Source of the DNA: a virus
Strand: one strand, 5' to 3'
Length of the DNA stretch: 56,729 bases
IMG/VR virus record: IMGVR_UViG_3300031885_000016
Location: 1-56,729 of that record
Shown here: positions 1 through 56,729 of the stretch, one piece after another
Layout of the letters: each line of letters begins with the position of its first letter
Numbering within the stretch: the first letter of the stretch is position 1
Position numbers and translations under genes: made by a program
Notes under the pieces: generated by a model
What the model was told of the DNA's origin: nothing
The model's input: only the letters and a program-made list of their open reading frames with translations
Databases searched by the model: none

Positions 1-41
1 CGGAAGTCTTGATCGCCAATGGTTTTGGTTACGACGCCTAG
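1..41 (+). CDS. 3' end of an unidentified gene
   Basis: Only the last twelve codons are in the window (ending ...NGFGYDA). The stop TAG at 39-41 overlaps the first base of a GTT-box, the same arrangement that ends most genes in this region, and that is the main reason to believe the frame. Function cannot be judged. Confidence 0.5.
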   Translation, partial: EVLIANGFGYDA

Positions 42-55
42 TTTAGTTGTACATT
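41..55 (+). promoter_or_regulatory. GTT-box 1, upstream of tRNA-Lys
   Basis: Exact GTTTAGTTGTACATT. Its first G completes the TAG stop of the upstream gene, and the tRNA 5' end lies 8 nt after the box. As this copy precedes a tRNA, it cannot be a translation signal only. Confidence 0.75.
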
Positions 56-63
56 AGGCGTTT

Positions 64-136
64 GACCTCGTAGCTCAGTCGGTAGAGCAACGGACTTTTA
101 ATCCGTGGGTCGTGAGTTCAAGTCTCACCGGGGTCA
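64..136 (+). tRNA. tRNA-Lys (anticodon TTT)
   Basis: A complete 73-nt cloverleaf is visible. The acceptor GACCTCG pairs with CGGGGTC (one G-T pair), the D stem GCTC/GAGC is intact, and the anticodon stem ACGGA/TCCGT encloses the 7-base loop CTTTTAA with anticodon TTT. The T arm carries GTTCAAG. The discriminator base is A at 136. CCA is not encoded, so maturation needs a CCA-adding enzyme; one is encoded at 33619-35148. It is followed closely by a 49-aa gene, and the pair is duplicated at 3561-3835. Confidence 0.95.
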
Positions 137-150
137 CTTAGGAGAAAACA

Positions 151-300
151 ATGAGTTTCTTTACATATTGCGAAAAGGTTTCTGGTTTTCTGGGGATTAA
201 GTTGGTGCTGGACAACATTCATGTTATCCATCGCAACTGGGCGCAGAACAAAACTGTTGGGGAGACTGCTGAGGCACTTCGCACTAAGAACAAAGTTTAG
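151..300 (+). CDS. 49-aa protein downstream of tRNA-Lys, paralogue of 3668-3835
   Basis: Starts at ATG 151 after AGGAGAAAACA. The first 36 residues are nearly identical to the 55-aa product at 3668-3835, while the C-termini differ, so tRNA and gene were duplicated as a unit. It contains an FFTYCEKVSGFLGIKLVL segment of mixed hydrophobic and polar character that may be a short amphipathic or membrane-associated helix. No known family recognised. The TAG stop lies inside the next GTT-box. Confidence 0.7.
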   Translation: MSFFTYCEKVSGFLGIKLVLDNIHVIHRNWAQNKTVGETAEALRTKNKV

Positions 301-309
301 TTGTACATT
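295..309 (+). promoter_or_regulatory. GTT-box 2
   Basis: Exact consensus. Its internal TAG stops the 49-aa gene; ATG 320 follows after a 10-nt leader containing GGAGG (short-leader class). Confidence 0.75.
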
Positions 310-319
310 GGAGGGCAGG

Positions 320-541
320 ATGAGCAACTACTTCTTGAAACTTTGGGTGACTAGTGATCTTACTTATCAAGTCGCCAATCTTGAAACGGCTGAGACAGCC
401 GAATTTACTGACATTGAAAAGGTGTTAGAATTTTGTGGCGTGGCATTGAACCGATTTAAGTCGGTGGGTTGGGATGGTTACAGGATGGTTCAAGAAAAGA
501 TCGGGGAGAATAGCTGGTGGGTGTTGCCTTATCTTGGTTAG
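320..541 (+). CDS. hypothetical protein, 73 aa
   Basis: ATG 320 is chosen because GGAGG lies just upstream and directly after the GTT-box; a longer in-frame extension to 221 would run backwards through the box and the previous gene. The product begins MSNYFLKLWVTSDLTYQV and is rich in aromatic residues at both ends. No family recognised. Its TAG overlaps the next box. Confidence 0.75.
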   Translation: MSNYFLKLWVTSDLTYQVANLETAETAEFTDIEKVLEFCGVALNRFKSVGWDGYRMVQEKIGENSWWVLPYLG

Positions 542-555
542 TTTAGTTGTACATT
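541..555 (+). promoter_or_regulatory. GTT-box 3
   Basis: Exact consensus; its first G completes the TAG of the 73-aa gene. ATG 567 follows after 11 nt with GGAGG. Confidence 0.75.
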
Positions 556-566
556 GGAGGTATACC

Positions 567-824
567 ATGAGCATTAAAGTTCAAAACATTCCGACGTTGT
601 ATAAGCCACGGGGTGCGGTGTCATTGCCAGACAATCGAGATTGGACGAATCGTTTTGAGATTCGATCTGAGACATCTGATCGGATTTATATTATCGCCCA
701 GCACATTAACCATCGGCACTGGGGATGTTCCTGCCCGGCATGGAAGATTCGACGATCTTGCAAGCATTTGAAAACAGTGGGTTTGCCTACTGGGGAAGTT
801 CCTTATGAAGTCAATCTTAAATAA
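567..824 (+). CDS. SWIM-type zinc-finger protein, 85 aa
   Basis: Residues about 52-67 read GCSCPAWKIRRSCKHL, matching the SWIM zinc-finger pattern CxC-x(n)-CxH. SWIM fingers bind DNA or protein partners in helicases, transposases and MEKK1-like proteins; small free-standing versions occur in phages. The start at ATG 567 follows GGAGG and the box. The 42-aa membrane gene starts inside its 3' end, indicating translational coupling. The metal site is seen in the sequence; its partner is unknown. Confidence 0.8.
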   Translation: MSIKVQNIPTLYKPRGAVSLPDNRDWTNRFEIRSETSDRIYIIAQHINHRHWGCSCPAWKIRRSCKHLKTVGLPTGEVPYEVNLK

Positions 825-933
825 GATTTTCAATCTGGATGCTGATCCACAAGATTTGAATCTTCAATTCATGTTGGCGATGGCAATATGCATCCTGACC
901 CCTATGGGGATACTGTTTTATTTTTTTGGATAG
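805..933 (+). CDS. small membrane protein, 42 aa
   Basis: The ATG at 805 lies inside the preceding gene, with GGGGAAG just upstream. The product begins MKSILNKIFNLD and ends in one strongly hydrophobic segment (about residues 22-42, containing AMAICILTPMGILFYFF). It is probably a single-pass inner-membrane peptide, of the type phages use to alter the host envelope or host proteins. No family recognised. Confidence 0.6.
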   Translation: MKSILNKIFNLDADPQDLNLQFMLAMAICILTPMGILFYFFG

Positions 934-942
934 GGGGCCAAT

Positions 943-1122
943 ATGACTAATGAAGAACTGCTTAGAGCGATTCGAGAAAACAGAGAGAAGCTAGAGCTTC
1001 TTGTGCAGGCAATGGAACGACATAAGAAACGCCGGTGGTGGAATCAGTTGGTTCAATACCTATCCATATTGCTTGGAATTATTGTTGGTCAATTGGCGTT
1101 CAAGTTCTGGATGGCTAGTTAA
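943..1122 (+). CDS. small coiled-coil/membrane protein, 59 aa
   Basis: ATG 943 follows a G-rich site (GGGGGCC) nine bases after the previous stop. Residues 1-32 form a charged helix (NEELLRAIRENREKLELL), then a basic RRWW patch, then one hydrophobic segment (about 38-57). This suggests a cytoplasmic helix tethered by a C-terminal membrane anchor. Its TAA stop is inside GTT-box 4. No family recognised. Confidence 0.65.
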   Translation: MTNEELLRAIRENREKLELLVQAMERHKKRRWWNQLVQYLSILLGIIVGQLAFKFWMAS

Positions 1123-1132
1123 GTTGTACATT
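1118..1132 (+). promoter_or_regulatory. GTT-box 4 (GTTAAG variant)
   Basis: GTTAAGTTGTACATT; here the variant bases create a TAA stop for the upstream gene. ATG 1142 follows after 9 nt. Confidence 0.75.
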
Positions 1133-1141
1133 GGAGCATTC

Positions 1142-1456
1142 ATGGAAACCAAAAAGAAGAAACGTGGATTCTTGGATGGCTATAAGAAGTATGATACTTC
1201 TAATGGGTTTGGGAATCGTCAAGAGTGGATGAATGCTTTTTATGCTCGGCTTGGATTTGAGCAGGCCCTTGAGGTATTGGGGGAGGATGATCCTCTGGTA
1301 TTGTTTGGTTTGAAAGCTGATGCGACGTGGGCGGATGTATCTGCTAGATGGCGGGAGTTGGCTGTGAAGCATCATCCTGATAAGGGTGGCGATCCTGTTG
1401 TGTTTAAGAAATACGGTGCGGCATTTGAGGTATTGGAAAGGCGGTATGGCAAATGA
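1142..1456 (+). CDS. J-domain (DnaJ-like) co-chaperone protein, 104 aa
   Basis: The C-terminal 55 residues match a J domain: ...LFGLKADATWADVSARWRE is followed by LAVKHHPDKGGDP with the diagnostic HPD tripeptide, then the helix FKKYGAAFEVLERRYGK. J domains stimulate Hsp70 ATPase activity and direct Hsp70 to clients. The N-terminal 45 residues are basic then polar and may recruit a client. No Gly/Phe region or zinc domain follows, so this is a type III J protein. The start follows the box with GGAG. The stop overlaps the next gene's ATG (ATGA). Confidence 0.9.
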   Translation: METKKKKRGFLDGYKKYDTSNGFGNRQEWMNAFYARLGFEQALEVLGEDDPLVLFGLKADATWADVSARWRELAVKHHPDKGGDPVVFKKYGAAFEVLERRYGK

Positions 1457-1761
1457 TTAAAGCCAAGATTCATTCTGACGATTATGTGTTTGAATATGAA
1501 TTTGACGGCACACCTTGGTTCAAAGAGGCCAGCTTAGAGGATTTGCATCGGTTGTATGCTGAGGGCTGGTGTAGTTGCATTGAAGCCGATCAAGTGGCAA
1601 TTGAGGCCAGTAATGGTCCTATGACCGAAGAAACCGAGAATATCAAATTCCTTATTGATTACTGCCAGCGTAAAGGCGAGGGATTTGAGGTTGAGATTGA
1701 TGAGTTATCGGTTTTGGGTTGGCTTAAGTCTAACCGTCCTGATGTCTTGCTAGAAGTTTAG
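1453..1761 (+). CDS. hypothetical acidic protein, 102 aa
   Basis: The start overlaps the J-protein stop, so the two genes are probably translationally coupled and may act together. The sequence is acidic (IHSDDYVFEYEFDGTPWF, later EVEIDELSVLGWL) with no recognised motif. It may be a partner or client adaptor of the J protein; this is inferred from coupling only. Confidence 0.75.
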   Translation: MIKAKIHSDDYVFEYEFDGTPWFKEASLEDLHRLYAEGWCSCIEADQVAIEASNGPMTEETENIKFLIDYCQRKGEGFEVEIDELSVLGWLKSNRPDVLLEV

Positions 1762-1770
1762 TTGTACATT
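1756..1770 (+). promoter_or_regulatory. GTT-box 5
   Basis: Exact consensus; TAG inside the box stops the 102-aa gene. The leader to ATG 1805 is 34 nt (long class). Confidence 0.75.
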
Positions 1771-1804
1771 GTGTGATTGTCTCAAATCAAACAAGGAGAA
1801 AATC

Positions 1805-2221
1805 ATGAGCTATGACAACGATCATCGGGTGCGGGCTGGGCGTAGAACTAAGCGATTGGAAGTCCAAGGCAACCAGTTAGTTGGTTGGGTTACTTCAGAC
1901 GATGAGGATGAGGTTCTTGTCGAATTTCCTTTGAAGTATGAGGCATGTCCGACTTGTCAAGGTCGTGGGAAGCATACCAATCCATCTATTGACAGTCATG
2001 GGTTATCTGCTGAGGATTTTGCGGAAGATCCAGATTTTCTCCAAGATTATTTCAGCGGTGTGTATGACGTAGCTTGTTATGAGTGTGGTGGTCGAACTAC
2101 GGTGGCTGTTGTGGATGAGGCTCGTGCCAATCCAGAACAATTGGCTTTGTGGCACGCTCAAGAGCAATGGGATCGGGAGTATGAGGCCGAATGTGCGGCT
2201 GAGCGTCGTTTCGGGTATTAG
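1805..2221 (+). CDS. zinc-ribbon protein with CxxCxGxG-type motif, 138 aa
   Basis: ATG 1805 has AAGGAGAAAATC upstream. Residues around 50-57 read CPTCQGRGK and around 93-97 CYECGG, forming two CxxC knuckles like half of a DnaJ-type zinc centre. Between them lies NPSIDSHGLSAEDF, a stretch common in unnamed phage zinc proteins. The C-terminus is charged. It probably binds zinc; the cellular role is unknown. The neighbouring J-domain gene makes a shared chaperone role conceivable but unproven. Confidence 0.75.
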   Translation: MSYDNDHRVRAGRRTKRLEVQGNQLVGWVTSDDEDEVLVEFPLKYEACPTCQGRGKHTNPSIDSHGLSAEDFAEDPDFLQDYFSGVYDVACYECGGRTTVAVVDEARANPEQLALWHAQEQWDREYEAECAAERRFGY

Positions 2222-2235
2222 TTTAGTTGTACATT
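2221..2235 (+). promoter_or_regulatory. GTT-box 6
   Basis: Exact consensus; completes TAG of the zinc-ribbon gene. 24-nt leader with AAGGGAG to ATG 2260. Confidence 0.75.
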
Positions 2236-2259
2236 GGGGAGTCATAAGGGAGAACAAAA

Positions 2260-2625
2260 ATGAAAACGATTGATGTAAACGAAGAGTATACGGATGTGTT
2301 GTTTGCGGTTGCTTCGACTTATGCGGATTGTCGCCCTGATATTATGGGTGAGGATCATGCTTATCGCACTCGCAAGTTGATGTGGCGTGCTGCTCGGGCT
2401 GTGCCTCGTGATGCTGCCAAGATCATTTTGCAGCGATGTATCCCTGAGGGGTACAATGCGTTTGAGGCTAATTTGCTGGATTTGCTTCCGGCTGATTGTC
2501 AGGTTGAGATTGCTCGGGAATACTCCGTTTGCATTTATGTGCAAAAGGCGTTGAAAGAGATTCCTGATATGCTGGCTGACGAATGGCATGTTGAGGGGGA
2601 TGTGACTCGGATTTGGTGGGACTAA
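2260..2625 (+). CDS. hypothetical protein, 121 aa
   Basis: ATG 2260 with AAGGGAGAACAAAA. The product appears helical throughout, with alternating charged and hydrophobic residues (YTDVLFAVASTYADC, RKLMWRAARAVPRDAAKII). No family recognised. Its TAA overlaps ATG 2625 of the frameshifted reading frame that follows. Confidence 0.75.
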   Translation: MKTIDVNEEYTDVLFAVASTYADCRPDIMGEDHAYRTRKLMWRAARAVPRDAAKIILQRCIPEGYNAFEANLLDLLPADCQVEIAREYSVCIYVQKALKEIPDMLADEWHVEGDVTRIWWD

Positions 2626-2763
2626 TGACCACTAAAGAAAAAGTTTTTCTTAGTGATTTTTGACTTCATCTGTAATAGAGAGGATGAAGATCACGAAGCC
2701 AAGGTCAATGCGGCATTGGATCGAACTGTAGTCAAGGAATTACGGGAAAGATTTGAAATATGA
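2625..2763 (+). pseudogene. small gene with a one-base frameshift
   Basis: The ATG at 2625 overlaps the upstream stop (TAATG), but this frame closes after 12 codons (MTTKEKVFLSDF). Shifting by one base at the GTTTTTC run (about 2643-2649) gives a continuous product, MTTKEKVF joined to LVIFDFICNREDEDHEAK and so on, ending at a TGA that overlaps the next ATG (ATATGA). Perfect stop/start coupling at both ends suggests a real gene of about 46 codons disrupted by one base. It could be a mutation, a homopolymer sequencing error or programmed frameshifting. A GTG start at 2653 could instead express 36 aa. Confidence 0.5.
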
Positions 2764-2978
2764 ATTGGAAAGTTGGCAAGGCGTTGATTTGGTGGGGTGT
2801 GTTTGGTTTTGGTGTGATTTTAACCAATATGGCGATGGGAGTTGTAGATCGTCGTGTTGAGTTTCTTGAAATGATGATTTGGGTGGCTTGTGCTTCATTC
2901 TTTGTGGCAAGCTATTTGGAGAATATCAAGCCGAGTCATTTGGGATTCATTGAGCATTTTTTAACAAAGAGGTATTGA
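2760..2978 (+). CDS. small two-pass membrane protein, 72 aa
   Basis: ATG 2760 overlaps the upstream TGA. Two hydrophobic segments are visible, about residues 7-26 (ALIWWGVFGFGVILTNMAMG) and 36-52 (MMIWVACASFFVASYLE), separated by a charged loop. Probably an inner-membrane protein; no family recognised. Confidence 0.7.
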   Translation: MNWKVGKALIWWGVFGFGVILTNMAMGVVDRRVEFLEMMIWVACASFFVASYLENIKPSHLGFIEHFLTKRY

Positions 2979-2981
2979 GAA

Positions 2982-2996
2982 GTTTAGTTGTACATT
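2982..2996 (+). promoter_or_regulatory. GTT-box 7
   Basis: Exact consensus, three bases after the TGA stop and therefore not used as a stop. 21-nt leader to ATG 3018. Confidence 0.75.
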
Positions 2997-3017
2997 GTTG
3001 GATCAAGGAGACTAAAC

Positions 3018-3389
3018 ATGAAATACACTGGCACGATGGATTGGACTTTTGAGCCGGAAGATGGTCCGATAACTGCAATTGACTTTTCTTTTTCTTGGGG
3101 ATATAACCCACAGACTCCCGACGTTATGTATCTTCGCAATGGCGATCCTGGGTATCCAGGCGATCCAGAGGAGATGGAGATTACGGAGATTGAGCGGGCT
3201 GATATTAAAGCTGTTTGGTTCGGGGATACATCTATCCAAAGGCATATGTGCCAAGAGCAATGGTTTTTCACTCAGACGGTAAAATGGTTGAATGAAAATA
3301 CCGAAGTTGGCAAACCGTTGTATAATGCTATCTTGGAGAGGGTTCGAGAAGAATTGGCGGCACGATTGGAGGTGTGGGATGAAGATTGA
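3018..3389 (+). CDS. hypothetical protein, 123 aa
   Basis: ATG 3018 after CAAGGAGACTAAAC. The N-terminal part looks beta-rich (MKYTGTMDWTFEPEDGPITA), the C-terminal half helical with a long charged helix (LNENTEVGKPLYNAILERV). No family recognised. The following gene starts inside its last four codons. Confidence 0.75.
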   Translation: MKYTGTMDWTFEPEDGPITAIDFSFSWGYNPQTPDVMYLRNGDPGYPGDPEEMEITEIERADIKAVWFGDTSIQRHMCQEQWFFTQTVKWLNENTEVGKPLYNAILERVREELAARLEVWDED

Positions 3390-3546
3390 TCCGATTTCAA
3401 AAAAGCAGATTGAACAATTGCGAGAGCAAGTGAAGTTGCAGGCGGCTTATATTCGGTTTCTGGAGCAAGGATTGTCTGCTGCTCAAGATAAAGAGTTTAA
3501 TCGCAAGGTCGAAGCTGGAGAGCTTGATTACGCTAAGGGCTGCTAG
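3379..3546 (+). CDS. small coiled-coil protein, 55 aa
   Basis: ATG 3379 overlaps the upstream gene and is preceded by GGAGGTGTGG. Residues 6-45 form a predicted coiled coil (KQIEQLREQVKLQAAYIRFL). It may oligomerise or bind the 123-aa partner with which it is coupled. The TAG is completed by GTT-box 8. Confidence 0.65.
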   Translation: MKIDPISKKQIEQLREQVKLQAAYIRFLEQGLSAAQDKEFNRKVEAGELDYAKGC

Positions 3547-3560
3547 TTTAGTTGTACACT
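3546..3560 (+). promoter_or_regulatory. GTT-box 8, abutting the second tRNA
   Basis: GTTTAGTTGTACACT. The mature 5' end of the interrupted tRNA is the very next base (3561). If the box is a promoter, transcription must start at or inside its 3' end; if it is a processing site, cleavage would be at its edge. Confidence 0.75.
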
Positions 3561-3654
3561 GACCTCGTAGCTCAGTTGGTAGAGCAACGGACTTCCGCTG
3601 TTGAAACAGCATGAATTAATCCGTGGGTCGTGAGTTCAAGTCTCACCGGGGTCA
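3561..3654 (+). tRNA. interrupted tRNA-Lys copy with a 21-nt insertion in the anticodon loop
   Basis: Outside the anticodon loop this copy matches the tRNA-Lys at 64-136 almost base for base, including intact acceptor, D, T and anticodon stems. The loop CTTTTAA is split between bases 34 and 35 of the tRNA by CCGCTGTTGAAACAGCATGAA, which contains a 5-bp hairpin GCTGT-TGAA-ACAGC. The placement is unique (no sliding alternative). Bacterial tRNA introns are normally self-splicing group I introns, which are far larger, and no bulge-helix-bulge is evident. It may be a non-decoding tRNA-like RNA, a dead copy, or an RNA needing unusual splicing. Confidence 0.7.
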
Positions 3655-3667
3655 CTAGGAGAAAACA

Positions 3668-3835
3668 ATGAGTTTCTTTAAATACTGCGAAAAGGTTTCT
3701 GGTTTTCTGGGGATTAAGTTGGTGCTGGATAACATTCATGTTATTCATCGCAATTGGGCACAAAACAAAACAGTTAGTGAAACTGTTGGGAATCTAATGC
3801 TGGAAAAACTGGAGAGAAATCAGGAGAAAGTATGA
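3668..3835 (+). CDS. 55-aa paralogue of the gene at 151-300
   Basis: ATG 3668 after AGGAGAAAACA, the same leader as the first copy. Residues 1-36 are almost identical to the 49-aa product (MSFFKYCEKVSGFLGIKLVL); the tail instead has a charged helix ending EKLERNQEKV. Its stop overlaps the ATG of the membrane protein (GTATGA), so this copy is coupled to a downstream gene while the first is not. Function unknown. Confidence 0.7.
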   Translation: MSFFKYCEKVSGFLGIKLVLDNIHVIHRNWAQNKTVSETVGNLMLEKLERNQEKV

Positions 3836-4017
3836 AAGACGCTTTAATTATGGGTGGTGCAGTTCTTGGTGTGCTGTGCCTGATTGCCTTAGTGGTATCA
3901 GTGGTTATTGCGATCTTTCCTTTCTTGGTTGCAATTGCTGGTGTCGTTATCATATGGAGAATTGTCCTTTGTGTGATAAGTGGCACGCCGTTTTTTACTG
4001 GGAAGTTGCCGTGGTAG
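3832..4017 (+). CDS. small membrane protein, 61 aa
   Basis: ATG 3832, after CAGGAGAAAGT. Almost all of residues 5-52 are hydrophobic (GGAVLGVLCLIALVVSVVIA, then FPFLVAIAGVVIIWRIVL), giving two closely spaced membrane helices. Translationally coupled to the 55-aa gene. A holin is one possibility for a two-helix small protein, but it sits away from any lysis gene, so this remains open. Confidence 0.7.
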   Translation: MKDALIMGGAVLGVLCLIALVVSVVIAIFPFLVAIAGVVIIWRIVLCVISGTPFFTGKLPW

Positions 4018-4031
4018 TTTAGTTGTACATT
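4017..4031 (+). promoter_or_regulatory. GTT-box 9
   Basis: Exact consensus; completes TAG of the membrane gene. 40-nt leader. Confidence 0.75.
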
Positions 4032-4071
4032 GGTGGTTTGTTCTGAACGAGTTTAACTAAGGGAGAATTGA

Positions 4072-4323
4072 ATGGCTGGTAAGGAAAAGGCTGCGAAGCG
4101 TCCGAGTTGCACATTGGCTCAAGTGCTGGAGACTGGTGCCTTGGAGGTTCATGTTGGAGGAGTGTTGATTGGCGTTGTGAATCCGAAGGAGTTTTCGACT
4201 GGAAGCTTTGGGTTTGGCTTTCAGGGGCCTGTTGCTATCAAGCTGAAGGATGGCATTGCTGAATGTCAGGTCGGCTTGAACATTACGGTGAAGCACAGCA
4301 AGCCCGAGTCGGCGGCTGCGTAA
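4072..4323 (+). CDS. hypothetical protein, 83 aa
   Basis: ATG 4072 after AAGGGAGAATTGA. A Lys/Arg-rich N-terminus (AGKEKAAKRPS) precedes a glycine-rich, beta-looking core (GALEVHVGGVLIGVV, STGSFGFGFQGPVAI). No family recognised. The following gene has no GTT-box and so probably shares this transcript. Confidence 0.75.
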   Translation: MAGKEKAAKRPSCTLAQVLETGALEVHVGGVLIGVVNPKEFSTGSFGFGFQGPVAIKLKDGIAECQVGLNITVKHSKPESAAA

Positions 4324-4391
4324 TTCATGGTCATTGGTGGGTAGGCCACAAAGACTAAAAAATAGGGTCTACAAATACAAAGGGGAGACTG

Positions 4392-4658
4392 ATGATTAGC
4401 GTAGTGTTTCGGGTGACGTTGCAGGGTAGTTATGTAATGACTAAGACGATGACCGTTCCTGTTGTCCCCCAGAAGGATGATGATGTGGTTGTGGAGAATC
4501 AGTGGTTTGTGGTTAAAAACAATCGTTTTCTAATGGAACGATCTCAAGCTTATGTGGTAGTGGTGGTCGAGATTCTACGGGAGCAGAATCAAACTAAGCT
4601 TGTGTTGGAGGACAATGGTTGGGTACGAGAAGATACGTTGGAACCTGATGATGTTTAG
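4392..4658 (+). CDS. hypothetical protein, 88 aa
   Basis: One of the few genes in region 1 without its own GTT-box; 68 bp separate it from the gene above. ATG 4392 has AAAGGGGAGACTG, a strong ribosome site. The product is valine-rich and beta-like (MTKTMTVPVVPQKDDDVVVE, AYVVVVVEIL). No family recognised. Confidence 0.75.
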   Translation: MISVVFRVTLQGSYVMTKTMTVPVVPQKDDDVVVENQWFVVKNNRFLMERSQAYVVVVVEILREQNQTKLVLEDNGWVREDTLEPDDV

Positions 4659-4667
4659 TTGTACATT
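4653..4667 (+). promoter_or_regulatory. GTT-box 10
   Basis: Exact consensus; internal TAG ends the 88-aa gene. 32-nt leader with TGTAAA seven bases after the box. Confidence 0.75.
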
Positions 4668-4699
4668 CGGGAGATGTAAAACAAAGGGAGAAACAAAGT

Positions 4700-5119
4700 A
4701 TGGGAATGGGTTATGCTGCTACGCACGGTTGGATTTTGACATCTGCGGATCTCAAAAAGATATGTCCTGATGAGTTTGCGGCGGTTGAAGCTGCGTTGGA
4801 GTTGATCGAATCTGATGAAGATGGGCCATATACTCTTGCTCGATATACACAAGCCATTACTAATGGTGAGGTTATCACAGGAGTTATCGACGAAGCGATT
4901 ACTGCTTTAGCTAAGGCGTTTACCGAAAAGACCAAGGTGGGGGACAGCAAGTTGCAGATTTATCTCGGCTATTACGATGCTGATAGCGGCGATATGTATG
5001 ATGAAATTGAGAATGGGGAATACTGGGAGATTGGCGGCATGGAGGCATTGACTCCAGCCGGTGTTAAACTGAAAGAGATTAGTGATGTGGCTCATCAAGC
5101 ATGGGTTCATCTTGGATAG
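4700..5119 (+). CDS. hypothetical acidic protein, 139 aa
   Basis: ATG 4700 after AAGGGAGAAACAAAGT. Acidic, mostly helical first half (LKKICPDEFAAVEAALELIE), and a second half with alternating aromatic and acidic residues (YLGYYDADSGDMYDEIENGE). No family recognised. Its TAG is completed by GTT-box 11, after which lies the structured RNA. Confidence 0.75.
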   Translation: MGMGYAATHGWILTSADLKKICPDEFAAVEAALELIESDEDGPYTLARYTQAITNGEVITGVIDEAITALAKAFTEKTKVGDSKLQIYLGYYDADSGDMYDEIENGEYWEIGGMEALTPAGVKLKEISDVAHQAWVHLG

Positions 5120-5133
5120 TTAAGTTGTACATT
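5119..5133 (+). promoter_or_regulatory. GTT-box 11, upstream of the structured RNA
   Basis: GTTAAGTTGTACATT. The next 430 nt lack a plausible gene and end in an intrinsic terminator, so this box most likely drives a non-coding RNA. Confidence 0.75.
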
Positions 5134-5570
5134 GGTGGGTGTTGAAACAATTGTCGGCTGACCCTTACGCTTAGGGTCCATTTGATGTCGGTGTCCCAAA
5201 CCTGTGCCACAAGCTATGGGGAGGGAGCAACATCCGTTTAATCGAGCGACAAGCCCGTAATGACCTGAGCGGTCAGAGGGATTTCGATTCACTGGAGTTG
5301 GTGTCCTATTTCGTATTTCATGGATATTGAATAGGAGCAACCCGGTTTTGTTACTTGTCCGACAACAATAACTAGTCTGAGCGATGACGATAAAAGCTTG
5401 CCGTATGGGATTACGTAAAGCCCCCCTAGAACTTGGGTCAATAATCCGCTGGTCATCGTAAGACCACTAAGGCATTGTCCTGCCGGTACAGTCAAGGCAA
5501 ATAGGGCCAAAGTAAGTGAAAGCTTGTAACAGGGAGCCGAAGCAATCGCTAGGCTCCCTGACTTTGTTTT
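5134..5570 (+). ncRNA. structured non-coding RNA candidate, about 430 nt
   Basis: Between GTT-box 11 and the terminator at 5532-5570 no credible + strand reading frame exists. Local hairpins are visible: GACCCT/AGGGTC (5160-5178), TGACC/GGTCA (5261-5275), CCTATT/AATAGG (5305-5336) and GGTC/GACC (5451-5465). A module of about 110 nt occurs twice, with the blocks GGTGTCC (5190, 5300), GGAGCAAC (5224, 5334), CGACAA (5247, 5360) and CTGAGCG (5265, 5377) in the same order and near-identical spacing. This resembles large ornate phage RNAs (such as GOLLD and ROOL) in size and setting, but I do not recognise the sequence as either. Confidence 0.65.
5532..5570 (+). terminator. intrinsic terminator ending the structured RNA
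   Basis: Stem GGGAGCC/GGCTCCC (5532-5538 with 5552-5558) around a 13-nt loop, followed by the T-rich tract GACTTTGTTTT. Confidence 0.8.
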
Positions 5571-5582
5571 ATGACTTATAAA

Positions 5583-5597
5583 GTTTATTTGTACATT
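5583..5597 (+). promoter_or_regulatory. GTT-box 12 (GTTTAT variant)
   Basis: GTTTATTTGTACATT, following a terminator rather than a gene. 9-nt leader to ATG 5607. Confidence 0.75.
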
Positions 5598-5606
5598 AGG
5601 TTGGAT

Positions 5607-5876
5607 ATGAAGCCGAATAAAATGAAAATTGCTGGCGGGGAATGGATCAAGCTACCCGACTATCCGATGGGTGGCAGACCACTTAAGCCCCGTTGCTCTA
5701 AATGCAATCGTGAATGTGAAGCTCGTTTGCATCGTATGTGGTTGTGTGCTAATTGCCCGACTACTAAAGAACAGCGGGAAAATGCCAAGCCAAAGAAAAG
5801 CAATTCGGCGGCGTTGGCGATGTTGTATGCAGCGGCAGCAATCGGTATGCCGTATATCAAGGTTGACAAAGTTTAG
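5607..5876 (+). CDS. zinc-ribbon protein, 89 aa
   Basis: ATG 5607 is preferred because it follows the box with AGGTTGG; an in-frame ATG at 5571 would place the box inside the coding region. Residues about 29-51 hold CSKCNREC and LCANC, a four-cysteine zinc ribbon. The C-terminal half is basic, then Ala-rich (SAALAMLYAAAAIGMPYI), possibly a short hydrophobic helix. Probably binds zinc and perhaps nucleic acid; not recognised further. Confidence 0.7.
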   Translation: MKPNKMKIAGGEWIKLPDYPMGGRPLKPRCSKCNRECEARLHRMWLCANCPTTKEQRENAKPKKSNSAALAMLYAAAAIGMPYIKVDKV

Positions 5877-5885
5877 TTGTACATT
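5871..5885 (+). promoter_or_regulatory. GTT-box 13
   Basis: Exact consensus; internal TAG stops the zinc-ribbon gene. 12-nt leader. Confidence 0.75.
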
Positions 5886-5897
5886 TGGGAGAATGTT

Positions 5898-6236
5898 ATG
5901 AGCATGGGATGGCAGACTACTGAGGATGATGTGATGACGGTTCTATCCGCTCACAATATCAAGGTCACTAAAGATCGGCTAAAAGAGATCTATGAGGGAC
6001 TTGATTTGGATGCGATTGAGGATGGTGTATATTATTACACCAGCATCGACGCCCAGACCGATAGCATGTTGTGTGACATTGAAGATCAGTTGATGGAACA
6101 ATTCATCATTGTCGGCAAAGAAAAACAGTATGACGAAGCCGATGAGGATGAATTCCTTGATGAAGATGAAGATGACGAAGATGACGAAGATGACGAAGAT
6201 GATGAGCATGATTTGAATATGTCCAGCATGTGGTAG
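5898..6236 (+). CDS. acidic protein with poly-Asp/Glu tail, 112 aa
   Basis: ATG 5898 after GGGAGAATGTT. The first 80 residues are ordered-looking (VLSAHNIKVTKDRLKEIYEG). The tail (about 83-105) is nearly pure Asp/Glu, encoded by a GATGACGAA-type repeat at about 6160-6203. Acidic tails of this kind are typical of DNA mimics or of proteins that bind basic partners; the basic H1-like protein at 11195-11722 is a conceivable partner. That link is inference. Confidence 0.75.
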   Translation: MSMGWQTTEDDVMTVLSAHNIKVTKDRLKEIYEGLDLDAIEDGVYYYTSIDAQTDSMLCDIEDQLMEQFIIVGKEKQYDEADEDEFLDEDEDDEDDEDDEDDEHDLNMSSMW

Positions 6237-6250
6237 TTAAGTTGTACACT
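6236..6250 (+). promoter_or_regulatory. GTT-box 14 (GTTAAG, ACACT)
   Basis: GTTAAGTTGTACACT; completes TAG of the acidic protein gene. 9-nt leader with GGAGG. Confidence 0.75.
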
Positions 6251-6259
6251 GGAGGATAC

Positions 6260-6559
6260 ATGAAACCATTTACTGTGCCGACAATGAAAGTCAAAGTTCT
6301 GATGCTTGCATTTGGCGATCCTGGTCAGGTGCGAGAGGTTGAGGTTCCTGTTGAGTCTGAGAGCGTATTGGATGAGGTTTTCCGATATGGACAAAACGAC
6401 TTTCAGCCGCAGAGATGTCCTAGTGTGAGCAAAGGAGATGTGATCGAATACAACGGTCATCATTTGGTTGCCAGCTTTGGATTCAAGGAGTTATCTGAGG
6501 AGCAGTTGCAGGAATATACTGCAATGGATAGACGAGATCGTTACTTCTATGAAGTTTAG
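6260..6559 (+). CDS. hypothetical protein, 99 aa
   Basis: ATG 6260 after GGAGGATAC. Beta-rich start (MKPFTVPTMKVKVLMLAFGD), then a phrase VSKGDVIEYNGHHLVASFGF typical of a small barrel-like domain, and a helical C-terminus. No family recognised. Confidence 0.75.
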   Translation: MKPFTVPTMKVKVLMLAFGDPGQVREVEVPVESESVLDEVFRYGQNDFQPQRCPSVSKGDVIEYNGHHLVASFGFKELSEEQLQEYTAMDRRDRYFYEV

Positions 6560-6568
6560 TTGTACATT
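6554..6568 (+). promoter_or_regulatory. GTT-box 15
   Basis: Exact consensus; internal TAG. 39-nt leader to ATG 6608. Confidence 0.75.
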
Positions 6569-6607
6569 GGGGTGCTGTCACTAAACTTTTCACAAAGGGG
6601 AGAACGA

Positions 6608-7201
6608 ATGGATCGGCACTATCGGGTACGATATCATGACAAGGGTTTGGGTTCGACGACTTACGGCGTGGTTGACTCTTACTGTCCAGAGGCTAAAAAG
6701 TTGCCAAAGGGGCAGGTGCTTGTTGAGCATGCTATTTATCCCAAGCGGATAGTGGTGGAAGAATCGACGTTGGTTGATATTCCTTTGGCTTATGGTGGGG
6801 AATACGATCAATACGTATGTCTCATGCAGGATTTGCATGAAATATTGGCAGATCGTTTGGGTTATGCGAAATTGAAGCCCGGTCATCAATTCTCTATGAG
6901 TGTTGGTGATGGTGCTGCTCACTACGTTGTGACCAAGGTTCGCCAAGCGACTTGCACGGTGGAATGGCGTGGGTTCAATGGTGATCGGTATGTTGATCGG
7001 GTGTTTGGTTGGGGTGGTTCCTTTCGTCGTAGGGATGTTGAGCCCTTGGTTGGGATTGGCCATCAGCCTTTTTCCAGTTTGCTTGAACCTGATCGGGTGA
7101 AAACACTGGAGAGTGAGATCGGCCAGAAGATGATTGGTTTCCAAAGAACTTGGAAACAGTCTCCCCAAGAGTTGTTGGCCATGTATAGTCAGATTGTGTG
7201 A
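6608..7201 (+). CDS. hypothetical protein, 197 aa
   Basis: ATG 6608 after AAAGGGGAGAACGA. Mixed alpha/beta character with repeated aromatic-charged strands (MDRHYRVRYHDKGLGSTTYG; QATCTVEWRGFNGDRYVDRV). It is among the longest in region 1 and ends at a strong terminator, so it closes a transcription unit. No family recognised. Confidence 0.75.
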   Translation: MDRHYRVRYHDKGLGSTTYGVVDSYCPEAKKLPKGQVLVEHAIYPKRIVVEESTLVDIPLAYGGEYDQYVCLMQDLHEILADRLGYAKLKPGHQFSMSVGDGAAHYVVTKVRQATCTVEWRGFNGDRYVDRVFGWGGSFRRRDVEPLVGIGHQPFSSLLEPDRVKTLESEIGQKMIGFQRTWKQSPQELLAMYSQIV

Positions 7202-7214
7202 GTCTCCCCAGGAT

Positions 7215-7266
7215 GGCTCCCCCAACCGAATTCTCCCGATTCGGTTGGGGTTGAGCCTCTTTTTTT
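7215..7266 (+). terminator. intrinsic terminator
   Basis: Stem CCCCAACCGAAT/ATTCGGTTGGGG (about 7220-7250), extended by GGCTC/GAGCC, then a run of T from 7258. Confidence 0.9.
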
Positions 7267-7270
7267 GGAA

Positions 7271-7285
7271 GTTAATTTGTACATT
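7271..7285 (+). promoter_or_regulatory. GTT-box 16 (GTTAAT variant)
   Basis: GTTAATTTGTACATT directly after a terminator, so expression of the next gene must restart here. 39-nt leader. Confidence 0.8.
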
Positions 7286-7324
7286 ATGTTGGCATCGGTA
7301 ATTCAATCATTCAGGGAGCCAATC

Positions 7325-7729
7325 ATGTATCGCTATCGTTGTGAAGGTCATACGACTTGGAACGCTCGCAAGAATTTCAATCGTGTAGGTGTTCTGGGTA
7401 AGATCAAGCGAGTGAAGGGTTATCGTTTCACTTCATGCCGCAAGAACAACAGCAATCAACCTGTTCAGCATGAATACGTGTTGGTGGTGGGGGAGAATGG
7501 TTCTTGTCGTTTCAGTGGTTTGTGTTGGGGTTATGGTGGTGAAGGTCCGAGCGGGCTGTGTGAGTTGCTCAAGATGTTGGGCATCGAGGGCAACATGGCA
7601 GCGAACATTGCCTATGACTCGTACCGTGGTCAAGCTGACGGGACTGATTGGGAACTTAAGTTCCGTGAAGGGCAATTCAGCTATATGAATGGGAATTGGA
7701 CAAGCTATCACGAATGGCAAGCCGCCTAG
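7325..7729 (+). CDS. hypothetical protein, 134 aa
   Basis: ATG 7325 after CAGGGAGCCAATC. Basic N-terminus (MYRYRCEGHTTWNARKNFNR), then a Gly/Trp-rich segment (RFSGLCWGYGGEGPSGLCEL) and a helical end. No family recognised. Its TAG is completed by the next box. Confidence 0.75.
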   Translation: MYRYRCEGHTTWNARKNFNRVGVLGKIKRVKGYRFTSCRKNNSNQPVQHEYVLVVGENGSCRFSGLCWGYGGEGPSGLCELLKMLGIEGNMAANIAYDSYRGQADGTDWELKFREGQFSYMNGNWTSYHEWQAA

Positions 7730-7743
7730 TTTAGTTGTACATT
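7729..7743 (+). promoter_or_regulatory. GTT-box 17
   Basis: Exact consensus; completes TAG. 38-nt leader with GTGTAAC eight bases on. Confidence 0.75.
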
Positions 7744-7781
7744 TGGGAGAGTGTAACAACAACATTCAACGGGAGAATAGA

Positions 7782-8177
7782 ATGCTGACTCAATCTAATT
7801 TGCGACAGTTTACGGGGACTGAGGGTTATTTGCGATGGCAACCTTTGTTGTTCCCCCGCATGGTTCTGAGTGAGGGTGCCAAATACGTTGCCGAACGTGG
7901 CGGCGAGGGCAACAATAGTGCTTGGTGGTTGATGGATGCAATTGCTTCTCATCAGCCGAAGTGCTTGAAGATCGAACAGTTGCGTGAGATTCAATTCTGG
8001 ACGTTGAAGAAGAATGCTGATGGTTCGGCATTGTTGACGTGTCAGATTGATTCAGGGGTGAAGCCCACGATTACCCAGAAAATTCCTTATACGGATTTTT
8101 CCTTGGATGAAATCAAGTTGTGGGTGGGACCGCTGAACGAACGGCTATATGTGATCTATCTGCCTAGCGAATCCTGA
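7782..8177 (+). CDS. hypothetical protein, 131 aa
   Basis: ATG 7782 after ACGGGAGAATAGA. It reads like a single compact domain of about 130 residues (QFTGTEGYLRWQPLLFPRMV; later IPYTDFSLDEIKLWVGP). A DUF6876-like fold, common in bacteria and phages, would fit this layout by memory of the EGY-W-LTDGAKYVAE pattern, but I cannot confirm it. Ends in TGA just before GTT-box 18. Confidence 0.7.
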   Translation: MLTQSNLRQFTGTEGYLRWQPLLFPRMVLSEGAKYVAERGGEGNNSAWWLMDAIASHQPKCLKIEQLREIQFWTLKKNADGSALLTCQIDSGVKPTITQKIPYTDFSLDEIKLWVGPLNERLYVIYLPSES

Positions 8178-8180
8178 GTA

Positions 8181-8195
8181 GTTTAGTTGTACATT
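8181..8195 (+). promoter_or_regulatory. GTT-box 18
   Basis: Exact consensus, three bases after the TGA. 36-nt leader with GAGTGTAAC. Confidence 0.75.
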
Positions 8196-8231
8196 GGGAG
8201 AGTGTAACAACAATTCAATAAGGGAGAAATC

Positions 8232-8486
8232 ATGGGACGTTCGACTACTCCGACCTATCGTTTGCGGATTGATGGCACAAGTCTGATCTGGCGTGGCAAA
8301 GCTACGCAGAAACGGCTTGAGGAATACGTCATGCAATATGGCAAGTCATTGGAGCTTGGTGGTGCCAATGAGCATATCTCCAAGAGCTTAGGATATATTC
8401 CTTATCCGAATAAGGCTATCTTGATTCGTCAGTCTACCAATGAAGTCGTCGCAACTTGGCAGGCGGCTATGTTTCAAGTGTGGTAG
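8232..8486 (+). CDS. hypothetical protein, 84 aa
   Basis: ATG 8232 after AAGGGAGAAATC. The N-terminus TPTYRLRIDGTSLIWRGKAT suggests a beta hairpin; a helix follows (QKRLEEYVMQYGKSLELG). No family recognised. Confidence 0.75.
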   Translation: MGRSTTPTYRLRIDGTSLIWRGKATQKRLEEYVMQYGKSLELGGANEHISKSLGYIPYPNKAILIRQSTNEVVATWQAAMFQVW

Positions 8487-8500
8487 TTTAGTTGTACATT
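8486..8500 (+). promoter_or_regulatory. GTT-box 19
   Basis: Exact consensus; completes TAG. 8-nt leader (GAGGGATT), the shortest of the coding leaders. Confidence 0.75.
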
Positions 8501-8508
8501 GAGGGATT

Positions 8509-8700
8509 ATGAACAGTCGAACCGAAACTCGTCGTGGTTTCAATGGCGATCCTGATGATGTGGATTGGGTTGAGATTGCGGCAGAGCGTAATTTCTTGCA
8601 GATTGCCAAGTGTGCGGTTGTGGCATGGGTTGAAATGCAACTCGATAGCCTTATTGATTATCTTGACACTGAGGCACAAGCTAAGGAGCTTTTGGGATGA
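8509..8700 (+). CDS. hypothetical protein, 63 aa
   Basis: ATG 8509 after GAGGG. Polar start (NSRTETRRGFNGDPDDVDWV), then a long helix. No family recognised. Stop overlaps the next ATG (GGGATGA), so both are coupled. Confidence 0.7.
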   Translation: MNSRTETRRGFNGDPDDVDWVEIAAERNFLQIAKCAVVAWVEMQLDSLIDYLDTEAQAKELLG

Positions 8701-8903
8701 AATACACTTTCCAAGTTGAAGTGACGTTCGATAACGAACAAGTGACCGATGGTCAGGCTCGTGAGATTGTGGATGGCATCATTGCCCGTGGCATGGAAGA
8801 TTTACGTTCTCAATTGGATGACGATGATCTGTGTCAAGAGGATTTTGATGACAATGATCCGTTTAAACTCTTTGAGCAGATTGAGGACATCAAGCTAGTT
8901 TAG
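8697..8903 (+). CDS. hypothetical acidic protein, 68 aa
   Basis: ATG 8697 overlaps the preceding TGA. The sequence opens with an exposed strand (MKYTFQVEVTFDNEQVTDGQ) and carries an acidic C-terminal half (DDDDLCQEDFDDNDPFKLFE). No family recognised. Confidence 0.75.
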   Translation: MKYTFQVEVTFDNEQVTDGQAREIVDGIIARGMEDLRSQLDDDDLCQEDFDDNDPFKLFEQIEDIKLV

Positions 8904-8912
8904 TTGTACATT
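8898..8912 (+). promoter_or_regulatory. GTT-box 20
   Basis: Exact consensus; internal TAG. 9-nt leader with AGGAGAAAC. Confidence 0.75.
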
Positions 8913-8921
8913 AGGAGAAAC

Positions 8922-9203
8922 ATGATGCGTGACCACGGACATGAAATGTTGGGCAGGACGATTGTGTTGGCTGCCCAATGTGCGGCTATTCCCTACGATA
9001 CTGGTAGGATTGCCAATGACCCAGAGTACATCAAACAGCTTGTTGAGGATATCATCGTTGGAGTGGGTCGCAATGAGCTTGAATGTTTGCAGGATATTAT
9101 TGGGGAGGCTCTTTGCACGATTGAAGATCCATCCACACGGGAAGAATTGGGATGGATACCCCAAACACTTTTGAATTACAAAGCTCCGAAAGAACAAAGT
9201 TAA
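8922..9203 (+). CDS. hypothetical protein, 93 aa
   Basis: ATG 8922 after AGGAGAAAC; a second in-frame ATG at 8925 is also possible. Helical throughout (EMLGRTIVLAAQCAAIPYDT; QLVEDIIVGVGRNELECLQD). No family recognised. Confidence 0.75.
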   Translation: MMRDHGHEMLGRTIVLAAQCAAIPYDTGRIANDPEYIKQLVEDIIVGVGRNELECLQDIIGEALCTIEDPSTREELGWIPQTLLNYKAPKEQS

Positions 9204-9213
9204 TTTGTACACT
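9199..9213 (+). promoter_or_regulatory. GTT-box 21 (GTTAAT, ACACT)
   Basis: GTTAATTTGTACACT; its TAA ends the 93-aa gene. 39-nt leader. Confidence 0.75.
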
Positions 9214-9252
9214 ACTGGAGTGTGATTAACAAAACATCAAAGGGAGACGATC

Positions 9253-9555
9253 ATGGAAAAGTTTGACGGTGGCACGATCATTGCGGGGCGACAGAACGTA
9301 GAAAATGTTCGGCTGTATGTGTGGCGTTCTGGTTTGAAGCTGGAAGTTGTGGGGCTGAAGAAACGTGGTCCATCCATGTTTGCCATCGTGAAAAAAGCTC
9401 TTGGCCTATCTGGCAACAAGATCAAAGTGTTGCAAGGGCTGAACAAAGAAATTGTCAAGATGGAACAAAGTGTGGGCCTTACGGGTATTGAGGAACGACA
9501 GGCACAAGAAGATGCCTGGATCAAAAAGCAGTTGGAAAAGAAAAACCGGGTTTAG
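9253..9555 (+). CDS. hypothetical basic protein, 100 aa
   Basis: ATG 9253 after AAAGGGAGACGATC. Beta-like first half (GGTIIAGRQNVENVRLYVWR), then a lysine-rich helical second half ending KQLEKKNRV. Possibly nucleic-acid binding by charge only. The next gene begins one base after its stop. Confidence 0.75.
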   Translation: MEKFDGGTIIAGRQNVENVRLYVWRSGLKLEVVGLKKRGPSMFAIVKKALGLSGNKIKVLQGLNKEIVKMEQSVGLTGIEERQAQEDAWIKKQLEKKNRV

Positions 9556-9556
9556 A

Positions 9557-9709
9557 ATGTGGCAATTTCACTATCTTCGCAAAGGCTCATGGTCAACCAT
9601 CCTGCCAGATTCAAAGTATCCTACACGATTGTATGATCTTTGTTTCTGGCATCATGGTTTGGCGAAGCTGGGTAGTCCAGAGCCTTGGTTTATTGAGTGG
9701 CTAGTTTAG
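9557..9709 (+). CDS. small aromatic-rich protein, 50 aa
   Basis: ATG 9557 lies one base after the upstream TAG (TAGAATG), in a coupling position, without a separate box. The product (MWQFHYLRKGSWSTILPDSK...) is rich in Trp, Phe and His. No family recognised. Its TAG is inside the next box. Confidence 0.65.
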   Translation: MWQFHYLRKGSWSTILPDSKYPTRLYDLCFWHHGLAKLGSPEPWFIEWLV

Positions 9710-9718
9710 TTGTACATT
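9704..9718 (+). promoter_or_regulatory. GTT-box 22
   Basis: Exact consensus; internal TAG. 41-nt leader. Confidence 0.75.
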
Positions 9719-9759
9719 GGTGGGGCAATTGTTCTAGACAAATCATTTGGGGATTTGAC

Positions 9760-9924
9760 ATGATGACTGTACGTGAAGCTCGTCAGGATATTATTCGTGC
9801 CATTTATGGTGAGGGATATAGTTGGGCGGCTCGTACAGCTATTAAGTACAATCAGCAAGAGTTCTTTGCATGGGCTGTTATTGCAGTCGGGCAATGGTAC
9901 GATGGTTGGGATAGAACCTTGTAG
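9760..9924 (+). CDS. hypothetical protein, 54 aa
   Basis: ATG 9760 (or 9763) after TTTGGGGATTTGAC. Helical with aromatic residues (EARQDIIRAIYGEGYSWAAR; EFFAWAVIAVGQWYDGW). No family recognised. The next gene has no intact box and likely shares this transcript. Confidence 0.65.
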   Translation: MMTVREARQDIIRAIYGEGYSWAARTAIKYNQQEFFAWAVIAVGQWYDGWDRTL

Positions 9925-9956
9925 GGTTGTTACCTACATTCAAACGGGAGATTGAC

Positions 9957-10382
9957 ATGGGCTGGTATTACACCGAGACGACTAAGAAGCAGTTGATTGA
10001 GAGTCGAATCAAACCTTGGGAAAACATTCGGGGCGATTTGAAGGTCAATTCCCAATGCATCGCTCATTGCTATCGTGGCAATCGGTTCTCCGGTGTGTTG
10101 TATATGGTTCTTGAACATACTCGCACCAACATTGTCACTGGCGAGGTCAAGATGACTGATCGGTGGATCGAAGTTGACTTGCTTCGGTATCATTCGGGCA
10201 TGTGGGGTTATAAGGATATGGAAGAATCCATGCATCCTTATTACTACTCTTGTCCTCTGAGCTATCTGGCAATGGTGCCTAATGTTACGAGTGAGGAGTG
10301 GCGTGCTGGTGTGCAAAAATACCATGCACGGAGCTTGGAGAAGCGTCGGATTAATCGTCAATTTAAGTTGGCACTTGCTTAA
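9957..10382 (+). CDS. hypothetical protein, 141 aa
   Basis: ATG 9957 after ACGGGAGATTGAC. The intergenic sequence before it (GGTTGTTACCTACATT) looks like a decayed GTT-box. Sequence features: an N-terminal YYTETTKKQLIESRIKPW helix, a strand-rich centre (SGVLYMVLEHTRTNIVTGEV), and a basic C-terminus. No family recognised. Confidence 0.75.
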   Translation: MGWYYTETTKKQLIESRIKPWENIRGDLKVNSQCIAHCYRGNRFSGVLYMVLEHTRTNIVTGEVKMTDRWIEVDLLRYHSGMWGYKDMEESMHPYYYSCPLSYLAMVPNVTSEEWRAGVQKYHARSLEKRRINRQFKLALA

Positions 10383-10397
10383 GTTAAGTTGTACACT
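10383..10397 (+). promoter_or_regulatory. GTT-box 23 (GTTAAG, ACACT)
   Basis: GTTAAGTTGTACACT immediately after the TAA. The next ORF has no clear ATG. Confidence 0.7.
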
Positions 10398-10418
10398 TGA
10401 CAGTTAGCAAGTTGTGAA

Positions 10419-10709
10419 TTGGTTGGCAGACGTGATGCGTTTCACGTTCCAGCTATTTTGGTTAGGAGTAATGATTTTGTTACTCCAGGTGAGGGGTTAC
10501 GGTTCGTTGATGATGCTCTCACTGAGGTGGTTACGGCGGGTTATGGGACTCGCCAAGCCGTTGCTGATCCATTTGTCAGCGAGATCAATCAAGATTCGTT
10601 TTGGGCGTTGTTGATGCCTGATACGGTTCAAAACCTGACTCACAATTTCGAGGTAAATATCGAGATTGACCCGTATCTGGGTGGCGATGGTGAATGTCGG
10701 ACTTGCTAG
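10419..10709 (+). CDS. hypothetical protein with uncertain start, 96 aa
   Basis: The frame is fixed by its end: ...GDGECRTC followed by a TAG completed by the next box. No ATG or GTG exists upstream in frame before a stop at 10398, so TTG 10419 is the best start, with only AGCAAG as a weak ribosome site. The core FHVPAILVRSNDFVTPGEGL looks like a folded domain. A 5' truncation or rearrangement is possible. Confidence 0.55.
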   Translation: MVGRRDAFHVPAILVRSNDFVTPGEGLRFVDDALTEVVTAGYGTRQAVADPFVSEINQDSFWALLMPDTVQNLTHNFEVNIEIDPYLGGDGECRTC

Positions 10710-10723
10710 TTTAGTTGTACATT
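10709..10723 (+). promoter_or_regulatory. GTT-box 24
   Basis: Exact consensus; completes TAG. 39-nt leader to a TTG start with AAAGGAGATAACC. Confidence 0.7.
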
Positions 10724-10762
10724 GCAAGTTTGTGACAATGAATTAACTTAAAGGAGATAACC

Positions 10763-10858
10763 TTGATCCTGTGGTTGCCAAAACCGATCAAGGTCAGACT
10801 GAGCAAAAACCTGATTGTTTTTAATTATCTAAATAGAAACAAAGGGCCGCCCATCTGA
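10763..10858 (+). CDS. possible 31-aa peptide with TTG start
   Basis: A strong site AAAGGAG is followed by TTG at 10763 and 31 codons (ILWLPKPIKVRLSKNLIVFN...) to TGA 10856-10858. The spacing of box, ribosome site and start matches neighbouring genes, but the start codon is unusual and the frame short. The stretch could instead be a non-coding leader ended by the terminator at 10899. Confidence 0.4.
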   Translation: MILWLPKPIKVRLSKNLIVFNYLNRNKGPPI

Positions 10859-10898
10859 CCACTAACTAGAAAAGATTAAAATTTTTATATACTAATTA

Positions 10899-10932
10899 GA
10901 CTCAAGTGGGACGCCACTTGAGTCTTTTTTTA
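10899..10932 (+). terminator. intrinsic terminator
   Basis: Perfect 11-bp stem GACTCAAGTGG/CCACTTGAGTC with GACG loop, followed by seven T residues. Confidence 0.92.
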
Positions 10933-10948
10933 TAGTCACACATGTGAA

Positions 10949-10963
10949 GTTAATTTGTACACT
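10949..10963 (+). promoter_or_regulatory. GTT-box 25 (GTTAAT, ACACT)
   Basis: GTTAATTTGTACACT after the terminator. 34-nt leader containing TGTAAA. Confidence 0.8.
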
Positions 10964-10997
10964 GGAGGAATGTAAAATAAAACTAAAGGAGAGACGA

Positions 10998-11129
10998 ATG
11001 AGGTTTATCTTTCATTATTACGATGCGGGCTGGAGTGTGGCCTGTCAAGCATGGAAGGTTTCTCTTGAGGATTTGTTGAACAATGCCAGAAAGCATAATC
11101 ATCCGCATTATGTTGAGTGGCTAAGTTAA
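10998..11129 (+). CDS. hypothetical protein, 43 aa
   Basis: ATG 10998 after AAAGGAGAGACGA. The product (MRFIFHYYDAGWSVACQAWK...) ends HYVEWLS with its TAA inside the next box. No family recognised. It is bounded by its own box and the next box. Confidence 0.65.
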   Translation: MRFIFHYYDAGWSVACQAWKVSLEDLLNNARKHNHPHYVEWLS

Positions 11130-11139
11130 GTTGTACATT
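11125..11139 (+). promoter_or_regulatory. GTT-box 26 (GTTAAG)
   Basis: GTTAAGTTGTACATT; its TAA ends the 43-aa gene. The 55-nt leader is longer than usual. Confidence 0.75.
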
Positions 11140-11194
11140 GTGTTGTTGTTCTGGTGAGAGCCAGTTTCTAGTTTCTTTGTTTTTGGGAGATGTT

Positions 11195-11722
11195 ATGGAA
11201 ACGATTGGAAATGTTGGGAGCGATCCGATTCTGAGTGCTGGTGCTGCGATCATCGATGCCACGCCTGAGATTGTGGTCGTGACCGAAGTGACCCCTGAAG
11301 TGACCGCTGTGGTTGCTCCGAAGGTTAAGAAGGCCAGCAAAAAGAAGGCCAAGATCGTGGTTGTGGTCAAGAAAAAGACCGCCAAGACCAAGGCTAAGAA
11401 GGCCACCAAGAAAGCTGCGAAGGGTAAGACGTTGGGTCGCCCCCGTGCTTACACGGATGCCGATCTGAAGAAGGTTGGCAAGCTGGTCGCCAAGTTGGCG
11501 AAGGATGGTAAGGGAGATGCTCTGGGTCGTGCCAAGGATATTCTTCATGCCAAGAGTGGCAAGCTGGCCGCTCAGCGGGTTGAAGCTGGTTTCGACAAGC
11601 CGCTCGGAATCAAGTATAAGAGCGGTCGTGTCAGCCTTATCTCGATGCCGAACATCTGGAAGGCGAATTCCTTGTATGGTGCGGAGTTGCCGCTGGGTCG
11701 TCCGTCGAAGAAGGCCGCATAG
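11195..11722 (+). CDS. histone H1-like / Lys-Ala-rich DNA-binding protein, 175 aa
   Basis: ATG 11195 after TTTTGGGAGATGTT. After a Val/Thr-rich acidic start (about 1-45), residues about 46-100 are a Lys/Ala repeat tract (KASKKKAKIVVVVKKKTAKT, KAKKATKKAAKGKTLGRPRA) like histone H1 tails or the bacterial H1-like HctB/AlgP family. Two GRP motifs (LGRPRAY and LGRPSKKAA at the end) resemble AT-hooks. The segment between them (TDADLKKVGKLVAKLAKDGK) is helical. It probably condenses or coats DNA, phage or host. An isolated transcription unit with its own box and terminator. Confidence 0.8.
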   Translation: METIGNVGSDPILSAGAAIIDATPEIVVVTEVTPEVTAVVAPKVKKASKKKAKIVVVVKKKTAKTKAKKATKKAAKGKTLGRPRAYTDADLKKVGKLVAKLAKDGKGDALGRAKDILHAKSGKLAAQRVEAGFDKPLGIKYKSGRVSLISMPNIWKANSLYGAELPLGRPSKKAA

Positions 11723-11745
11723 TTCCCACTTGTGGGCTTGTTAGG

Positions 11746-11785
11746 ATACCTCCCACCCGCCTATGGGTGGGAGGTATCTCTTTTT
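11746..11785 (+). terminator. intrinsic terminator
   Basis: 13-bp stem ATACCTCCCACCC/GGGTGGGAGGTAT with a GCCTAT loop, then CTCTTTTT. Confidence 0.92.
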
Positions 11786-11786
11786 A

Positions 11787-11801
11787 GTTTAGTTGTACAT
11801 T
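11787..11801 (+). promoter_or_regulatory. GTT-box 27
   Basis: Exact GTTTAG form although it follows a terminator (most post-terminator boxes are GTTAAT). 9-nt leader. Confidence 0.75.
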
Positions 11802-11810
11802 GGAGAAGTC

Positions 11811-12170
11811 ATGGCAAAAGCATTAGTCGAACTCGCCTTGAAAGCTGTACAAAACATCAAGAATGATGAATGGGTTAGCCTCAGAATTCGATTGGATCGA
11901 ATGGGCATCATTCTGGAGAATGTCCAGAACACGATGGAAGATTTGCGGGCTGAAATTCAACAGACGGAAGAATTAGACCGCCATTTGTATTGCTGTGTCA
12001 ATTTGGAGGGAGTTGTAATCCCTCATACCGATCAAGAGTGGTTGAGTCAATCGGAAGCCAATACCCGCAATCTTGAATTGCATAAAATGGGTGTGGGCAT
12101 GGTTTATGTCGAAGTTTGGCGTATTGAGAATCGTAAGGTAGTTCACCCACCGGAGAGGCAAAGTGAATAG
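11811..12170 (+). CDS. hypothetical protein, 119 aa
   Basis: ATG 11811 after TTGGAGAAGTC. Helical N-terminal half with coiled-coil character (MGIILENVQNTMEDLRAEIQ), then a mixed C-terminal half. No family recognised. The next gene begins inside its last codons with GTG. Confidence 0.75.
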   Translation: MAKALVELALKAVQNIKNDEWVSLRIRLDRMGIILENVQNTMEDLRAEIQQTEELDRHLYCCVNLEGVVIPHTDQEWLSQSEANTRNLELHKMGVGMVYVEVWRIENRKVVHPPERQSE

Positions 12171-12351
12171 AAAACAAGTCAAAGCTCTGCACAATGGTGA
12201 TGAGGTATTCTGGAATGATCCCGCTGAGGGAACTTGCAGTAAATACATAACCATTCAATCTATTTGGGTTGGCGATGGTAGTGATCCGATTGTCAAAATC
12301 ACTGGCAAAGACGGCAGTGATCTGGAGTGTTGGGCTCATGAGCTAAGTTAA
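12163..12351 (+). CDS. hypothetical protein, 62 aa
   Basis: GTG 12163 is preceded by GGAGAGGCAAA and overlaps the upstream stop, so it is coupled. The product begins MNRKQVKALHNGDEVFWNDP and has a small beta-barrel-like look (ITIQSIWVGDGSDPIVKITG). No family recognised. TAA is supplied by GTT-box 28. Confidence 0.75.
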   Translation: MNRKQVKALHNGDEVFWNDPAEGTCSKYITIQSIWVGDGSDPIVKITGKDGSDLECWAHELS

Positions 12352-12361
12352 TTTGTACATT
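12347..12361 (+). promoter_or_regulatory. GTT-box 28 (GTTAAT)
   Basis: GTTAATTTGTACATT; its TAA stops the 62-aa gene. First member of the tandem pair. Confidence 0.75.
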
Positions 12362-12371
12362 GCTGAGCTAA

Positions 12372-12386
12372 GTTAATTTGTACATT
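12372..12386 (+). promoter_or_regulatory. GTT-box 29 (GTTAAT)
   Basis: Second member of the tandem pair; 35-nt leader with GGATGTATC. Confidence 0.75.
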
Positions 12387-12421
12387 GCTGGGATGTATCA
12401 CAATTCAAACTGGAGTAAACC

Positions 12422-12583
12422 ATGAGCAGAATACTTACTGTGCCACAAAGGCATCAGCTTGCCATTGCTCGCAAGACTCTGACTTATTCTGATGTGGGGG
12501 CCAAGATTATGGGTGGGCCAACCAAAGAAGAAGCAAGGGCCATCATCCTCAAACTGACTGGCGAAGTCGTCAAAGAAGTTTAG
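12422..12583 (+). CDS. hypothetical basic protein, 53 aa
   Basis: ATG 12422 after ACTGGAGTAAACC. Product begins MSRILTVPQRHQLAIARKTL; basic N-terminal half, then helix (TKEEARAIILKLTGEVVKEV). It may be a small helix-turn-helix-sized DNA binder, but no diagnostic motif is seen. Confidence 0.65.
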   Translation: MSRILTVPQRHQLAIARKTLTYSDVGAKIMGGPTKEEARAIILKLTGEVVKEV

Positions 12584-12592
12584 TTGTACATT
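12578..12592 (+). promoter_or_regulatory. GTT-box 30
   Basis: Exact consensus; internal TAG. 49-nt leader that also holds a second partial copy (AGTACATTGGAG) just before ATG 12642. Confidence 0.75.
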
Positions 12593-12641
12593 GCTGGGAT
12601 ATATCCAACAATTCAAACCGGAGCAGTACATTGGAGCAAAT

Positions 12642-13055
12642 ATGGAACAAATCATTGTCGTCGTAATCATGAACAACGTGGTAAATGATTGCAAGTTGTT
12701 TGATGATGTGAAGCTGGCTGAGCAGGAGTTCATTGAAGCGGTTAAGCTGCGATTGTGGCGTGGCGATAATGTTAATGATATGGAATCATACCTTGAAGAT
12801 GGGTATTATCCATTCGAGGATGGATCGGTGTGTATTACGCACCCCCAACCTTGCAGCAAACGGCTAGTGCAATGCTCGTGGGAAACGTATTGTACGAAGG
12901 ATCGTGTTGTCCCTGTTGCCGATTACGATGAACGGGTGAAAGTTACATTGACAGCCAATACTACCGAACATTATTTAGACGGTGTTCTGGTGGCAAGAGC
13001 CAGTTATTACAATGGGGCTGAGCCCATCTATGAATTGGCTCAGTACCTAGTTTAG
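12642..13055 (+). CDS. hypothetical protein, 137 aa
   Basis: ATG 12642 after TTGGAGCAAAT, inside a leader that looks like a long-class leader fused to a short-class one. Sequence: hydrophobic start (MEQIIVVVIMNNVVNDCKLF), four cysteines spread through the middle (VCITHPQPC...VQCSWETYC), strand-rich end. No family recognised. Confidence 0.75.
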   Translation: MEQIIVVVIMNNVVNDCKLFDDVKLAEQEFIEAVKLRLWRGDNVNDMESYLEDGYYPFEDGSVCITHPQPCSKRLVQCSWETYCTKDRVVPVADYDERVKVTLTANTTEHYLDGVLVARASYYNGAEPIYELAQYLV

Positions 13056-13064
13056 TTGTACATT
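13050..13064 (+). promoter_or_regulatory. GTT-box 31
   Basis: Exact consensus; completes TAG. 39-nt leader with GGGCTGTAAC. Confidence 0.75.
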
Positions 13065-13103
13065 AGTGGGCTGTAACGGACAAACAACCTCCAAGGTGCA
13101 AAG

Positions 13104-13655
13104 ATGAAAACGATCACTGTCGAAGAATTGGCAAAGAAGCTGTACGATGAGAAGGGCACGACGTTTGCGACGATTCTGGCCTTCACCAAGCCCAACTTTG
13201 TTGGTGGGCAAAAATGCCCGATGATTCAACGGGGCGTCAAAAAGCTGGCTGTCGTCAACGTAATGATCGGAAACTGGTCATACGAAAACGCTGTCAACAA
13301 TCAACGGGAACGTGAACACGCCGATGAAAATGAAACGGTCGAACACTTCACCGCTCAAAGCCGCTCTTGGGGCGAACAACTCGCAACCGAAGTCGGCAAA
13401 CGGATCGGCCTGATTCAACATACGAAAGACGGCGAAGTTAAAACCTACCTGAAAACCAAAATTCAGAAGTCGCTTCGCCACTCTTACTATGACAACAACG
13501 GCCAGCACGTCAACCGTGAGGAAGCCGAACAACACATTCGACGAAACAAGCCATCGGTTCGCCAAGGTGTTGAGAAAGAGGTTTTTGAACGGGATTACGA
13601 ATTGAAAAACATTCGTGCTATCAGAATGCACGGCGAAGTTTACGTCATCGCCTAA
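13104..13655 (+). CDS. hypothetical protein, 183 aa
   Basis: ATG 13104 after CAAGGTGCAAAG. Charged and helical, with a conserved-looking centre (AQSRSWGEQLATEVGKRIGL) and C-terminal LKNIRAIRMHGEVYVIA. Codon use is more GC-rich than in the first 10 kb. No family recognised. Ends a transcription unit at a strong terminator. Confidence 0.8.
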   Translation: MKTITVEELAKKLYDEKGTTFATILAFTKPNFVGGQKCPMIQRGVKKLAVVNVMIGNWSYENAVNNQREREHADENETVEHFTAQSRSWGEQLATEVGKRIGLIQHTKDGEVKTYLKTKIQKSLRHSYYDNNGQHVNREEAEQHIRRNKPSVRQGVEKEVFERDYELKNIRAIRMHGEVYVIA

Positions 13656-13659
13656 GATT

Positions 13660-13689
13660 CTCCCCCCGAAAGGGGGGAGCTTTCTTTTC
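13660..13689 (+). terminator. intrinsic terminator
   Basis: CTCCCCCC/GGGGGGAG with GAAA loop, then CTTTCTTTTC. Confidence 0.9.
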
Positions 13690-13702
13690 ATAATCTTGCA
13701 AA

Positions 13703-13717
13703 GTTAATTTGTACATT
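13703..13717 (+). promoter_or_regulatory. GTT-box 32 (GTTAAT)
   Basis: Post-terminator GTTAATTTGTACATT; 36-nt leader with GGGTTGTAAC. Confidence 0.8.
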
Positions 13718-13753
13718 AGTGGGTTGTAACATCAACAACCAAGGGGAAAAATC

Positions 13754-14005
13754 ATGAGTGTTGAATTTGAGCCGTCTGCATTGAAGTTGCAACTCCAAGC
13801 CGCTCTAGGATTGAGCGATGATGATTTTGGTTATCATGCGACGGATTTATACGTGCTGGACAAGCCCGGCGTAATGGACTGGTTGAAAAAGAACTACGGT
13901 AGTTTCCGCAGCATCAAGCGGTTCATCGGCAATGCTGGACACCCGACTTTTGGGGGCAAACCTGCCCTGGATATTCCCTTCGCTGGAATTTGGAAGAAGG
14001 TTTAG
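13754..14005 (+). CDS. hypothetical protein, 83 aa
   Basis: ATG 13754 after AAGGGGAAAAATC. Helical N-terminus (FEPSALKLQLQAALGLSDDD), then LDKPGVMDWLKKNYGSFRSI. No family recognised. Internal TAG of the next box stops it. Confidence 0.75.
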   Translation: MSVEFEPSALKLQLQAALGLSDDDFGYHATDLYVLDKPGVMDWLKKNYGSFRSIKRFIGNAGHPTFGGKPALDIPFAGIWKKV

Positions 14006-14014
14006 TTGTACATT
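14000..14014 (+). promoter_or_regulatory. GTT-box 33
   Basis: Exact consensus; internal TAG. 33-nt leader. Confidence 0.75.
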
Positions 14015-14047
14015 GTTGTGACGTAAACCAAAAATTCCAAGGAGAGA

Positions 14048-14254
14048 ATGATGAAAGTTTTTGTTGTGTGCCAAGGTGAGAGCGGAGAGGGAGCGGGGCC
14101 TATTGCGGTGTTCAGCACAAAACGCAAGGCAAAGGCATTCATCAAACGAGATCATCCTGAATTTAAAGATCCTGTTGAAGGATTGGACAATACATGGACC
14201 AGCGATAAATTCGGCGTAGACCTCATCAGCATTCAAGAGTTCGAAGTAGTTTAG
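14048..14254 (+). CDS. hypothetical protein, 68 aa
   Basis: ATG 14048 or 14051 after AAGGAGAGA; the second gives better spacing. Beta-alpha start (MKVFVVCQGESGEGAGPIAV) with AVFSTKRKAKAFIKRDHPEF. No family recognised. Confidence 0.75.
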   Translation: MMKVFVVCQGESGEGAGPIAVFSTKRKAKAFIKRDHPEFKDPVEGLDNTWTSDKFGVDLISIQEFEVV

Positions 14255-14263
14255 TTGTACATA
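14249..14263 (+). promoter_or_regulatory. GTT-box 34 (ACATA ending)
   Basis: GTTTAGTTGTACATA, the only copy seen ending in ATA. Completes TAG; 11-nt leader. Confidence 0.7.
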
Positions 14264-14274
14264 GGGGACAACAG

Positions 14275-14397
14275 ATGGTAATGATTTTTGTTTGTGTGGC
14301 TCTTGCTTATGCTGGAGCCCCTAATTGGGTGTGGTGGTTGGCAGTTGGCTATACGGTACTTTGCTTTCTGGCTCAATCGCAAGAAAGTGGAGTTTAG
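14275..14397 (+). CDS. small membrane peptide, 40 aa
   Basis: ATG 14275 after AGGGGACAACAG. Nearly all residues are hydrophobic (MVMIFVCVALAYAGAPNWVW...), with one or two membrane helices and a short polar tail ESGV. Framed by boxes on both sides, TAG inside the next one. No family recognised. Confidence 0.65.
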   Translation: MVMIFVCVALAYAGAPNWVWWLAVGYTVLCFLAQSQESGV

Positions 14398-14406
14398 TTG
14401 TACATT
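14392..14406 (+). promoter_or_regulatory. GTT-box 35
   Basis: Exact consensus; internal TAG. 11-nt leader with AGGAG. Confidence 0.75.
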
Positions 14407-14417
14407 TAGGAGACATC

Positions 14418-14543
14418 ATGGGTCGCAGTGGTCAGAAGTTTCGTGATAAATTCAAACAAGCTCGTGAACAACGGGAACGTGCCCGGCAAGGCAAGCGTCG
14501 TTTCCTTAATGATGCCCCCAAGGACATCAAGAAAGCATCGTAA
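14418..14543 (+). CDS. small very basic protein, 41 aa
   Basis: ATG 14418 after TAGGAGACATC. About a third of residues are Lys/Arg (GRSGQKFRDKFKQAREQRER). Probably binds RNA or DNA, or a ribosomal surface, by charge. No family recognised. Confidence 0.65.
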   Translation: MGRSGQKFRDKFKQAREQRERARQGKRRFLNDAPKDIKKAS

Positions 14544-14560
14544 AGAAAAAATAGGTGCAA

Positions 14561-14575
14561 GTTTAGTTGTACATT
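14561..14575 (+). promoter_or_regulatory. GTT-box 36
   Basis: Exact consensus, 17 bases after the TAA. 37-nt leader with CAGTGTAACC. Confidence 0.75.
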
Positions 14576-14612
14576 ACCTCAGTGTAACCAACAACAACTC
14601 AGAGGAAACGTG

Positions 14613-14945
14613 ATGAAAGCCTACATCTATCAAGCTGACATCTACTGCGAAGATTGTATGAAGGATATGCCGCACCCCGAAGATCAATCGTCCTACGATA
14701 GCGACGAATATCCTAAAGGGCCGTTTGCTGATGGTGGGGGAAGTGCCGATAGCCCACAACATTGCGGCAATCATGGGGATTGTGTCAACGCAATTACTCT
14801 TAGCGACGGCACTAAGATTGGCGTATGGCTGGAGAATCCCTTGACCAATGAAGGGGTCGAATACGTCCGAGATCATATCGCAGAAGAACCAGACAACGAA
14901 GTTGTGAAATTGTGGGCTGAGTGGTACGCCGATGACCTAGTTTAG
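14613..14945 (+). CDS. zinc-binding phage protein, 110 aa
   Basis: ATG 14613 after AGAGGAAACGTG. The pattern YCEDC (about 11-15), then SYDSDEYPKGPFADGGGSAD and HCGNHGDCVNA, is a recurrent arrangement in unnamed phage and plasmid proteins: CxxC plus HCxxHxxC gives a likely zinc site. C-terminal helix and acidic end. Family function is unknown to me. Confidence 0.75.
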   Translation: MKAYIYQADIYCEDCMKDMPHPEDQSSYDSDEYPKGPFADGGGSADSPQHCGNHGDCVNAITLSDGTKIGVWLENPLTNEGVEYVRDHIAEEPDNEVVKLWAEWYADDLV

Positions 14946-14954
14946 TTGTACATT
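14940..14954 (+). promoter_or_regulatory. GTT-box 37
   Basis: Exact consensus; completes TAG. 9-nt leader (AGAGGCTAT). Confidence 0.75.
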
Positions 14955-14963
14955 AGAGGCTAT

Positions 14964-15128
14964 ATGACTCACACAGCAATCATCAACTGTTCTGGTCGGG
15001 AGATTAAGGTGACTCGCATTGGCAAGTTGCTAATCATTCACTCGCACCGAACCAGCACAATTGGCGAACGAATTTCAACGTGTCGTTACGATCATCGCTT
15101 CACCCTGTTGCCAAGAGAGCATCAATGA
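14964..15128 (+). CDS. hypothetical protein, 54 aa
   Basis: ATG 14964 after AGAGGCTAT. Short, basic, beta-like (THTAIINCSGREIKVTRIGK). No family recognised. Overlaps the start of the next gene. Confidence 0.65.
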   Translation: MTHTAIINCSGREIKVTRIGKLLIIHSHRTSTIGERISTCRYDHRFTLLPREHQ

Positions 15129-15310
15129 AAATCATTCGATATGCAATTGTGAGAATTGAGATTGAAGCTGTGGACGTGGGGACTGACCCTGACGAAGCGG
15201 CACAACGGGTTATCGACAATTGCGAATATGCTTTCGTCTATGACGATGGATTAGTCAAAGTTGTGGACACTGAGATTTTGGATTGCAGTGAGGATCACCC
15301 GCTAGTTTAG
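15125..15310 (+). CDS. hypothetical protein, 61 aa
   Basis: ATG 15125 overlaps the upstream stop (CAATGAAA) with AAGAGAGCATC as ribosome site. Acidic, beta-alpha-beta look (YAIVRIEIEAVDVGTDPDEA). No family recognised. Confidence 0.7.
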   Translation: MKIIRYAIVRIEIEAVDVGTDPDEAAQRVIDNCEYAFVYDDGLVKVVDTEILDCSEDHPLV

Positions 15311-15319
15311 TTGTACATT
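15305..15319 (+). promoter_or_regulatory. GTT-box 38
   Basis: Exact consensus; internal TAG. 41-nt leader with GGCTGTAAC. Confidence 0.75.
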
Positions 15320-15360
15320 ACTAGGCTGTAACAGCAACAACACCACAAGAGAGAAAAGTC

Positions 15361-15699
15361 ATGGACAAAGGCAACAATCGTCGCTACGAAAAAGGCCGCA
15401 GCAGCAAGGGATTTCTGCGGGGAGAACGAATTGAGAAGCTGGAGCAATTGAAGCCCGGCGACATTCTGTTTAACGTCTGCCACAAGCAATCGACCGAGTC
15501 GCTGGTGGAAGTCATCAACGTTCGGGCCACCATGTTCGATTTCATCTTCGTGACCGCCCACGAAACGAAAAAGAAGGGTTTGCACCTCAAAGTTAAGAAG
15601 GGTGACGAACAACTCAAGGCCAAGAGCCTTACCGATCTGCCCTTTAACGAGTGTTATCGGGCTATCACGACAAAAATGGGAATGAAACAAGCGGCCTAA
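15361..15699 (+). CDS. hypothetical basic protein, 112 aa
   Basis: ATG 15361 after AAGAGAGAAAAGTC. Basic N-terminus (DKGNNRRYEKGRSSKGFLRG), then LEQLKPGDILFNVCHKQSTE, which reads like a small barrel entered by a turn. No family recognised. Confidence 0.75.
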   Translation: MDKGNNRRYEKGRSSKGFLRGERIEKLEQLKPGDILFNVCHKQSTESLVEVINVRATMFDFIFVTAHETKKKGLHLKVKKGDEQLKAKSLTDLPFNECYRAITTKMGMKQAA

Positions 15700-15705
15700 C
15701 AAGTT

Positions 15706-15745
15706 AAAGAGGGAGGGTGCCCCGAAAGCCCCTCTTCTCTTTTTA
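15706..15745 (+). terminator. probable intrinsic terminator
   Basis: G-rich strand AGAGGGAGGGTGCCCC, GAAA loop, GCCCCTCTTCTCTTTTT. Pairing is imperfect, but position (after a stop, before a post-terminator box) supports it. Confidence 0.6.
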
Positions 15746-15757
15746 AATTCATACAAA

Positions 15758-15772
15758 GTTAATTTGTACATT
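15758..15772 (+). promoter_or_regulatory. GTT-box 39 (GTTAAT)
   Basis: Post-terminator GTTAATTTGTACATT; 37-nt leader with GGGTGTAACC. Confidence 0.8.
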
Positions 15773-15809
15773 AGGTGGGTGTAACCGCCAATCATCTCAA
15801 AGGTGCAAA

Positions 15810-16013
15810 ATGATTATCCGAATCAGTGAGGAAGAGTATGCGGAACTGTCTGAGGAAAATGGTGGCTATTGCCTCGCTTGTGGCGAAGTCGCTTATGGGG
15901 TCGAACCAGACGCAAGGAAGTACACTTGTGAGTCATGTGATTCACCCAGCGTTTACGGCATCGAAGAATTGCTAATCATGGGCAAAATCGAGTTCGGAGA
16001 ATCCGACGACTAG
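15810..16013 (+). CDS. zinc-ribbon protein, 67 aa
   Basis: ATG 15810 after AAAGGTGCAAA. CLACG (about 21-25) and CESC (about 40-43) form a rubredoxin-like zinc ribbon, preceded by ISEEEYAELSEENGGY and followed by YGIEELLIMGKIEFGE. This compact layout is common among unnamed phage proteins. Role unknown. Confidence 0.8.
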   Translation: MIIRISEEEYAELSEENGGYCLACGEVAYGVEPDARKYTCESCDSPSVYGIEELLIMGKIEFGESDD

Positions 16014-16027
16014 TTTAGTTGTACATT
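16013..16027 (+). promoter_or_regulatory. GTT-box 40
   Basis: Exact consensus; completes TAG. 43-nt leader. Confidence 0.75.
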
Positions 16028-16070
16028 TGTGGCATGTGTTGATAACAAACCTCAAGCGGAGTAAAGTGAC

Positions 16071-16409
16071 ATGGCTAAGGACAAGATTGCTCACGTTCGT
16101 TCGGCTAAGGCCAAGACCCCCAAGCAACTCGCCAAGAAGGCCCTGAATGAAGCTCGTGCCGCCGAACGGTTCAAGCGTCATCAAGAGCTTGACAAGCAAC
16201 GGCTCGCTCAGAAGCAAGAGCGTGCCCAACAAGCGGCTCAGGCGAATCGTGATCGGTTCATCATTCAATCGGCCTTGAACGGCCCCCATGCTGTCATCCT
16301 CCTCCGATGGCTCAAGGGACGGGAAGCCACCATCGACCGAGTTCAACGATTCTGCGATGATCGCCCCAAGTTCGTGCGGCCAAACGTCGCAGCCATCATC
16401 GCAGCCTAA
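16071..16409 (+). CDS. basic helical protein, 112 aa
   Basis: ATG 16071 after GCGGAGTAAAGTGAC. Residues 1-65 are a continuous Lys/Arg/Ala/Gln helix (KQLAKKALNEARAAERFKRH), likely coiled or nucleic-acid binding. Residues 66-112 form a second domain ending PKFVRPNVAAIIAA. No family recognised. Its terminator closes the unit. Confidence 0.75.
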   Translation: MAKDKIAHVRSAKAKTPKQLAKKALNEARAAERFKRHQELDKQRLAQKQERAQQAAQANRDRFIIQSALNGPHAVILLRWLKGREATIDRVQRFCDDRPKFVRPNVAAIIAA

Positions 16410-16410
16410 T

Positions 16411-16440
16411 GAAAAGGCCCCTTCGGGGGCCTTTTCTATT
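16411..16440 (+). terminator. intrinsic terminator
   Basis: GAAAAGGCCCC-TTCG-GGGGCCTTTTC, a perfect UUCG-capped stem with flanking A and T tracts. Confidence 0.92.
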
Positions 16441-16454
16441 TAAAATAATACAAA

Positions 16455-16469
16455 GTTAATTTGTACATT
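16455..16469 (+). promoter_or_regulatory. GTT-box 41 (GTTAAT)
   Basis: Post-terminator box; 38-nt leader with GAGTGTAACC. Confidence 0.8.
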
Positions 16470-16507
16470 AGGTGAGTGTAACCACAACACACAAGAGGAC
16501 AAGAGCC

Positions 16508-16687
16508 ATGCTAATTGATTGTGATCGTGAGACTTACGGCAAGTTCATCCGTAGCTTGCAGAATGCTACCGATAAGCCGACAAGCTGCACAACCTTCAGC
16601 GTCATGCAAACCAGTGTCAATGGCAAACTAGTGGCTCAGGCAATCTACAACCATGCTATGCCACCTCGATACCAAATCGAAGCCTAG
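16508..16687 (+). CDS. hypothetical protein, 59 aa
   Basis: ATG 16508 after AGGACAAGAGCC. Short mixed fold (LIDCDRETYGKFIRSLQNAT; FSVMQTSVNGKLVAQAIYNH). No family recognised. Confidence 0.7.
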   Translation: MLIDCDRETYGKFIRSLQNATDKPTSCTTFSVMQTSVNGKLVAQAIYNHAMPPRYQIEA

Positions 16688-16701
16688 TTTAGTTGTACAT
16701 T
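16687..16701 (+). promoter_or_regulatory. GTT-box 42
   Basis: Exact consensus; completes TAG. 37-nt leader with GGATGTAAC. Confidence 0.75.
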
Positions 16702-16738
16702 AGTGGGATGTAACAACCAAACCCCAAGAGACAAGACA

Positions 16739-17023
16739 ATGATTAAGTCTAAGCACCCCGTTCGTGACAAAGTTGCCAGCCTCAGCACTACCAATAACTA
16801 TTACAACTTCAAGGGCGACTTCATCCGTGCCATTGATGACGTGCTGGAGGAATTCGGCTGGACAACGGGCGATTGCGATCTCTATGGGGACAATGGACGC
16901 CAAACTGTCAACGTCGTCCTTAAGGACGAACGGGGCAACCTAGTCGAAGAAGTCGGCCAAGTTATCCTCAGTTGGTATCGGATGCCAAGTGGCCGATACG
17001 AAATGACCTGCTATCTCTCCTAA
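16739..17023 (+). CDS. hypothetical protein, 94 aa
   Basis: ATG 16739; AAGAGACAAGACA upstream gives only a weak ribosome site. The middle (FIRAIDDVLEEFGWTTGDCD) is acidic and helical; the end is strand-rich (GNLVEEVGQVILSWYRMPSG). No family recognised. Confidence 0.7.
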   Translation: MIKSKHPVRDKVASLSTTNNYYNFKGDFIRAIDDVLEEFGWTTGDCDLYGDNGRQTVNVVLKDERGNLVEEVGQVILSWYRMPSGRYEMTCYLS

Positions 17024-17026
17024 TGG

Positions 17027-17047
17027 GGGGGCGAAAGCCCCTTTATA
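17027..17047 (+). terminator. short intrinsic terminator
   Basis: GGGGC-GAAA-GCCCC followed by TTTAT; short stem and T-tract, so efficiency is uncertain. Confidence 0.6.
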
Positions 17048-17057
17048 AATGTGCAAA

Positions 17058-17072
17058 GTTAATTTGTACATT
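17058..17072 (+). promoter_or_regulatory. GTT-box 43 (GTTAAT)
   Basis: Post-terminator box; 36-nt leader with GAATGTAACC. Confidence 0.8.
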
Positions 17073-17108
17073 AGGTGAATGTAACCAACTCCAACCCCCG
17101 AGACAACA

Positions 17109-17303
17109 ATGAACAGATTTCTCAAAAATTATCAGGTTAGACCGGGTCGCACTGTGCAAGTGGATCATATGGTCCAAACATTCACTATTGAGATTCGGTC
17201 GCTCAGCGGTGCCGATCAAGCCACCATCAAACGGCTCCTGCAAGCCAAATACGAAGTGCTTGATGTGCAACCAGCCGGATACCGAGTGATCGCCGAAGTT
17301 TAG
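17109..17303 (+). CDS. hypothetical protein, 64 aa
   Basis: ATG 17109; CCCGAGACAACA upstream is a poor ribosome site. Basic N-terminus (MNRFLKNYQVRPGRTVQVDH), then a beta-alpha-beta core (FTIEIRSLSGADQATIKRLL). No family recognised. Confidence 0.7.
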   Translation: MNRFLKNYQVRPGRTVQVDHMVQTFTIEIRSLSGADQATIKRLLQAKYEVLDVQPAGYRVIAEV

Positions 17304-17312
17304 TTGTACATT
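17298..17312 (+). promoter_or_regulatory. GTT-box 44
   Basis: Exact consensus; internal TAG. 38-nt leader with GAATGTAACC, nearly identical to that of box 43. Confidence 0.75.
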
Positions 17313-17350
17313 AGGTGAATGTAACCACCAATTCAAACGGAGAGAAAGCC

Positions 17351-17698
17351 ATGAATGTTCTGCGTGATAAGTTTCCCCACCTGATTGACCTGACCCCCGA
17401 TGTGGACACAAAGGGATTCACTTACTTGGCTACAACGCCAGTCATCAAGCAACCGGGCACTTTGCCCTACCGAATTGTCCTGGTCTGTAATGGCGACCAA
17501 TTCATCGTCTACAACCAGTATTTCAACAAGTATCACGTCGATCCGCTGTCGGGCTATCTGGAAACCGCCAAGCCGTCATTCTCCGATGGCAACTACTTCG
17601 GAAATCAGCACTTACATGCGGCCTTGAAGTGCTTCGGCAATCGAGTCGCCAAGGATGCGGTCCATATCGAGAGCATCTATCGGAAAGAAACAGTGTAG
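17351..17698 (+). CDS. hypothetical protein, 115 aa
   Basis: ATG 17351 after ACGGAGAGAAAGCC. Mixed alpha/beta with many aromatic residues (DTKGFTYLATTPVIKQPGTL; FIVYNQYFNKYHVDPLSGYL). No family recognised. Confidence 0.75.
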   Translation: MNVLRDKFPHLIDLTPDVDTKGFTYLATTPVIKQPGTLPYRIVLVCNGDQFIVYNQYFNKYHVDPLSGYLETAKPSFSDGNYFGNQHLHAALKCFGNRVAKDAVHIESIYRKETV

Positions 17699-17712
17699 TT
17701 TAGTTGTACACT
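17698..17712 (+). promoter_or_regulatory. GTT-box 45 (ACACT)
   Basis: GTTTAGTTGTACACT; completes TAG. The leader reaches only a start-stop codon pair (17771-17776). Confidence 0.75.
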
Positions 17713-17770
17713 GAGTAGTCGCCAAGGGAATATAAACTTGAACAGTGGCTCTAACATAAGGAGAACTATC

Positions 17771-17776
17771 ATGTGA
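17771..17776 (+). other. start-stop minimal ORF (ATGTGA) behind a good ribosome site
   Basis: AAGGAGAACTATC precedes ATG at 17771, and the next codon is TGA. The box, leader and ribosome site are intact, but no coding sequence follows. Either the gene was deleted, leaving its control region, or the start-stop works as a ribosome-stalling leader for the gene at 17833. Confidence 0.6.
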
Positions 17777-17832
17777 CCCCTAGACTGTCATCACAAGCTT
17801 ATAATTTTTGATCCTCTTTTTTGGAAAGAACT

Positions 17833-18012
17833 ATGCGAACCTTTGAAGTTTTCAACTGTGGTCGGTTTCTGGGCAAGGTGCGGGCTGTCAACCCCGTGAA
17901 TGCGTTTAAGAACGCTCAAAAGAAGTGGCCTTACCTCAGCACCGGCGAGATGGAACTGCAAGATCCGAACGTGCAACGTCGGGGCCATGTGGCCTACAAC
18001 AAAGCCGCCTAA
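17833..18012 (+). CDS. hypothetical basic protein, 59 aa
   Basis: ATG 17833 after TTTGGAAAGAACT. It has no GTT-box directly upstream; the 56 bp after the start-stop hold TATAAT at 17800-17805 but no matching -35. Basic product (RTFEVFNCGRFLGKVRAVNP...) with no known family. Followed by a 65-bp gap containing a GCCACC/GGTGGC hairpin (18032-18052) and no gene. Confidence 0.65.
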   Translation: MRTFEVFNCGRFLGKVRAVNPVNAFKNAQKKWPYLSTGEMELQDPNVQRRGHVAYNKAA

Positions 18013-18077
18013 TTGCTTGGCGGTGAAAATGGGCCACCAATCATAGGGGTGGCGGCGGGAACTGCCAAAGTGCCTTA

Positions 18078-18092
18078 GTTTACTTGTACATT
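18078..18092 (+). promoter_or_regulatory. GTT-box 46 (GTTTAC)
   Basis: GTTTACTTGTACATT, the only GTTTAC copy seen. 12-nt leader with AGGAG. Confidence 0.7.
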
Positions 18093-18104
18093 TAGGAGAA
18101 GCAG

Positions 18105-18299
18105 ATGAAACTCAGTCACCTGACCGTGTATTTCGACATTCAATGGCATATGCGTGATGGACGGGGCCATTGTGTCGATGTTGATCTGCCTGACAATTCA
18201 GACGGCACTCGTGCTGGTGGCAACGATGGCACTCGTTTTTCGTCACCGGCTGAAGCCGGAAGATTTGTCGCTGATTGGCTTGTCGAACAGATTTCATAG
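18105..18299 (+). CDS. hypothetical protein, 64 aa
   Basis: ATG 18105 after TAGGAGAAGCAG. Strand-rich start (MKLSHLTVYFDIQWHMRDGR) and a C-terminal helix (PAEAGRFVADWLVEQIS). No family recognised. Confidence 0.7.
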   Translation: MKLSHLTVYFDIQWHMRDGRGHCVDVDLPDNSDGTRAGGNDGTRFSSPAEAGRFVADWLVEQIS

Positions 18300-18313
18300 T
18301 TTAGTTGTACATT
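18299..18313 (+). promoter_or_regulatory. GTT-box 47
   Basis: Exact consensus; completes TAG. 35-nt leader with GAATGTAAC. Confidence 0.75.
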
Positions 18314-18348
18314 AGGTGAATGTAACAACCTCACACCGGAGCCAAACA

Positions 18349-18546
18349 ATGGCCAAGAACAAGCTCAACAATGATGATCGTCGCCAATGGATCGACAACG
18401 ATGAGGGCCTTTACAACTGGTATCGGTCCAGTCGCCTCAGCATGACCAAATTCATCAAGGAAAACAAAGAAGAACTTGATGCGGCGATCAATCGGGTTCT
18501 CAACGCCCCGCCCCCCGAAAAGACTTGGCGAGACTACGTTAGGTAG
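18349..18546 (+). CDS. hypothetical protein, 65 aa
   Basis: ATG 18349 after CCGGAGCCAAACA. Charged, helical (NNDDRRQWIDNDEGLYNWYR; KFIKENKEELDAAINRVLNA), with a Pro-rich turn near the end (APPPEKTWRDYVR). No family recognised. Confidence 0.7.
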   Translation: MAKNKLNNDDRRQWIDNDEGLYNWYRSSRLSMTKFIKENKEELDAAINRVLNAPPPEKTWRDYVR

Positions 18547-18550
18547 TGGA

Positions 18551-18580
18551 GAGAGCCCCTTCGGGGGCTCTTTTCTTTTT
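18551..18580 (+). terminator. intrinsic terminator (module A, copy 1)
   Basis: AGAGCCCC-TTCG-GGGGCTCT then TTTCTTTTT. The sequence from here through box 48 is repeated almost exactly at 20067-20123. Confidence 0.92.
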
Positions 18581-18592
18581 AACTTGTGCAAA

Positions 18593-18607
18593 GTTAATTT
18601 GTACATT
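18593..18607 (+). promoter_or_regulatory. GTT-box 48 (GTTAAT)
   Basis: Post-terminator box; 37-nt leader with GGATGTAAT. Confidence 0.8.
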
Positions 18608-18644
18608 ACTTGGATGTAATGACAACACTCACCGGAGCCAAACA

Positions 18645-19076
18645 ATGCTTCACTTCTCAACCGCTTCCGATCTCGCTCAAATTGGTTGGACTGAGGATGG
18701 CGAACCTGATGTGATCGAAGAGTTTTATGTGGTTGCCAGCGACGAACACGGCAACCAATGGCGAAGCCCAACTGTCCGACACGATTGGACCAATTCATTC
18801 CGATTCTGCAAGGATTATGTTGCCAAACAGATTGAAAAGGTCCGCTTTGCTCTTTACCGATGGGAACCAATTCAAGTTTTCATCCTTGGAAGCATCGCAG
18901 AACGACATGGCTTTGAAAACGAATGCGAACTGCTTCATCGGGAATCGGTCACGAAATTGGATGTGACCACTTGGCAACCGTGGTTCCCACAATACGGCTC
19001 AGACGCCTACGTTAGTAGTGGACAAGAGGCAAAGTATCTGGCTGCCGAACGTGCTGGCGTCCCTTACTACTGCTAA
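18645..19076 (+). CDS. hypothetical protein, 143 aa
   Basis: ATG 18645 after CCGGAGCCAAACA. A compact domain with a strand pair near the N-terminus (VIEEFYVVASDEHGNQWRSP) and a helical centre (FCKDYVAKQIEKVRFALYRW). The C-terminus ends AAERAGVPYYC. No family recognised. Confidence 0.75.
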   Translation: MLHFSTASDLAQIGWTEDGEPDVIEEFYVVASDEHGNQWRSPTVRHDWTNSFRFCKDYVAKQIEKVRFALYRWEPIQVFILGSIAERHGFENECELLHRESVTKLDVTTWQPWFPQYGSDAYVSSGQEAKYLAAERAGVPYYC

Positions 19077-19079
19077 CAC

Positions 19080-19104
19080 AAAGCCCCTTCGGGGGCTTTT
19101 ACTC
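19080..19104 (+). terminator. intrinsic terminator (module B, copy 1)
   Basis: AAAGCCCC-TTCG-GGGGCTTT followed by TACTCTTATTCC. Similar to the module at 19475-19500. Confidence 0.85.
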
Positions 19105-19118
19105 TTATTCCTTGCGAA

Positions 19119-19133
19119 GTTAATTTGTACATT
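19119..19133 (+). promoter_or_regulatory. GTT-box 49 (GTTAAT)
   Basis: Post-terminator box; 37-nt leader with GGGTGTAACC. Confidence 0.8.
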
Positions 19134-19170
19134 AGTTGGGTGTAACCACAACCTTAACTGGAGAGAAACG

Positions 19171-19470
19171 ATGAACCGTGTTGAAGCTGCTATCGCCAAG
19201 GCCAAGATCGCAATCGAAAACAGTGGTGCCGATCAAGCCAAGCTTGACAAAAACCACAAAGCTTTGGACATGCCGTTCGATGAGTATTGCCGGTTTCAAA
19301 CGATGAAGTCGGCAGCAATGGGCACCATGCTCAACACCGACGAAGCACAGTCGATCTACAACTACTTGGGCAACACCCCCGAGCAATTCAATCGGCAGCC
19401 GCTGGAAGTCAAGATCGTGCTTACGAAGATCTTCGCCGAACTACTGGAACGTCGCATCAAAGCGGCCTAG
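19171..19470 (+). CDS. hypothetical helical protein, 99 aa
   Basis: ATG 19171 after CTGGAGAGAAACG. Helical throughout (MNRVEAAIAKAKIAIENSGA; EVKIVLTKIFAELLERRIKA). No family recognised; Ala/Lys-rich N-terminus. Confidence 0.75.
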   Translation: MNRVEAAIAKAKIAIENSGADQAKLDKNHKALDMPFDEYCRFQTMKSAAMGTMLNTDEAQSIYNYLGNTPEQFNRQPLEVKIVLTKIFAELLERRIKAA

Positions 19471-19474
19471 AGAG

Positions 19475-19500
19475 AAGCCCCTTCGGGGGCTTTTACTTTA
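19475..19500 (+). terminator. intrinsic terminator (module B, copy 2)
   Basis: AAGCCCC-TTCG-GGGGCTT followed by TTACTTTATTCC. Confidence 0.85.
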
Positions 19501-19511
19501 TTCCTTGCAAA

Positions 19512-19526
19512 GTTAATTTGTACATT
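19512..19526 (+). promoter_or_regulatory. GTT-box 50 (GTTAAT)
   Basis: Post-terminator box; 19-nt leader with AAGGAG, an intermediate length. Confidence 0.8.
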
Positions 19527-19545
19527 AGTTGGGTAAGGAGCAACC

Positions 19546-19677
19546 ATGAAGAAAACCGAACACGCTGCCAAGGCCCACAATTGCTTGGGCTATCACAAAC
19601 ATCTTCGTAAGTTCGGCAAAGCACTGGCCCATCGGGCTGTCCGCAATGCACTTCGACGATTACTCAAGCAAGTTTAG
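19546..19677 (+). CDS. small very basic protein, 43 aa
   Basis: ATG 19546 after GTAAGGAGCAACC. About a third Lys/Arg/His (KKTEHAAKAHNCLGYHKHLR...), ending LRRLLKQV. Likely binds nucleic acid; no family recognised. TAG inside the next box. Confidence 0.7.
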   Translation: MKKTEHAAKAHNCLGYHKHLRKFGKALAHRAVRNALRRLLKQV

Positions 19678-19686
19678 TTGTACATT
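19672..19686 (+). promoter_or_regulatory. GTT-box 51
   Basis: Exact consensus; internal TAG. 46-nt leader with GGATATAACC. Confidence 0.75.
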
Positions 19687-19732
19687 ACTTGGATATAACC
19701 ACAACAACACCCCTTACCTAGAGAGATTCGAC

Positions 19733-20062
19733 ATGAAGTTTTTCATCCAGTTAGTTGCCAGCGAACTGAAGTTTGAATGTGTGGACCAACACGTTTTCGA
19801 CAATCGCAATTTCGCTCTTGCGGATGACGGCGGACCACGTTACACCAAGAATTGGTTCTCGTCTATCCCCGGCAGCGTCGATATTCATTGCGACAATCTG
19901 TCACCTGGCTTGATTGCTGGTATCAATCGCATGGTCGGCAACCCAACCAGTCATCAAGGACTTGGCACGTTCAGCGAGCCCGATAGTGTGGGCTTTCGCC
20001 GTGGTCGTGGCGAATACCTTTACAAGCTGACCGATCAAACGAAGTGGAAGCGAGCGGCCTAG
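19733..20062 (+). CDS. hypothetical protein, 109 aa
   Basis: ATG 19733 after CTAGAGAGATTCGAC. Strand-rich N-terminus (MKFFIQLVASELKFECVDQH), a Gly/Pro/Ser-rich centre, basic end (RRGRGEYLYKLTDQTKWKRA). No family recognised. Confidence 0.75.
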   Translation: MKFFIQLVASELKFECVDQHVFDNRNFALADDGGPRYTKNWFSSIPGSVDIHCDNLSPGLIAGINRMVGNPTSHQGLGTFSEPDSVGFRRGRGEYLYKLTDQTKWKRAA

Positions 20063-20066
20063 TGGA

Positions 20067-20096
20067 GAGAGCCCCTTCGGGGGCTCTTTTCTTTTT
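20067..20096 (+). terminator. intrinsic terminator (module A, copy 2)
   Basis: AGAGCCCC-TTCG-GGGGCTCT then TTTCTTTTT; near-perfect copy of 18551-18580 together with its flanks. Confidence 0.92.
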
Positions 20097-20108
20097 AACT
20101 TGTGCAAA

Positions 20109-20123
20109 GTTAATTTGTACATT
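20109..20123 (+). promoter_or_regulatory. GTT-box 52 (GTTAAT)
   Basis: Post-terminator box; 36-nt leader with GAGTGTAACC. Confidence 0.8.
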
Positions 20124-20159
20124 AGGTGAGTGTAACCACAACACTCAAGGAACAAAGCC

Positions 20160-20402
20160 ATGTGTCAAATCAATCTGGGTTCGCCAATCGGAAGTGAGAA
20201 GGTTCGGGGCGGGTTCCAACCACACTGGCGTACCGTGTTCGTCTACAAGTGCAAGGCTGGTCATGTGGTCAAGGTGCGAGCCAACTCCTACCGTGGCAAA
20301 ACGGCAGTGCCAGGGGTGGGGGCCATCATGTGTCCCACTTGTGAGTTTAATGCCAAGTTCGATGCCATGATGTTTCAACCAACCCACGAACTTGCCTGCT
20401 AG
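20160..20402 (+). CDS. hypothetical protein, 80 aa
   Basis: ATG 20160 after CAAGGAACAAAGCC. Includes YKCKAGHVVKV and MCPTCEF, a likely four-ligand zinc ribbon (CxAGH and CPTC). It resembles small phage zinc-ribbon proteins that precede basic peptides. Role unknown. Confidence 0.75.
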   Translation: MCQINLGSPIGSEKVRGGFQPHWRTVFVYKCKAGHVVKVRANSYRGKTAVPGVGAIMCPTCEFNAKFDAMMFQPTHELAC

Positions 20403-20416
20403 TTAAGTTGTACATT
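20402..20416 (+). promoter_or_regulatory. GTT-box 53 (GTTAAG)
   Basis: GTTAAGTTGTACATT; completes the TAG of the 80-aa gene. 33-nt leader with GCATGTAAC. Confidence 0.75.
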
Positions 20417-20449
20417 AGAAGCATGTAACAACTAACAACGGAGCGAACC

Positions 20450-20599
20450 ATGAAGATCAAGCTCAACTGCAAAGCACAATGGGAAGTGGGACGAGGCCAC
20501 ATGGCACACCGCAGTGGCACAGGCACCCACAGTGATCGTCGCACTAAGCGACTCAACACAAGAGCCAGCCGCAACCGCAAAGCAATGGGGGAACAGTGA
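20450..20599 (+). CDS. small basic protein, 49 aa
   Basis: ATG 20450 after ACGGAGCGAACC. His/Arg/Lys-rich (HMAHRSGTGTHSDRRTKRLN), likely RNA or DNA binding; no family recognised. Its TGA lies five bases before a possible GTG start of the next frame. Confidence 0.65.
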   Translation: MKIKLNCKAQWEVGRGHMAHRSGTGTHSDRRTKRLNTRASRNRKAMGEQ

Positions 20600-20603
20600 T
20601 GAA

Positions 20604-20735
20604 GTGGGACAGTTCTGCTTGTGTCGCAAGCTGCAAGCACCAAGGCCCGAACGTATCAGTGTGGATCGTTGGCGTGCCATGCACAAGCAAGCGGCAGCCG
20701 TGGCCTATGCCAGACATGAAGAACGTTGTAGTTAA
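20604..20735 (+). CDS. possible 43-aa protein, GTG start
   Basis: The frame ends at TAA inside GTT-box 54, the usual arrangement, and gives GQFCLCRKLQAPRPERISVD..., ending YARHEERCS. The GTG at 20604 has GGGGGAA eleven bases upstream. An overlapping frame from ATG 20599 would run through the box to about 20757 and is less likely. No family recognised. Confidence 0.45.
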   Translation: MGQFCLCRKLQAPRPERISVDRWRAMHKQAAAVAYARHEERCS

Positions 20736-20745
20736 GTTGTACATT
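20731..20745 (+). promoter_or_regulatory. GTT-box 54 (GTTAAG)
   Basis: GTTAAGTTGTACATT; TAA inside. 49-nt leader. Confidence 0.75.
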
Positions 20746-20794
20746 AGTGGTATGTAAGGACAACAACTCACCCTAACGAAACGAAAGAGATACC

Positions 20795-20935
20795 ATGAAG
20801 ATTCATCGCTCGGAAGCCGAAATGATTGCTGCCATCGAACAAGAGCAACTGATTGAAGATGCTCACAACGGCCACGATGAAGCGATTGAGGACATCCTCG
20901 AACAACTCGAACTTGAACAGCGACAAGCGGCCTAG
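20795..20935 (+). CDS. small acidic helical protein, 46 aa
   Basis: ATG 20795; AAAGAGATACC upstream is a weak ribosome site. One long acidic helix (EAEMIAAIEQEQLIEDAHNG; EAIEDILEQLELEQRQAA), possibly a coiled coil or an inhibitor peptide. No family recognised. Confidence 0.65.
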   Translation: MKIHRSEAEMIAAIEQEQLIEDAHNGHDEAIEDILEQLELEQRQAA

Positions 20936-20955
20936 TGTGGTGTGGTTGGACTAGG

Positions 20956-20986
20956 GTGGCGGGGGCTAGTGGTTGGCCCCCGCCAC
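20956..20986 (+). terminator. GC-rich hairpin without T-tract
   Basis: GTGGCGGGGGC pairs with GCCCCCGCCAC around a 9-nt loop. No T-run follows, so it may stabilise mRNA or pause polymerase rather than terminate. Confidence 0.5.
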
Positions 20987-21003
20987 TCCCCATTGGGGGC
21001 CTA

Positions 21004-21018
21004 GTTTAGTTGTACATT
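21004..21018 (+). promoter_or_regulatory. GTT-box 55, last copy
   Basis: Exact consensus. It is the last copy seen; downstream sequence changes to AT-rich. Confidence 0.75.
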
Positions 21019-21105
21019 AGAGGGACGTGTCGCAAAATTAACAATAAAACAATTGTTTTGAAAAACATTTGACATGACCACCCTACCCCCTACCTACCAG
21101 GAGCT

Positions 21106-21195
21106 ATGACCCCCTTTTTCTTTATTACACCTTACTTCGATTATTATTTCTGTGTTACAGAATTAAAAACTTTTAATTATGGGTTTTTCATCTAA
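21106..21195 (+). CDS. possible 29-aa peptide
   Basis: ATG 21106 after CAGGAGCT gives MTPFFFITPYFDYYFCVTEL... to TAA 21193-21195. The composition (Phe/Tyr-rich) is odd and the codons are AT-rich, so it may be chance. The remaining sequence between 21019 and 21254 shows no gene; it contains homopolymer runs (eight G at about 21220, nine A at about 21232). Confidence 0.25.
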   Translation: MTPFFFITPYFDYYFCVTELKTFNYGFFI

Positions 21196-21254
21196 TAGCT
21201 GAAAAGTTTTTATAGAGATGGGGGGGGTTTAAAAAAAAATTACTATATTAGTGC

Positions 21255-22037
21255 ATGATAATAAATGATGATTGTTTTAAAGCTGCTACGCAGTTTGAGC
21301 CTAATTCTTTAGATGCAATAATAACTTCACCTCCTTATGCACAACAGCGTAAAAAACAATATGGTGGCATTTCGGAGGAGGCTTATCCTGACTGGACGGT
21401 TAATTGGGCTAATTGTTATAGAGCCGCTTTAAAGGATACGGGTTCTATAGCCATAGTAATTCGTCCGCATATAAAAGACGGTCAAATATCTGATTATGTG
21501 TTGAAAACGAGATTAGCGATGCGAGCGGATTGGATTGAGGCTGAGGAGTTAATTTGGATTAAGCCTGATTCGCCGCCGTTGGGAAATATTGTGAGGCCAC
21601 GGCGAGCGTGGGAAAGTATTTTATGGTTTTCAAAAACAAGAAAACCATATTGTGATGCCAAGGCGAATGGAGCTATTAGTGATCGAGTAGGTTTTGAGAG
21701 TATTAAAGGAGTTGGAGATTATAAATCTGGTGTTAGCCCGGCCAAGACTGGCATTGCCCGTTGTCGGGATTATGTAGAGGTGGGAACTGGTTCTGTGGAT
21801 AAATCATCAGAAAATACGCATCCGGCTCAATATCCTGAAAGGTTGGCTATTTGGTTGATCAAGTTATTATGTCCTATGAATGGCACGATTTTGGACCCTT
21901 TTATGGGTAGCGGCACGACCTTGGTAGCGGCTCAGACTTTAAATAAGACATTGGATTATGATTTGACATGTCATGGGGTCGAGATTTCTTCAGAATACAA
22001 TGAAATTGCTTTAAAGCGTTTGGCTATTAATGCTTAG
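21255..22037 (+). CDS. DNA methyltransferase (N4-cytosine or N6-adenine type), 260 aa
   Basis: Transfers a methyl group from S-adenosylmethionine to an exocyclic amino group in DNA. Residues 24-28 TSPPY are the catalytic motif IV, and 214-222 DPFMGSGTT are the AdoMet-binding motif I. This order (IV before I) is the beta class (Pfam N6_N4_Mtase). The length is typical of an orphan phage enzyme, with a short target-recognition region. No clear ribosome site precedes ATG 21255. It precedes the helicase-like gene and may protect phage DNA or act with it. Confidence 0.9.
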   Translation: MIINDDCFKAATQFEPNSLDAIITSPPYAQQRKKQYGGISEEAYPDWTVNWANCYRAALKDTGSIAIVIRPHIKDGQISDYVLKTRLAMRADWIEAEELIWIKPDSPPLGNIVRPRRAWESILWFSKTRKPYCDAKANGAISDRVGFESIKGVGDYKSGVSPAKTGIARCRDYVEVGTGSVDKSSENTHPAQYPERLAIWLIKLLCPMNGTILDPFMGSGTTLVAAQTLNKTLDYDLTCHGVEISSEYNEIALKRLAINA

Positions 22038-22197
22038 GGCATATTTGAGGGGGACTTTTTTGAGCATGAACTATCTAACTTGTTTGGATTTTGGCTAAAA
22101 AAAGTTCTTGTTGGTTTACAAGTTTGATTTTGGTGGTAGAATTTGCGGTGTGGACTTTGATTTTTGGTGGGTTTGTCTTCGCAAAGGATGCTACAAA

Positions 22198-24537
22198 ATG
22201 TCTGTTGGAGTACGTTCTAAGTTTCAGGCTGGAATTCAAAAGCTTGCTTCATCTTCTAAAGAGCCCAAGATATTGGAGTTTCATCCAGGGACTCGGGCCA
22301 AGGCTAAATTGATTCAACAGAAGGCCATTGCGATGGCTCGCAGTATTAATGCTGCTTTTCTAAAGCACAAAGTTCCTGTTTCGTTGGATTATTCATTTTT
22401 CGATGATGTTCTCAACATTCAATCTGACAGTTTGTTAATGCAATCAAACGAGCATGAAGTTATCATGACGGAAAAGATGGCGGAAACAGCGGTAACGTTG
22501 TTTGTTGATTTTGAAAAACATGTTTATAAGAAATCCAAGCCAATTATAAACATAATTAAGCCAGAGCAGGGAGGCAAGACTAAAGATTCTCAGAACATGG
22601 CGATTCTTATTGCGTCTTGCATGTATCTTTTGTATAAGATCAAGGTTTTTCCTATTTTCTTATTGATGAATGATTGTGGTGGTCAAGATCAATTTGAGCG
22701 AGAATGGCCGTTACAGCAAGCTTATTGGGGTAAATTTAAGATTCGCAATAAAAAAGAATCTTTATTGTTGGGTCAATTGATAAGTGATTGGCAAGTTCCT
22801 CAAGGAGATGATTGGCGTCAAACTTCAGATCATGTTGGTTTGTGGATTTTGCGGAGATCAACTTCAAAAAGTGATCGTCGTGCTTGGATGCGTTATATTG
22901 AGACGATCAAAGAGAAAAAAGATTCTCATTTGTTATTGATTAATGATGAAGCGGACGTGGGCACTAAAGTTTCCGGTGTGACGGATGAAATGTTTAAAGA
23001 AGTTGGTCTTTATGATTATTTGACGTGTTCTAAGCGTGCTAAATCGAATATTACGTTAGTGAACGTATCTGCAACGCTTGATTTATCGCATGCTGCGGTC
23101 AAAGAATTTTCAATTACGAGAAACATTGAGCCGGATAAGGGTTATCGTTTGCCTGTAGATGCCACCACATTGATTACGGAAAGGGCTGTAGAATGGGGCG
23201 TTAAAGATATTGAAAAATTAGGAATGACGACGAATACCAGATCTCATTCTTATTGCAACATTGAGTCTTTTATTAAACTTTGGTATTCACATCCAAAGAA
23301 ACTTGATAAAAAGCAAATGGCTAAATTTAAGAATGATCCTAAAGTGCTAGCAACTTGGGAGTGGTATAAATCTGAGTATGTGCCCAAGAAGTTAGCAGAG
23401 TTGTTGATAGCGGGCATTGAAAGTGGAAGTGGATTTCAATATGCTGCTTTGCGTTATCTCAATAAAAATGAGATTTGGCGTGAAGAGTTATTGCCTGCTT
23501 TAAAATCTCATTTGCCTGCTCATTATGAAGTTTTGGCATATATTGGTGGTGAAGATGAAGGTGTGAATTACAAAGAAAAAGATATGAAGTCTGCGATTGA
23601 GACTAAGTATCGTGAATCGCCACTTGGTCAGCAACGCAATCCGATGGTGATTATTTATACAGCATCGGTGCGACGTAACACTCAATTGTACGATCATACG
23701 ATTCAGTTTGATTTTACTAGTAAGCCATCGAATCGCACATCGATGCGTCAAAATACTGGTCGAGGTGCTGGCTACAAAAAGAATTCAGAATTTTGTTGTT
23801 CGCCGGGTATGCATAAGGCTCGCAATAAACCTCACATTTTAACTCCAGGTTATTATTCTGATTCTGAGGGCAAGATTCGTGCTATTGAGCAATCGATGGT
23901 AATTACTTTAAAGGAGCATCATCGAAAGTATCCTGTTATCGATGCTATCTTTAAGGCTATTGACGAGCAATATTGGGGTGCAGAGCTTTTAGAGCAGATT
24001 CGTTTGAAGATCAAGCAAAAGAAACCCAAATATTCTCTTCAAGCTGGTGAGCGATTCTGGAAACAAAACCCACAAGCTAATAATTTGTTGGGTGTACGAG
24101 GAATCATTGACCTGAAGGCCAAAAAATGGATCGAAGATAACCAAGCTTTGCTGTTTCAGGAATTTGGTTCTGCCAAGTATGACAGCATTGATATGTTGTG
24201 GAATTTTGAAAAGAAAACCCCTGAAGAATATTATTTGATGACTGGTAAGCATCAATTGTTTTCTTTTCGTCAGGGCGAAGATGTCTCTACTAACTTGGCA
24301 TGGAAGCAGGATGATAAAGAAGGTGTTCTCCCTCAGATTCACTATGAGGTAGCAAACAAAAAGCCTCGTTGTGTAATGATTGCTTTGCGTTTGGCCAAAG
24401 TTGTGCCTGTGGCGTTTGATTATTCGCAAGAAACCATTCATCCCAAAACAAATACAATCATGTATCAACTTTGTTCTGCTTATGAGAAACAAAAAATTGA
24501 CACTTTTTATAAAGGGCGAGTTAATGTATTGGGATAG
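22198..24537 (+). CDS. divergent SF2 (DEAD-box) helicase-like ATPase, 779 aa
   Basis: Start at ATG 22198 after AAAGGATGCTACAAA; an in-frame ATG at 22108 lacks a ribosome site. Motifs in SF2 order: KPEQGGKTKDSQ (about 121-132) as a Walker A variant; NDEADVG (249-255) as a DEAD-type Walker B; NVSATLDLS (about 289-297) as the SAT motif; VIIYTASVRR (about 484-493); and RQNTGRGAGY (517-526) as motif VI with arginine finger. The C-terminal 250 residues are unassigned. The overall look is nearest to Z1-like or phage helicase-like proteins. It likely couples ATP hydrolysis to movement on DNA. The third gene overlaps its end by 14 bases. Confidence 0.75.
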   Translation: MSVGVRSKFQAGIQKLASSSKEPKILEFHPGTRAKAKLIQQKAIAMARSINAAFLKHKVPVSLDYSFFDDVLNIQSDSLLMQSNEHEVIMTEKMAETAVTLFVDFEKHVYKKSKPIINIIKPEQGGKTKDSQNMAILIASCMYLLYKIKVFPIFLLMNDCGGQDQFEREWPLQQAYWGKFKIRNKKESLLLGQLISDWQVPQGDDWRQTSDHVGLWILRRSTSKSDRRAWMRYIETIKEKKDSHLLLINDEADVGTKVSGVTDEMFKEVGLYDYLTCSKRAKSNITLVNVSATLDLSHAAVKEFSITRNIEPDKGYRLPVDATTLITERAVEWGVKDIEKLGMTTNTRSHSYCNIESFIKLWYSHPKKLDKKQMAKFKNDPKVLATWEWYKSEYVPKKLAELLIAGIESGSGFQYAALRYLNKNEIWREELLPALKSHLPAHYEVLAYIGGEDEGVNYKEKDMKSAIETKYRESPLGQQRNPMVIIYTASVRRNTQLYDHTIQFDFTSKPSNRTSMRQNTGRGAGYKKNSEFCCSPGMHKARNKPHILTPGYYSDSEGKIRAIEQSMVITLKEHHRKYPVIDAIFKAIDEQYWGAELLEQIRLKIKQKKPKYSLQAGERFWKQNPQANNLLGVRGIIDLKAKKWIEDNQALLFQEFGSAKYDSIDMLWNFEKKTPEEYYLMTGKHQLFSFRQGEDVSTNLAWKQDDKEGVLPQIHYEVANKKPRCVMIALRLAKVVPVAFDYSQETIHPKTNTIMYQLCSAYEKQKIDTFYKGRVNVLG

Positions 24538-25324
24538 AAAGTGCAAAAACATTACTAGAGATTTAGTGCAACCTAGTAATAAAAAGAAAAACACACTTTG
24601 GTTTCCTGGTGTGGATGCATTGGACGTTAAAACTGCATTTAAAAACAATTTGATTGATAATACTGGTCATCACATCCTTATTGAGAAAGATGAGCTTAAT
24701 GCCAAGAAGTTATTGGCTAATATTAAATCAATTCCAATTGATTTCACTTTGCATTTGGATTCGTTGTCTACATTAGGTTTGGAGAAAGATCTTGATTACG
24801 CTCATTTTGATTTTTGTGGTGGTTTAACTGCGGAGACAGCGACATGGCTATTTGATGATTTGCGTCTTAGTCATGGAGCGGAGGTTCATTTTACTTTTGC
24901 GTATGCTTTACGTGGCAGTAAATTTCTACATGGTTGTGACAATTTATTCAGTGGTCACAGTAGCTTTAGAGAATTAGAGCGTATTAATTATTGTGATGCG
25001 AATCGTGGCAACATGCGAATTGCATTTTATTGTTCGATGATTCGTTGCATGTTGAACAAATATGAATATGAATCTTTACAGCCTATTTGGTATAAAGATT
25101 CGGTGCAAAGCATGGTATTGTATCGTTGTCAAAACGTTCGAAAGATTAATCCTTTAGTCCATTTGGATTTTCGTTATTACCATATGGACACAACTTGGAA
25201 GAAAGGAGGACCACCAGTGAACGCAGCCAAAAAAGCTTGGAAAACTCGCAAAGCTAATGCATTGAAAGAAAAGCGTAGCAATGCGGCAAAGAAGGCATGG
25301 GAAACACGTCGAGCAAGCGTGTAA
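24524..25324 (+). CDS. 266-aa protein with duplicated basic AAKKAWxTR tail
   Basis: ATG 24524 overlaps the helicase stop and has AAAGGGCGAGTTA upstream; a 5' extension to 24380 is just overlap with the helicase gene. Residues 1-225 look like a Rossmann-type fold (IPIDFTLHLDSLSTLGLEKD, LDYAHFDFCGGLTAETATWL), so a methyltransferase-related or nuclease-like core is possible but not proven. The tail contains NAAKKAWKTRKAN and NAAKKAWETRRAS separated by ALKEKRS, a repeated basic motif seen at the ends of many phage proteins and probably DNA binding. Forms a module with the two upstream genes. Confidence 0.65.
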   Translation: MYWDRKCKNITRDLVQPSNKKKNTLWFPGVDALDVKTAFKNNLIDNTGHHILIEKDELNAKKLLANIKSIPIDFTLHLDSLSTLGLEKDLDYAHFDFCGGLTAETATWLFDDLRLSHGAEVHFTFAYALRGSKFLHGCDNLFSGHSSFRELERINYCDANRGNMRIAFYCSMIRCMLNKYEYESLQPIWYKDSVQSMVLYRCQNVRKINPLVHLDFRYYHMDTTWKKGGPPVNAAKKAWKTRKANALKEKRSNAAKKAWETRRASV

Positions 25325-25327
25325 TTA

Positions 25328-25375
25328 AAAAAACGAGAAAACCACGAATTTACTTCGTGGTTTTCTCGTTTTTAC
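25328..25375. terminator. bidirectional terminator between convergent genes
   Basis: AAACGAGAAAACCACGAA pairs with TTCGTGGTTTTCTCGTTT around a short loop, with T-runs on both strands. Confidence 0.9.
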
Positions 25376-25620
25376 GTGGTGAACCAAATCCAAAAATCTG
25401 GAAGCCATGAAAATATATCAGCAATCCAATGAAAGCCATAGAAATACTCGCCCCAACCTTCTGTGCGAATGATTCTGATGCTGAGTAAAATAAAGGAAGC
25501 GATTCCGAAGAACCACCATTGTGGTACGAAAGAATGCCAATAGGCATCAGTAATGATGGTCCAGAGGAAAGATAGAACTAAGCCGAGAATGATGGCGATT
25601 AAAATACAGAGAAAGATCAT
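25372..25620 (-). CDS. small membrane protein, 82 aa
   Basis: The start is the ATG ending at 25620, overlapping the upstream TGA (ATATGA). Three hydrophobic segments (MIFLCILIAIILGLVLSFLW, FVPQWWFFGIASFILLSI, ADIFSWLPDFWIWFTT) indicate a multipass inner-membrane protein. No family recognised. Confidence 0.7.
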   Translation of the reverse strand: MIFLCILIAIILGLVLSFLWTIITDAYWHSFVPQWWFFGIASFILLSIRIIRTEGWGEYFYGFHWIADIFSWLPDFWIWFTT

Positions 25621-25877
25621 ATCCAATCCAATTCTTCTAGTGGAGGGCTTTCCTTTTGTATGGAAAGCATTTCAAGTTCATCTCTTCGTCCGCAGGGGGA
25701 GATAATTACTTGGGGGAAATGGTTCCGGCAGACTTCTAAAACATAATCATCTTCATCGAAGCGTCCTGCTTTATCAACGCTTTCATTGATATTAATGATG
25801 AAATTGTGACCGTTAACAACTTTGTAGCAGACCAGATAGGCATTATGTTCTGGTATTTTTACTTGGTATTGATTCAT
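25617..25877 (-). CDS. hypothetical protein, 86 aa
   Basis: The ATG at 25877 lies in the end of the upstream gene (AATGAATGA). Starts MNQYQVKIPEHNAYLVCYKV, with a mixed alpha/beta middle and an acidic end (QKESPPLEELDWI). No family recognised. Part of the minus-strand operon. Confidence 0.7.
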   Translation of the reverse strand: MNQYQVKIPEHNAYLVCYKVVNGHNFIININESVDKAGRFDEDDYVLEVCRNHFPQVIISPCGRRDELEMLSIQKESPPLEELDWI

Positions 25878-26362
25878 TCATTTTCATTCATGATATGTGA
25901 AAGAATGGTTTTAGAATTAATTTTATATTTATCTTCTAAGGTTTTCAAGAGGGATTTGAATTTTAGGTTTTTCTTTTTGAGATCATTGTAGGCTATTTTG
26001 ACATTTGGGATGCTTAATAGTGTTGATTCGTTAATGTGGGATCTAAGGTGGAAGGAGCCTTGATAGCCGTCGCTGTCTGCGGTAATGGTATAGGGCGGGG
26101 AATCTACATCTAGATCGACTTCCCCGCCTAGTTTAACGTAGCAGGAGAGATGGATGGGGACACAGACATCTACGGTTTCGCACAATTCTTGATAAAGATC
26201 GTAGACTTCTTCTAGTTCTTGTGCGGTGATGGACTTTAAGATAGCCGTGGATTTGGCTTCTTCTAGATCGCTTAGTGATTCGATGATATCTAAGAGGGTA
26301 TCGGTGTGGAGTCCATTAGCGATATTCAGTATTTGATCGGTCAATATCTTGGCTTTTGACAT
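25874..26362 (-). CDS. hypothetical protein, 162 aa
   Basis: Starts MSKAKILTDQILNIANGLHT. Helical N-terminal half with acidic residues (LDIIESLSDLEEAKSTAILK), then a strand-rich segment (GGEVDLDVDSPPYTITADSD) and a basic helical C-terminus. No family recognised. Stop/start overlap with the 86-aa gene. Confidence 0.75.
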   Translation of the reverse strand: MSKAKILTDQILNIANGLHTDTLLDIIESLSDLEEAKSTAILKSITAQELEEVYDLYQELCETVDVCVPIHLSCYVKLGGEVDLDVDSPPYTITADSDGYQGSFHLRSHINESTLLSIPNVKIAYNDLKKKNLKFKSLLKTLEDKYKINSKTILSHIMNENE

Positions 26363-26435
26363 AAATATGGGTTTTTACTGGTTGGAGCGAAGAAAGTATC
26401 GAATTTGATTGAATTTGGTGCCTTTAAGTGGCATT

Positions 26436-26972
26436 TTAATTAGGACGAAGGGGTGTTATTTGTGGTAGGGGTCCAGATTGGCTATTTAGTTCGAACATTT
26501 CCCAGATGGTATTTTTATCATTGAGTTCTTTAGCTTTATAGATCCAGGCGTTTCCCATGACGAGAACTGGAGGGATATTGCTAGAGATTTTGAATTCTAC
26601 AGTTTTTTCTGGTTCTAGTGGGATGAGGTCTACATTTTTATCGAGGCTGAAGATTTGGTTGATAACTTCCCAGGCTAGCAAGCATTTTTGTTTACCGAGA
26701 TAGCTGATGCGGTAGGTGTAGACGTAGTTATTTTCTTTTTCGTTATAGACGACGCTATGAAATATGGAGATAAGTTTATCATTGAGTTGAGTGGGCACGA
26801 AGTCTTCTTCTAATTCGGGGTTCCCCATGTAGGAGGTAACTTCCATATTGAGGGGGTAGTTTTGAACGGGTGGGATTTCGGTGGGTGGTTTAACTGAGAA
26901 GACTAGCCAGCCGATGAAGGCGGTCATAGCGATGGCACAGGCGGCGATGATTGAATTTTGTGTAGAACTCAT
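26436..26972 (-). CDS. membrane-anchored protein, 178 aa
   Basis: Residues 8-26 (IIAACAIAMTAFIGWLVFS) form one N-terminal membrane helix, followed by a Pro-rich linker (VKPPTEIPPVQNYPL) and a soluble beta-rich domain (DKLISIFHSVVYNEKENNYV). It probably projects into the periplasm or sits as a signal anchor. No family recognised. The start overlaps the HD gene stop. Confidence 0.75.
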   Translation of the reverse strand: MSSTQNSIIAACAIAMTAFIGWLVFSVKPPTEIPPVQNYPLNMEVTSYMGNPELEEDFVPTQLNDKLISIFHSVVYNEKENNYVYTYRISYLGKQKCLLAWEVINQIFSLDKNVDLIPLEPEKTVEFKISSNIPPVLVMGNAWIYKAKELNDKNTIWEMFELNSQSGPLPQITPLRPN

Positions 26973-27745
26973 TTGACCCCTTTTTGAATATCGTTTGATA
27001 GTTGTTTGAGTGTGAGGTAGATTTCTTCCCTTGAACGAACTGATCCTTTTTTGTTCAGGATGCGTTCACATTCCTGAAGATCTAATTGGATATTATCTCG
27101 GGCTTGTTGTTCGAATTTATCTTTAAATAAGGGAGTACGAAATATAAAACCTTTATCCATAAATTCGTCTAGGAATTTCAATCGCCCAATAGCAAATTCG
27201 GCATCAGTTAGGCTGGGGTATTCGGCTTGTATGGCGGCATTAGCGATTAGATGCATTTCACGATTATAGGCGAAGTTAGATACATCGAGATCTAATACGA
27301 GATCTGAGCTATTATGTTTGAGGATGGAGGTATGTTTAGCGGTATCTAGGATGATATCATAGGCATCCATATATTCTTCATGGGGGATATAATTTTTCAA
27401 CAAAGCGATCATGAATTCGCCGCTTTGTCGTTCATTAGTTGTTAGGGAGATGTCGTAGATGGCGTCATGAAACCAGATGGCTAATTGTTCATGTTTTTGC
27501 AAGTAGACGTTATTTTCTTCGGCGAAGTCGAAGGTGGCTAGGATATGGAGAAAGGTATGATAATGCAGTCGCATATTATTCATACGTCCGAGCAGGCATT
27601 CGGCGATGGCTCGGGAGGTTTCGGGATTGATTTGATAGGCCCGATGTAGAAAGCTAGCACAATTGTAGAGGAACCGGGCTTTTTCGGTATTTTTGAATTC
27701 TGGGGTAATTAGGTGAACGTCGTTGAATGCCATAATGGATTTCAT
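26969..27745 (-). CDS. HD-superfamily metal-dependent phosphohydrolase, 258 aa
   Basis: Starts at the ATG ending at 27745, behind AAGGAGAAACCT. Metal ligands are visible: RLHYHTFLH (about 59-67) and WFHDAIYD (about 91-98), the HD pair, with further His/Asp (DTAKHTS, LDLDVSNF) later. This matches the group of small HD hydrolases with RxYHxxxH. Such enzymes hydrolyse phosphate esters, often nucleotides. In a phage it could act on host nucleotides or signalling nucleotides; the substrate is unknown. Confidence 0.8.
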   Translation of the reverse strand: MKSIMAFNDVHLITPEFKNTEKARFLYNCASFLHRAYQINPETSRAIAECLLGRMNNMRLHYHTFLHILATFDFAEENNVYLQKHEQLAIWFHDAIYDISLTTNERQSGEFMIALLKNYIPHEEYMDAYDIILDTAKHTSILKHNSSDLVLDLDVSNFAYNREMHLIANAAIQAEYPSLTDAEFAIGRLKFLDEFMDKGFIFRTPLFKDKFEQQARDNIQLDLQECERILNKKGSVRSREEIYLTLKQLSNDIQKGVK

Positions 27746-27766
27746 AGGTTTCTCCTTATGGTTGAA

Positions 27767-28165
27767 TTATACCATGAAATTTGCATTTGTGAATTTGGAA
27801 TTGCCACAAATGCAGATGATTTTGCCACCTGCGATGAAGGCATGTTGGAGTTCATCGATATGACAGGTAAGGTTTTCCTCTAGAGAGGATTTAACTGAAT
27901 TAATGATGGCTAATTGATTGTGATGATTTTTGTTAGCATTTTGGGTTAATGAATAGTTTCCGATGGCATCTGATGCGACTTCTATTTCGGCATCATGTAT
28001 GAAGACTGGAAAGTTCTTTTTTGGGCTTTGGCATTTGGTGCAGATTAGTTGATTTAGGGTTGAATGTCCGTTGGCAGAGGTGCCGAGTGTTTTTAGGATA
28101 TCTTGCACGAGGTGTGTCAGGACATTTCTATTTTCTTCACAAATGGTACATCTGAGGACGCTCAT
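27767..28165 (-). CDS. zinc-cluster protein, 132 aa
   Basis: Starts MSVLRCTICEENRNVLTHLV after GGAGAATAAT. Cysteines in CTIC (6-9), CTKC (about 42-45) and CICG (near 120) indicate one or two zinc sites. The central region (FVIHDAEIEVASDAIGNYSL is similar in outline) contains a helix-rich core. No family recognised. Confidence 0.7.
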   Translation of the reverse strand: MSVLRCTICEENRNVLTHLVQDILKTLGTSANGHSTLNQLICTKCQSPKKNFPVFIHDAEIEVASDAIGNYSLTQNANKNHHNQLAIINSVKSSLEENLTCHIDELQHAFIAGGKIICICGNSKFTNANFMV

Positions 28166-28166
28166 A

Positions 28167-28448
28167 TTATTCTCCGTAGGATTTGGTGTGTATATTTTCG
28201 TGTTTTTTGCCTTTTAGTTCATTTTCGGCTTCTTCCCAGAAATCGGTACAGGATCGATTAGAGGGTTGTGCTTGTTCCCATTTTTGGTGTGCTAGGACAC
28301 GGATTTCATCTTCTGTGGGTTCAGGAATTTTGAATTCAATTTGGATGAAGGGTGTGGTTTTTTTGGGTTGTTTGATTTTCTTTAGAGATTTCAAATATTT
28401 AAATTCTCGGAATACGTAGGCGACTTCATTAAGAAATTTTTTGAGCAT
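28167..28448 (-). CDS. hypothetical basic protein, 93 aa
   Basis: Starts MLKKFLNEVAYVFREFKYLK after AAAAGGACAAACA. The N-terminal 30 residues are basic and helical; then a segment IQIEFKIPEPTEDEIRVLAH and a polar tail. No family recognised. Confidence 0.7.
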   Translation of the reverse strand: MLKKFLNEVAYVFREFKYLKSLKKIKQPKKTTPFIQIEFKIPEPTEDEIRVLAHQKWEQAQPSNRSCTDFWEEAENELKGKKHENIHTKSYGE

Positions 28449-28460
28449 TGTTTGTCCTTT

Positions 28461-29519
28461 TTAGATAGCCCAGGTTAGAGTTTGTTTAGCACGGGAGGCG
28501 GCGGTATAGGCCCAGCGACGAAAGTCCCAGGCTTTACATTGTTGTTCGATGACGAGTACATTTTCGAATTCATCGCCTTGACATTTGTGGCAGGTGGCGG
28601 CGTAGCAGAAGTCGAAGGGCAGGGGGTCATCTCTGCCGAAGGATTGTTCTTGACGTTCTTTATTGAAGGCATCTGGATCGAAGAGGACATCGTAGGAGAT
28701 GCCATCAGCGAAGAAGGTCATTTTATTTTTTGGTTTACTGAAGAGGTGTTGGACGGTGCCTTGCATACCGTTGAAGAGCCCTAGTTTACGGTTATTTCTC
28801 AGGCACATGAGTTTTTCACCGACGACGGGCCAATGATCGGGATAACCGGCAGCTTTACGCACTTCCTTGTTAATATCGACACGGGAACGATTGAAACCGC
28901 AGATAATTTGATTAACTTTATTAAATACAGATTCGGCGTATCGTTTATCTATGAATTTAACTGCATCCCCGCCTTGAGTATAAGCGGCAGGACGATATCC
29001 TTTACGAATGAATTCAGCAAAGTAGGCGATAGGTCCAGCGTTACGATGAATTTGTTCTAGAGTATAATCAGGATTGGCCATCAAGTTAATATCTGACCCG
29101 ATAGGCTCAAGCTGACCGTGATCTCCTACAAAGATAATTGGTTTATTGAATGACAATAGATCTTGATAAATTTCTTTGTTAACCATCGAAGCTTCATCGC
29201 ATAAAATACCTTCAGCATCGAATTCTGGGTTAAGTATAAAGATGGGGCTGCCGTTTCTATCTTTTTTGATATTACCAGCACCATCCATTTCTGGTTTATA
29301 GATGAGCGAGTGAATGGTGCTGGATTCCAATCCTTTTTTTCTAAGGACGTTAGCAGCTTTTCCGGTATAAGCACAGACGGCCCAATTAGGCAGTAATTTG
29401 TCTAATTGTTTGATGACTGTGGTCTTACCTGTGCCTGCGAAACCACCGAGTGACTGGACAGGCTTTTTAAGCTGTGTTAATTCTTGAATAACGTATTTTT
29501 GTTCTGGTGTGAATTGCAT
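28461..29519 (-). CDS. SF1 DNA helicase, Dda/RecD2-like, 352 aa
   Basis: 5'-3' DNA helicases of this group remove proteins from DNA and support replication or recombination. Motifs: GGFAGTGKTT (25-34, Walker A), CDEAS (107-111, Walker B), VGDHGQLEPIG (131-141, motif III), and AATCHKCQGDEFE (late in the protein, motif V region) with VIEQQCKAW. Length is close to Dda. It overlaps the upstream 131-aa gene by one base. The family is clear; its exact place in replication is inferred. Confidence 0.9.
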   Translation of the reverse strand: MQFTPEQKYVIQELTQLKKPVQSLGGFAGTGKTTVIKQLDKLLPNWAVCAYTGKAANVLRKKGLESSTIHSLIYKPEMDGAGNIKKDRNGSPIFILNPEFDAEGILCDEASMVNKEIYQDLLSFNKPIIFVGDHGQLEPIGSDINLMANPDYTLEQIHRNAGPIAYFAEFIRKGYRPAAYTQGGDAVKFIDKRYAESVFNKVNQIICGFNRSRVDINKEVRKAAGYPDHWPVVGEKLMCLRNNRKLGLFNGMQGTVQHLFSKPKNKMTFFADGISYDVLFDPDAFNKERQEQSFGRDDPLPFDFCYAATCHKCQGDEFENVLVIEQQCKAWDFRRWAYTAASRAKQTLTWAI

Positions 29520-29914
29520 TATTTCTCAAATTTCTTCTTTAGTTTTTCGTATTGTGCTTTTTCTGCTGCCAGGGTTAGATCTTCTTGTTCTTTATCATAG
29601 ATCTTTTTAAGTTTTTCCCATTCTTCCATTTGTTCTTCGAAGATTATTAATGCAGCTTTATATCTAGCCAATTCATCATCATAATCTGGGTTAGGAATTG
29701 TGGTATGTTTATAGCAAATTAATTTTATAAATTCCATATCATATTCTTGAATGGCTTCTGCATAGACTGATTGAGTGCCTTCTGGAATATCGATTGAACA
29801 ATGACTGGAAAGCTCGACTTGCCCTATTTCATGATTTTGCAAACATGTTTTTTCTGGTTCTGTGGGTTTAGATGGTGGAATTGTTGGATGATACCATTTT
29901 GGCATTAAAGGCAT
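29519..29914 (-). CDS. hypothetical coiled-coil protein, 131 aa
   Basis: Starts after GGAGTAAAATA. A Pro-rich start (MPLMPKWYHPTIPPSKPTEP), then a helical region rich in Glu and Lys from about 80 to the end (EEQMEEWEKLKKIYDKEQED), a likely coiled coil. Function unknown. It sits between the protease-like and helicase genes. Confidence 0.75.
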   Translation of the reverse strand: MPLMPKWYHPTIPPSKPTEPEKTCLQNHEIGQVELSSHCSIDIPEGTQSVYAEAIQEYDMEFIKLICYKHTTIPNPDYDDELARYKAALIIFEEQMEEWEKLKKIYDKEQEDLTLAAEKAQYEKLKKKFEK

Positions 29915-29918
29915 TATT

Positions 29919-30530
29919 TTACTCCACAGTGATATCCATAGAAACTGTGACTTTGAAGCTTGGAATTCTTAAATGGTTCACGATATTGTGTTTTTTAGCT
30001 TCTTTGGCATCGAGATACCAATTAGCATGACCTTTACCATGAATAATATCTAGAAAATAATCTGGTTTATGGCCGCAGTTGGTGGCCATTAATCTAAAGA
30101 TTTGATTATGCAGTTTATCGGTTTGTTTGGCACTAGCTTTTAATTCTTCGTTTTTTCCACCATGCATGGAAGAAACATCATGAATCATGACAGTGGAATT
30201 AGGACCAGCAAATCTCAAACCTTCTGCCCCGCATGTCAGCAATACAGAGCCGCATGACATGGCTTTGCCCATACAAATAGTTGCGACTGGTAGTTTCGAG
30301 GCATTAATTTCATCGATCATTGAAATTAATGTATAAACTTGTCCGCCATAGGAATCGACTACAATGGGAATGATGGGTTGCCCAGTATTATGGGCACGAT
30401 TCATTTGTTCTGCGAATTCTTTTGCATCTTTTTCGTCGAATTCAGAGCAACGAATGACAATTGGCAATTCTAATAATTCTGCAACGGATTTATATTTAAT
30501 TTTGGAATCAATTTCGCAAATTCTCTTCAC
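29919..30530 (-). CDS. ClpP-like serine protease, 203 aa
   Basis: GTG start after AGGAAAACATT. Residues around 59-73 (DSYGGQVYTLISMID) match the ClpP oxyanion region; GKAMSCGS (88-95) gives nucleophile Ser92; MIHD (115-118) gives His117; DAKEAKK at about 174 gives a plausible Asp. Length matches ClpP. Phage relatives act as prohead or scaffold proteases or as ClpP mimics. No ClpX/ClpA partner is visible, and no capsid gene adjoins it, so its substrate is open. Confidence 0.85.
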   Translation of the reverse strand: MKRICEIDSKIKYKSVAELLELPIVIRCSEFDEKDAKEFAEQMNRAHNTGQPIIPIVVDSYGGQVYTLISMIDEINASKLPVATICMGKAMSCGSVLLTCGAEGLRFAGPNSTVMIHDVSSMHGGKNEELKASAKQTDKLHNQIFRLMATNCGHKPDYFLDIIHGKGHANWYLDAKEAKKHNIVNHLRIPSFKVTVSMDITVE

Positions 30531-30614
30531 AATGTTTTCCTATGAGCAAATGGTGATAATTAATTAACGCAGGGAGATTTTGCCATAATTGCAATTTTAT
30601 TGCAATACAAATTT

Positions 30615-30962
30615 TTAAGATGGTTCTTTGATGCTGCCATCGATGAATTCGAAGACGGCAAAACGAAACCAATTATCTGGCAATCTGATATATTCAGCAG
30701 GATTTGGGATATTGTGAGTTGTGTCTAGATGATTGCCATCAAATACCAAATAATTATGCTGATTTGGTATTTGGGCGAAGAATTTAACTCGATTTGAGAG
30801 CAAAAGTTTGTTTTTTAATTCTTTATCTGGATAGGTTTCAAATTTCATATCGACTGTGGCGACATATCCTCCATCGAACAAAAACGGCGCTAGTTTGCCA
30901 TCATGTGTGGGTTTTAGGTGCGACATTTCCAAGTATGATTTGAAGTTTAGATTAATATCCAT
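30615..30962 (-). CDS. hypothetical protein, 115 aa
   Basis: Starts MDINLNFKSYLEMSHLKPTH; the LNFKSYLE part resembles the N-terminal tag described for 31713 and 35176, but an L-x-E site is not clean. The rest is strand-rich with aromatic residues. No family recognised. Confidence 0.7.
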   Translation of the reverse strand: MDINLNFKSYLEMSHLKPTHDGKLAPFLFDGGYVATVDMKFETYPDKELKNKLLLSNRVKFFAQIPNQHNYLVFDGNHLDTTHNIPNPAEYIRLPDNWFRFAVFEFIDGSIKEPS

Positions 30963-30969
30963 ATTCTAT

Positions 30970-31617
30970 TTAAACCAAATCAATTGGATTTTCCAAAACA
31001 AAATCTTGTTTCCAGGCATAAACATTTGGTTTTATGAAGCAATTAATCTTAAATGTGTTTCCTGACATGTTGAAATTAGCTTGACGGCTGGGGTCTTTTA
31101 CGATTTTGGCTTCTCCGTCTTCTGTATATGCGAAATTATCACCTGATTTGATTAATGCTAAAACTAGTTTTTTAGACTTATCAATAGTTTCTTGGACATT
31201 TCTAATTCTAATTACGCAACCATTATTGCTTGTAGAAATGAGATATTGTGCTTTGCATTTCATATCTTTTCCTGTAAATGCTGCATCTCCCATATCTTCG
31301 AATGTGCTGATTAGATTTCGGTGCCAGGGTTTTACGGCTTCCCAGAGGATATCATTACCGGAAGTGTTTTTTCTGGCTTTAATTTGAAAGGGGATTTTGG
31401 TTTCGCCGATGATCCAGCCATCTATTCCGTCGTATTTATCTTGTTCATCGGTAGCTGGTTCGATTTCCCAGTTTAATTCTGTGATTAATTTTTCACGAAT
31501 ATTGTTTTCGACAATTGCACCGGCTTTAATTCTGGATTTATAATCGGCGGTATCATCGAATGGTTGGTGTGGTGATCCTAAACCACCGAATTCTCCGAAA
31601 GTTGCGTTGTATGTCAC
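30970..31617 (-). CDS. PD-(D/E)XK nuclease-like protein, 215 aa
   Basis: Residues about 33-83: AGAIVENNIREKLITELN, then DKYDGIDGWI and PFQIKARK. This D...QxK arrangement on a beta hairpin resembles the PD-(D/E)XK fold of restriction and Holliday-junction nucleases (with Q in place of E). The remaining two thirds (KPWHRNLISTFEDMGDAAFT and so on) are unassigned. Probably DNA or RNA binding; catalysis is not established. Confidence 0.55.
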   Translation of the reverse strand: MTYNATFGEFGGLGSPHQPFDDTADYKSRIKAGAIVENNIREKLITELNWEIEPATDEQDKYDGIDGWIIGETKIPFQIKARKNTSGNDILWEAVKPWHRNLISTFEDMGDAAFTGKDMKCKAQYLISTSNNGCVIRIRNVQETIDKSKKLVLALIKSGDNFAYTEDGEAKIVKDPSRQANFNMSGNTFKINCFIKPNVYAWKQDFVLENPIDLV

Positions 31618-31635
31618 ATTGTTCCTGGGGTTTGG

Positions 31636-31663
31636 TTCACAAACGAAATATCTGTGGTATAAT
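31636..31663 (+). promoter_or_regulatory. host sigma70-type promoter
   Basis: TTCACA (31636-31641), a 16-bp spacer and TATAAT (31658-31663) with an extended -10 TG (TGGTATAAT). It faces right, towards the HAD gene, in the 95-bp space between divergent genes. Confidence 0.6.
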
Positions 31664-31712
31664 ATTTAGATGGCCTGTTTCTAAAAATGGGCTGTAATTG
31701 AATAACTAAGAG

Positions 31713-32450
31713 ATGAAACTGAATTTTAGAAATTGGTTGGAAGAAACGATGTCAGGCTATAATCGGCTATGTGTATATGATTTCGACGGTACTTTGGCGA
31801 ATGTTCCAGAGAAGCCATCGGATTGGGCGGGTAAAGATTGGTGGGGTCATTCTGATTCTCTTTCTGAGCCGCATTATGATGGCGGTGTTAACCATGAAGT
31901 GGTTAATGCGATGAAGCGAGATAATGCTGATCCGCATTCTAGGGTCATTTTATTAACTGGTCGTCGTGGCGTCATTGCTCACAGCGTAAGAAATGTTCTT
32001 CGTAATCAGGGATTATATGGCAAAAGAGCCATTCCTGATAGCAACAAGAATGTTCAACAGCGATTCCAGGGCAATGTAGAGGCTGGTCATGATGTGATTC
32101 ATCCTGATGAACACAAAGGTCATGAGGAATTTTACAGTGGAGATCATTCTACGGAAGATGATTATCCAAAAACTCAGAAGGGCAAGGCGGATGGTTCAAC
32201 TTTAGCTCATAAGATTTATCGAGTTAATAAAGAAATGACGCCTGATGTTGAAGTTTTGGAGTTTTGGGATGATCGGGCTGACCACATTCCTCATTTTATT
32301 GAGTTGGGGCTTCAATTGTTGAAGCAATATGGTGTGGATCATGGTGGTAAGCTTCAGAAAGTGATTATGCATCGGGTTTATCCGCCTGCAATGCCGGGTG
32401 GTCAGGGTGTGGTTCAACACATTCCTATTAAACCTGGAATGTCTTATTAA
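31713..32450 (+). CDS. HAD-family phosphatase, swiss-army-knife RNA-repair-like, 245 aa
   Basis: DFDGT (23-27) is the HAD catalytic loop, LLTGR (about 89-93) motif II, and EFWDDRADH late in the protein motif IV. Layout matches the HAD_SAK group linked to RNA repair and 5'/3' end processing. The N-terminus MKLNFRNWLEET precedes the domain and carries the shared tag ending LEE, so the mature enzyme may start near residue 12. A role in repairing cleaved tRNA or other RNA is likely by family; the substrate here is unknown. Confidence 0.8.
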   Translation: MKLNFRNWLEETMSGYNRLCVYDFDGTLANVPEKPSDWAGKDWWGHSDSLSEPHYDGGVNHEVVNAMKRDNADPHSRVILLTGRRGVIAHSVRNVLRNQGLYGKRAIPDSNKNVQQRFQGNVEAGHDVIHPDEHKGHEEFYSGDHSTEDDYPKTQKGKADGSTLAHKIYRVNKEMTPDVEVLEFWDDRADHIPHFIELGLQLLKQYGVDHGGKLQKVIMHRVYPPAMPGGQGVVQHIPIKPGMSY

Positions 32451-32454
32451 GTAT

Positions 32455-32511
32455 AAATCCCCTATTATTAAAGCTAGATAAATTTAGCTTTGATTTTTTA
32501 GGGGATTTTTT
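32455..32511 (+). promoter_or_regulatory. stem-loop enclosing the ribosome site of the next gene
   Basis: AAATCCCCTA (32455-32464) pairs with TAGGGGATTT (32499-32508), with an inner helix AAAGCTA/TAGCTTT (32470-32476 with 32485-32491). The Shine-Dalgarno AGGGGA is inside the outer stem, and ATG 32512 follows a T-run. It may be a terminator for the HAD gene, a switch that hides the ribosome site, or both. Confidence 0.6.
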
Positions 32512-32817
32512 ATGCGTAATTCTCGTTTTAGAGAGGCAGCTAGCTTTTTAAAGAAGCATGCCGGGATTGAACATCCAATATATATTCGCCGCACAAAAAT
32601 GACATCTAATCTAGATGGTCTTTGTCAATTTAAAGACGATCATTTCTTAATCAAAGTAAATCAATTACTTAACGAAGATCACTCTATTGATGTATTGCTG
32701 CATGAGGTCGGGCATGCTATGTCTTGGGATAAAGACAAAGATGTGCATGGACGTAATTGGGGAATAGCTTACAGCAAGATTTATCGTAAGTTTTTAGATG
32801 ATTTCTTAAATAGGTGA
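32512..32817 (+). CDS. SprT-like zinc metallopeptidase, 101 aa
   Basis: Residues 64-68 HEVGH are the HExxH zinc site; DVHGRNWG nearby supplies a third ligand as in SprT/Spartan-type proteases, which degrade DNA-bound proteins. Very short, essentially just the catalytic core. ATG 32512 directly follows the hairpin described above. It overlaps the next gene by four bases, so the two are coupled. Confidence 0.75.
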   Translation: MRNSRFREAASFLKKHAGIEHPIYIRRTKMTSNLDGLCQFKDDHFLIKVNQLLNEDHSIDVLLHEVGHAMSWDKDKDVHGRNWGIAYSKIYRKFLDDFLNR

Positions 32818-33638
32818 AAATGCAATATTTTGTCAGCATAGAAAACACAGCTTATCATCTCTGGCAAGCTGAATTATTAGTTGAGAGTTTTAAATATCAT
32901 AAGTTAGAAGATGATTTGTTGGTTGTTATTGCTGACAATCAAACTCCTACTTACACAGCGTATAAAAACAATCTAATAAATCACAAGAATAAGTTTGTTG
33001 TGCCTAATTTTGGCAAAGCATTCAATAAAATTCGTTCTGTGATGTGGGCTTTGGAAGAGGGTCATCTTAAAAAACCATTTGTTTTATTGCATCCAGATAT
33101 GGTTTTACAAAAACCGATTCCCCAAAAAAACAACAGCATTGTTTTCAATCAAGAAAACAATCAAGCTTTGAAGAAAAAGTTAGCTGGATATTTAAAAAAA
33201 TGTTTAATTGCTCAAGAGTCTGAGTGGTTTTTATGGATGCCACTGGGAAGTACGCTAATATTCAATGACGATGTGCCGGATATCTTTTTTACGCATGTTT
33301 GCGAAGAAATTTATCCTTTGATGAAAGAATTTGGACAAGATTGTAATTTAGAGTCGTTTGCTTGGGTAACTGCCATTTACAAACACATTCTATTTAAAAA
33401 TAAATTTAAGTTAACGGTGTGTGCTGATAATTTAGAGCAGACGATGATAGATCACAATACAACGAACAATATCATTCACTACAAGCATGGGATTCCACCA
33501 GCTTTTAGCAAACATCATTTCAGATATGAATCGCCAATTATGTTGAACACACAAAGTCCATTTGAATGTATTATTGAAAACAATGTTACATCTTCAACGA
33601 ATTTTGTGTGTAATTTAATTACTCATTATTTGGCTTAA
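32814..33638 (+). CDS. glycosyltransferase-like protein, 274 aa
   Basis: Starts MQYFVSIENTAYHLWQAELL. The pattern of an alternating beta-strand start, SFKYHKLEDDLLVVIADNQT, and HPDMVLQKPI (about 98-107) fits a GT-A-like fold with a D-x-D-type metal site reduced to HPD. Phage glycosyltransferases modify host lipopolysaccharide, DNA or virion proteins. Converges with the nucleotidyltransferase gene. Confidence 0.5.
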   Translation: MKMQYFVSIENTAYHLWQAELLVESFKYHKLEDDLLVVIADNQTPTYTAYKNNLINHKNKFVVPNFGKAFNKIRSVMWALEEGHLKKPFVLLHPDMVLQKPIPQKNNSIVFNQENNQALKKKLAGYLKKCLIAQESEWFLWMPLGSTLIFNDDVPDIFFTHVCEEIYPLMKEFGQDCNLESFAWVTAIYKHILFKNKFKLTVCADNLEQTMIDHNTTNNIIHYKHGIPPAFSKHHFRYESPIMLNTQSPFECIIENNVTSSTNFVCNLITHYLA

Positions 33639-35148
33639 GCCGAGACATGTATTTTTCTTTTTCCATATCTCCAATAACTTGCGATCTTGCTTCTGGTGGT
33701 AGGGCTCCAGAGTGTTTGCATGCATCGCACCCATGACCTTTGCATTTAGGGCAAACGTTTTTACCTGCTTTTTGTGCATCGTCCCAAGTAACAGATCTTT
33801 GATGATCTGCGAAGGCATTTACTTGATTGCTCCACCAAGGTCTGCGATGTTTGTTGGTGCCTTTGACCTTAAACATTTCAACCCAATCTCTGATTTGTTG
33901 ATTTGTTAGGCCGGTGCCTTCTTTGCCACGCATGAAATCAGGCAGCTTGTCTGGCGTGAATTCTTTTAATTTAAGCAAGAACAAGACTGCTCTTCTTTCT
34001 TGAACGGTCCAGCCTGTATTTTTATCTTCCATACCTTCACGACGAGAAGGAGCCAATGCCTCACCGACTTTGTCGATGGGATTGTGTTGCAGCAACCAAG
34101 CTAGGGCTAGTGCTTTATCTTTTTGTTCTGAAATCTCCATTGGGACGCCATTTGGAGGATCGAACACAATACCTGGGAACACTTTTTCTAGCAATCCAGT
34201 ACGTTTGTAAATTGAAATATATCGTTTGGTGTCAACATCGGGGCTCAGCAAGCCTTTTAAGAATTCATCACGAATTCTTTCTAGGGCTACTTTTTCCATA
34301 TTTCTGAATTTTGGAATGGCCTTTTCGATATCTTCATGCATATTTGAGCCTTGTCCAAATCGACAATGGAATCTAATGGCTCTTAAAACTCTTATTTTAT
34401 CTTCTGTAAATCGATCATCGGCTTTTCCTACGGTTTGCACGACTTTATTTTTGGCATCATGCAAGCCTTTTCCGGTAGGATCATAGAGTTTGCTATTTTC
34501 TCCATCGGATTTAGTAAGTTCGATGTACATTGCATTGATGGTTAGATCTCTACGGCTAGCATCGCCATGTGGATTATCTACGAAATCTACAGCGGCAGCA
34601 CCATCGGTGACCTTGGCATCTTTACGAAAAGTAGCGATTTCGAATTCTTCGCCATCAACGACGGCAGAAATTACGAAAGCTTTACCATCTGCGGAGGCGT
34701 CTCTACCTTTAACGAACCAATATTTATTATCGCCTTTTTGATGTCTAGGAGGGTTAAAGGTTAGATCAAGGGGCTTGCCAGATTTTCCGGCACGTTCATC
34801 AGCCATTGAGAAACCACTGGCCGATAAGATGTGTCCAATTTGTTCTGGCGTGGCGTTTGTTGCTAGATCGTAATCTTTGATTGATCTGCCGGTTAGAAAA
34901 TCACGAACGGGACCGCCAACCAAGAACAATGATTTTTTTGGCATGGTTGGGGCCTTGCCAGTATCATTGGTGAGTTTAATATCTCCGCTTTTCAAGAAAG
35001 CTTCGATAACAGGACGCATTTTACTAGGTGGGATAAATCCTTTCTCTAGTTGGACAAATCCTTTACGCCAATCCTTGTTTTCTTGATTTTCTTGATTTGG
35101 GTCGGCTTCCTCTTTGAGGTTACGCCATTCTTTAAAAGTTTTTCTCAT
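33619..35148 (-). CDS. tRNA nucleotidyltransferase / poly(A) polymerase family, 509 aa
   Basis: FLVGGPVRDFL (75-85) and KDYDLATNA (91-99) are the class II nucleotidyltransferase signature; RRDLTINAMYIE and the RFTEDKIRVLRAIRFHCRFG region follow as in CCA-adding enzymes. This enzyme repairs or adds the CCA end of tRNAs, and the phage tRNA-Lys genes lack CCA. The N-terminus MRKTFKEWRNLKEEA carries the tag found on other proteins here. The C-terminus has CPKCKGHGCDAC, a zinc knuckle not usual in the family. Longer than typical. Confidence 0.85.
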   Translation of the reverse strand: MRKTFKEWRNLKEEADPNQENQENKDWRKGFVQLEKGFIPPSKMRPVIEAFLKSGDIKLTNDTGKAPTMPKKSLFLVGGPVRDFLTGRSIKDYDLATNATPEQIGHILSASGFSMADERAGKSGKPLDLTFNPPRHQKGDNKYWFVKGRDASADGKAFVISAVVDGEEFEIATFRKDAKVTDGAAAVDFVDNPHGDASRRDLTINAMYIELTKSDGENSKLYDPTGKGLHDAKNKVVQTVGKADDRFTEDKIRVLRAIRFHCRFGQGSNMHEDIEKAIPKFRNMEKVALERIRDEFLKGLLSPDVDTKRYISIYKRTGLLEKVFPGIVFDPPNGVPMEISEQKDKALALAWLLQHNPIDKVGEALAPSRREGMEDKNTGWTVQERRAVLFLLKLKEFTPDKLPDFMRGKEGTGLTNQQIRDWVEMFKVKGTNKHRRPWWSNQVNAFADHQRSVTWDDAQKAGKNVCPKCKGHGCDACKHSGALPPEARSQVIGDMEKEKYMSRLKPNNE

Positions 35149-35175
35149 ATTGTATCTAGACCTTTAATAAGCAGA

Positions 35176-35763
35176 TTATTCTTCATCAGCGGCATTTGTA
35201 AGCCGTAGTTTATCAGTTAGTTTGCTGACCAATCCAAATTTATAAATGATTCGGATTGAGTTTTCTTTTTCACCGGACTCATATTGAATTTGAACAGGTT
35301 TTTGAGAAATGTCCACCCCTGCTTTGCTGCCAGCTTTAACAACATCGGACATTTTTCTGATTTTTTCCAGACCAGCTTGGGCCAAATTATCCAAAACAGA
35401 GTGATCTTCATCATCTTCGCCATTGTATTGTGTGTCATGAACCACAATGAAATCCTTGCCATCGTTGAAGGATTTGGTCAGTGGATCAAAAAAGCTGTGA
35501 TAACCAGAGCCATAGACGGGGAATCCGGCTCCCATTCTTTTTCTAAAAACATTTCCCATACCTGCTATCACATCGCTACCCACCCGAGCGGGGAGTGAGG
35601 GTTGGTTGCCTTTGTGGAATCCGTAACCCCAACGCACATCTCTCCAACCGGCATATCGTTTTCCCTGAGGTGTACTTTGTAAATATCTACCTGGAGCATC
35701 TCGGATTGTACTTGCAGCTTTATCGCTGGCTTCTAATAACCAAGTTTTAAAATTTAAAATCAT
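35176..35763 (-). CDS. hypothetical protein with N-terminal tag, 195 aa
   Basis: Starts MILNFKTWLLEASDKAASTI, which matches the shared tag (F-K-x-W ending LLE). The remainder is Gly/Arg-rich (WRDVRWGYGFHKGNQPSLPA) with a helical C-terminus. No family recognised. The start overlaps the upstream stop (TAATG). Likely packaged with the head if the tag works as in T4. Confidence 0.75.
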   Translation of the reverse strand: MILNFKTWLLEASDKAASTIRDAPGRYLQSTPQGKRYAGWRDVRWGYGFHKGNQPSLPARVGSDVIAGMGNVFRKRMGAGFPVYGSGYHSFFDPLTKSFNDGKDFIVVHDTQYNGEDDEDHSVLDNLAQAGLEKIRKMSDVVKAGSKAGVDISQKPVQIQYESGEKENSIRIIYKFGLVSKLTDKLRLTNAADEE

Positions 35764-36152
35764 TAAGGCACCTCTGGGGATTGGATTCCTAGCTTATAAA
35801 GTAAGTAAGACGCCAAAATAACCCAAATTAATTGTATGGCGAAGGTTAGCATGCTCTTCCATCGCAATTCTTGTTTACTGCTACTATTTTCCAGGGTTTG
35901 AATTCTCAAATTAATATTATGATAATCATTTTCTAGATTTTTGATATCGGTTTTGCTGTTTTGAGATTCTAGGACTTGAACCTTGGAATATAGTTCGTTT
36001 AACGAATCTAATTGCAAATCAAGTTCTTTTTCTAGATTTAGCCCTTTTTGTGTAAGCGCTAATACCCGTTCATCTATTCTAGTAACTAAGTCCAACATTG
36101 AATTGATGGAAACTCTAATAGGGAAAACTGGATCTTGTTCATTCTCGCTCAT
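35763..36152 (-). CDS. coiled-coil protein with C-terminal membrane anchor, 129 aa
   Basis: Residues about 20-95 form a coiled coil (ERVLALTQKGLNLEKELDLQ; NDYHNINLRIQTLENSSSKQ); residues about 100-122 (MLTFAIQLIWVILASYLLYK) are a membrane helix. Possibly a tail-anchored spanin- or scaffold-like protein. No family recognised. Confidence 0.7.
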   Translation of the reverse strand: MSENEQDPVFPIRVSINSMLDLVTRIDERVLALTQKGLNLEKELDLQLDSLNELYSKVQVLESQNSKTDIKNLENDYHNINLRIQTLENSSSKQELRWKSMLTFAIQLIWVILASYLLYKLGIQSPEVP

Positions 36153-36199
36153 ACGATATTTTACCTGTCTTTTCGTTCAAACATAACTATATATCTATT

Positions 36200-36715
36200 A
36201 TGAAGAAAGAAAAAGAGACAGAAATCCTTGATGCGGAAACACTTAATTTAGAAACAATTCAGGAAGTAGCCTCTGCTAGTCATGATTTAATTCCCCAAAT
36301 GAATGTAAGTCTTCCATCGTCAACCGAAGAAAAAGAAAAAAATCTAATTGAAGATGAGAAGATTCTTGGGCTTTACGATGAGGTATTAGATAAGATTCGT
36401 GAGGATAGAAAAGAAATTGATGAATATTTGGGTCAATTTGCTGAGATGGTATTAAACGGTGGAGATGCAACCACATCATCTAAAGAGGCTGTGGTTAATT
36501 TATTAAAACTTAAAAGCGATACCGCTGACAAAATGACTAAAATTGCCGATTTGTGGACCAGAGTCAAAATGAAAGAAACCAATACTTTTCCTAAATATCT
36601 GGCAGCCCATCAAAACAATACAATTAATATCGATGCTAAAAAGTCTTTAAGTTCTGAGGATAAACGAGCTATCATCGAGAACGAAAGCAAAAGATTGAAA
36701 AAGGAAATTATATGA
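36200..36715 (+). CDS. hypothetical coiled-coil protein, 171 aa
   Basis: First gene of the virion cluster; the divergent space upstream (36153-36199) contains TATATAT but no clear -35. Acidic N-terminus (KETEILDAETLNLETIQEVA) then a long helix (LYDEVLDKIREDRKEIDEYL). A small terminase subunit would fit this position and architecture, but I see no HTH, so it stays open. Coupled to 36712 (ATGA). Confidence 0.65.
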   Translation: MKKEKETEILDAETLNLETIQEVASASHDLIPQMNVSLPSSTEEKEKNLIEDEKILGLYDEVLDKIREDRKEIDEYLGQFAEMVLNGGDATTSSKEAVVNLLKLKSDTADKMTKIADLWTRVKMKETNTFPKYLAAHQNNTINIDAKKSLSSEDKRAIIENESKRLKKEII

Positions 36716-38037
36716 AAAGTTTTATGATTGAAGATTGGCTTGATTCTTTAAAGGAGTTTGAAATTCCGCCAACGACATCACCTGGAGATCCAAGTGGTGG
36801 CGGACCTCCTACTACTGATGCTAATACAGGATTAGGCGCTGTTGGAAATACCACAACAGATACTTCTGATCAAAACGATAGCCATGCCGATCCCAATATT
36901 GCCAATCAAATGCCACAAGAGCCAGATGATATTAGCAATGACCCACCTACACCAGACATGCCAGAAGAAAAAACTGATGTCAAAGATTTTGAAAAGTGGA
37001 AGAACGAATACCTTCAGGAATCAATTAAAGGTGACACCAATAAACTAACTGACATGTTGAGTATGGTTAGAGACAAAGAAGGTTTGCAAAGAGTTCAACG
37101 TAAATTTGTTGATGATAACTGGAATGTTCAACTAATTCGTCAGAATGCGAATGTTGAAAAGGCATCCAAGGAAATCAGAAGAAACATCAAAGATCAATTA
37201 GATCGCAACAATCCAGCAACATCTGTCGTGAATCACATGGCAGCAGTATTAGAAACCGATCCAAACCTCAATAACATTTTTATAAAATTGAGCGGATATG
37301 GTGGGTTAAAGGGCGATTTACATCGCAAATTCATTGCAGCTTTAATTGGTGCTGTGCAAGTTGGCTCAGGAGCTAATACAGAAGATCTTATTTACAACGA
37401 AAAAGATTATTCCATTTTGGTGTCCACTCGTCTTAATGCTGAATGGGGCGATGTAATGTTGGGCAATTGGTCAATGAAAGAAGATGATGCTGATCGTTAT
37501 TTATCAGAACCCGAGAAAAAGAGATTGGACGAAGGATCTCCTGAAGAGAAAGATGTGATCCGCAGAAGAGTGATTCTAGAATCGATTGTTCATCAATTTC
37601 AAACAAGAGCTTTTGTGATTACTGTGGTTGCGGATGACGGTAGTATTGCCACATTAGGTTGGGATATAGCCGGTTCTTTGAAGGCCGCTTATGCCGATGG
37701 CAAATTGATTGTTAAAACCAAAGTATCAGATAGTTCTGAGGCGATGATTACAGATGAGGGTCAAGTTGTGCCATATATGGATTTGAGTATTTATTATGGC
37801 AAAGAAACTGGTGAGCAAAACGAAGATGGGTCACCGGAAGTCGAAGAGTTATCTTTTATTGAAAAAAGAAATGGCATGTTATTTTTAACTGCTGATTTGA
37901 AGGTGATTAAAGAAGCGGCAAGTTCTATGCAGGGCATTGTTTTCAAAGAGGCCCCTTATAATGGTAATCCATCAGACTTACTTACTTTGACCAGATGTAT
38001 TTATACGGCACATGATCTTTTAATGCGTAAATGCTAA
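36712..38037 (+). CDS. virion-associated protein, 441 aa
   Basis: N-terminal tag MKSFMIEDWLDSLKEFEIPP, then a Pro/Asp/Ser-rich linker (about 20-90), then a large folded domain (RVQRKFVDDNWNVQLIRQNA...). The size, position and tag suggest a head-associated or packaged protein. No family recognised. It directly precedes 38052. Confidence 0.6.
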   Translation: MKSFMIEDWLDSLKEFEIPPTTSPGDPSGGGPPTTDANTGLGAVGNTTTDTSDQNDSHADPNIANQMPQEPDDISNDPPTPDMPEEKTDVKDFEKWKNEYLQESIKGDTNKLTDMLSMVRDKEGLQRVQRKFVDDNWNVQLIRQNANVEKASKEIRRNIKDQLDRNNPATSVVNHMAAVLETDPNLNNIFIKLSGYGGLKGDLHRKFIAALIGAVQVGSGANTEDLIYNEKDYSILVSTRLNAEWGDVMLGNWSMKEDDADRYLSEPEKKRLDEGSPEEKDVIRRRVILESIVHQFQTRAFVITVVADDGSIATLGWDIAGSLKAAYADGKLIVKTKVSDSSEAMITDEGQVVPYMDLSIYYGKETGEQNEDGSPEVEELSFIEKRNGMLFLTADLKVIKEAASSMQGIVFKEAPYNGNPSDLLTLTRCIYTAHDLLMRKC

Positions 38038-38051
38038 ACACAGGAGAATTA

Positions 38052-38555
38052 ATGACAACATCTTTTAAAGATTTCATGAACAAAAAAGATCGTGAAACAA
38101 TTCATCAGTTAAAAACCGTTAAAAAGCTATTAGAGAAGCACGGATTTACTGTTGATGAGTTTTTAGAGAGTGAAGATGACCCTTATGTATTTCTAAACTC
38201 AAATGACGAACAACTTTCGTTTGAAGGAGTTCGAATCTACAAATTGGGAGATTTAATGGCATTTAGGGTGCAAAAGGAAAAAGACACACATCCTTACGGC
38301 AAAGCTTATCCTTTAGATATCGAGGCCATGTTTAATGATATGATGTCCGAAAGCGGCAGTGAGAAAAAGGCTGGTGAGGAAGTCATTGAATCAATAGTAG
38401 ATGAATTTAAAAGATTTTTCAAAAAAAGTAAGACTGCTGAGAAGGAATTGAGATCGGCGGAAGTTGATCAAGAGCGTGAAGATGGCAATGGCAAGATCAT
38501 GGTGAAAAATGGTTCGCTAGACTATGCCAGTACAATAGGAAGTAGAACCAGCTAA
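38052..38555 (+). CDS. hypothetical protein, 167 aa
   Basis: The ATG at 38052 has AGGAGAATTA upstream; an ATG at 38031 is in frame but poor. Starts MTTSFKDFMNKKDRETIHQL, resembling the tag only weakly. Acidic centre, possible coiled coil. No family recognised. Probably part of the virion. Confidence 0.65.
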   Translation: MTTSFKDFMNKKDRETIHQLKTVKKLLEKHGFTVDEFLESEDDPYVFLNSNDEQLSFEGVRIYKLGDLMAFRVQKEKDTHPYGKAYPLDIEAMFNDMMSESGSEKKAGEEVIESIVDEFKRFFKKSKTAEKELRSAEVDQEREDGNGKIMVKNGSLDYASTIGSRTS

Positions 38556-38574
38556 TTTTAGAGAAAGGGTGGCC

Positions 38575-38670
38575 ATGAAAACTTGGAAAGAATGGTTTGA
38601 TTTAAGAGAAGAAACAGAAGCAGAAAGACAACAAAGGTTGTCTGGTGAAGCTGCAAAAAATACTAAGTAA
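38575..38670 (+). CDS. 31-aa peptide with capsid-targeting-like tag
   Basis: ATG 38575 after AAAGGGTGGCC. MKTWKEWFDLREETEAERQQ is the clearest tag in the window: F/W-K-x-W-F then L-R-E, followed by a short helix. Nothing else is attached, so it looks like a scaffold- or core-type peptide, or a tag-only peptide. Confidence 0.65.
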   Translation: MKTWKEWFDLREETEAERQQRLSGEAAKNTK

Positions 38671-39094
38671 TATGAATGCTAGAGGTAATTTTAGCAAAGA
38701 TAGATATGGTTATGATGTATATCGACCAACACCTCAACAACCTCAACAGCCTCAACCTCAACCTCAACAGCAACAGCAACAGCCTCAACAGCAACGACAA
38801 GTTGATCCGCAAAGAAAAGCACAAATACTACAACAAGCTAATGAATTTTTAGGACAATTAAATAAAGAACTATATCCTCATGGAATTGATGTAAAACGGG
38901 ATTTAAGGGATAAATTGCAAACTAAAATTCGGCAATCCCCAAATGGGGAAGCCACTATCGCAATGACATTTAACAACAATGGTGTTCCGCAAACTCAAAC
39001 TTTTAAAATGAATGATGCATGGCACGCAGCTTCATGGATTGCAGATCTAATGCAACCGCCAGATGATGGCGAATCACAACAACAATATCGGTAA
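38645..39094 (+). CDS. Gln/Pro-rich protein, 149 aa
   Basis: Starts either at GTG 38645, overlapping the 31-aa gene, or at ATG 38672, two bases after its stop. Residues about 30-58 are a poly-Gln/Pro tract (QQPQQPQPQPQQQQQQPQQQ), then a helical domain (FLGQLNKELYPHGIDVKRDL) and a strand-rich end. Low-complexity linkers of this type are common in virion proteins. Function unknown. Confidence 0.65.
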   Translation: MKLQKILSNMNARGNFSKDRYGYDVYRPTPQQPQQPQPQPQQQQQQPQQQRQVDPQRKAQILQQANEFLGQLNKELYPHGIDVKRDLRDKLQTKIRQSPNGEATIAMTFNNNGVPQTQTFKMNDAWHAASWIADLMQPPDDGESQQQYR

Positions 39095-39096
39095 TA

Positions 39097-39657
39097 ATGG
39101 CACCAATAAACAACCAACCTGGAATGGACCCAATGGTTCAGCAATTATTCAATCCAATTGCAAATCAACCATTGAATCAACCACAAGTTGCTCCTAATCC
39201 TTTTATGGCAAAAGGCAGTTTAGTTACGTTTAGATATTCTTTTTGGATACATGATCCAGTGCCTTTGGTGATTGTGAATGACTTTGCTCCAGGTTATAGG
39301 ATGCGGGGCATCAATTTACATTACCTAACTTTTCCATACGTGCGGAATTTGGTCAGTAGATTAGGTTCTGGTGGTTTTTCTTATCAAAGTATAAAAGGCG
39401 ATGCATATATAAGTAGCTCATTTAGGACTTATAAATGGGCTGGCATTTCGCAAGTCAAAATATTTGACAGTCAATTCGTTCTCAAAATGATGGCTGTATC
39501 AAGGACTTTCGATCCCTATCAAATTCGTGCCATTCGTCAATCTGTCGAGCAACAACTTCAACAACAAACTTTACCCAAGGCCGAAGAAACTGTCGAACAA
39601 CCATATGGAAATCAAGGCGTTCAAGTTCAACCACAACAACAATCAAATTTAGGATGA
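39097..39657 (+). CDS. virion protein, Gln-rich ends, 186 aa
   Basis: An N-terminal Gln/Pro-rich segment, then a compact domain containing FRYSFWIHDPVPLVIVNDFA and YRMRGINLHYLTFPYVRNLV, a segment I associate with conserved T4-like virion proteins without certainty, and a Gln-rich C-terminus. It directly precedes the tape measure, so it may be a tail-completion or chaperone protein. Confidence 0.6.
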   Translation: MAPINNQPGMDPMVQQLFNPIANQPLNQPQVAPNPFMAKGSLVTFRYSFWIHDPVPLVIVNDFAPGYRMRGINLHYLTFPYVRNLVSRLGSGGFSYQSIKGDAYISSSFRTYKWAGISQVKIFDSQFVLKMMAVSRTFDPYQIRAIRQSVEQQLQQQTLPKAEETVEQPYGNQGVQVQPQQQSNLG

Positions 39658-39660
39658 TAA

Positions 39661-42600
39661 ATGTCATTTGAAGAAGACCTATTAAAGCCCTGTGGTCCAG
39701 CCAAAGGCGAAAGTATTGCTGCGTTGTTGAAGGCTAACAATCAATTCATGGAAGCCCTGACTAAAGTTGTCGAAGAATTCAAAGACACATTTGCCGACAG
39801 TGCTGATCAAGCTGAAAAAATGGCAAAGCCAGTAACAGATAATGCCAGAAAGCAAAATAAAGATCGCCGTGCCAAAGGTGTGGGAAACGCAACTTCAAAA
39901 GATATCATGCAGGCCGCTGCTCAAGGTGCTGCACATGCTATGAAATTAAATGGACAACTTTCTGGTGCCTCCGGTGGTGGAAAAGGGCGTAACAATGTAG
40001 AAAACAGCACCGTAAAGATAAAAACTATAGGCGATGGTAAAGCTGATGGGACTGCTTATGGTCATGAATTCGCACATTCTGTTGAATCTGCCTTGCAAAT
40101 GACGCTTGGCAACGTCGTGACTGGTTTTATTGGTGGAGCTTCGGCTTATCAATTAATTGCCAAAGATATGATCGAACAAGAATATGAATTTGCAATGGGC
40201 ATGAATCAAATCGCCTACCAGACGAAATCTATTGCAAATGATGCTCCTGGTATGCAGAAAGCTTTTAAGGAAACATCGGATGTTGTTAGAGCTACTGGTT
40301 TTGATTTAACCACGTATCAACATGCTCTTTTATCTGCAACTAAAAGAGGCTTAACAGATTCACAATCCATTATAAAGTCTGGTTTGAATCTCGGAAAAAT
40401 GATGGGACTCAATGAGCAAGAAGCATCGGGAATTGCCGATCAATTTGCCAATTGGAATCAGCATTTAGGTCTAGACAACTTGCAAATAGCAGATGTATCT
40501 CGTGGCATTCAAGATGTTTCAAGAGCCACTGGTTTAGTCGGTCAAAATCTTTTAGAAGTTGTTAAAAATTCAGAAAGATTCATGAACGAAATGCGATCAG
40601 CAGGCACATTGACCGCAAGTTCCGCCAAAAACATGATGATGCTGGCAGCTAATGCTAAAAAATTAGGCGTTGAAAATCAAATGGGCGAGTTAATGTCTGG
40701 TTTATCAAGTGGTGCCAACTTGCTATTGAAGACATCTAAAGAAAATCAGGCTATGTTGATGTTGGGGGCTCAAGCTGGTGGGGTAATGAAGGATGCGATG
40801 AATGGCACCCTTACTGAGACTCAAGGCGGATTGAAAAAGTTGGCAAAGGGTTACGAGCAAGTATTCAAAAACATTAGTGGTGGAATCGATATAGGCGATA
40901 TTGATAATTTAAGCGCTGCTAAAAAATCTCAATTAAATATTGTGGTGCAATCAGCGTTTGGAATGGGATTAGATGATTACAAGCGTGTTGTGGATGCTAC
41001 TAAGAATAGCGGCAGATCTCTAGAAGAGACTATGATGGCTATTGACACTGAATTAGGTCGTAATGCAACTGCGGAGGAAAAATTAGCAGCAGAACGCAAA
41101 AAACAGCAAACCATCATGAGTAAATCTTTTGAGTTTTCTTCAAAATTAGCTGATGCTGCCAAAGAAGCCAAAACATTTGATGAAGCGGTTGATCAAATGA
41201 AAAAGAAAATGAGTCCAAAAGCATGGCAAGAAAGCATGCAAGATTTATCCACAGTGGCAGGCACCTTCTCTAAAGAATTAAAAGACAAAGTATTAACAGG
41301 CGACACTAAAGCTATTTCAGAAGCAATGGCATTATCTGCTGGCGAGGCTCTGAAAAATGCCAAAGGAAAAGATTTTACATCTCAAATCAAAAAAGCCATT
41401 AACACTAAAGATATGTCGAAATTAAGATCGTTGCAAGAGGACATGAATAAAGAACAACAGAAACTAGGAGCGGAAGAAATTACCGCTCTAGATCCTATGG
41501 CAAAAGCAGCAATGGAATTGAAGGTTTTAAATGAGAACCTAAGAAGCTTTACAGGCCCGGCAATTGTCGCTCTGACTAGCTTAGTGGGTTCGGTCGGAAT
41601 TATAGCTGCTATGCTTGTTGCTGGAGTGTTTAACATGGGTTCTTTGGCAACATATTTTGATGTATTTGAAACTGGTGTCCAAGCCATTTTAGGAAAAAGT
41701 GTTAAACAAGCTGCTTCTGTTTCGGCTACGGTTGCTGCTGAAACAGCCGTAGGAACCGTAGCTAAGACTGGCTTTTCCTCTATGACTGGGGCGATGGGAG
41801 TTGCCGCTGGTGGTACAGGGGAGGCTGCTGTTCTTGGTGGAGCCGCTGCTGCTGAAGGAGGTGGGTTGGTTGCCGCAGCGAGTGGAGCCGCTGCTGCTGA
41901 AGGAGGTGGGTTGGTTGCCGCAGCGAGTGGTACAGCAGCCGCTATGGCACCTGTTGCTATAGCTTTAGCCGTTATCGCTGCTGCCGCAGGTGGTGTTATA
42001 GGAAGTCTTAATGCGGGGGCCGCTGCCGCTGATTTGTTTGGCACTTCAATGGAAGATGTAACATTAGCTCAACATTATGCTGCTAAGGCAGCAGGCGGCG
42101 TAACAGGGGCACTTAATTTCTTAACACTTGGAATATTCAATAAATGGTTAGGTGCTACAGGTGCCGCAACTGAAGCATTGGCCAAGATGTACGAAAAGCT
42201 ACCAATTATGTCGGCAATCTTTGCTCTTTTCGATGTGATTAATGGCGCTATATGGGGAACTGTAAAGGCAATATGGAATGTTGTTGCTGGTATTGGCGAA
42301 TTAGTTTATTTAGTGCTTGAGCCATTTGGAGCCTTATTCTCGGCTATTGGAGATGTGGTCATGGCTATACTTTCTCCACTTAGTGCGTTTAGCACTAAGC
42401 TTTCAGAAACTGGCAGTCTATTTCAAATTGTATCAGATATTATTGGTGGTTTGGGAATGTCGATACGTTGGGCTTTAAGAATCTTGGGGAAGGTAGTTGG
42501 CTTTATAATTAAAGTACTTATATCTCCTATTGTGGCCATTATAAAAGGTATAGCTGGCTTGGTATCAGGTTTTTTGAAACCTGTGGGGCGATCCTTGGAT

Positions 42601-44169
42601 GCACTTATGCAGATTGGCATGGGGATTTTGAACTTCTTCCAGGGATTATTCACATTTGATTTCAGCAAAATGTGGAGCGGCTTGTTAAACGCTCTAAAGG
42701 GTGTAATAAAATATATTATAAATTCACTGATTGAACTGCCGGTAATGATTATTAATGGAGTTTTAGGAGCGGTGGCAGGTATCGCTGGTTATATGGGGTC
42801 GCTATTTGATGATGTAGGTGGAACACTTGGATCTATTTTGCAAGCAACGATGGCTGGTTATAAATTTATTGCAAATTTAGCCAACGCCTTAATTGACACA
42901 TTAGATGGTGTGTGGGAAGTATTGGTTGGAATTTTTACTTTAGACATGGACTCATTGCAATCTGGCATATCTAAAGTTCTTTTTTCCTTACCATCTATGC
43001 TATGGGGAACCGTTACAGGTGTTGCAGGATGGATTAAAGATATATTTATGGGAATTCCCATGTCAATTATAAATTCATTTAAATCTGTATTGATAGACTT
43101 TCCAAAATGGTTGTGGACTTCATTAATGAGTGGGATTACATCGTTAGCTAAAAATGATTGGATTGGTCCTATTTTCGAGCCATTTTTGGAAATATTGACG
43201 CCACTTAAAGAAGCCTTTGACGGACTATGGTCTGTGTTGGAAGAATTGTTTAGTGTAGTTGGAGAATTTTGGGGATCATTTGGTGCCCCTGGTACTTTTT
43301 CATGGATGGAAGTTCTGCAAACCACTGTCAAAGCTTTATCAACTGTTATAGGAGGATTCATTAGAATAGCCTTGTTACCATTAAGATTAATAGTTGGAGT
43401 AATTGCGACTAGTGTGACTATTTTCACTAGCATATTGCAGGCATTAGTGGATGGCATCAAAGGTTGGATTGAATATATAAGAAGCATACCAATTATTGGC
43501 AGTTATTTCAAAAGCGACGAAGAAGAGAAGCCTGCTGCAAAGGCTGTAAGCAATAGCACGTCTAGATATCAACAGCCAACAACATCATTGGTGCAAGAAG
43601 GCATTGCTAAAGGCGGTCCAGAATACTTAGCTAAAAATGCCAATAGTAGATTTGAATCCATGTCGGGATTAAACACAAATACAAATACGAATTCAATATC
43701 TAAATTTGATTCTAATGCTAATTCTATAGTGCCGCCAAGTTTGGATGAGATGAGATTGAGAACTGCAATTTCATCTGGGGCTCCTAGTGTGCCATTAGCA
43801 ATGAGAGATGAAATATCTACATCGACTTCATCTGCACAACCCACTCCCATGTATGATGTTCATACAAAGATGCAAAGAGAGCAAGCCGCCACCTTATCCG
43901 AGACTAAACGCAGCAGTGTTCCAGGCACATCTGAATTAGTTGCGATTAATGAAAATCAATTGAAATATTTAATTTTGATGCATGGTGATTTAGAAAAAGT
44001 CATCGATTTAATGACTCCTAGTGGAAACAGCAGTGGATTTAGCGATCAACAGCAATCGGCAAGTACTAAATCTAAAACAAAACCAGCAAATTCTACTAAT
44101 TTTCATCAATGGCAATTCGGAAAATACACACAAAACGCAAGCACTAATGTCGTTACTGATGGAAGGTAA
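39661..44169 (+). CDS. tail tape measure protein, 1502 aa
   Basis: By far the longest gene here, directly upstream of baseplate genes, as expected for the tape measure. The N-terminal 600 residues are helical (PVTDNARKQNKDRRAKGVGN and onward), the centre (about 640-1280) has many hydrophobic segments (e.g. VALTSLVGSVGIIAAMLVAG), and the C-terminal 200 are Ser/Asn-rich. The length of this protein normally sets tail length in myoviruses. A 45-bp tandem repeat at 41839-41928 adds 15 residues twice. Confidence 0.8.
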   Translation: MSFEEDLLKPCGPAKGESIAALLKANNQFMEALTKVVEEFKDTFADSADQAEKMAKPVTDNARKQNKDRRAKGVGNATSKDIMQAAAQGAAHAMKLNGQLSGASGGGKGRNNVENSTVKIKTIGDGKADGTAYGHEFAHSVESALQMTLGNVVTGFIGGASAYQLIAKDMIEQEYEFAMGMNQIAYQTKSIANDAPGMQKAFKETSDVVRATGFDLTTYQHALLSATKRGLTDSQSIIKSGLNLGKMMGLNEQEASGIADQFANWNQHLGLDNLQIADVSRGIQDVSRATGLVGQNLLEVVKNSERFMNEMRSAGTLTASSAKNMMMLAANAKKLGVENQMGELMSGLSSGANLLLKTSKENQAMLMLGAQAGGVMKDAMNGTLTETQGGLKKLAKGYEQVFKNISGGIDIGDIDNLSAAKKSQLNIVVQSAFGMGLDDYKRVVDATKNSGRSLEETMMAIDTELGRNATAEEKLAAERKKQQTIMSKSFEFSSKLADAAKEAKTFDEAVDQMKKKMSPKAWQESMQDLSTVAGTFSKELKDKVLTGDTKAISEAMALSAGEALKNAKGKDFTSQIKKAINTKDMSKLRSLQEDMNKEQQKLGAEEITALDPMAKAAMELKVLNENLRSFTGPAIVALTSLVGSVGIIAAMLVAGVFNMGSLATYFDVFETGVQAILGKSVKQAASVSATVAAETAVGTVAKTGFSSMTGAMGVAAGGTGEAAVLGGAAAAEGGGLVAAASGAAAAEGGGLVAAASGTAAAMAPVAIALAVIAAAAGGVIGSLNAGAAAADLFGTSMEDVTLAQHYAAKAAGGVTGALNFLTLGIFNKWLGATGAATEALAKMYEKLPIMSAIFALFDVINGAIWGTVKAIWNVVAGIGELVYLVLEPFGALFSAIGDVVMAILSPLSAFSTKLSETGSLFQIVSDIIGGLGMSIRWALRILGKVVGFIIKVLISPIVAIIKGIAGLVSGFLKPVGRSLDALMQIGMGILNFFQGLFTFDFSKMWSGLLNALKGVIKYIINSLIELPVMIINGVLGAVAGIAGYMGSLFDDVGGTLGSILQATMAGYKFIANLANALIDTLDGVWEVLVGIFTLDMDSLQSGISKVLFSLPSMLWGTVTGVAGWIKDIFMGIPMSIINSFKSVLIDFPKWLWTSLMSGITSLAKNDWIGPIFEPFLEILTPLKEAFDGLWSVLEELFSVVGEFWGSFGAPGTFSWMEVLQTTVKALSTVIGGFIRIALLPLRLIVGVIATSVTIFTSILQALVDGIKGWIEYIRSIPIIGSYFKSDEEEKPAAKAVSNSTSRYQQPTTSLVQEGIAKGGPEYLAKNANSRFESMSGLNTNTNTNSISKFDSNANSIVPPSLDEMRLRTAISSGAPSVPLAMRDEISTSTSSAQPTPMYDVHTKMQREQAATLSETKRSSVPGTSELVAINENQLKYLILMHGDLEKVIDLMTPSGNSSGFSDQQQSASTKSKTKPANSTNFHQWQFGKYTQNASTNVVTDGR
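41839..41928 (+). repeat. perfect 45-bp tandem repeat in the tape measure gene
   Basis: Two head-to-tail copies (41839-41883 and 41884-41928), encoding GAAAAEGGGLVAAAS twice, in frame. Recent slippage or unequal crossing over; changes tail length by 15 residues if functional. Confidence 0.95.
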
Positions 44170-44171
44170 TT

Positions 44172-44720
44172 ATGCCAAAAGCAACTACCCCTAGTGGGGA
44201 TTTAATAGATTTAAAAGAGTGTTATATTATTATACCAGTTGGAACAGGATTTCAAAAGTTCACATTGTCATCATTACCGGAAATTAGTGATAGCAAGAGT
44301 GCCGCTTATACGGATGAGCCCATTATTGGTCGGTCCTTTCCTCTAAAGACATATTCTCATTCAGAAAATCGTGTTATTAGTATGCAAATTCATTTATTTG
44401 TAAGACAAAAAGCGGATGTGTATTTTAATTTGCAAATTTTAAGAGCATTGCAGAGTTGTACTTATCCTAGAAACGATAAAACAGGAATTGGGGCACCTTA
44501 TATACCACCCCCCATTTGTCAAATTAAATGCGGAAGGTTATTGGGCGACATTTCTCTTTGCGTTGTGTTAAAATCTTACTCTGTTAAATATCCAACCGAT
44601 GTGCCTTGGGACGAAGATACATATACGCCTTGGAAATTTGATATAGATACTAATTGGGAAGTAGTTTATAAAAGCAGTGACCTGCCTGGGCAAGATAGAA
44701 TTTTACAATTAGGAGTATAA
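44172..44720 (+). CDS. baseplate/tail-tube protein, 182 aa
   Basis: Starts MPKATTPSGDLIDLKECYII. Beta-rich sequence with turn motifs (RSFPLKTYSHSENRVISMQI) just after the tape measure. T4 gp48/gp54-type or PVC-like tube-initiation proteins occupy this slot, but no motif settles it. Confidence 0.6.
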   Translation: MPKATTPSGDLIDLKECYIIIPVGTGFQKFTLSSLPEISDSKSAAYTDEPIIGRSFPLKTYSHSENRVISMQIHLFVRQKADVYFNLQILRALQSCTYPRNDKTGIGAPYIPPPICQIKCGRLLGDISLCVVLKSYSVKYPTDVPWDEDTYTPWKFDIDTNWEVVYKSSDLPGQDRILQLGV

Positions 44721-45052
44721 TGGCAAATTTTATAGAAGCGGCAAAGATATTGCCAACTAGATTCGTTAGTGCTTTGAGTCGTTATGCAAATTCTACAGTT
44801 GTTTATTATCACATAGGCAATCAAAAGAAAATTACTTTCACAACATATAAAAAAAGCGTCTCTAACAAGGCGAAAGAGGGCGATAATTACACAGTGGTTC
44901 CTCCTGGCATGGCTTATAGACCAGATTTGGTATCACAAAGCATATATGGGACAACTGATTTTTGGTGGAAAATCATGGAAGCCAATAATATTAAAGATAT
45001 TTATGATTTCAAAGCAGGTACCAATCTAAGGTTACCCGGCAATGTGTTTTAA
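44720..45052 (+). CDS. baseplate wedge protein, gp53-like, 110 aa
   Basis: Ends YGTTDFWWKIMEANNIKDIY followed by DFKAGTNLRLP, the gp53/LysM-like pattern of T4-type wedges. Such proteins bind in the wedge between gp6 and gp25 components. One-base overlap with the upstream gene. Confidence 0.7.
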   Translation: MANFIEAAKILPTRFVSALSRYANSTVVYYHIGNQKKITFTTYKKSVSNKAKEGDNYTVVPPGMAYRPDLVSQSIYGTTDFWWKIMEANNIKDIYDFKAGTNLRLPGNVF

Positions 45053-45060
45053 GGAGAAAT

Positions 45061-46521
45061 ATGCCCTGTTTAGTTGGATGTGAAGCTGATTTTTTTTGTG
45101 GAATGATAAACAAAACTGTTAACGGTGATAGCGTTGCACCCTATGCCAAACTTTTCTTTGGCGATCCAGAAAATCCAGATATTACGGTCGGGAATAATTC
45201 AGCACCAGCTTGGAATAATACTGCAATTATCAAATCGCTTCAGATAGGGGCCTCAGATGGTGCGGGAGTACGTGTAGAGGTATTAGATGAATTAGGGGGT
45301 TCCTTTCATTTATTTGTGGAGAAGATATCCAAATGTATGGAACGGACTAAAGATGAATCAATAATGGGAGTTGAATGGGGATGGATTGTTTCAAATTGCG
45401 ACGGTAGCAATTATGTTGTTCGATCCCCCAAAGTATATTTTTTGCCCATTCATCTAGAGGTCAATATGGCTGATGGGAAAATTAAATTTGTTATTGAAGG
45501 TGCAGATTCCATGCAGGCGGTATTTGCGGCCCGACATGATGATATTGAAGGAGACGATAAATTAAAAGTGTCATTGAAGGCGGCGATTATAGCCTTGGCA
45601 AATAAAAAATCCCCTAAGTTCACTGTTGACTTTTTAAGGAAAGAAAAAAATGGAACACTAACCACCTTTGGCTTCAAAGAAGGTAAAAATGGCATGGGGC
45701 CAGAAGATGTTTGGGACTGCGATGGCCAGCATAAACTGGCAACGATTCAGAAATGGATAGAACCATTTAGAACAGATAGAAATAAAGGAATAATTTCAAT
45801 GTGGGATGCATCCGAACCTGGGAACCCTAGATTGATTCTAATGGAAGACCCACAAAGTGATTGTGATGAAGGAGAATCACCATGTTCATCCAGTTTAGGC
45901 ACATATATAGTAAATGGTGGAAATTGTAGTCCAGTAATAAGCTTTAATCCAACAATTAATTTTGTTGAGGGATTTGCCCATCTAACAACAGGAGGTAATT
46001 CAGGTGGTGCGGGTAGTGGCGAAACAGTAAAATCTGAAAAAAAATGCATATCGGCTCAAGACACGCAAACTGGTATTTTGCAAAGCATCCCAGTAACCAA
46101 AAACGCTTGGAATGCTTTTGGACCTAAAAACTCCACCAAAGAAAGCATGAAAGGACAAGCAGCACATATTAGAGCAAATTTAGCACAAAAAGAAATCAAG
46201 GCAGAACTACGTATCCAAGGCGATGTAAGAGAAGAATTCGTACATCCAAAACTAATGAAAGATAAATTCGTCTCATTGATAGTAATAAATCCATATCACA
46301 TTTTTGGCGAGGATTGTGGTGATTGGTTGGCCCAACCTGGATGTAACGAAATATTAAGCAATAGAAGTTGGAGAGTAATGGGTTGTGATCACATGATCAA
46401 AGAAGGCTCTTTTGTGACCACGTTGCAATTACAATTGTTCACACCTGGGTTAACAGGCGATTCAGGCGCTCCTTTTGGTGGACCTGGATCGGGTGGATAT
46501 GTGCCCACAAATACTTGTTAG
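45061..46521 (+). CDS. baseplate hub protein, gp27/VgrG-like region, 486 aa
   Basis: Starts MPCLVGCEADFFCGMINKTV after AAGGAGAAAT. A beta-rich fold with SVAPYAKLFFGDPENPD and repeated strand-turn pairs, followed by a Gly/Ser-rich linker (about 310-330) and a C-terminal domain ending GGYVPTNTC. Position between the wedge and spike genes indicates the hub. Rich in cysteine (about 15), unusual for a phage baseplate protein. Confidence 0.65.
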   Translation: MPCLVGCEADFFCGMINKTVNGDSVAPYAKLFFGDPENPDITVGNNSAPAWNNTAIIKSLQIGASDGAGVRVEVLDELGGSFHLFVEKISKCMERTKDESIMGVEWGWIVSNCDGSNYVVRSPKVYFLPIHLEVNMADGKIKFVIEGADSMQAVFAARHDDIEGDDKLKVSLKAAIIALANKKSPKFTVDFLRKEKNGTLTTFGFKEGKNGMGPEDVWDCDGQHKLATIQKWIEPFRTDRNKGIISMWDASEPGNPRLILMEDPQSDCDEGESPCSSSLGTYIVNGGNCSPVISFNPTINFVEGFAHLTTGGNSGGAGSGETVKSEKKCISAQDTQTGILQSIPVTKNAWNAFGPKNSTKESMKGQAAHIRANLAQKEIKAELRIQGDVREEFVHPKLMKDKFVSLIVINPYHIFGEDCGDWLAQPGCNEILSNRSWRVMGCDHMIKEGSFVTTLQLQLFTPGLTGDSGAPFGGPGSGGYVPTNTC

Positions 46522-46528
46522 GAGATAA

Positions 46529-48520
46529 ATGCCAGACGCAAAATTACCAGATAAAATTGATACAATTGATTTAAGAGTTAAAGTTCTAGAAAATAGATTT
46601 CATGAATTGGGGTATGATATGACCTCATTAGTGCAATCTGAGGTCAAAAAACGATGGAAGATACCAGCACAATCAGAAACCCATTTTGGTTTGTTTACCG
46701 CTCTTTGCATTGATACCATTGATCCTTGGAAACAAAACAGGGTTAGATTTTTTAGTCCATTATTTCACAAGCCAGACACCCCCATTAAATCATTGCCATT
46801 TGCCAATCCGATTTCATCGGCTGGTGGTTTCGATGATTGTGGTATGAGTTGGGTGCCTCCTGCTGGCTCCACTTTATGCATCGTATTCGAAAACGGCAGC
46901 AGACAATCTCCATATTACATTGGCACTACATGGCATCGAAATCGTGGGCCAGATGGCCAGCATAACTGGAATTACAACATTGATGAGTATTATCAAATTC
47001 ATGAGGGACACAGAAAAGGCTATTTGGTCGGTCCTAATGATGGTTCCGAAGTATTCCCTCCTTGGAACAAGGAGAGTTACAATGGGTTTGATATAGATTC
47101 TATTGCCGATTTTGAAAATGATCCAGAAGCACAAAGAAAAATTACATATGCTAATATTTATGGATTCAAGACGCCACAAAAACACATGATTAAAATGGTA
47201 GATGGCGACTACAAATGTAATCATAAAAATAAAAGATTTGAAATACAAAGTAGTTGTGGCAACTACATGATTTTCAAAGATGACAAAATGCATGAATCCG
47301 GCAGTTGGGGCCATCCTAGTTGTGGTGCCAGTGGTCCTGAAATTACTTGTACAGATGAAAATGGAGATCCTGTAGAGAAAACAGATTGTGGAAATCAAGG
47401 CACTATTCAGCGTAAAGCATCTAATCCTTATTTTGCACAACAAAGTGAGTGTCGTCCTATTCAAGGACCAGGAACACCGCAAAATAACAAGCTTGACCTC
47501 AAGCAAAGCGGCATTCAAATTCTCACGCTATCTGGTCAGACAATTATCATGGACGACTCGGTAGATCAGCCACAAGGTAGTCCTGATTGGGAAAGCTCAA
47601 TAAAGCCATTTGATTTTGGTTGCAATGATACATTTAAAGGAAAAATCAAATTCATGACTGCCACTGGTCATGCGATTGAAATGAGTGATGTGGAAGAAGG
47701 CAAGGGTTTAAGAGGGGAAGAAAATTTCATTCGATTGAAGACAGCAACTGGCATTTTATTCGAAATGAATGATCATACAGTAGGACCAACTGACTGCCCT
47801 GGATCTCCTCCTAATTTAGCGGGAGCCAAACGTGGTTTTACCATGAGAAGTTCTAGCAATCATACATTTGAAATGATTGACGAAGACAACGAACAAAGTT
47901 CTCCATGTCGCAAAGAAGGTGGAGTGCCTGTTGCCAAGGCTAAAAAAGCTTTTATTAGGGCTCGGACTGGTTATGGATTAGAAATTTTGATGAAGGACGA
48001 TTCCTCTCAAGAGGAGACGCAACAACAGCACATTCAGATTTTTTGCCCACAAAAGGACAATGAAGAACGTGGTCCTCATATTTTGCGATTACAAGAGGCT
48101 CCTGATGGTCCTGGCATGGTATTTTTACGAGTTGGTGGCAACTATATATGTTCTACTTATGACAACCATTATACTATAGTTGGCGATAAGGAGAAAAACC
48201 CAACAAATAAAATTACAGTTGTCAGCAAACATACTATAATTGATACAGATAAGTTTTATGTTAATATTGCAGAAATACATGCCTTTATTGCTGATGAAAT
48301 TATCTTGTTGATGGCGGGGAAAGATTGCAAACCAGAAAATTGGGATGGCAGTCCTGATAGTTGCGTTGCATGTGTATGGCCAGTCGTTTGTTTAAGTCCT
48401 AAGGGGCTTACTATTAGTGATCGAGTGTTTGTCTCTGCATCTAAAGATGCTGCTTGTGCCGACATTTCGCAATTGACACCATTCCATGAATGCGAACCTT
48501 TTGAGGGTTGCCCAACATAA
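46529..48520 (+). CDS. tail spike / gp5-VgrG-like baseplate protein, 663 aa
   Basis: Residues about 60-135 form a gp5-type OB domain (GMSWVPPAGSTLCIVFENGS ending in YYIGTTWHRN). The C-terminal half contains repeated strands of type TATGHAIEMSD, TATGILFEMND and SSSNHTFEMID, typical of the gp5 triple-stranded beta-helix. No lysozyme domain is visible between the two. Punctures the outer membrane during contraction. Cysteine-rich. Confidence 0.8.
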   Translation: MPDAKLPDKIDTIDLRVKVLENRFHELGYDMTSLVQSEVKKRWKIPAQSETHFGLFTALCIDTIDPWKQNRVRFFSPLFHKPDTPIKSLPFANPISSAGGFDDCGMSWVPPAGSTLCIVFENGSRQSPYYIGTTWHRNRGPDGQHNWNYNIDEYYQIHEGHRKGYLVGPNDGSEVFPPWNKESYNGFDIDSIADFENDPEAQRKITYANIYGFKTPQKHMIKMVDGDYKCNHKNKRFEIQSSCGNYMIFKDDKMHESGSWGHPSCGASGPEITCTDENGDPVEKTDCGNQGTIQRKASNPYFAQQSECRPIQGPGTPQNNKLDLKQSGIQILTLSGQTIIMDDSVDQPQGSPDWESSIKPFDFGCNDTFKGKIKFMTATGHAIEMSDVEEGKGLRGEENFIRLKTATGILFEMNDHTVGPTDCPGSPPNLAGAKRGFTMRSSSNHTFEMIDEDNEQSSPCRKEGGVPVAKAKKAFIRARTGYGLEILMKDDSSQEETQQQHIQIFCPQKDNEERGPHILRLQEAPDGPGMVFLRVGGNYICSTYDNHYTIVGDKEKNPTNKITVVSKHTIIDTDKFYVNIAEIHAFIADEIILLMAGKDCKPENWDGSPDSCVACVWPVVCLSPKGLTISDRVFVSASKDAACADISQLTPFHECEPFEGCPT

Positions 48521-48528
48521 GGAATAAG

Positions 48529-48957
48529 ATGGCAGAATTTTTAGGGGCACCATATCCCATTATCTCAACTTCGAGAGGATTGTTAGCAACCCAAAGCAAT
48601 ATAAATCAAATTAAGTCAGATTTATTATGTTTGTTGTTAACAAATCCAGGCGAAAGAGTAATGTTGCCTACTTTTGGCACGCCATTAAGACAATTAGTAT
48701 TTGAACAAAATGATAGCATTTTAGTTCAAACAGCAACAGATATGATAAGCACTGCCATTAAGACATGGGAACCGAGAGTTACCATAGAACAAATCAACAT
48801 AAATGTTGGTGCAGACAATATAAATTTAAACTCTAGCGATTTACAGCAAGATTTAGAACACATTTTATCAATTCAGATCGTGTTTTTTGATCCTGAAAAT
48901 ATAAAAAGTCTTCAATCTTTGACGCTAGAAGTTCCATTGGCCACACAAGGAGCATAA
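48529..48957 (+). CDS. baseplate wedge protein gp25-like, 142 aa
   Basis: The start at ATG 48529 has AAGGAATAAG; an ATG at 48508 lies in the previous gene. The sequence RGLLATQSNINQIKSDLLCL and TNPGERVMLPTFGTPLRQLV is the gp25 signature. Gp25 joins wedge to sheath. Followed immediately by gp6. Confidence 0.88.
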   Translation: MAEFLGAPYPIISTSRGLLATQSNINQIKSDLLCLLLTNPGERVMLPTFGTPLRQLVFEQNDSILVQTATDMISTAIKTWEPRVTIEQININVGADNINLNSSDLQQDLEHILSIQIVFFDPENIKSLQSLTLEVPLATQGA

Positions 48958-48960
48958 TAG

Positions 48961-50538
48961 ATGAATAGTGACTCTTGTCCTATCGACACAAAACCGTTTT
49001 CTCAATCACAAGATGCCAGAAATCCTTTGATTTTTAATCTTAATTATACCAATCAAGATTTTTGGTCTATGAAGACAAGACTTGTTGATTTTATAAAAGA
49101 AAGATTTGGAACTAGTGGCACAGTGATGCCAAATACTTTCAATGATTTCGTTGAATCATCAATAGCAATTATGCTTATTGAAAACTGGGCATTTTTAGCA
49201 GACACACTTTCATTTAAAATGGATCAAATTGTCAATGAATTGTTCATTGATACAGTAACAGAAGTGGAAAATGCTTTTCGATTGGCCAAAGGTTTTGGAT
49301 TTCAGCCAACCCCACCAATCGCAGCGACATCTAAATGGATAGCACAAATAAATAACATTTTATCAACCGATGTAAGCATTCCAACACCAATTAGCATTGA
49401 TATTCCATCTGTTGGAAATCCCACAAGTATAGAATTATTCGCTGCCGATAATAATGGTCAACCACTTTTTGATCAAGACATAATTATTCCCGCTGGTTCT
49501 AAATTCAATAAAAGCATTGTAGGCATAGAAGGCAGAACAATTAATGAGGAGTTTTCTGGTAACGGTCAAGTCGCTCAAACATTGCCACTTTCTTACCAAC
49601 CAGTAATTTATGATTCCATAAGAGTTAGTGTGGATGGCACAATTTGGGATCGAGTTGAGTATTTTACCGATTCACAGCCAAGAAGAGAATATCGTGTTGA
49701 ATTTAATTCTAATTACCAAGGTTTTGTTATGTTTGGAAACAACAGAACCGGAATGATTCCTTCGAATGGTTCTAGAGTACAAGTGACTTATAGAACAGGC
49801 GGGGGGACAGTGGGCAATATAGTAACCGGCTATGTGAAAACTCAAAAACAAGTAGTTGTTGAGGGTTTAGATTTTACAGTGCCAATTACTTATTCTAATT
49901 ATACTGCTGGCATGTATGGTTATGCTGGTGATGGATTAGATGAGATAAGAAGGAAGCTGCCAAGATGGATTCAAACCCAAAACAGGGCAGTAACTGGCAC
50001 TGATTACAAGACGTTAACCGATCAATTTGTTACGCCATATTTCGGCCAAGTTGGAAAATCAACTGCGGCTCTGCGAAATTATGGTTGTGCAGGCAATATT
50101 GTAGATTTATACATATTGGCGGCTGATGGCACATCGACAGGCGTCACAACTGCTAGCAATGAATTGAAAACCGCATTAATCACTGAATTGAATACAAAAA
50201 AAATGGTTACTGATTTTGTTTGTGTGCGAGATGGGGTAATATTGTCTGTGGATGTAACCATTGACGTATCTCTAGATAAATTTCATAGAAAGTTCGAATC
50301 GGAAATTAAAGACAATATCTTAAGAAGAGCCAGTGCCTTCTTTGCTTTGAACAATTGGGATTATAATCAAATTTTAAGAGATACAGATTTAATTAAAGCT
50401 TTATCGGACATCAAGGAAATACAAAGTTTCCAAGTTACGTTTGTGACAAATGATGGAGATAGCGGCACAATAGTGATCCCAAGATTCAATGAAATTGTCA
50501 GACCAGATATAATTACTACTGCGTTAATGTATAACTAA
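48961..50538 (+). CDS. baseplate wedge protein, gp6 / J-like, 525 aa
   Basis: Follows gp25 as in T4 and contractile-injection systems. The central region (GNNRTGMIPSNGSRVQVTYR, then GGGTVGNIVTGYV) matches the baseplate J family, followed by a C-terminal helical part (LKTALITELNTKKMVTDFVC). Gp6 forms the ring that joins wedges. Confidence 0.85.
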   Translation: MNSDSCPIDTKPFSQSQDARNPLIFNLNYTNQDFWSMKTRLVDFIKERFGTSGTVMPNTFNDFVESSIAIMLIENWAFLADTLSFKMDQIVNELFIDTVTEVENAFRLAKGFGFQPTPPIAATSKWIAQINNILSTDVSIPTPISIDIPSVGNPTSIELFAADNNGQPLFDQDIIIPAGSKFNKSIVGIEGRTINEEFSGNGQVAQTLPLSYQPVIYDSIRVSVDGTIWDRVEYFTDSQPRREYRVEFNSNYQGFVMFGNNRTGMIPSNGSRVQVTYRTGGGTVGNIVTGYVKTQKQVVVEGLDFTVPITYSNYTAGMYGYAGDGLDEIRRKLPRWIQTQNRAVTGTDYKTLTDQFVTPYFGQVGKSTAALRNYGCAGNIVDLYILAADGTSTGVTTASNELKTALITELNTKKMVTDFVCVRDGVILSVDVTIDVSLDKFHRKFESEIKDNILRRASAFFALNNWDYNQILRDTDLIKALSDIKEIQSFQVTFVTNDGDSGTIVIPRFNEIVRPDIITTALMYN

Positions 50539-50545
50539 GGGAAAA

Positions 50546-53500
50546 ATGCCAATAAAAAGACTTGATGAAAACCCTACGATTAGCGATGACATCGTTATTT
50601 CTATTGAAACGCCTGATGCCGAAGGTTGTTTGTCTAGCAATCCATACAAAGTAGATCGTGTAGTAATATACTATGTGCAAAGAGATTATACTGGGAACAA
50701 TTATTCCAAATATGACAAAAAGTTCATTAACGAAGACATCAAAACTCAATTAGACGCCGCTATTGCCAAGGCTTGTGATACACCATCAGCAGATAATCTT
50801 GCTGATGTAGAACGATTAAGTGCCACACTGGATAGCTCTACTTTAACTGAGACTTTTTATTATACAGATGCCAAAACCGTGGCCATATTCGGGGACGATG
50901 CAAATCCAGCATGGCTCTCTACAGAATCCATTGCTGGCAATAATCGATTGGTAAACGTATCAGAAGATGAAGACGGCAATGCACAATTTGGAATATTTGA
51001 GCTAGATTGGAGTCCTGTTGGGTTAAGGGAAGGGGATTATTTTGTTTGTTGGACATGGAAACCAAATCCATCTGGTGACAGCCTTTCTGAAATTAAACAT
51101 TTCACATTGCAGGGCAGCACGCAAGTCACGACCAGCATTCCATCGCATTTTACAGATCCTGATAAATACGACACCCTTATGGAGCGATATTTACCAGAAA
51201 TGTTCAAAACGCACTTAGGCACATCTGATTTGACTCCAGAAGTCTTACAAGAGTTCAACAAGGCTGTTGGAAAAGGGTTTTCTTTTTTAGAAGACATGAC
51301 AAATCAAATTGTAGATTTAATAGATGCCAATGCAACGGGCGAAGCATTTCTTCCTTTGTTGGCAGATTTATATAGATTGAAGCTCAAATCTGGTGATCCT
51401 ACTTTGTGGCGAAGACAAATAAAAAATGCCATACCTTTGTATAAGAAAAAGGGAACTTATAGTGGTCTTAGTGAGGCTCTTGATCAAATAGGTGTGAAAC
51501 TGACAAGGTTTGCAAGGTTGTGGCAAGTTGTTTCAAAATACACCTATCAAGAAGTATTTGTTGTAGATCAAGAAGATTTTTTCATTTTGTCTAAAAAAGC
51601 CATTTTGCCAATAGACACAGATAATTTTGAACTATATCACAGACCAGTTGGCGAAACGAGTTGGACCACTTTGGATTCGACGTATGTTGAATTAGACGAT
51701 TATGAAGAAACCACGGTTATGACATGGGTTGATTCCAATCCTTTGTTACAAGGGGATGAAATTAGAGTTGTTTATCAAATAACTACTGTGCCATCTGTCG
51801 GCGAACAAACCATAGAAGATTACATAAGAGTTTTACCCTTGGCCGATCAAAGAGATGAATTGGAGCATGAGTATCCTTTGAAAAATTGGAATGTGCGTGT
51901 TATCGAAGAAGATGATCCTTTGATTGATATGGTTATTACCACTCGTCATCCTTATTATAATTCAATTATGTATGGAAAGATTAGAACGGAGTTTCCATAT
52001 AGCGAAAACATTTATAACATGGAAGAATACAACGGTAGCACAAGGGACTCCTATGATCCTTGTGATATAGATAAAGATTTCATCGATCAATGTTCGTCTT
52101 GCTTGGGCAGCAAATTTGTAGTTGATCTGGAAATCGAAAAGTTATCTCATGATAGGATCTTGGAGGCTCAGGATACAATTGAGGGGTTTGTGCCATTTCA
52201 TTCAATTTTGCACTCACTAAATTTAACTGGCAGTCACAATGAATTAATTCAATCTCCAGTAGAGGAATTGGATATTCTAATTCAGTTTGTTAATGGGGAA
52301 TTTGCTATCGCCGGAAATGCCCAAACTATTTTCAACAGAAGTATGGAACAAGGCGAAGAATTCAAAAGAGATGAACTGACTAATATGACAACGGCAGTTA
52401 GCTCTGGAAGTGGCAGTGGCTACAATGAAAATATAGTTTTGTATGCTCCAGTAAACCAATTGGATCGTTTGCCATTAGACACAGATCCAGATTATAATTA
52501 TTTAGAAGTTTTAAGTCCATCTATAAATGCTGGTGTATATTCCCTGCAAGATGCTATGCAAAATCATGCTACAATTGTGGGCTCTCCTACAGAACCATTA
52601 GATCAAAGTGCATTTACATTTAGATTGTCAAACGAAAGACTTTCACAGAGTGTTGCTAATATTTATCAAGACGACGTATTCAAATTACAAGATGCCAATG
52701 TAGATTTTTGGAAGCTTGCAATTAAGACTCAGTGGGATGTGGCCAATAATGTTGATCCTGTGTATACAGGAGATCCTTGGACTATTACTATAGCAGCATA
52801 TAGTGATACATATGAAATTATAAATATTTTGACCGATGGATCTTTATTATTGTATGATCCCTCTAAAACCTTGCCGACATCAAACACCAATAATATAAAC
52901 TACATCCTTAAAACGGATTTGGGGGACATTGTTCATAGCGGTACAACTGGTGCTTTGAAGGTTAAAAGACGAGGTTTGGTAGATTTGGGAGTCAGCGTTG
53001 ACATTCGAGGAAACACTGTAACGCTAAGTGATGTTAGAGAGCTTTTAGATTCATATCATGGAAACGGTCAAAATCATTATATTAAATATGATGGATCTCA
53101 GTATGCTTTTGATGGATTTGTAGACGGAGAAACATCGCAGATTTACATTGCAGATTATACTGATGGGGATGTGGCTGGAACTTCTATTAAGCTTTATCAG
53201 AGAATTGTGGATAACGCTAAGGGTTACTTTGCTTATCAGGGCATTAAATTAATCACGGTTGACAATTATGAGACAGATCTTGGAATTTGCAATGGTGAAA
53301 ATGCCGGGGCTTTATTTCCTGCTATGGATGCTAGCGGGCACAGTTACACTTTGCAGCTAGAAAACAATACATTTTACCAGAATTATATTGTATTGATAAA
53401 TACTAATTACTATGCTATTTCTAAGATCGATAACAATGTTATTTGGTTGTTAGGACCAGATCAAAATTGGACTACTTTAGGAACAGCACTGACGTTTGAT

Positions 53501-53836
53501 ATTTTGAAATATGAAAAATTACCAGCATCTGTAACCGAAAGAGCATATCCGCCAACCCAAGGCATGGATTTTGATTTGTTAGATCGCAGAGGCAACGAGG
53601 TTATTACTAATGTAATAGCCACCGATCCACCGGCATCATTATTTGCTTTAAGTGCAGAAGAGTGGATGCCAGAGGACATGCCTCTTGTAGAGGGCAGTAA
53701 ATTCGCTATTAGAGTTGGACATGAAGATGTGCCTACTTCTTTAATTGCAGCAGGTTTGAATGCTGCTGGTCATGATCAAATAGTCGAATCTATAACGCAA
53801 AACGAAGGAATTACTTTCTCTATTAAAGTGAAATAA
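50546..53836 (+). CDS. baseplate/tail protein with P2 I-like domain, 1096 aa
   Basis: Residues about 210-330 (YLPEMFKTHLGTSDLTPEVL; ADLYRLKLKSGDPTLWRRQI; IPLYKKKGTYSGLSEALDQI) match the P2 tail protein I domain, which lies below gp6/J in the baseplate. A long C-terminal extension of about 700 residues is beta-rich and may replace gp7/fibre-attachment functions. Fourth in the gp25-gp6-I order. Confidence 0.8.
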   Translation: MPIKRLDENPTISDDIVISIETPDAEGCLSSNPYKVDRVVIYYVQRDYTGNNYSKYDKKFINEDIKTQLDAAIAKACDTPSADNLADVERLSATLDSSTLTETFYYTDAKTVAIFGDDANPAWLSTESIAGNNRLVNVSEDEDGNAQFGIFELDWSPVGLREGDYFVCWTWKPNPSGDSLSEIKHFTLQGSTQVTTSIPSHFTDPDKYDTLMERYLPEMFKTHLGTSDLTPEVLQEFNKAVGKGFSFLEDMTNQIVDLIDANATGEAFLPLLADLYRLKLKSGDPTLWRRQIKNAIPLYKKKGTYSGLSEALDQIGVKLTRFARLWQVVSKYTYQEVFVVDQEDFFILSKKAILPIDTDNFELYHRPVGETSWTTLDSTYVELDDYEETTVMTWVDSNPLLQGDEIRVVYQITTVPSVGEQTIEDYIRVLPLADQRDELEHEYPLKNWNVRVIEEDDPLIDMVITTRHPYYNSIMYGKIRTEFPYSENIYNMEEYNGSTRDSYDPCDIDKDFIDQCSSCLGSKFVVDLEIEKLSHDRILEAQDTIEGFVPFHSILHSLNLTGSHNELIQSPVEELDILIQFVNGEFAIAGNAQTIFNRSMEQGEEFKRDELTNMTTAVSSGSGSGYNENIVLYAPVNQLDRLPLDTDPDYNYLEVLSPSINAGVYSLQDAMQNHATIVGSPTEPLDQSAFTFRLSNERLSQSVANIYQDDVFKLQDANVDFWKLAIKTQWDVANNVDPVYTGDPWTITIAAYSDTYEIINILTDGSLLLYDPSKTLPTSNTNNINYILKTDLGDIVHSGTTGALKVKRRGLVDLGVSVDIRGNTVTLSDVRELLDSYHGNGQNHYIKYDGSQYAFDGFVDGETSQIYIADYTDGDVAGTSIKLYQRIVDNAKGYFAYQGIKLITVDNYETDLGICNGENAGALFPAMDASGHSYTLQLENNTFYQNYIVLINTNYYAISKIDNNVIWLLGPDQNWTTLGTALTFDILKYEKLPASVTERAYPPTQGMDFDLLDRRGNEVITNVIATDPPASLFALSAEEWMPEDMPLVEGSKFAIRVGHEDVPTSLIAAGLNAAGHDQIVESITQNEGITFSIKVK

Positions 53837-53847
53837 ATATAGGAGAC

Positions 53848-54321
53848 ATGATGAATGAAGCAATTATTCGCCCAAAAGGCGATATAGAGATGATTATAAA
53901 ATATGCCGACTCAACCGAGCATATCTATTTCCCAAATGCGGTTCTTAGAAAAGGCCGAGAAGCATTGGCTTCTAGTTTGGCAAATGATTTCGGCAATTCT
54001 TATAATTTCTTTATTAGTCGCATGTTATTTGGTGATGGAGGCACTTCAAGTGGATCTCCTAAATTCATAGATACATCTAGAAATGGTTTGTTCGGGATCA
54101 CCAGGGCTGTCAAACCCATTATTGTCACAATTGATCCTGCGTTACCAAGTCAGATAGTTTTCACTTCTGTGCTTGATTACGAAGAAGCAAATGGATTTAC
54201 GTTAAATGAAATGGCGTTGCAGATGAATAATGGTGATTTTTATAGCATGTCTACATTTGCAGATCTAAATAAAACATCATCCATGCAAATCACGTTTAAC
54301 TGGCGATTGGCGTTTGTTTGA
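53848..54321 (+). CDS. tail fibre/baseplate-associated protein, 157 aa
   Basis: Starts MMNEAIIRPKGDIEMIIKYA after AGGAGACATG. Beta-rich with GDGGTSSGSPKFIDTSRNGL; this type of protein typically attaches fibres to the baseplate or precedes receptor-binding proteins. No precise family recognised. The intergenic space after it (54322-54376) belongs to the inserted endonuclease gene. Confidence 0.6.
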   Translation: MMNEAIIRPKGDIEMIIKYADSTEHIYFPNAVLRKGREALASSLANDFGNSYNFFISRMLFGDGGTSSGSPKFIDTSRNGLFGITRAVKPIIVTIDPALPSQIVFTSVLDYEEANGFTLNEMALQMNNGDFYSMSTFADLNKTSSMQITFNWRLAFV

Positions 54322-54376
54322 ACTTTGTATAAAAATAGTATTGCTTTTTTGAGGTGATGTGCATATATAAGATGTT

Positions 54377-55378
54377 ATGAATACATTAATAAAAAACAAT
54401 CAGAAATTTATCGTATCTTCCAAACAAATGGAAATAATTAGCGGTTCTTTATTGGGAGATGCTTGGATATATGCTGTCAAGGGGCACGATAATTGGGCTT
54501 GTAAATTTGGCAAAACACAATCTTTAAAAGATTGTAAAGGAAAAGATAAAATATCCTACATGCAATGGACTTGGAATGAATTGCTTCCTTTTTCAAATTC
54601 TATATCTAAATCTAAATTATCCTATCAATTTGTCACCTATACAGATGAATGTTTTACAAAATTAGAGCGAAGTTGGTATCTTCGACGAGAAAATGGAGAT
54701 TATGTTTTAAATCACAACAATCAACGAAAGAAAATTGTTCCAATTGATTTAAAATTAACGCCACTAATTTTGTGTGTGTGGCACATGGATGATGGGTCGG
54801 TCTATGCGAAAGATGCAAACCTTACACTAGAAACACAAGGATTCGCACTTGCTGAGGTAGATTTTTTAATTGACCGTTTGAAAGAAGACCTTGACATCAA
54901 AGCAACTAAAAAGAAAGCTAAAAAAGATGATCAATTTAGGATATATGTGGGTCGCAAATCTTATTTTGATTTTATTGATATAATTAAACCACATGTTCAA
55001 TGGGATTGTTTTAAATATAAAATTGATGATATCACTTATAATAAAATTGAACAGATAGGCGAAAATCACTCGCAATCAAAAATCAGCGAAACAAATGCCA
55101 AAGAAATATTTAGTCTCCGAGATCAAGGCTTGCTTCACAGGGAAATAGCAGAAAGGTTTAAAGTTAGTCAGGCAAGTGTAACGCAAATTCTTAATGGAAA
55201 AAGATGGGGACATCTAAATAAATGTATAGTTCCGAGGACAGTTAAAAGAATGTCTGAGGAGCAAAAAAACAAAGTAAAAACAATGTTGAAGCAAAATATA
55301 TCGCAAAAGGCAATAGCCGAAGAACTCGGTATTAATCAAAGTACAGTTAGTCGCATAGGAGAAAAATGCCAAGAATAG
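54377..55378 (+). CDS. LAGLIDADG homing endonuclease with two helix-turn-helix regions, 333 aa
   Basis: GSLLGDAWIY (23-32) and CVWHMDDGSVY (133-143) are the two LAGLIDADG helices. Two HTH segments follow: LLHREIAERFKVSQASVTQI and ISQKAIAEELGINQSTVSRI, giving DNA binding. It stands alone between tail genes, not in an intron, and its last 13 bases overlap the next gene. Its 54-bp leader contains TATATAAG and GAGGTGATG. Homing enzymes cut alleles lacking the gene and drive their own spread. Confidence 0.88.
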   Translation: MNTLIKNNQKFIVSSKQMEIISGSLLGDAWIYAVKGHDNWACKFGKTQSLKDCKGKDKISYMQWTWNELLPFSNSISKSKLSYQFVTYTDECFTKLERSWYLRRENGDYVLNHNNQRKKIVPIDLKLTPLILCVWHMDDGSVYAKDANLTLETQGFALAEVDFLIDRLKEDLDIKATKKKAKKDDQFRIYVGRKSYFDFIDIIKPHVQWDCFKYKIDDITYNKIEQIGENHSQSKISETNAKEIFSLRDQGLLHREIAERFKVSQASVTQILNGKRWGHLNKCIVPRTVKRMSEEQKNKVKTMLKQNISQKAIAEELGINQSTVSRIGEKCQE

Positions 55379-56160
55379 ACACTATAACACCCGTTCAATA
55401 TGATTCATTGTGGCCATATAATTCCACATATGATAATTTGCCATTAAAATACATATTGGCCAGACAAGATCTAATAAACTTAGCCGTGGACAATGCAGAA
55501 TCTGTGTTAGAATCTGCACAGGGCACGGCTGGATCGTTATCTAATAGGCTAAATCAATCTATTGATGCTAGTGGGAGTTTAATTCCAGATGCAATAGATA
55601 CGAGCTTACATAATATTGGTGCCCATGCAGACGGATCTTATGATGGATCTGATTATGTAAGAATGTTGGCTAGTGAGAGGGATAAATTAACATTAGTTGC
55701 AGATAGCGCCACATCACTTCAAATTGAATTTGCCACCATTTCTACTACATCAACTTTTGATAATGCCGTTGTAACATTTGTGGACTCTCCCACCGTCACA
55801 TGGGATGTTGCTACAGGCAATGAAGTTAGTGCCAATTTTGCTTTCCCCACATCTGCGGCTCATCAACACTTTTACGATTTAGTTCCTGTGGCAGCAAATC
55901 TGCTTACTCCTGATTACACGAACTACAAATCTACATCTTTATCCACGGCTTTTATAGATGGCAGCTTACGAGTTTACATAAACGGTATTCGTTTAAGTGA
56001 AAATGATAATGTTTATGTTTATGATGCAGCAACTGGCCCATCCGGTACTTGGTCTGCGACTAGTTTTACTAGTGACGCTACTGCGGGAACATTTGCTCTT
56101 AGTCGAGCGATTAGTTCTAGTGATATAATCACTATCGACTTTGATCAAATCTTAGTTTAA
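55366..56160 (+). CDS. tail fibre-like protein, 264 aa
   Basis: ATG 55366 after AGGAGAAAA overlaps the endonuclease gene. Starts MPRIDTITPVQYDSLWPYNS; then Ala/Ser/Thr-rich beta-like segments (NIGAHADGSYDGSDYVRMLA) and a domain with repeated short strands (VTWDVATGNEVSANFAFPTS). Consistent with a fibre or fibre-adaptor protein. Confidence 0.65.
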   Translation: MPRIDTITPVQYDSLWPYNSTYDNLPLKYILARQDLINLAVDNAESVLESAQGTAGSLSNRLNQSIDASGSLIPDAIDTSLHNIGAHADGSYDGSDYVRMLASERDKLTLVADSATSLQIEFATISTTSTFDNAVVTFVDSPTVTWDVATGNEVSANFAFPTSAAHQHFYDLVPVAANLLTPDYTNYKSTSLSTAFIDGSLRVYINGIRLSENDNVYVYDAATGPSGTWSATSFTSDATAGTFALSRAISSSDIITIDFDQILV

Positions 56161-56171
56161 TTGGAAATTTT

Positions 56172-56726
56172 GTGTATAAACCTCTAAACACAGGATTTAT
56201 AGTCCTGGCTTCTGAATTAAATACAGGGCGGCTTAAATCTACCAGAAATTCTATTTGGAATAATTATGGCAAAGAAACGCCCATTACGTGTGTTGTGCCA
56301 AACAATACATCAACCATAGAATTAAAAGCCGCTAAAGAATTGTGTCCTATTCATAAGGGCAAAACTACAATTACGTCTTTGATAAACGCTGGCTTCAAAC
56401 ATGGCCATAAAGAATGGAATATTCTTGTAATGGAGGGCACATGGGTCAAAGCCAACATAGATAAAAAGTATGCATATTTTTTAGAGAGCGAAAAAGATAT
56501 ATTTTTCCCAATAGTAACAGATTATGACATACAAGGCAAACCTGTTAAAATATATAACAATTTTTGGGACTGTTCTTTAAATGGTCTGATGATACATCAG
56601 AAAACGTTTAAAGAGGTTGGGGATTTAGCAGACGGATCATTGGAGCAATCACGTCTTATTTGGAATGCGGAAGCACAAGAAAAAGGCTGTAAATTCAAAG
56701 CAATTCTGGGAGCCAAGTTATGTTAA
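56172..56726 (+). CDS. glycosyltransferase-like protein, 184 aa
   Basis: GTG start after TTGGAAATTTT. Starts MYKPLNTGFIVLASELNTGR; KGKTTITSLINAGFKHGHKE and the following strands, then KYAYFLESEKDIFFPIVTDY, have the strand-helix rhythm of a GT-A-like enzyme. It may glycosylate tail proteins or host surface. Complete in the window (stop 56724-56726). Confidence 0.45.
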   Translation: MYKPLNTGFIVLASELNTGRLKSTRNSIWNNYGKETPITCVVPNNTSTIELKAAKELCPIHKGKTTITSLINAGFKHGHKEWNILVMEGTWVKANIDKKYAYFLESEKDIFFPIVTDYDIQGKPVKIYNNFWDCSLNGLMIHQKTFKEVGDLADGSLEQSRLIWNAEAQEKGCKFKAILGAKLC

Positions 56727-56729
56727 ATC

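What the first reader, a model, noticed from the sequence alone, without database searches (positions are those of the whole stretch)
41..21018. 55 copies of a directional 15-bp GTT-box, nearly one per gene, over 21 kb
GTTTAGTTGTACATT and close variants (GTTAAG/GTTAAT/GTTTAT/GTTTAC, ACATT/ACACT/ACATA) occur 55 times by my count, all on the + strand, and stop at 21.0 kb. Copies precede mRNAs, both tRNAs and the structured RNA, so the signal acts at DNA or RNA level and not only in translation. I see no -35/-10 pair attached. The simplest reading is a phage-specific promoter recognised by a phage polymerase or sigma-like factor not encoded in this window, giving each small gene its own start. 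Alternatives are an RNA-processing site or a protein-binding spacer. This is the most striking undescribed pattern here.
Basis: partly seen in the sequence, partly recalled or inferred. Interest (0 to 1): 0.9.

Follow-up and report, generated by a model that had tools for sequence, protein, structure and literature searches.

The report
Phage-specific promoter boxes before small genes
In a lineage of very large, uncultured phages, dozens of small genes are each preceded by a short start signal whose spelling is nearly uniform within a phage but differs between phages, which suggests that each phage uses its own transcription start code for this gene block.

Summary
In detail: 55 copies of [AT]A-GTTWANTTGTACAYT lie at 41-21018, all on the + strand, with none elsewhere (0.22 expected by chance). 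About 48 of 59 roughly called genes have a box within 110 nt upstream, and 31 genes end with their stop codon inside the next box.

The window is a fragment of a huge-phage lineage. Six related phage groups, among them the 595-kb phage LR756511, have arrays of the same layout, each with a different box (TAGGTCCAGTGTACCCTAG, TTTTGGTACGGT, AATTTAATTGTATTTTTG, AGTCCAGGTGTATAAC, CTAACACCCGCTTG, TAAAGCTGTACTAA); a seventh (G004) has a short, mixed array. Homologous genes carry the box of the genome they sit in.

Intrinsic terminators sit directly before boxes (window 8/8, G001 9/10), so boxes restart transcription. Four tRNA genes in three phages begin 3-6 nt after the box's TA core, two directly behind a terminator, which places the RNA 5' end at the box's 3' edge. 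No sigma-70 -35/-10 pair is present.

Best reading: a phage-specific promoter, probably read by host polymerase with a phage-encoded factor. G001, G004 and LR756511 encode several sigma factors; no phage RNA polymerase was found. The factor is not identified, and no expression data exist.

The parts
41..55 (+). box 1 GTTTAGTTGTACATT, 8 nt before tRNA-Lys
64..137 (+). tRNA-Lys (TTT)
295..309 (+). box, near class (ATG 10 nt after)
541..555 (+). box, near class, SD GGAGG directly after
1118..1132 (+). box
1756..1770 (+). box
2221..2235 (+). box
2982..2996 (+). box
3546..3560 (+). box abutting tRNA-Arg (tRNA begins at the next base)
3561..3655 (+). tRNA-Arg (CCG)
4017..4031 (+). box
4653..4667 (+). 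box
5119..5133 (+). box before an ORF-free stretch 5134-5582 that ends in a terminator
5530..5560 (+). terminator-like hairpin, T-rich tail, before box 5583
5583..5597 (+). box, T variant, post-terminator, start codon 9 nt after
5871..5885 (+). box
6236..6250 (+). box
6554..6568 (+). box
7247..7259 (+). terminator before box 7271
7271..7285 (+). box, T variant
7729..7743 (+). box
8181..8195 (+). box
8486..8500 (+). box
8898..8912 (+). box
9199..9213 (+). box, T variant
9704..9718 (+). box
10383..10397 (+). box
10709..10723 (+). box before a structured stretch lacking a convincing gene
10898..10925 (+). terminator before box 10949
10949..10963 (+). box, T variant
11125..11139 (+). box
11744..11779 (+). 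strong terminator (16-pair stem), T-run runs into box 11787
11787..11801 (+). box, post-terminator and near class (ATG 9 nt after)
12347..12361 (+). box, first of a tandem pair
12372..12386 (+). box, second of a tandem pair
12578..12592 (+). box
13050..13064 (+). box
13658..13679 (+). terminator before box 13703
13703..13717 (+). box, T variant
14000..14014 (+). box
14249..14263 (+). box
14392..14406 (+). box
14561..14575 (+). box
14940..14954 (+). box
15305..15319 (+). box
15758..15772 (+). box, T variant, behind hairpin
16013..16027 (+). box
16415..16437 (+). terminator AGGCCCCTTCGGGGGCCTTTTCT before box 16455
16455..16469 (+). box, T variant
16687..16701 (+). box
17058..17072 (+). box, T variant
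17298..17312 (+). box
17698..17712 (+). box
18078..18092 (+). box
18299..18313 (+). box
18548..18575 (+). terminator before box 18593
18593..18607 (+). box, T variant
19080..19099 (+). terminator before box 19119
19119..19133 (+). box, T variant
19473..19494 (+). terminator before box 19512
19512..19526 (+). box, T variant
19672..19686 (+). box
20064..20091 (+). terminator before box 20109
20109..20123 (+). box, T variant
20402..20416 (+). box
20731..20745 (+). box
21004..21018 (+). last box; array ends here

Best explanation
The boxes are the promoters of a block of small accessory genes in a lineage of huge tailed phages. Each box is one contiguous recognition block of about 15-20 bp with no separate -35/-10 pair. 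RNA synthesis most likely starts at or just after its 3' edge (about 4-7 nt after the T of the TA core), so the G-rich stretch and the conserved TGTAAC that follow lie in the 5' leader, before an A/C-rich run, a Shine-Dalgarno sequence and the start codon. A transcription specificity factor encoded by each phage, most likely a sigma factor acting with host RNA polymerase, reads that phage's version. Where genes are packed, the box also carries the stop codon of the gene before. Shown from sequence: position, direction, exclusive use of the local box in each array, terminators directly before boxes, tRNA ends at the box edge, sigma genes in three relatives. Inferred: promoter activity, the start site, and the identity of the factor.
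For: (1) 55 copies, single strand, at gene boundaries only, 0.22 expected. (2) Terminators abut boxes: 8/8 in the window with the box 6-21 nt after the hairpin (1.3 expected by position), 9/10 in G001 (1.4 expected), 7/11 in G006 (1.4 expected). (3) The T variant of the box goes with hairpins upstream in the window (p = 5e-5), G001 (p = 1.5e-4) and, more weakly, G006 (p = 0.02). (4) Each long array uses one box version, with no detectable copies of most other versions (the short G002 and G009 cores also match by chance). Homologous genes in different arrays carry the box of their own genome, for example window 7325, G001 278797, G006 25493 and G009 14015. (5) Four tRNA genes in three phages begin 3-6 nt after the TA core: window tRNA-Arg, G002 tRNA-Glu and tRNA-Ser (both just behind a terminator), LR756511 tRNA-Leu. 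(6) Two post-terminator genes in the window (boxes 5583 and 11787) have a start codon only 9 nt after the box. (7) Sigma-70-like sites are not enriched: 24 against 28.3 in shuffles. (8) Sigma factor genes in G001, G004 and LR756511.
Against: No transcript data. Clear sigma factors were not found in G002, G003, G005, G006, G009 or G010, although these are contigs of unknown completeness. Many boxes follow a gene with no terminator between, so their own promoter activity is not shown. Some post-terminator genes in G001 have the Shine-Dalgarno sequence only from about 13 nt after the TA core, so a start site several nt further downstream is not excluded for those. The four abutting tRNAs could in principle be made by read-through and RNase P. 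Terminator detection used a simple home-made scan.
Confidence: 0.77

Rival explanations
1. RNA-processing site: the array is transcribed as long RNAs and a nuclease cuts at the box, making separate mRNAs and tRNA 5' ends.
For: Boxes sit exactly between genes and at tRNA 5' ends; most boxes follow a gene without a detected terminator.
Against: Every terminator detected in the window array has a box right behind it, where RNA would mostly not reach; the divergence of the box between phages would require a phage-specific nuclease each time.
Confidence: 0.1
2. Sigma-type promoter in which the TA core is the -10 element (TACATT, TACCCT, TACGGT, TATTTT) and transcription starts about 12 nt after the T of TA, near the TGTAAC element. 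This differs from the best explanation only in the start site.
For: TA and a final T are kept in several versions; conserved TGTAAC could be the first transcribed bases; G001 post-terminator genes with close starts keep the Shine-Dalgarno sequence 13 nt or more downstream.
Against: It would cut off the 5' ends of four tRNAs and leave almost no leader on window genes behind boxes 5583 and 11787; no -35 element; the G009 version has no TANNNT.
Confidence: 0.2
3. Translation-start element like the Start-Associated Sequences of cluster K mycobacteriophages.
For: Close to start codons, one orientation, non-structural genes only (PMC3203893).
Against: Boxes precede tRNAs, lie at variable distance (mostly 8-55 nt) from starts with a separate Shine-Dalgarno sequence, and follow terminators.
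Confidence: 0.04
4. Recombination seam: the box serves as short homology for cassette exchange, with or without promoter activity (PeSL-like).
For: Box overlaps stop codons; cassette-like duplications in the window (139-271 and 3656-3788); arrays share few genes.
Against: Does not explain why the consensus switches between phages as a whole or why terminators abut boxes; can coexist with the promoter reading.
Confidence: 0.05

Closest known systems
[quoted passage not shown]
   Same: A conserved block upstream of many transcription units that differs from phage to phage.
   Different: Those belong to phages with multisubunit virion RNA polymerases and are AT-rich blocks of about 10 nt centred near -10; no beta or beta' signature was found here, several boxes are GC-rich, and here nearly every small gene has one.
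PeSL promoter/stem-loop cassettes of T4-like phages (Arbiol 2010, Comeau 2014; known here only through a citing paper, PMC4503421)
   Same: Terminator followed by promoter between small accessory genes.
   Different: T4 early promoters are sigma-70 promoters; the boxes here are not, and most lack a stem-loop.
T7-type single-subunit RNAP promoters
   Same: One contiguous block, apparently ending at the start site, with specificity differing between relatives (from general knowledge).
   Different: No related polymerase detected; the sequences are unrelated.
Start-Associated Sequences of cluster K mycobacteriophages (PMC3203893)
   Same: Short directional repeat upstream of many non-structural genes, sometimes overlapping the upstream stop codon.
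   Different: SAS contains the Shine-Dalgarno sequence 3-7 bp from the start codon and is nearly the same across phages; here the box precedes tRNAs, is separate from the Shine-Dalgarno sequence and differs between phages.
T4 middle promoters (MotA box plus -10; PMC2988021)
   Same: Phage-specific element replacing host promoter elements.
   Different: No TATAAT-like -10 at 12 +/- 1 bp downstream of the box.

Membership tests
Host sigma-70 promoter | -35 and -10 hexamers with 16-18 bp spacing | tested here: not met
   Not enriched (24 against 28.3 in shuffles), no conserved -35 region upstream of the box
Jumbo-phage virion RNAP promoter | phage encodes multisubunit RNAP (beta and beta' subunits) | tested here: inconclusive
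   No PF00562 match; PF00623 gave only one sub-threshold match (G005, 14.5 bits); no DFDGD-type motif in G001-G016. Contig completeness unknown
Jumbo-phage virion RNAP promoter | conserved block that differs between phages | tested here: met
T7-type promoter | phage encodes a single-subunit RNAP | tested here: inconclusive
   PF00940 and T7 RNAP found nothing, but the control for PF00940 rang nowhere
T7-type promoter | conserved block ends at the transcription start | tested here: inconclusive
   tRNA 5' ends 3-6 nt after the TA core in three phages; no mapped start site
T4 middle (MotA) promoter | MotA box plus sigma-70 -10 at 12 +/- 1 bp | tested here: not met
   Consensus TTGTACATT lacks TGCTT; downstream TGTAAC is absent in near-class and several post-terminator boxes
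PeSL | promoter coupled to a stem-loop terminator between genes | tested here: inconclusive
   Met for 8 window, 9 G001 and most G004 boxes; not for most others
Start-Associated Sequence | contains the Shine-Dalgarno sequence, 3-7 bp from the start codon | tested here: not met
Promoter of any kind | transcription initiates there | not testable with these tools
   no expression data

The most novel reading that the evidence does not exclude
A lineage of huge phages has a promoter class of its own, a single block that ends at the transcription start, with a recognition code that has changed at least six times among relatives while every copy in each array changed with it. This implies a fast-evolving, still unidentified specificity factor in each phage.
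Probability: 0.4. Interest if true: 0.85.

Novelty: new variant of a known kind. Interest (0 to 1): 0.7.

Why it matters
If true, it gives a set of natural promoter codes that differ between close relatives, each with about 20-100 copies, and a direct route to the factor that reads them. It would show how a phage can re-code dozens of promoters together, a case of concerted change between a regulator and its sites, and it marks the accessory-gene block of an uncultured huge-phage lineage, where host-takeover and counter-defence genes would be sought. Such promoter and factor pairs could also serve as independent expression tools in the laboratory.

Tried and rejected
Searching collections for the window's own box: 87 IMG/VR contigs, one hit each, about the chance level, so the exact box is not found in relatives; a longer pattern found nothing. 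A start-stop mini-ORF (ATG/GTG + TAA) after the box: seen in many far-class copies, rejected as the conserved feature because many G001 copies read GTG TTC or GTG TCA. TGTAAC as a -10 element with the box as -35: rejected because about half of the post-terminator boxes in G001 lack it. Orientation: G006 and G009 boxes were first read on the wrong strand and were corrected. T7 RNAP, beta, beta' searches: nothing convincing (one sub-threshold beta' match in G005). A GTDB genome search for a host link: nothing. Megablast to known phages: nothing except tRNA similarity. The two original PeSL papers are not held in the library.
Full report
Observation. The window (a whole 56,729-base IMG/VR record) holds 55 copies of GTTWANTTGTACAYW, all on the + strand between 41 and 21018; shuffled sequence gives 0.22 on average. 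Thirty are the identical 15-mer. The motif is [AT]A-GTT[TA]A[GT]TTGTACA[TC]T followed by a G-rich hexamer and, in many copies, TGTAAC at positions 23-28. A rough gene call gives 59 genes in the array; 48 have a box within 110 nt upstream, and 31 end with their stop codon overlapping the next box. Upstream genes use TAG at the first base or TAG/TAA at +4 or +5 inside the box. Starts fall in two classes: 'near', about 8-12 nt after the box with the Shine-Dalgarno sequence directly behind it, and 'far', about 33-49 nt.

Setting. The window carries tail genes (tape measure, baseplate wedge, Tail_P2_I), a tRNA nucleotidyltransferase, a Dda-like helicase and a DNA methyltransferase. The baseplate wedge protein has 265 relatives in IMG/VR, some on contigs of 100-340 kb. 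Among 50,697 phage records only LR756511, an uncultured 595-kb phage, matches three tail-region proteins. The tail block is collinear across the relatives, and in most of them the array lies upstream of it on the same contig.

Relatives. Most of the large relatives inspected have an array of their own, in a locally GC-richer stretch; none was visible in G008 and several shorter contigs. After orienting by gene direction the versions are: window TAGTTTAGTTGTACATT; G001 TAGGTCCAGTGTACCCTAGTGGGTGT (60 copies); G002/G003 TTTTGGTACGGT (47); G005/G007 AATTTAATTGTATTTTTGAAACG (20); G006 AGTCCAGGTGTATAAC (66); G009/G010 CTAACACCCGCTTG (103); LR756511 TAAAGCTGTACTAA (about 55); G004 a short array of about eight copies in mixed versions such as GTTAAGTTGTACATGATG and GTTAGCATGTACATAAG. 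Several share a TGTAC-like core and a downstream GTGTAAC followed by an A/C-rich leader, so the system looks homologous although the recognition block has changed. Each array holds its own version and essentially none of the others when cores are long enough to judge. Homologous genes carry the local version: for example the family of window 7325, G001 278797, G006 25493 and G009 14015 has four different boxes about 40-50 nt upstream. A gene-borne repeat would travel with the gene; a box that follows the genome instead must match something in that genome.

Promoter rather than RNA or translation signal. Every intrinsic terminator detected in the window array by my scan is followed by a box starting 6-21 nt after the hairpin (8/8, 1.3 expected by position); in G001 9 of 10 (1.4 expected), in G006 7 of 11. 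G004 shows the pattern terminator, box, gene repeatedly. Boxes behind hairpins prefer the T variant (window p = 5e-5, G001 p = 1.5e-4, G006 p = 0.02). Sigma-70 promoters are not enriched in the array, and no -35 element is conserved upstream.

Where RNA starts. Numbering from the T of the TA core, tRNA genes begin at 6 (window tRNA-Arg), 3-4 (G002 tRNA-Glu), 5-6 (G002 tRNA-Ser) and 4 (LR756511 tRNA-Leu); three others start further down, at 14 (window tRNA-Lys), 18 (G002 tRNA-Lys) and about 31 (a tRNA-like sequence in G001 not called by ARAGORN). The two abutting G002 tRNAs lie directly behind strong terminators, so their transcripts should begin at or inside the box edge. Window genes behind boxes 5583 and 11787, both post-terminator, have start codons 15 nt after that T. 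The simplest single start site consistent with all of this is about 4-7 nt after the T. G001 cases, where the Shine-Dalgarno sequence begins about 13 nt after the T, allow a later start and are the main reason for caution.

The factor. G001 encodes four sigma-like proteins, G004 two (one similar to the T4 late sigma gp55, phrog_234), and LR756511 at least three. Other relatives show none clearly. No T7-type or multisubunit RNAP signature was found (G005 has one sub-threshold beta' match); the PF00940 control was uninformative, so absence is not proven. A recent review states that jumbo phages without their own RNAP often encode sigma homologues that probably direct host RNAP to phage-specific promoters (PMC13282480, read). 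I therefore favour host RNAP plus a phage factor, without being able to name the gene.

Limits. All evidence is sequence-based. Contigs may be incomplete, gene calls are rough, the terminator scan is simple, and the PeSL papers could not be read. The host is unknown, and no cultured relative turned up in the collections searched.

Noticed in passing
L182 8338-8910 and 13346-13740 (G004): Two CRISPR-like repeat arrays (ACACCCCTACGCATGTAGGGAAAAC with spacers of about 35 nt) in a phage contig.
   Followed up: no
window 5134-5572 and 10724-10925: Stretches without a convincing gene that begin after a box and end in a terminator; parts fold better than shuffles (z = -2.7). Candidate non-coding RNAs with no Rfam match.
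   Followed up: partly
window 139-271 and 3656-3788: Both tRNAs are followed by a duplicated small ORF (91% identical DNA), a cassette duplication.
   Followed up: no
window 12347-12386; G001 near 292978-292996 (L208): Tandem boxes 18-25 bp apart in two phages.
   Followed up: no
window 54377-55378: LAGLIDADG-type homing endonuclease match with HTH region, inserted between tail genes.
   Followed up: no
G001 265342, 268257, 284464: Inverted pairs GGGTACAAATG...CTATTGTACCC, possibly divergent boxes or hairpins.
   Followed up: no
LR756511 20-38 kb (L295): Further copies AAGCTGTACAA on the opposite strand, some clearly before genes with a Shine-Dalgarno sequence, some perhaps coding.
   Followed up: partly
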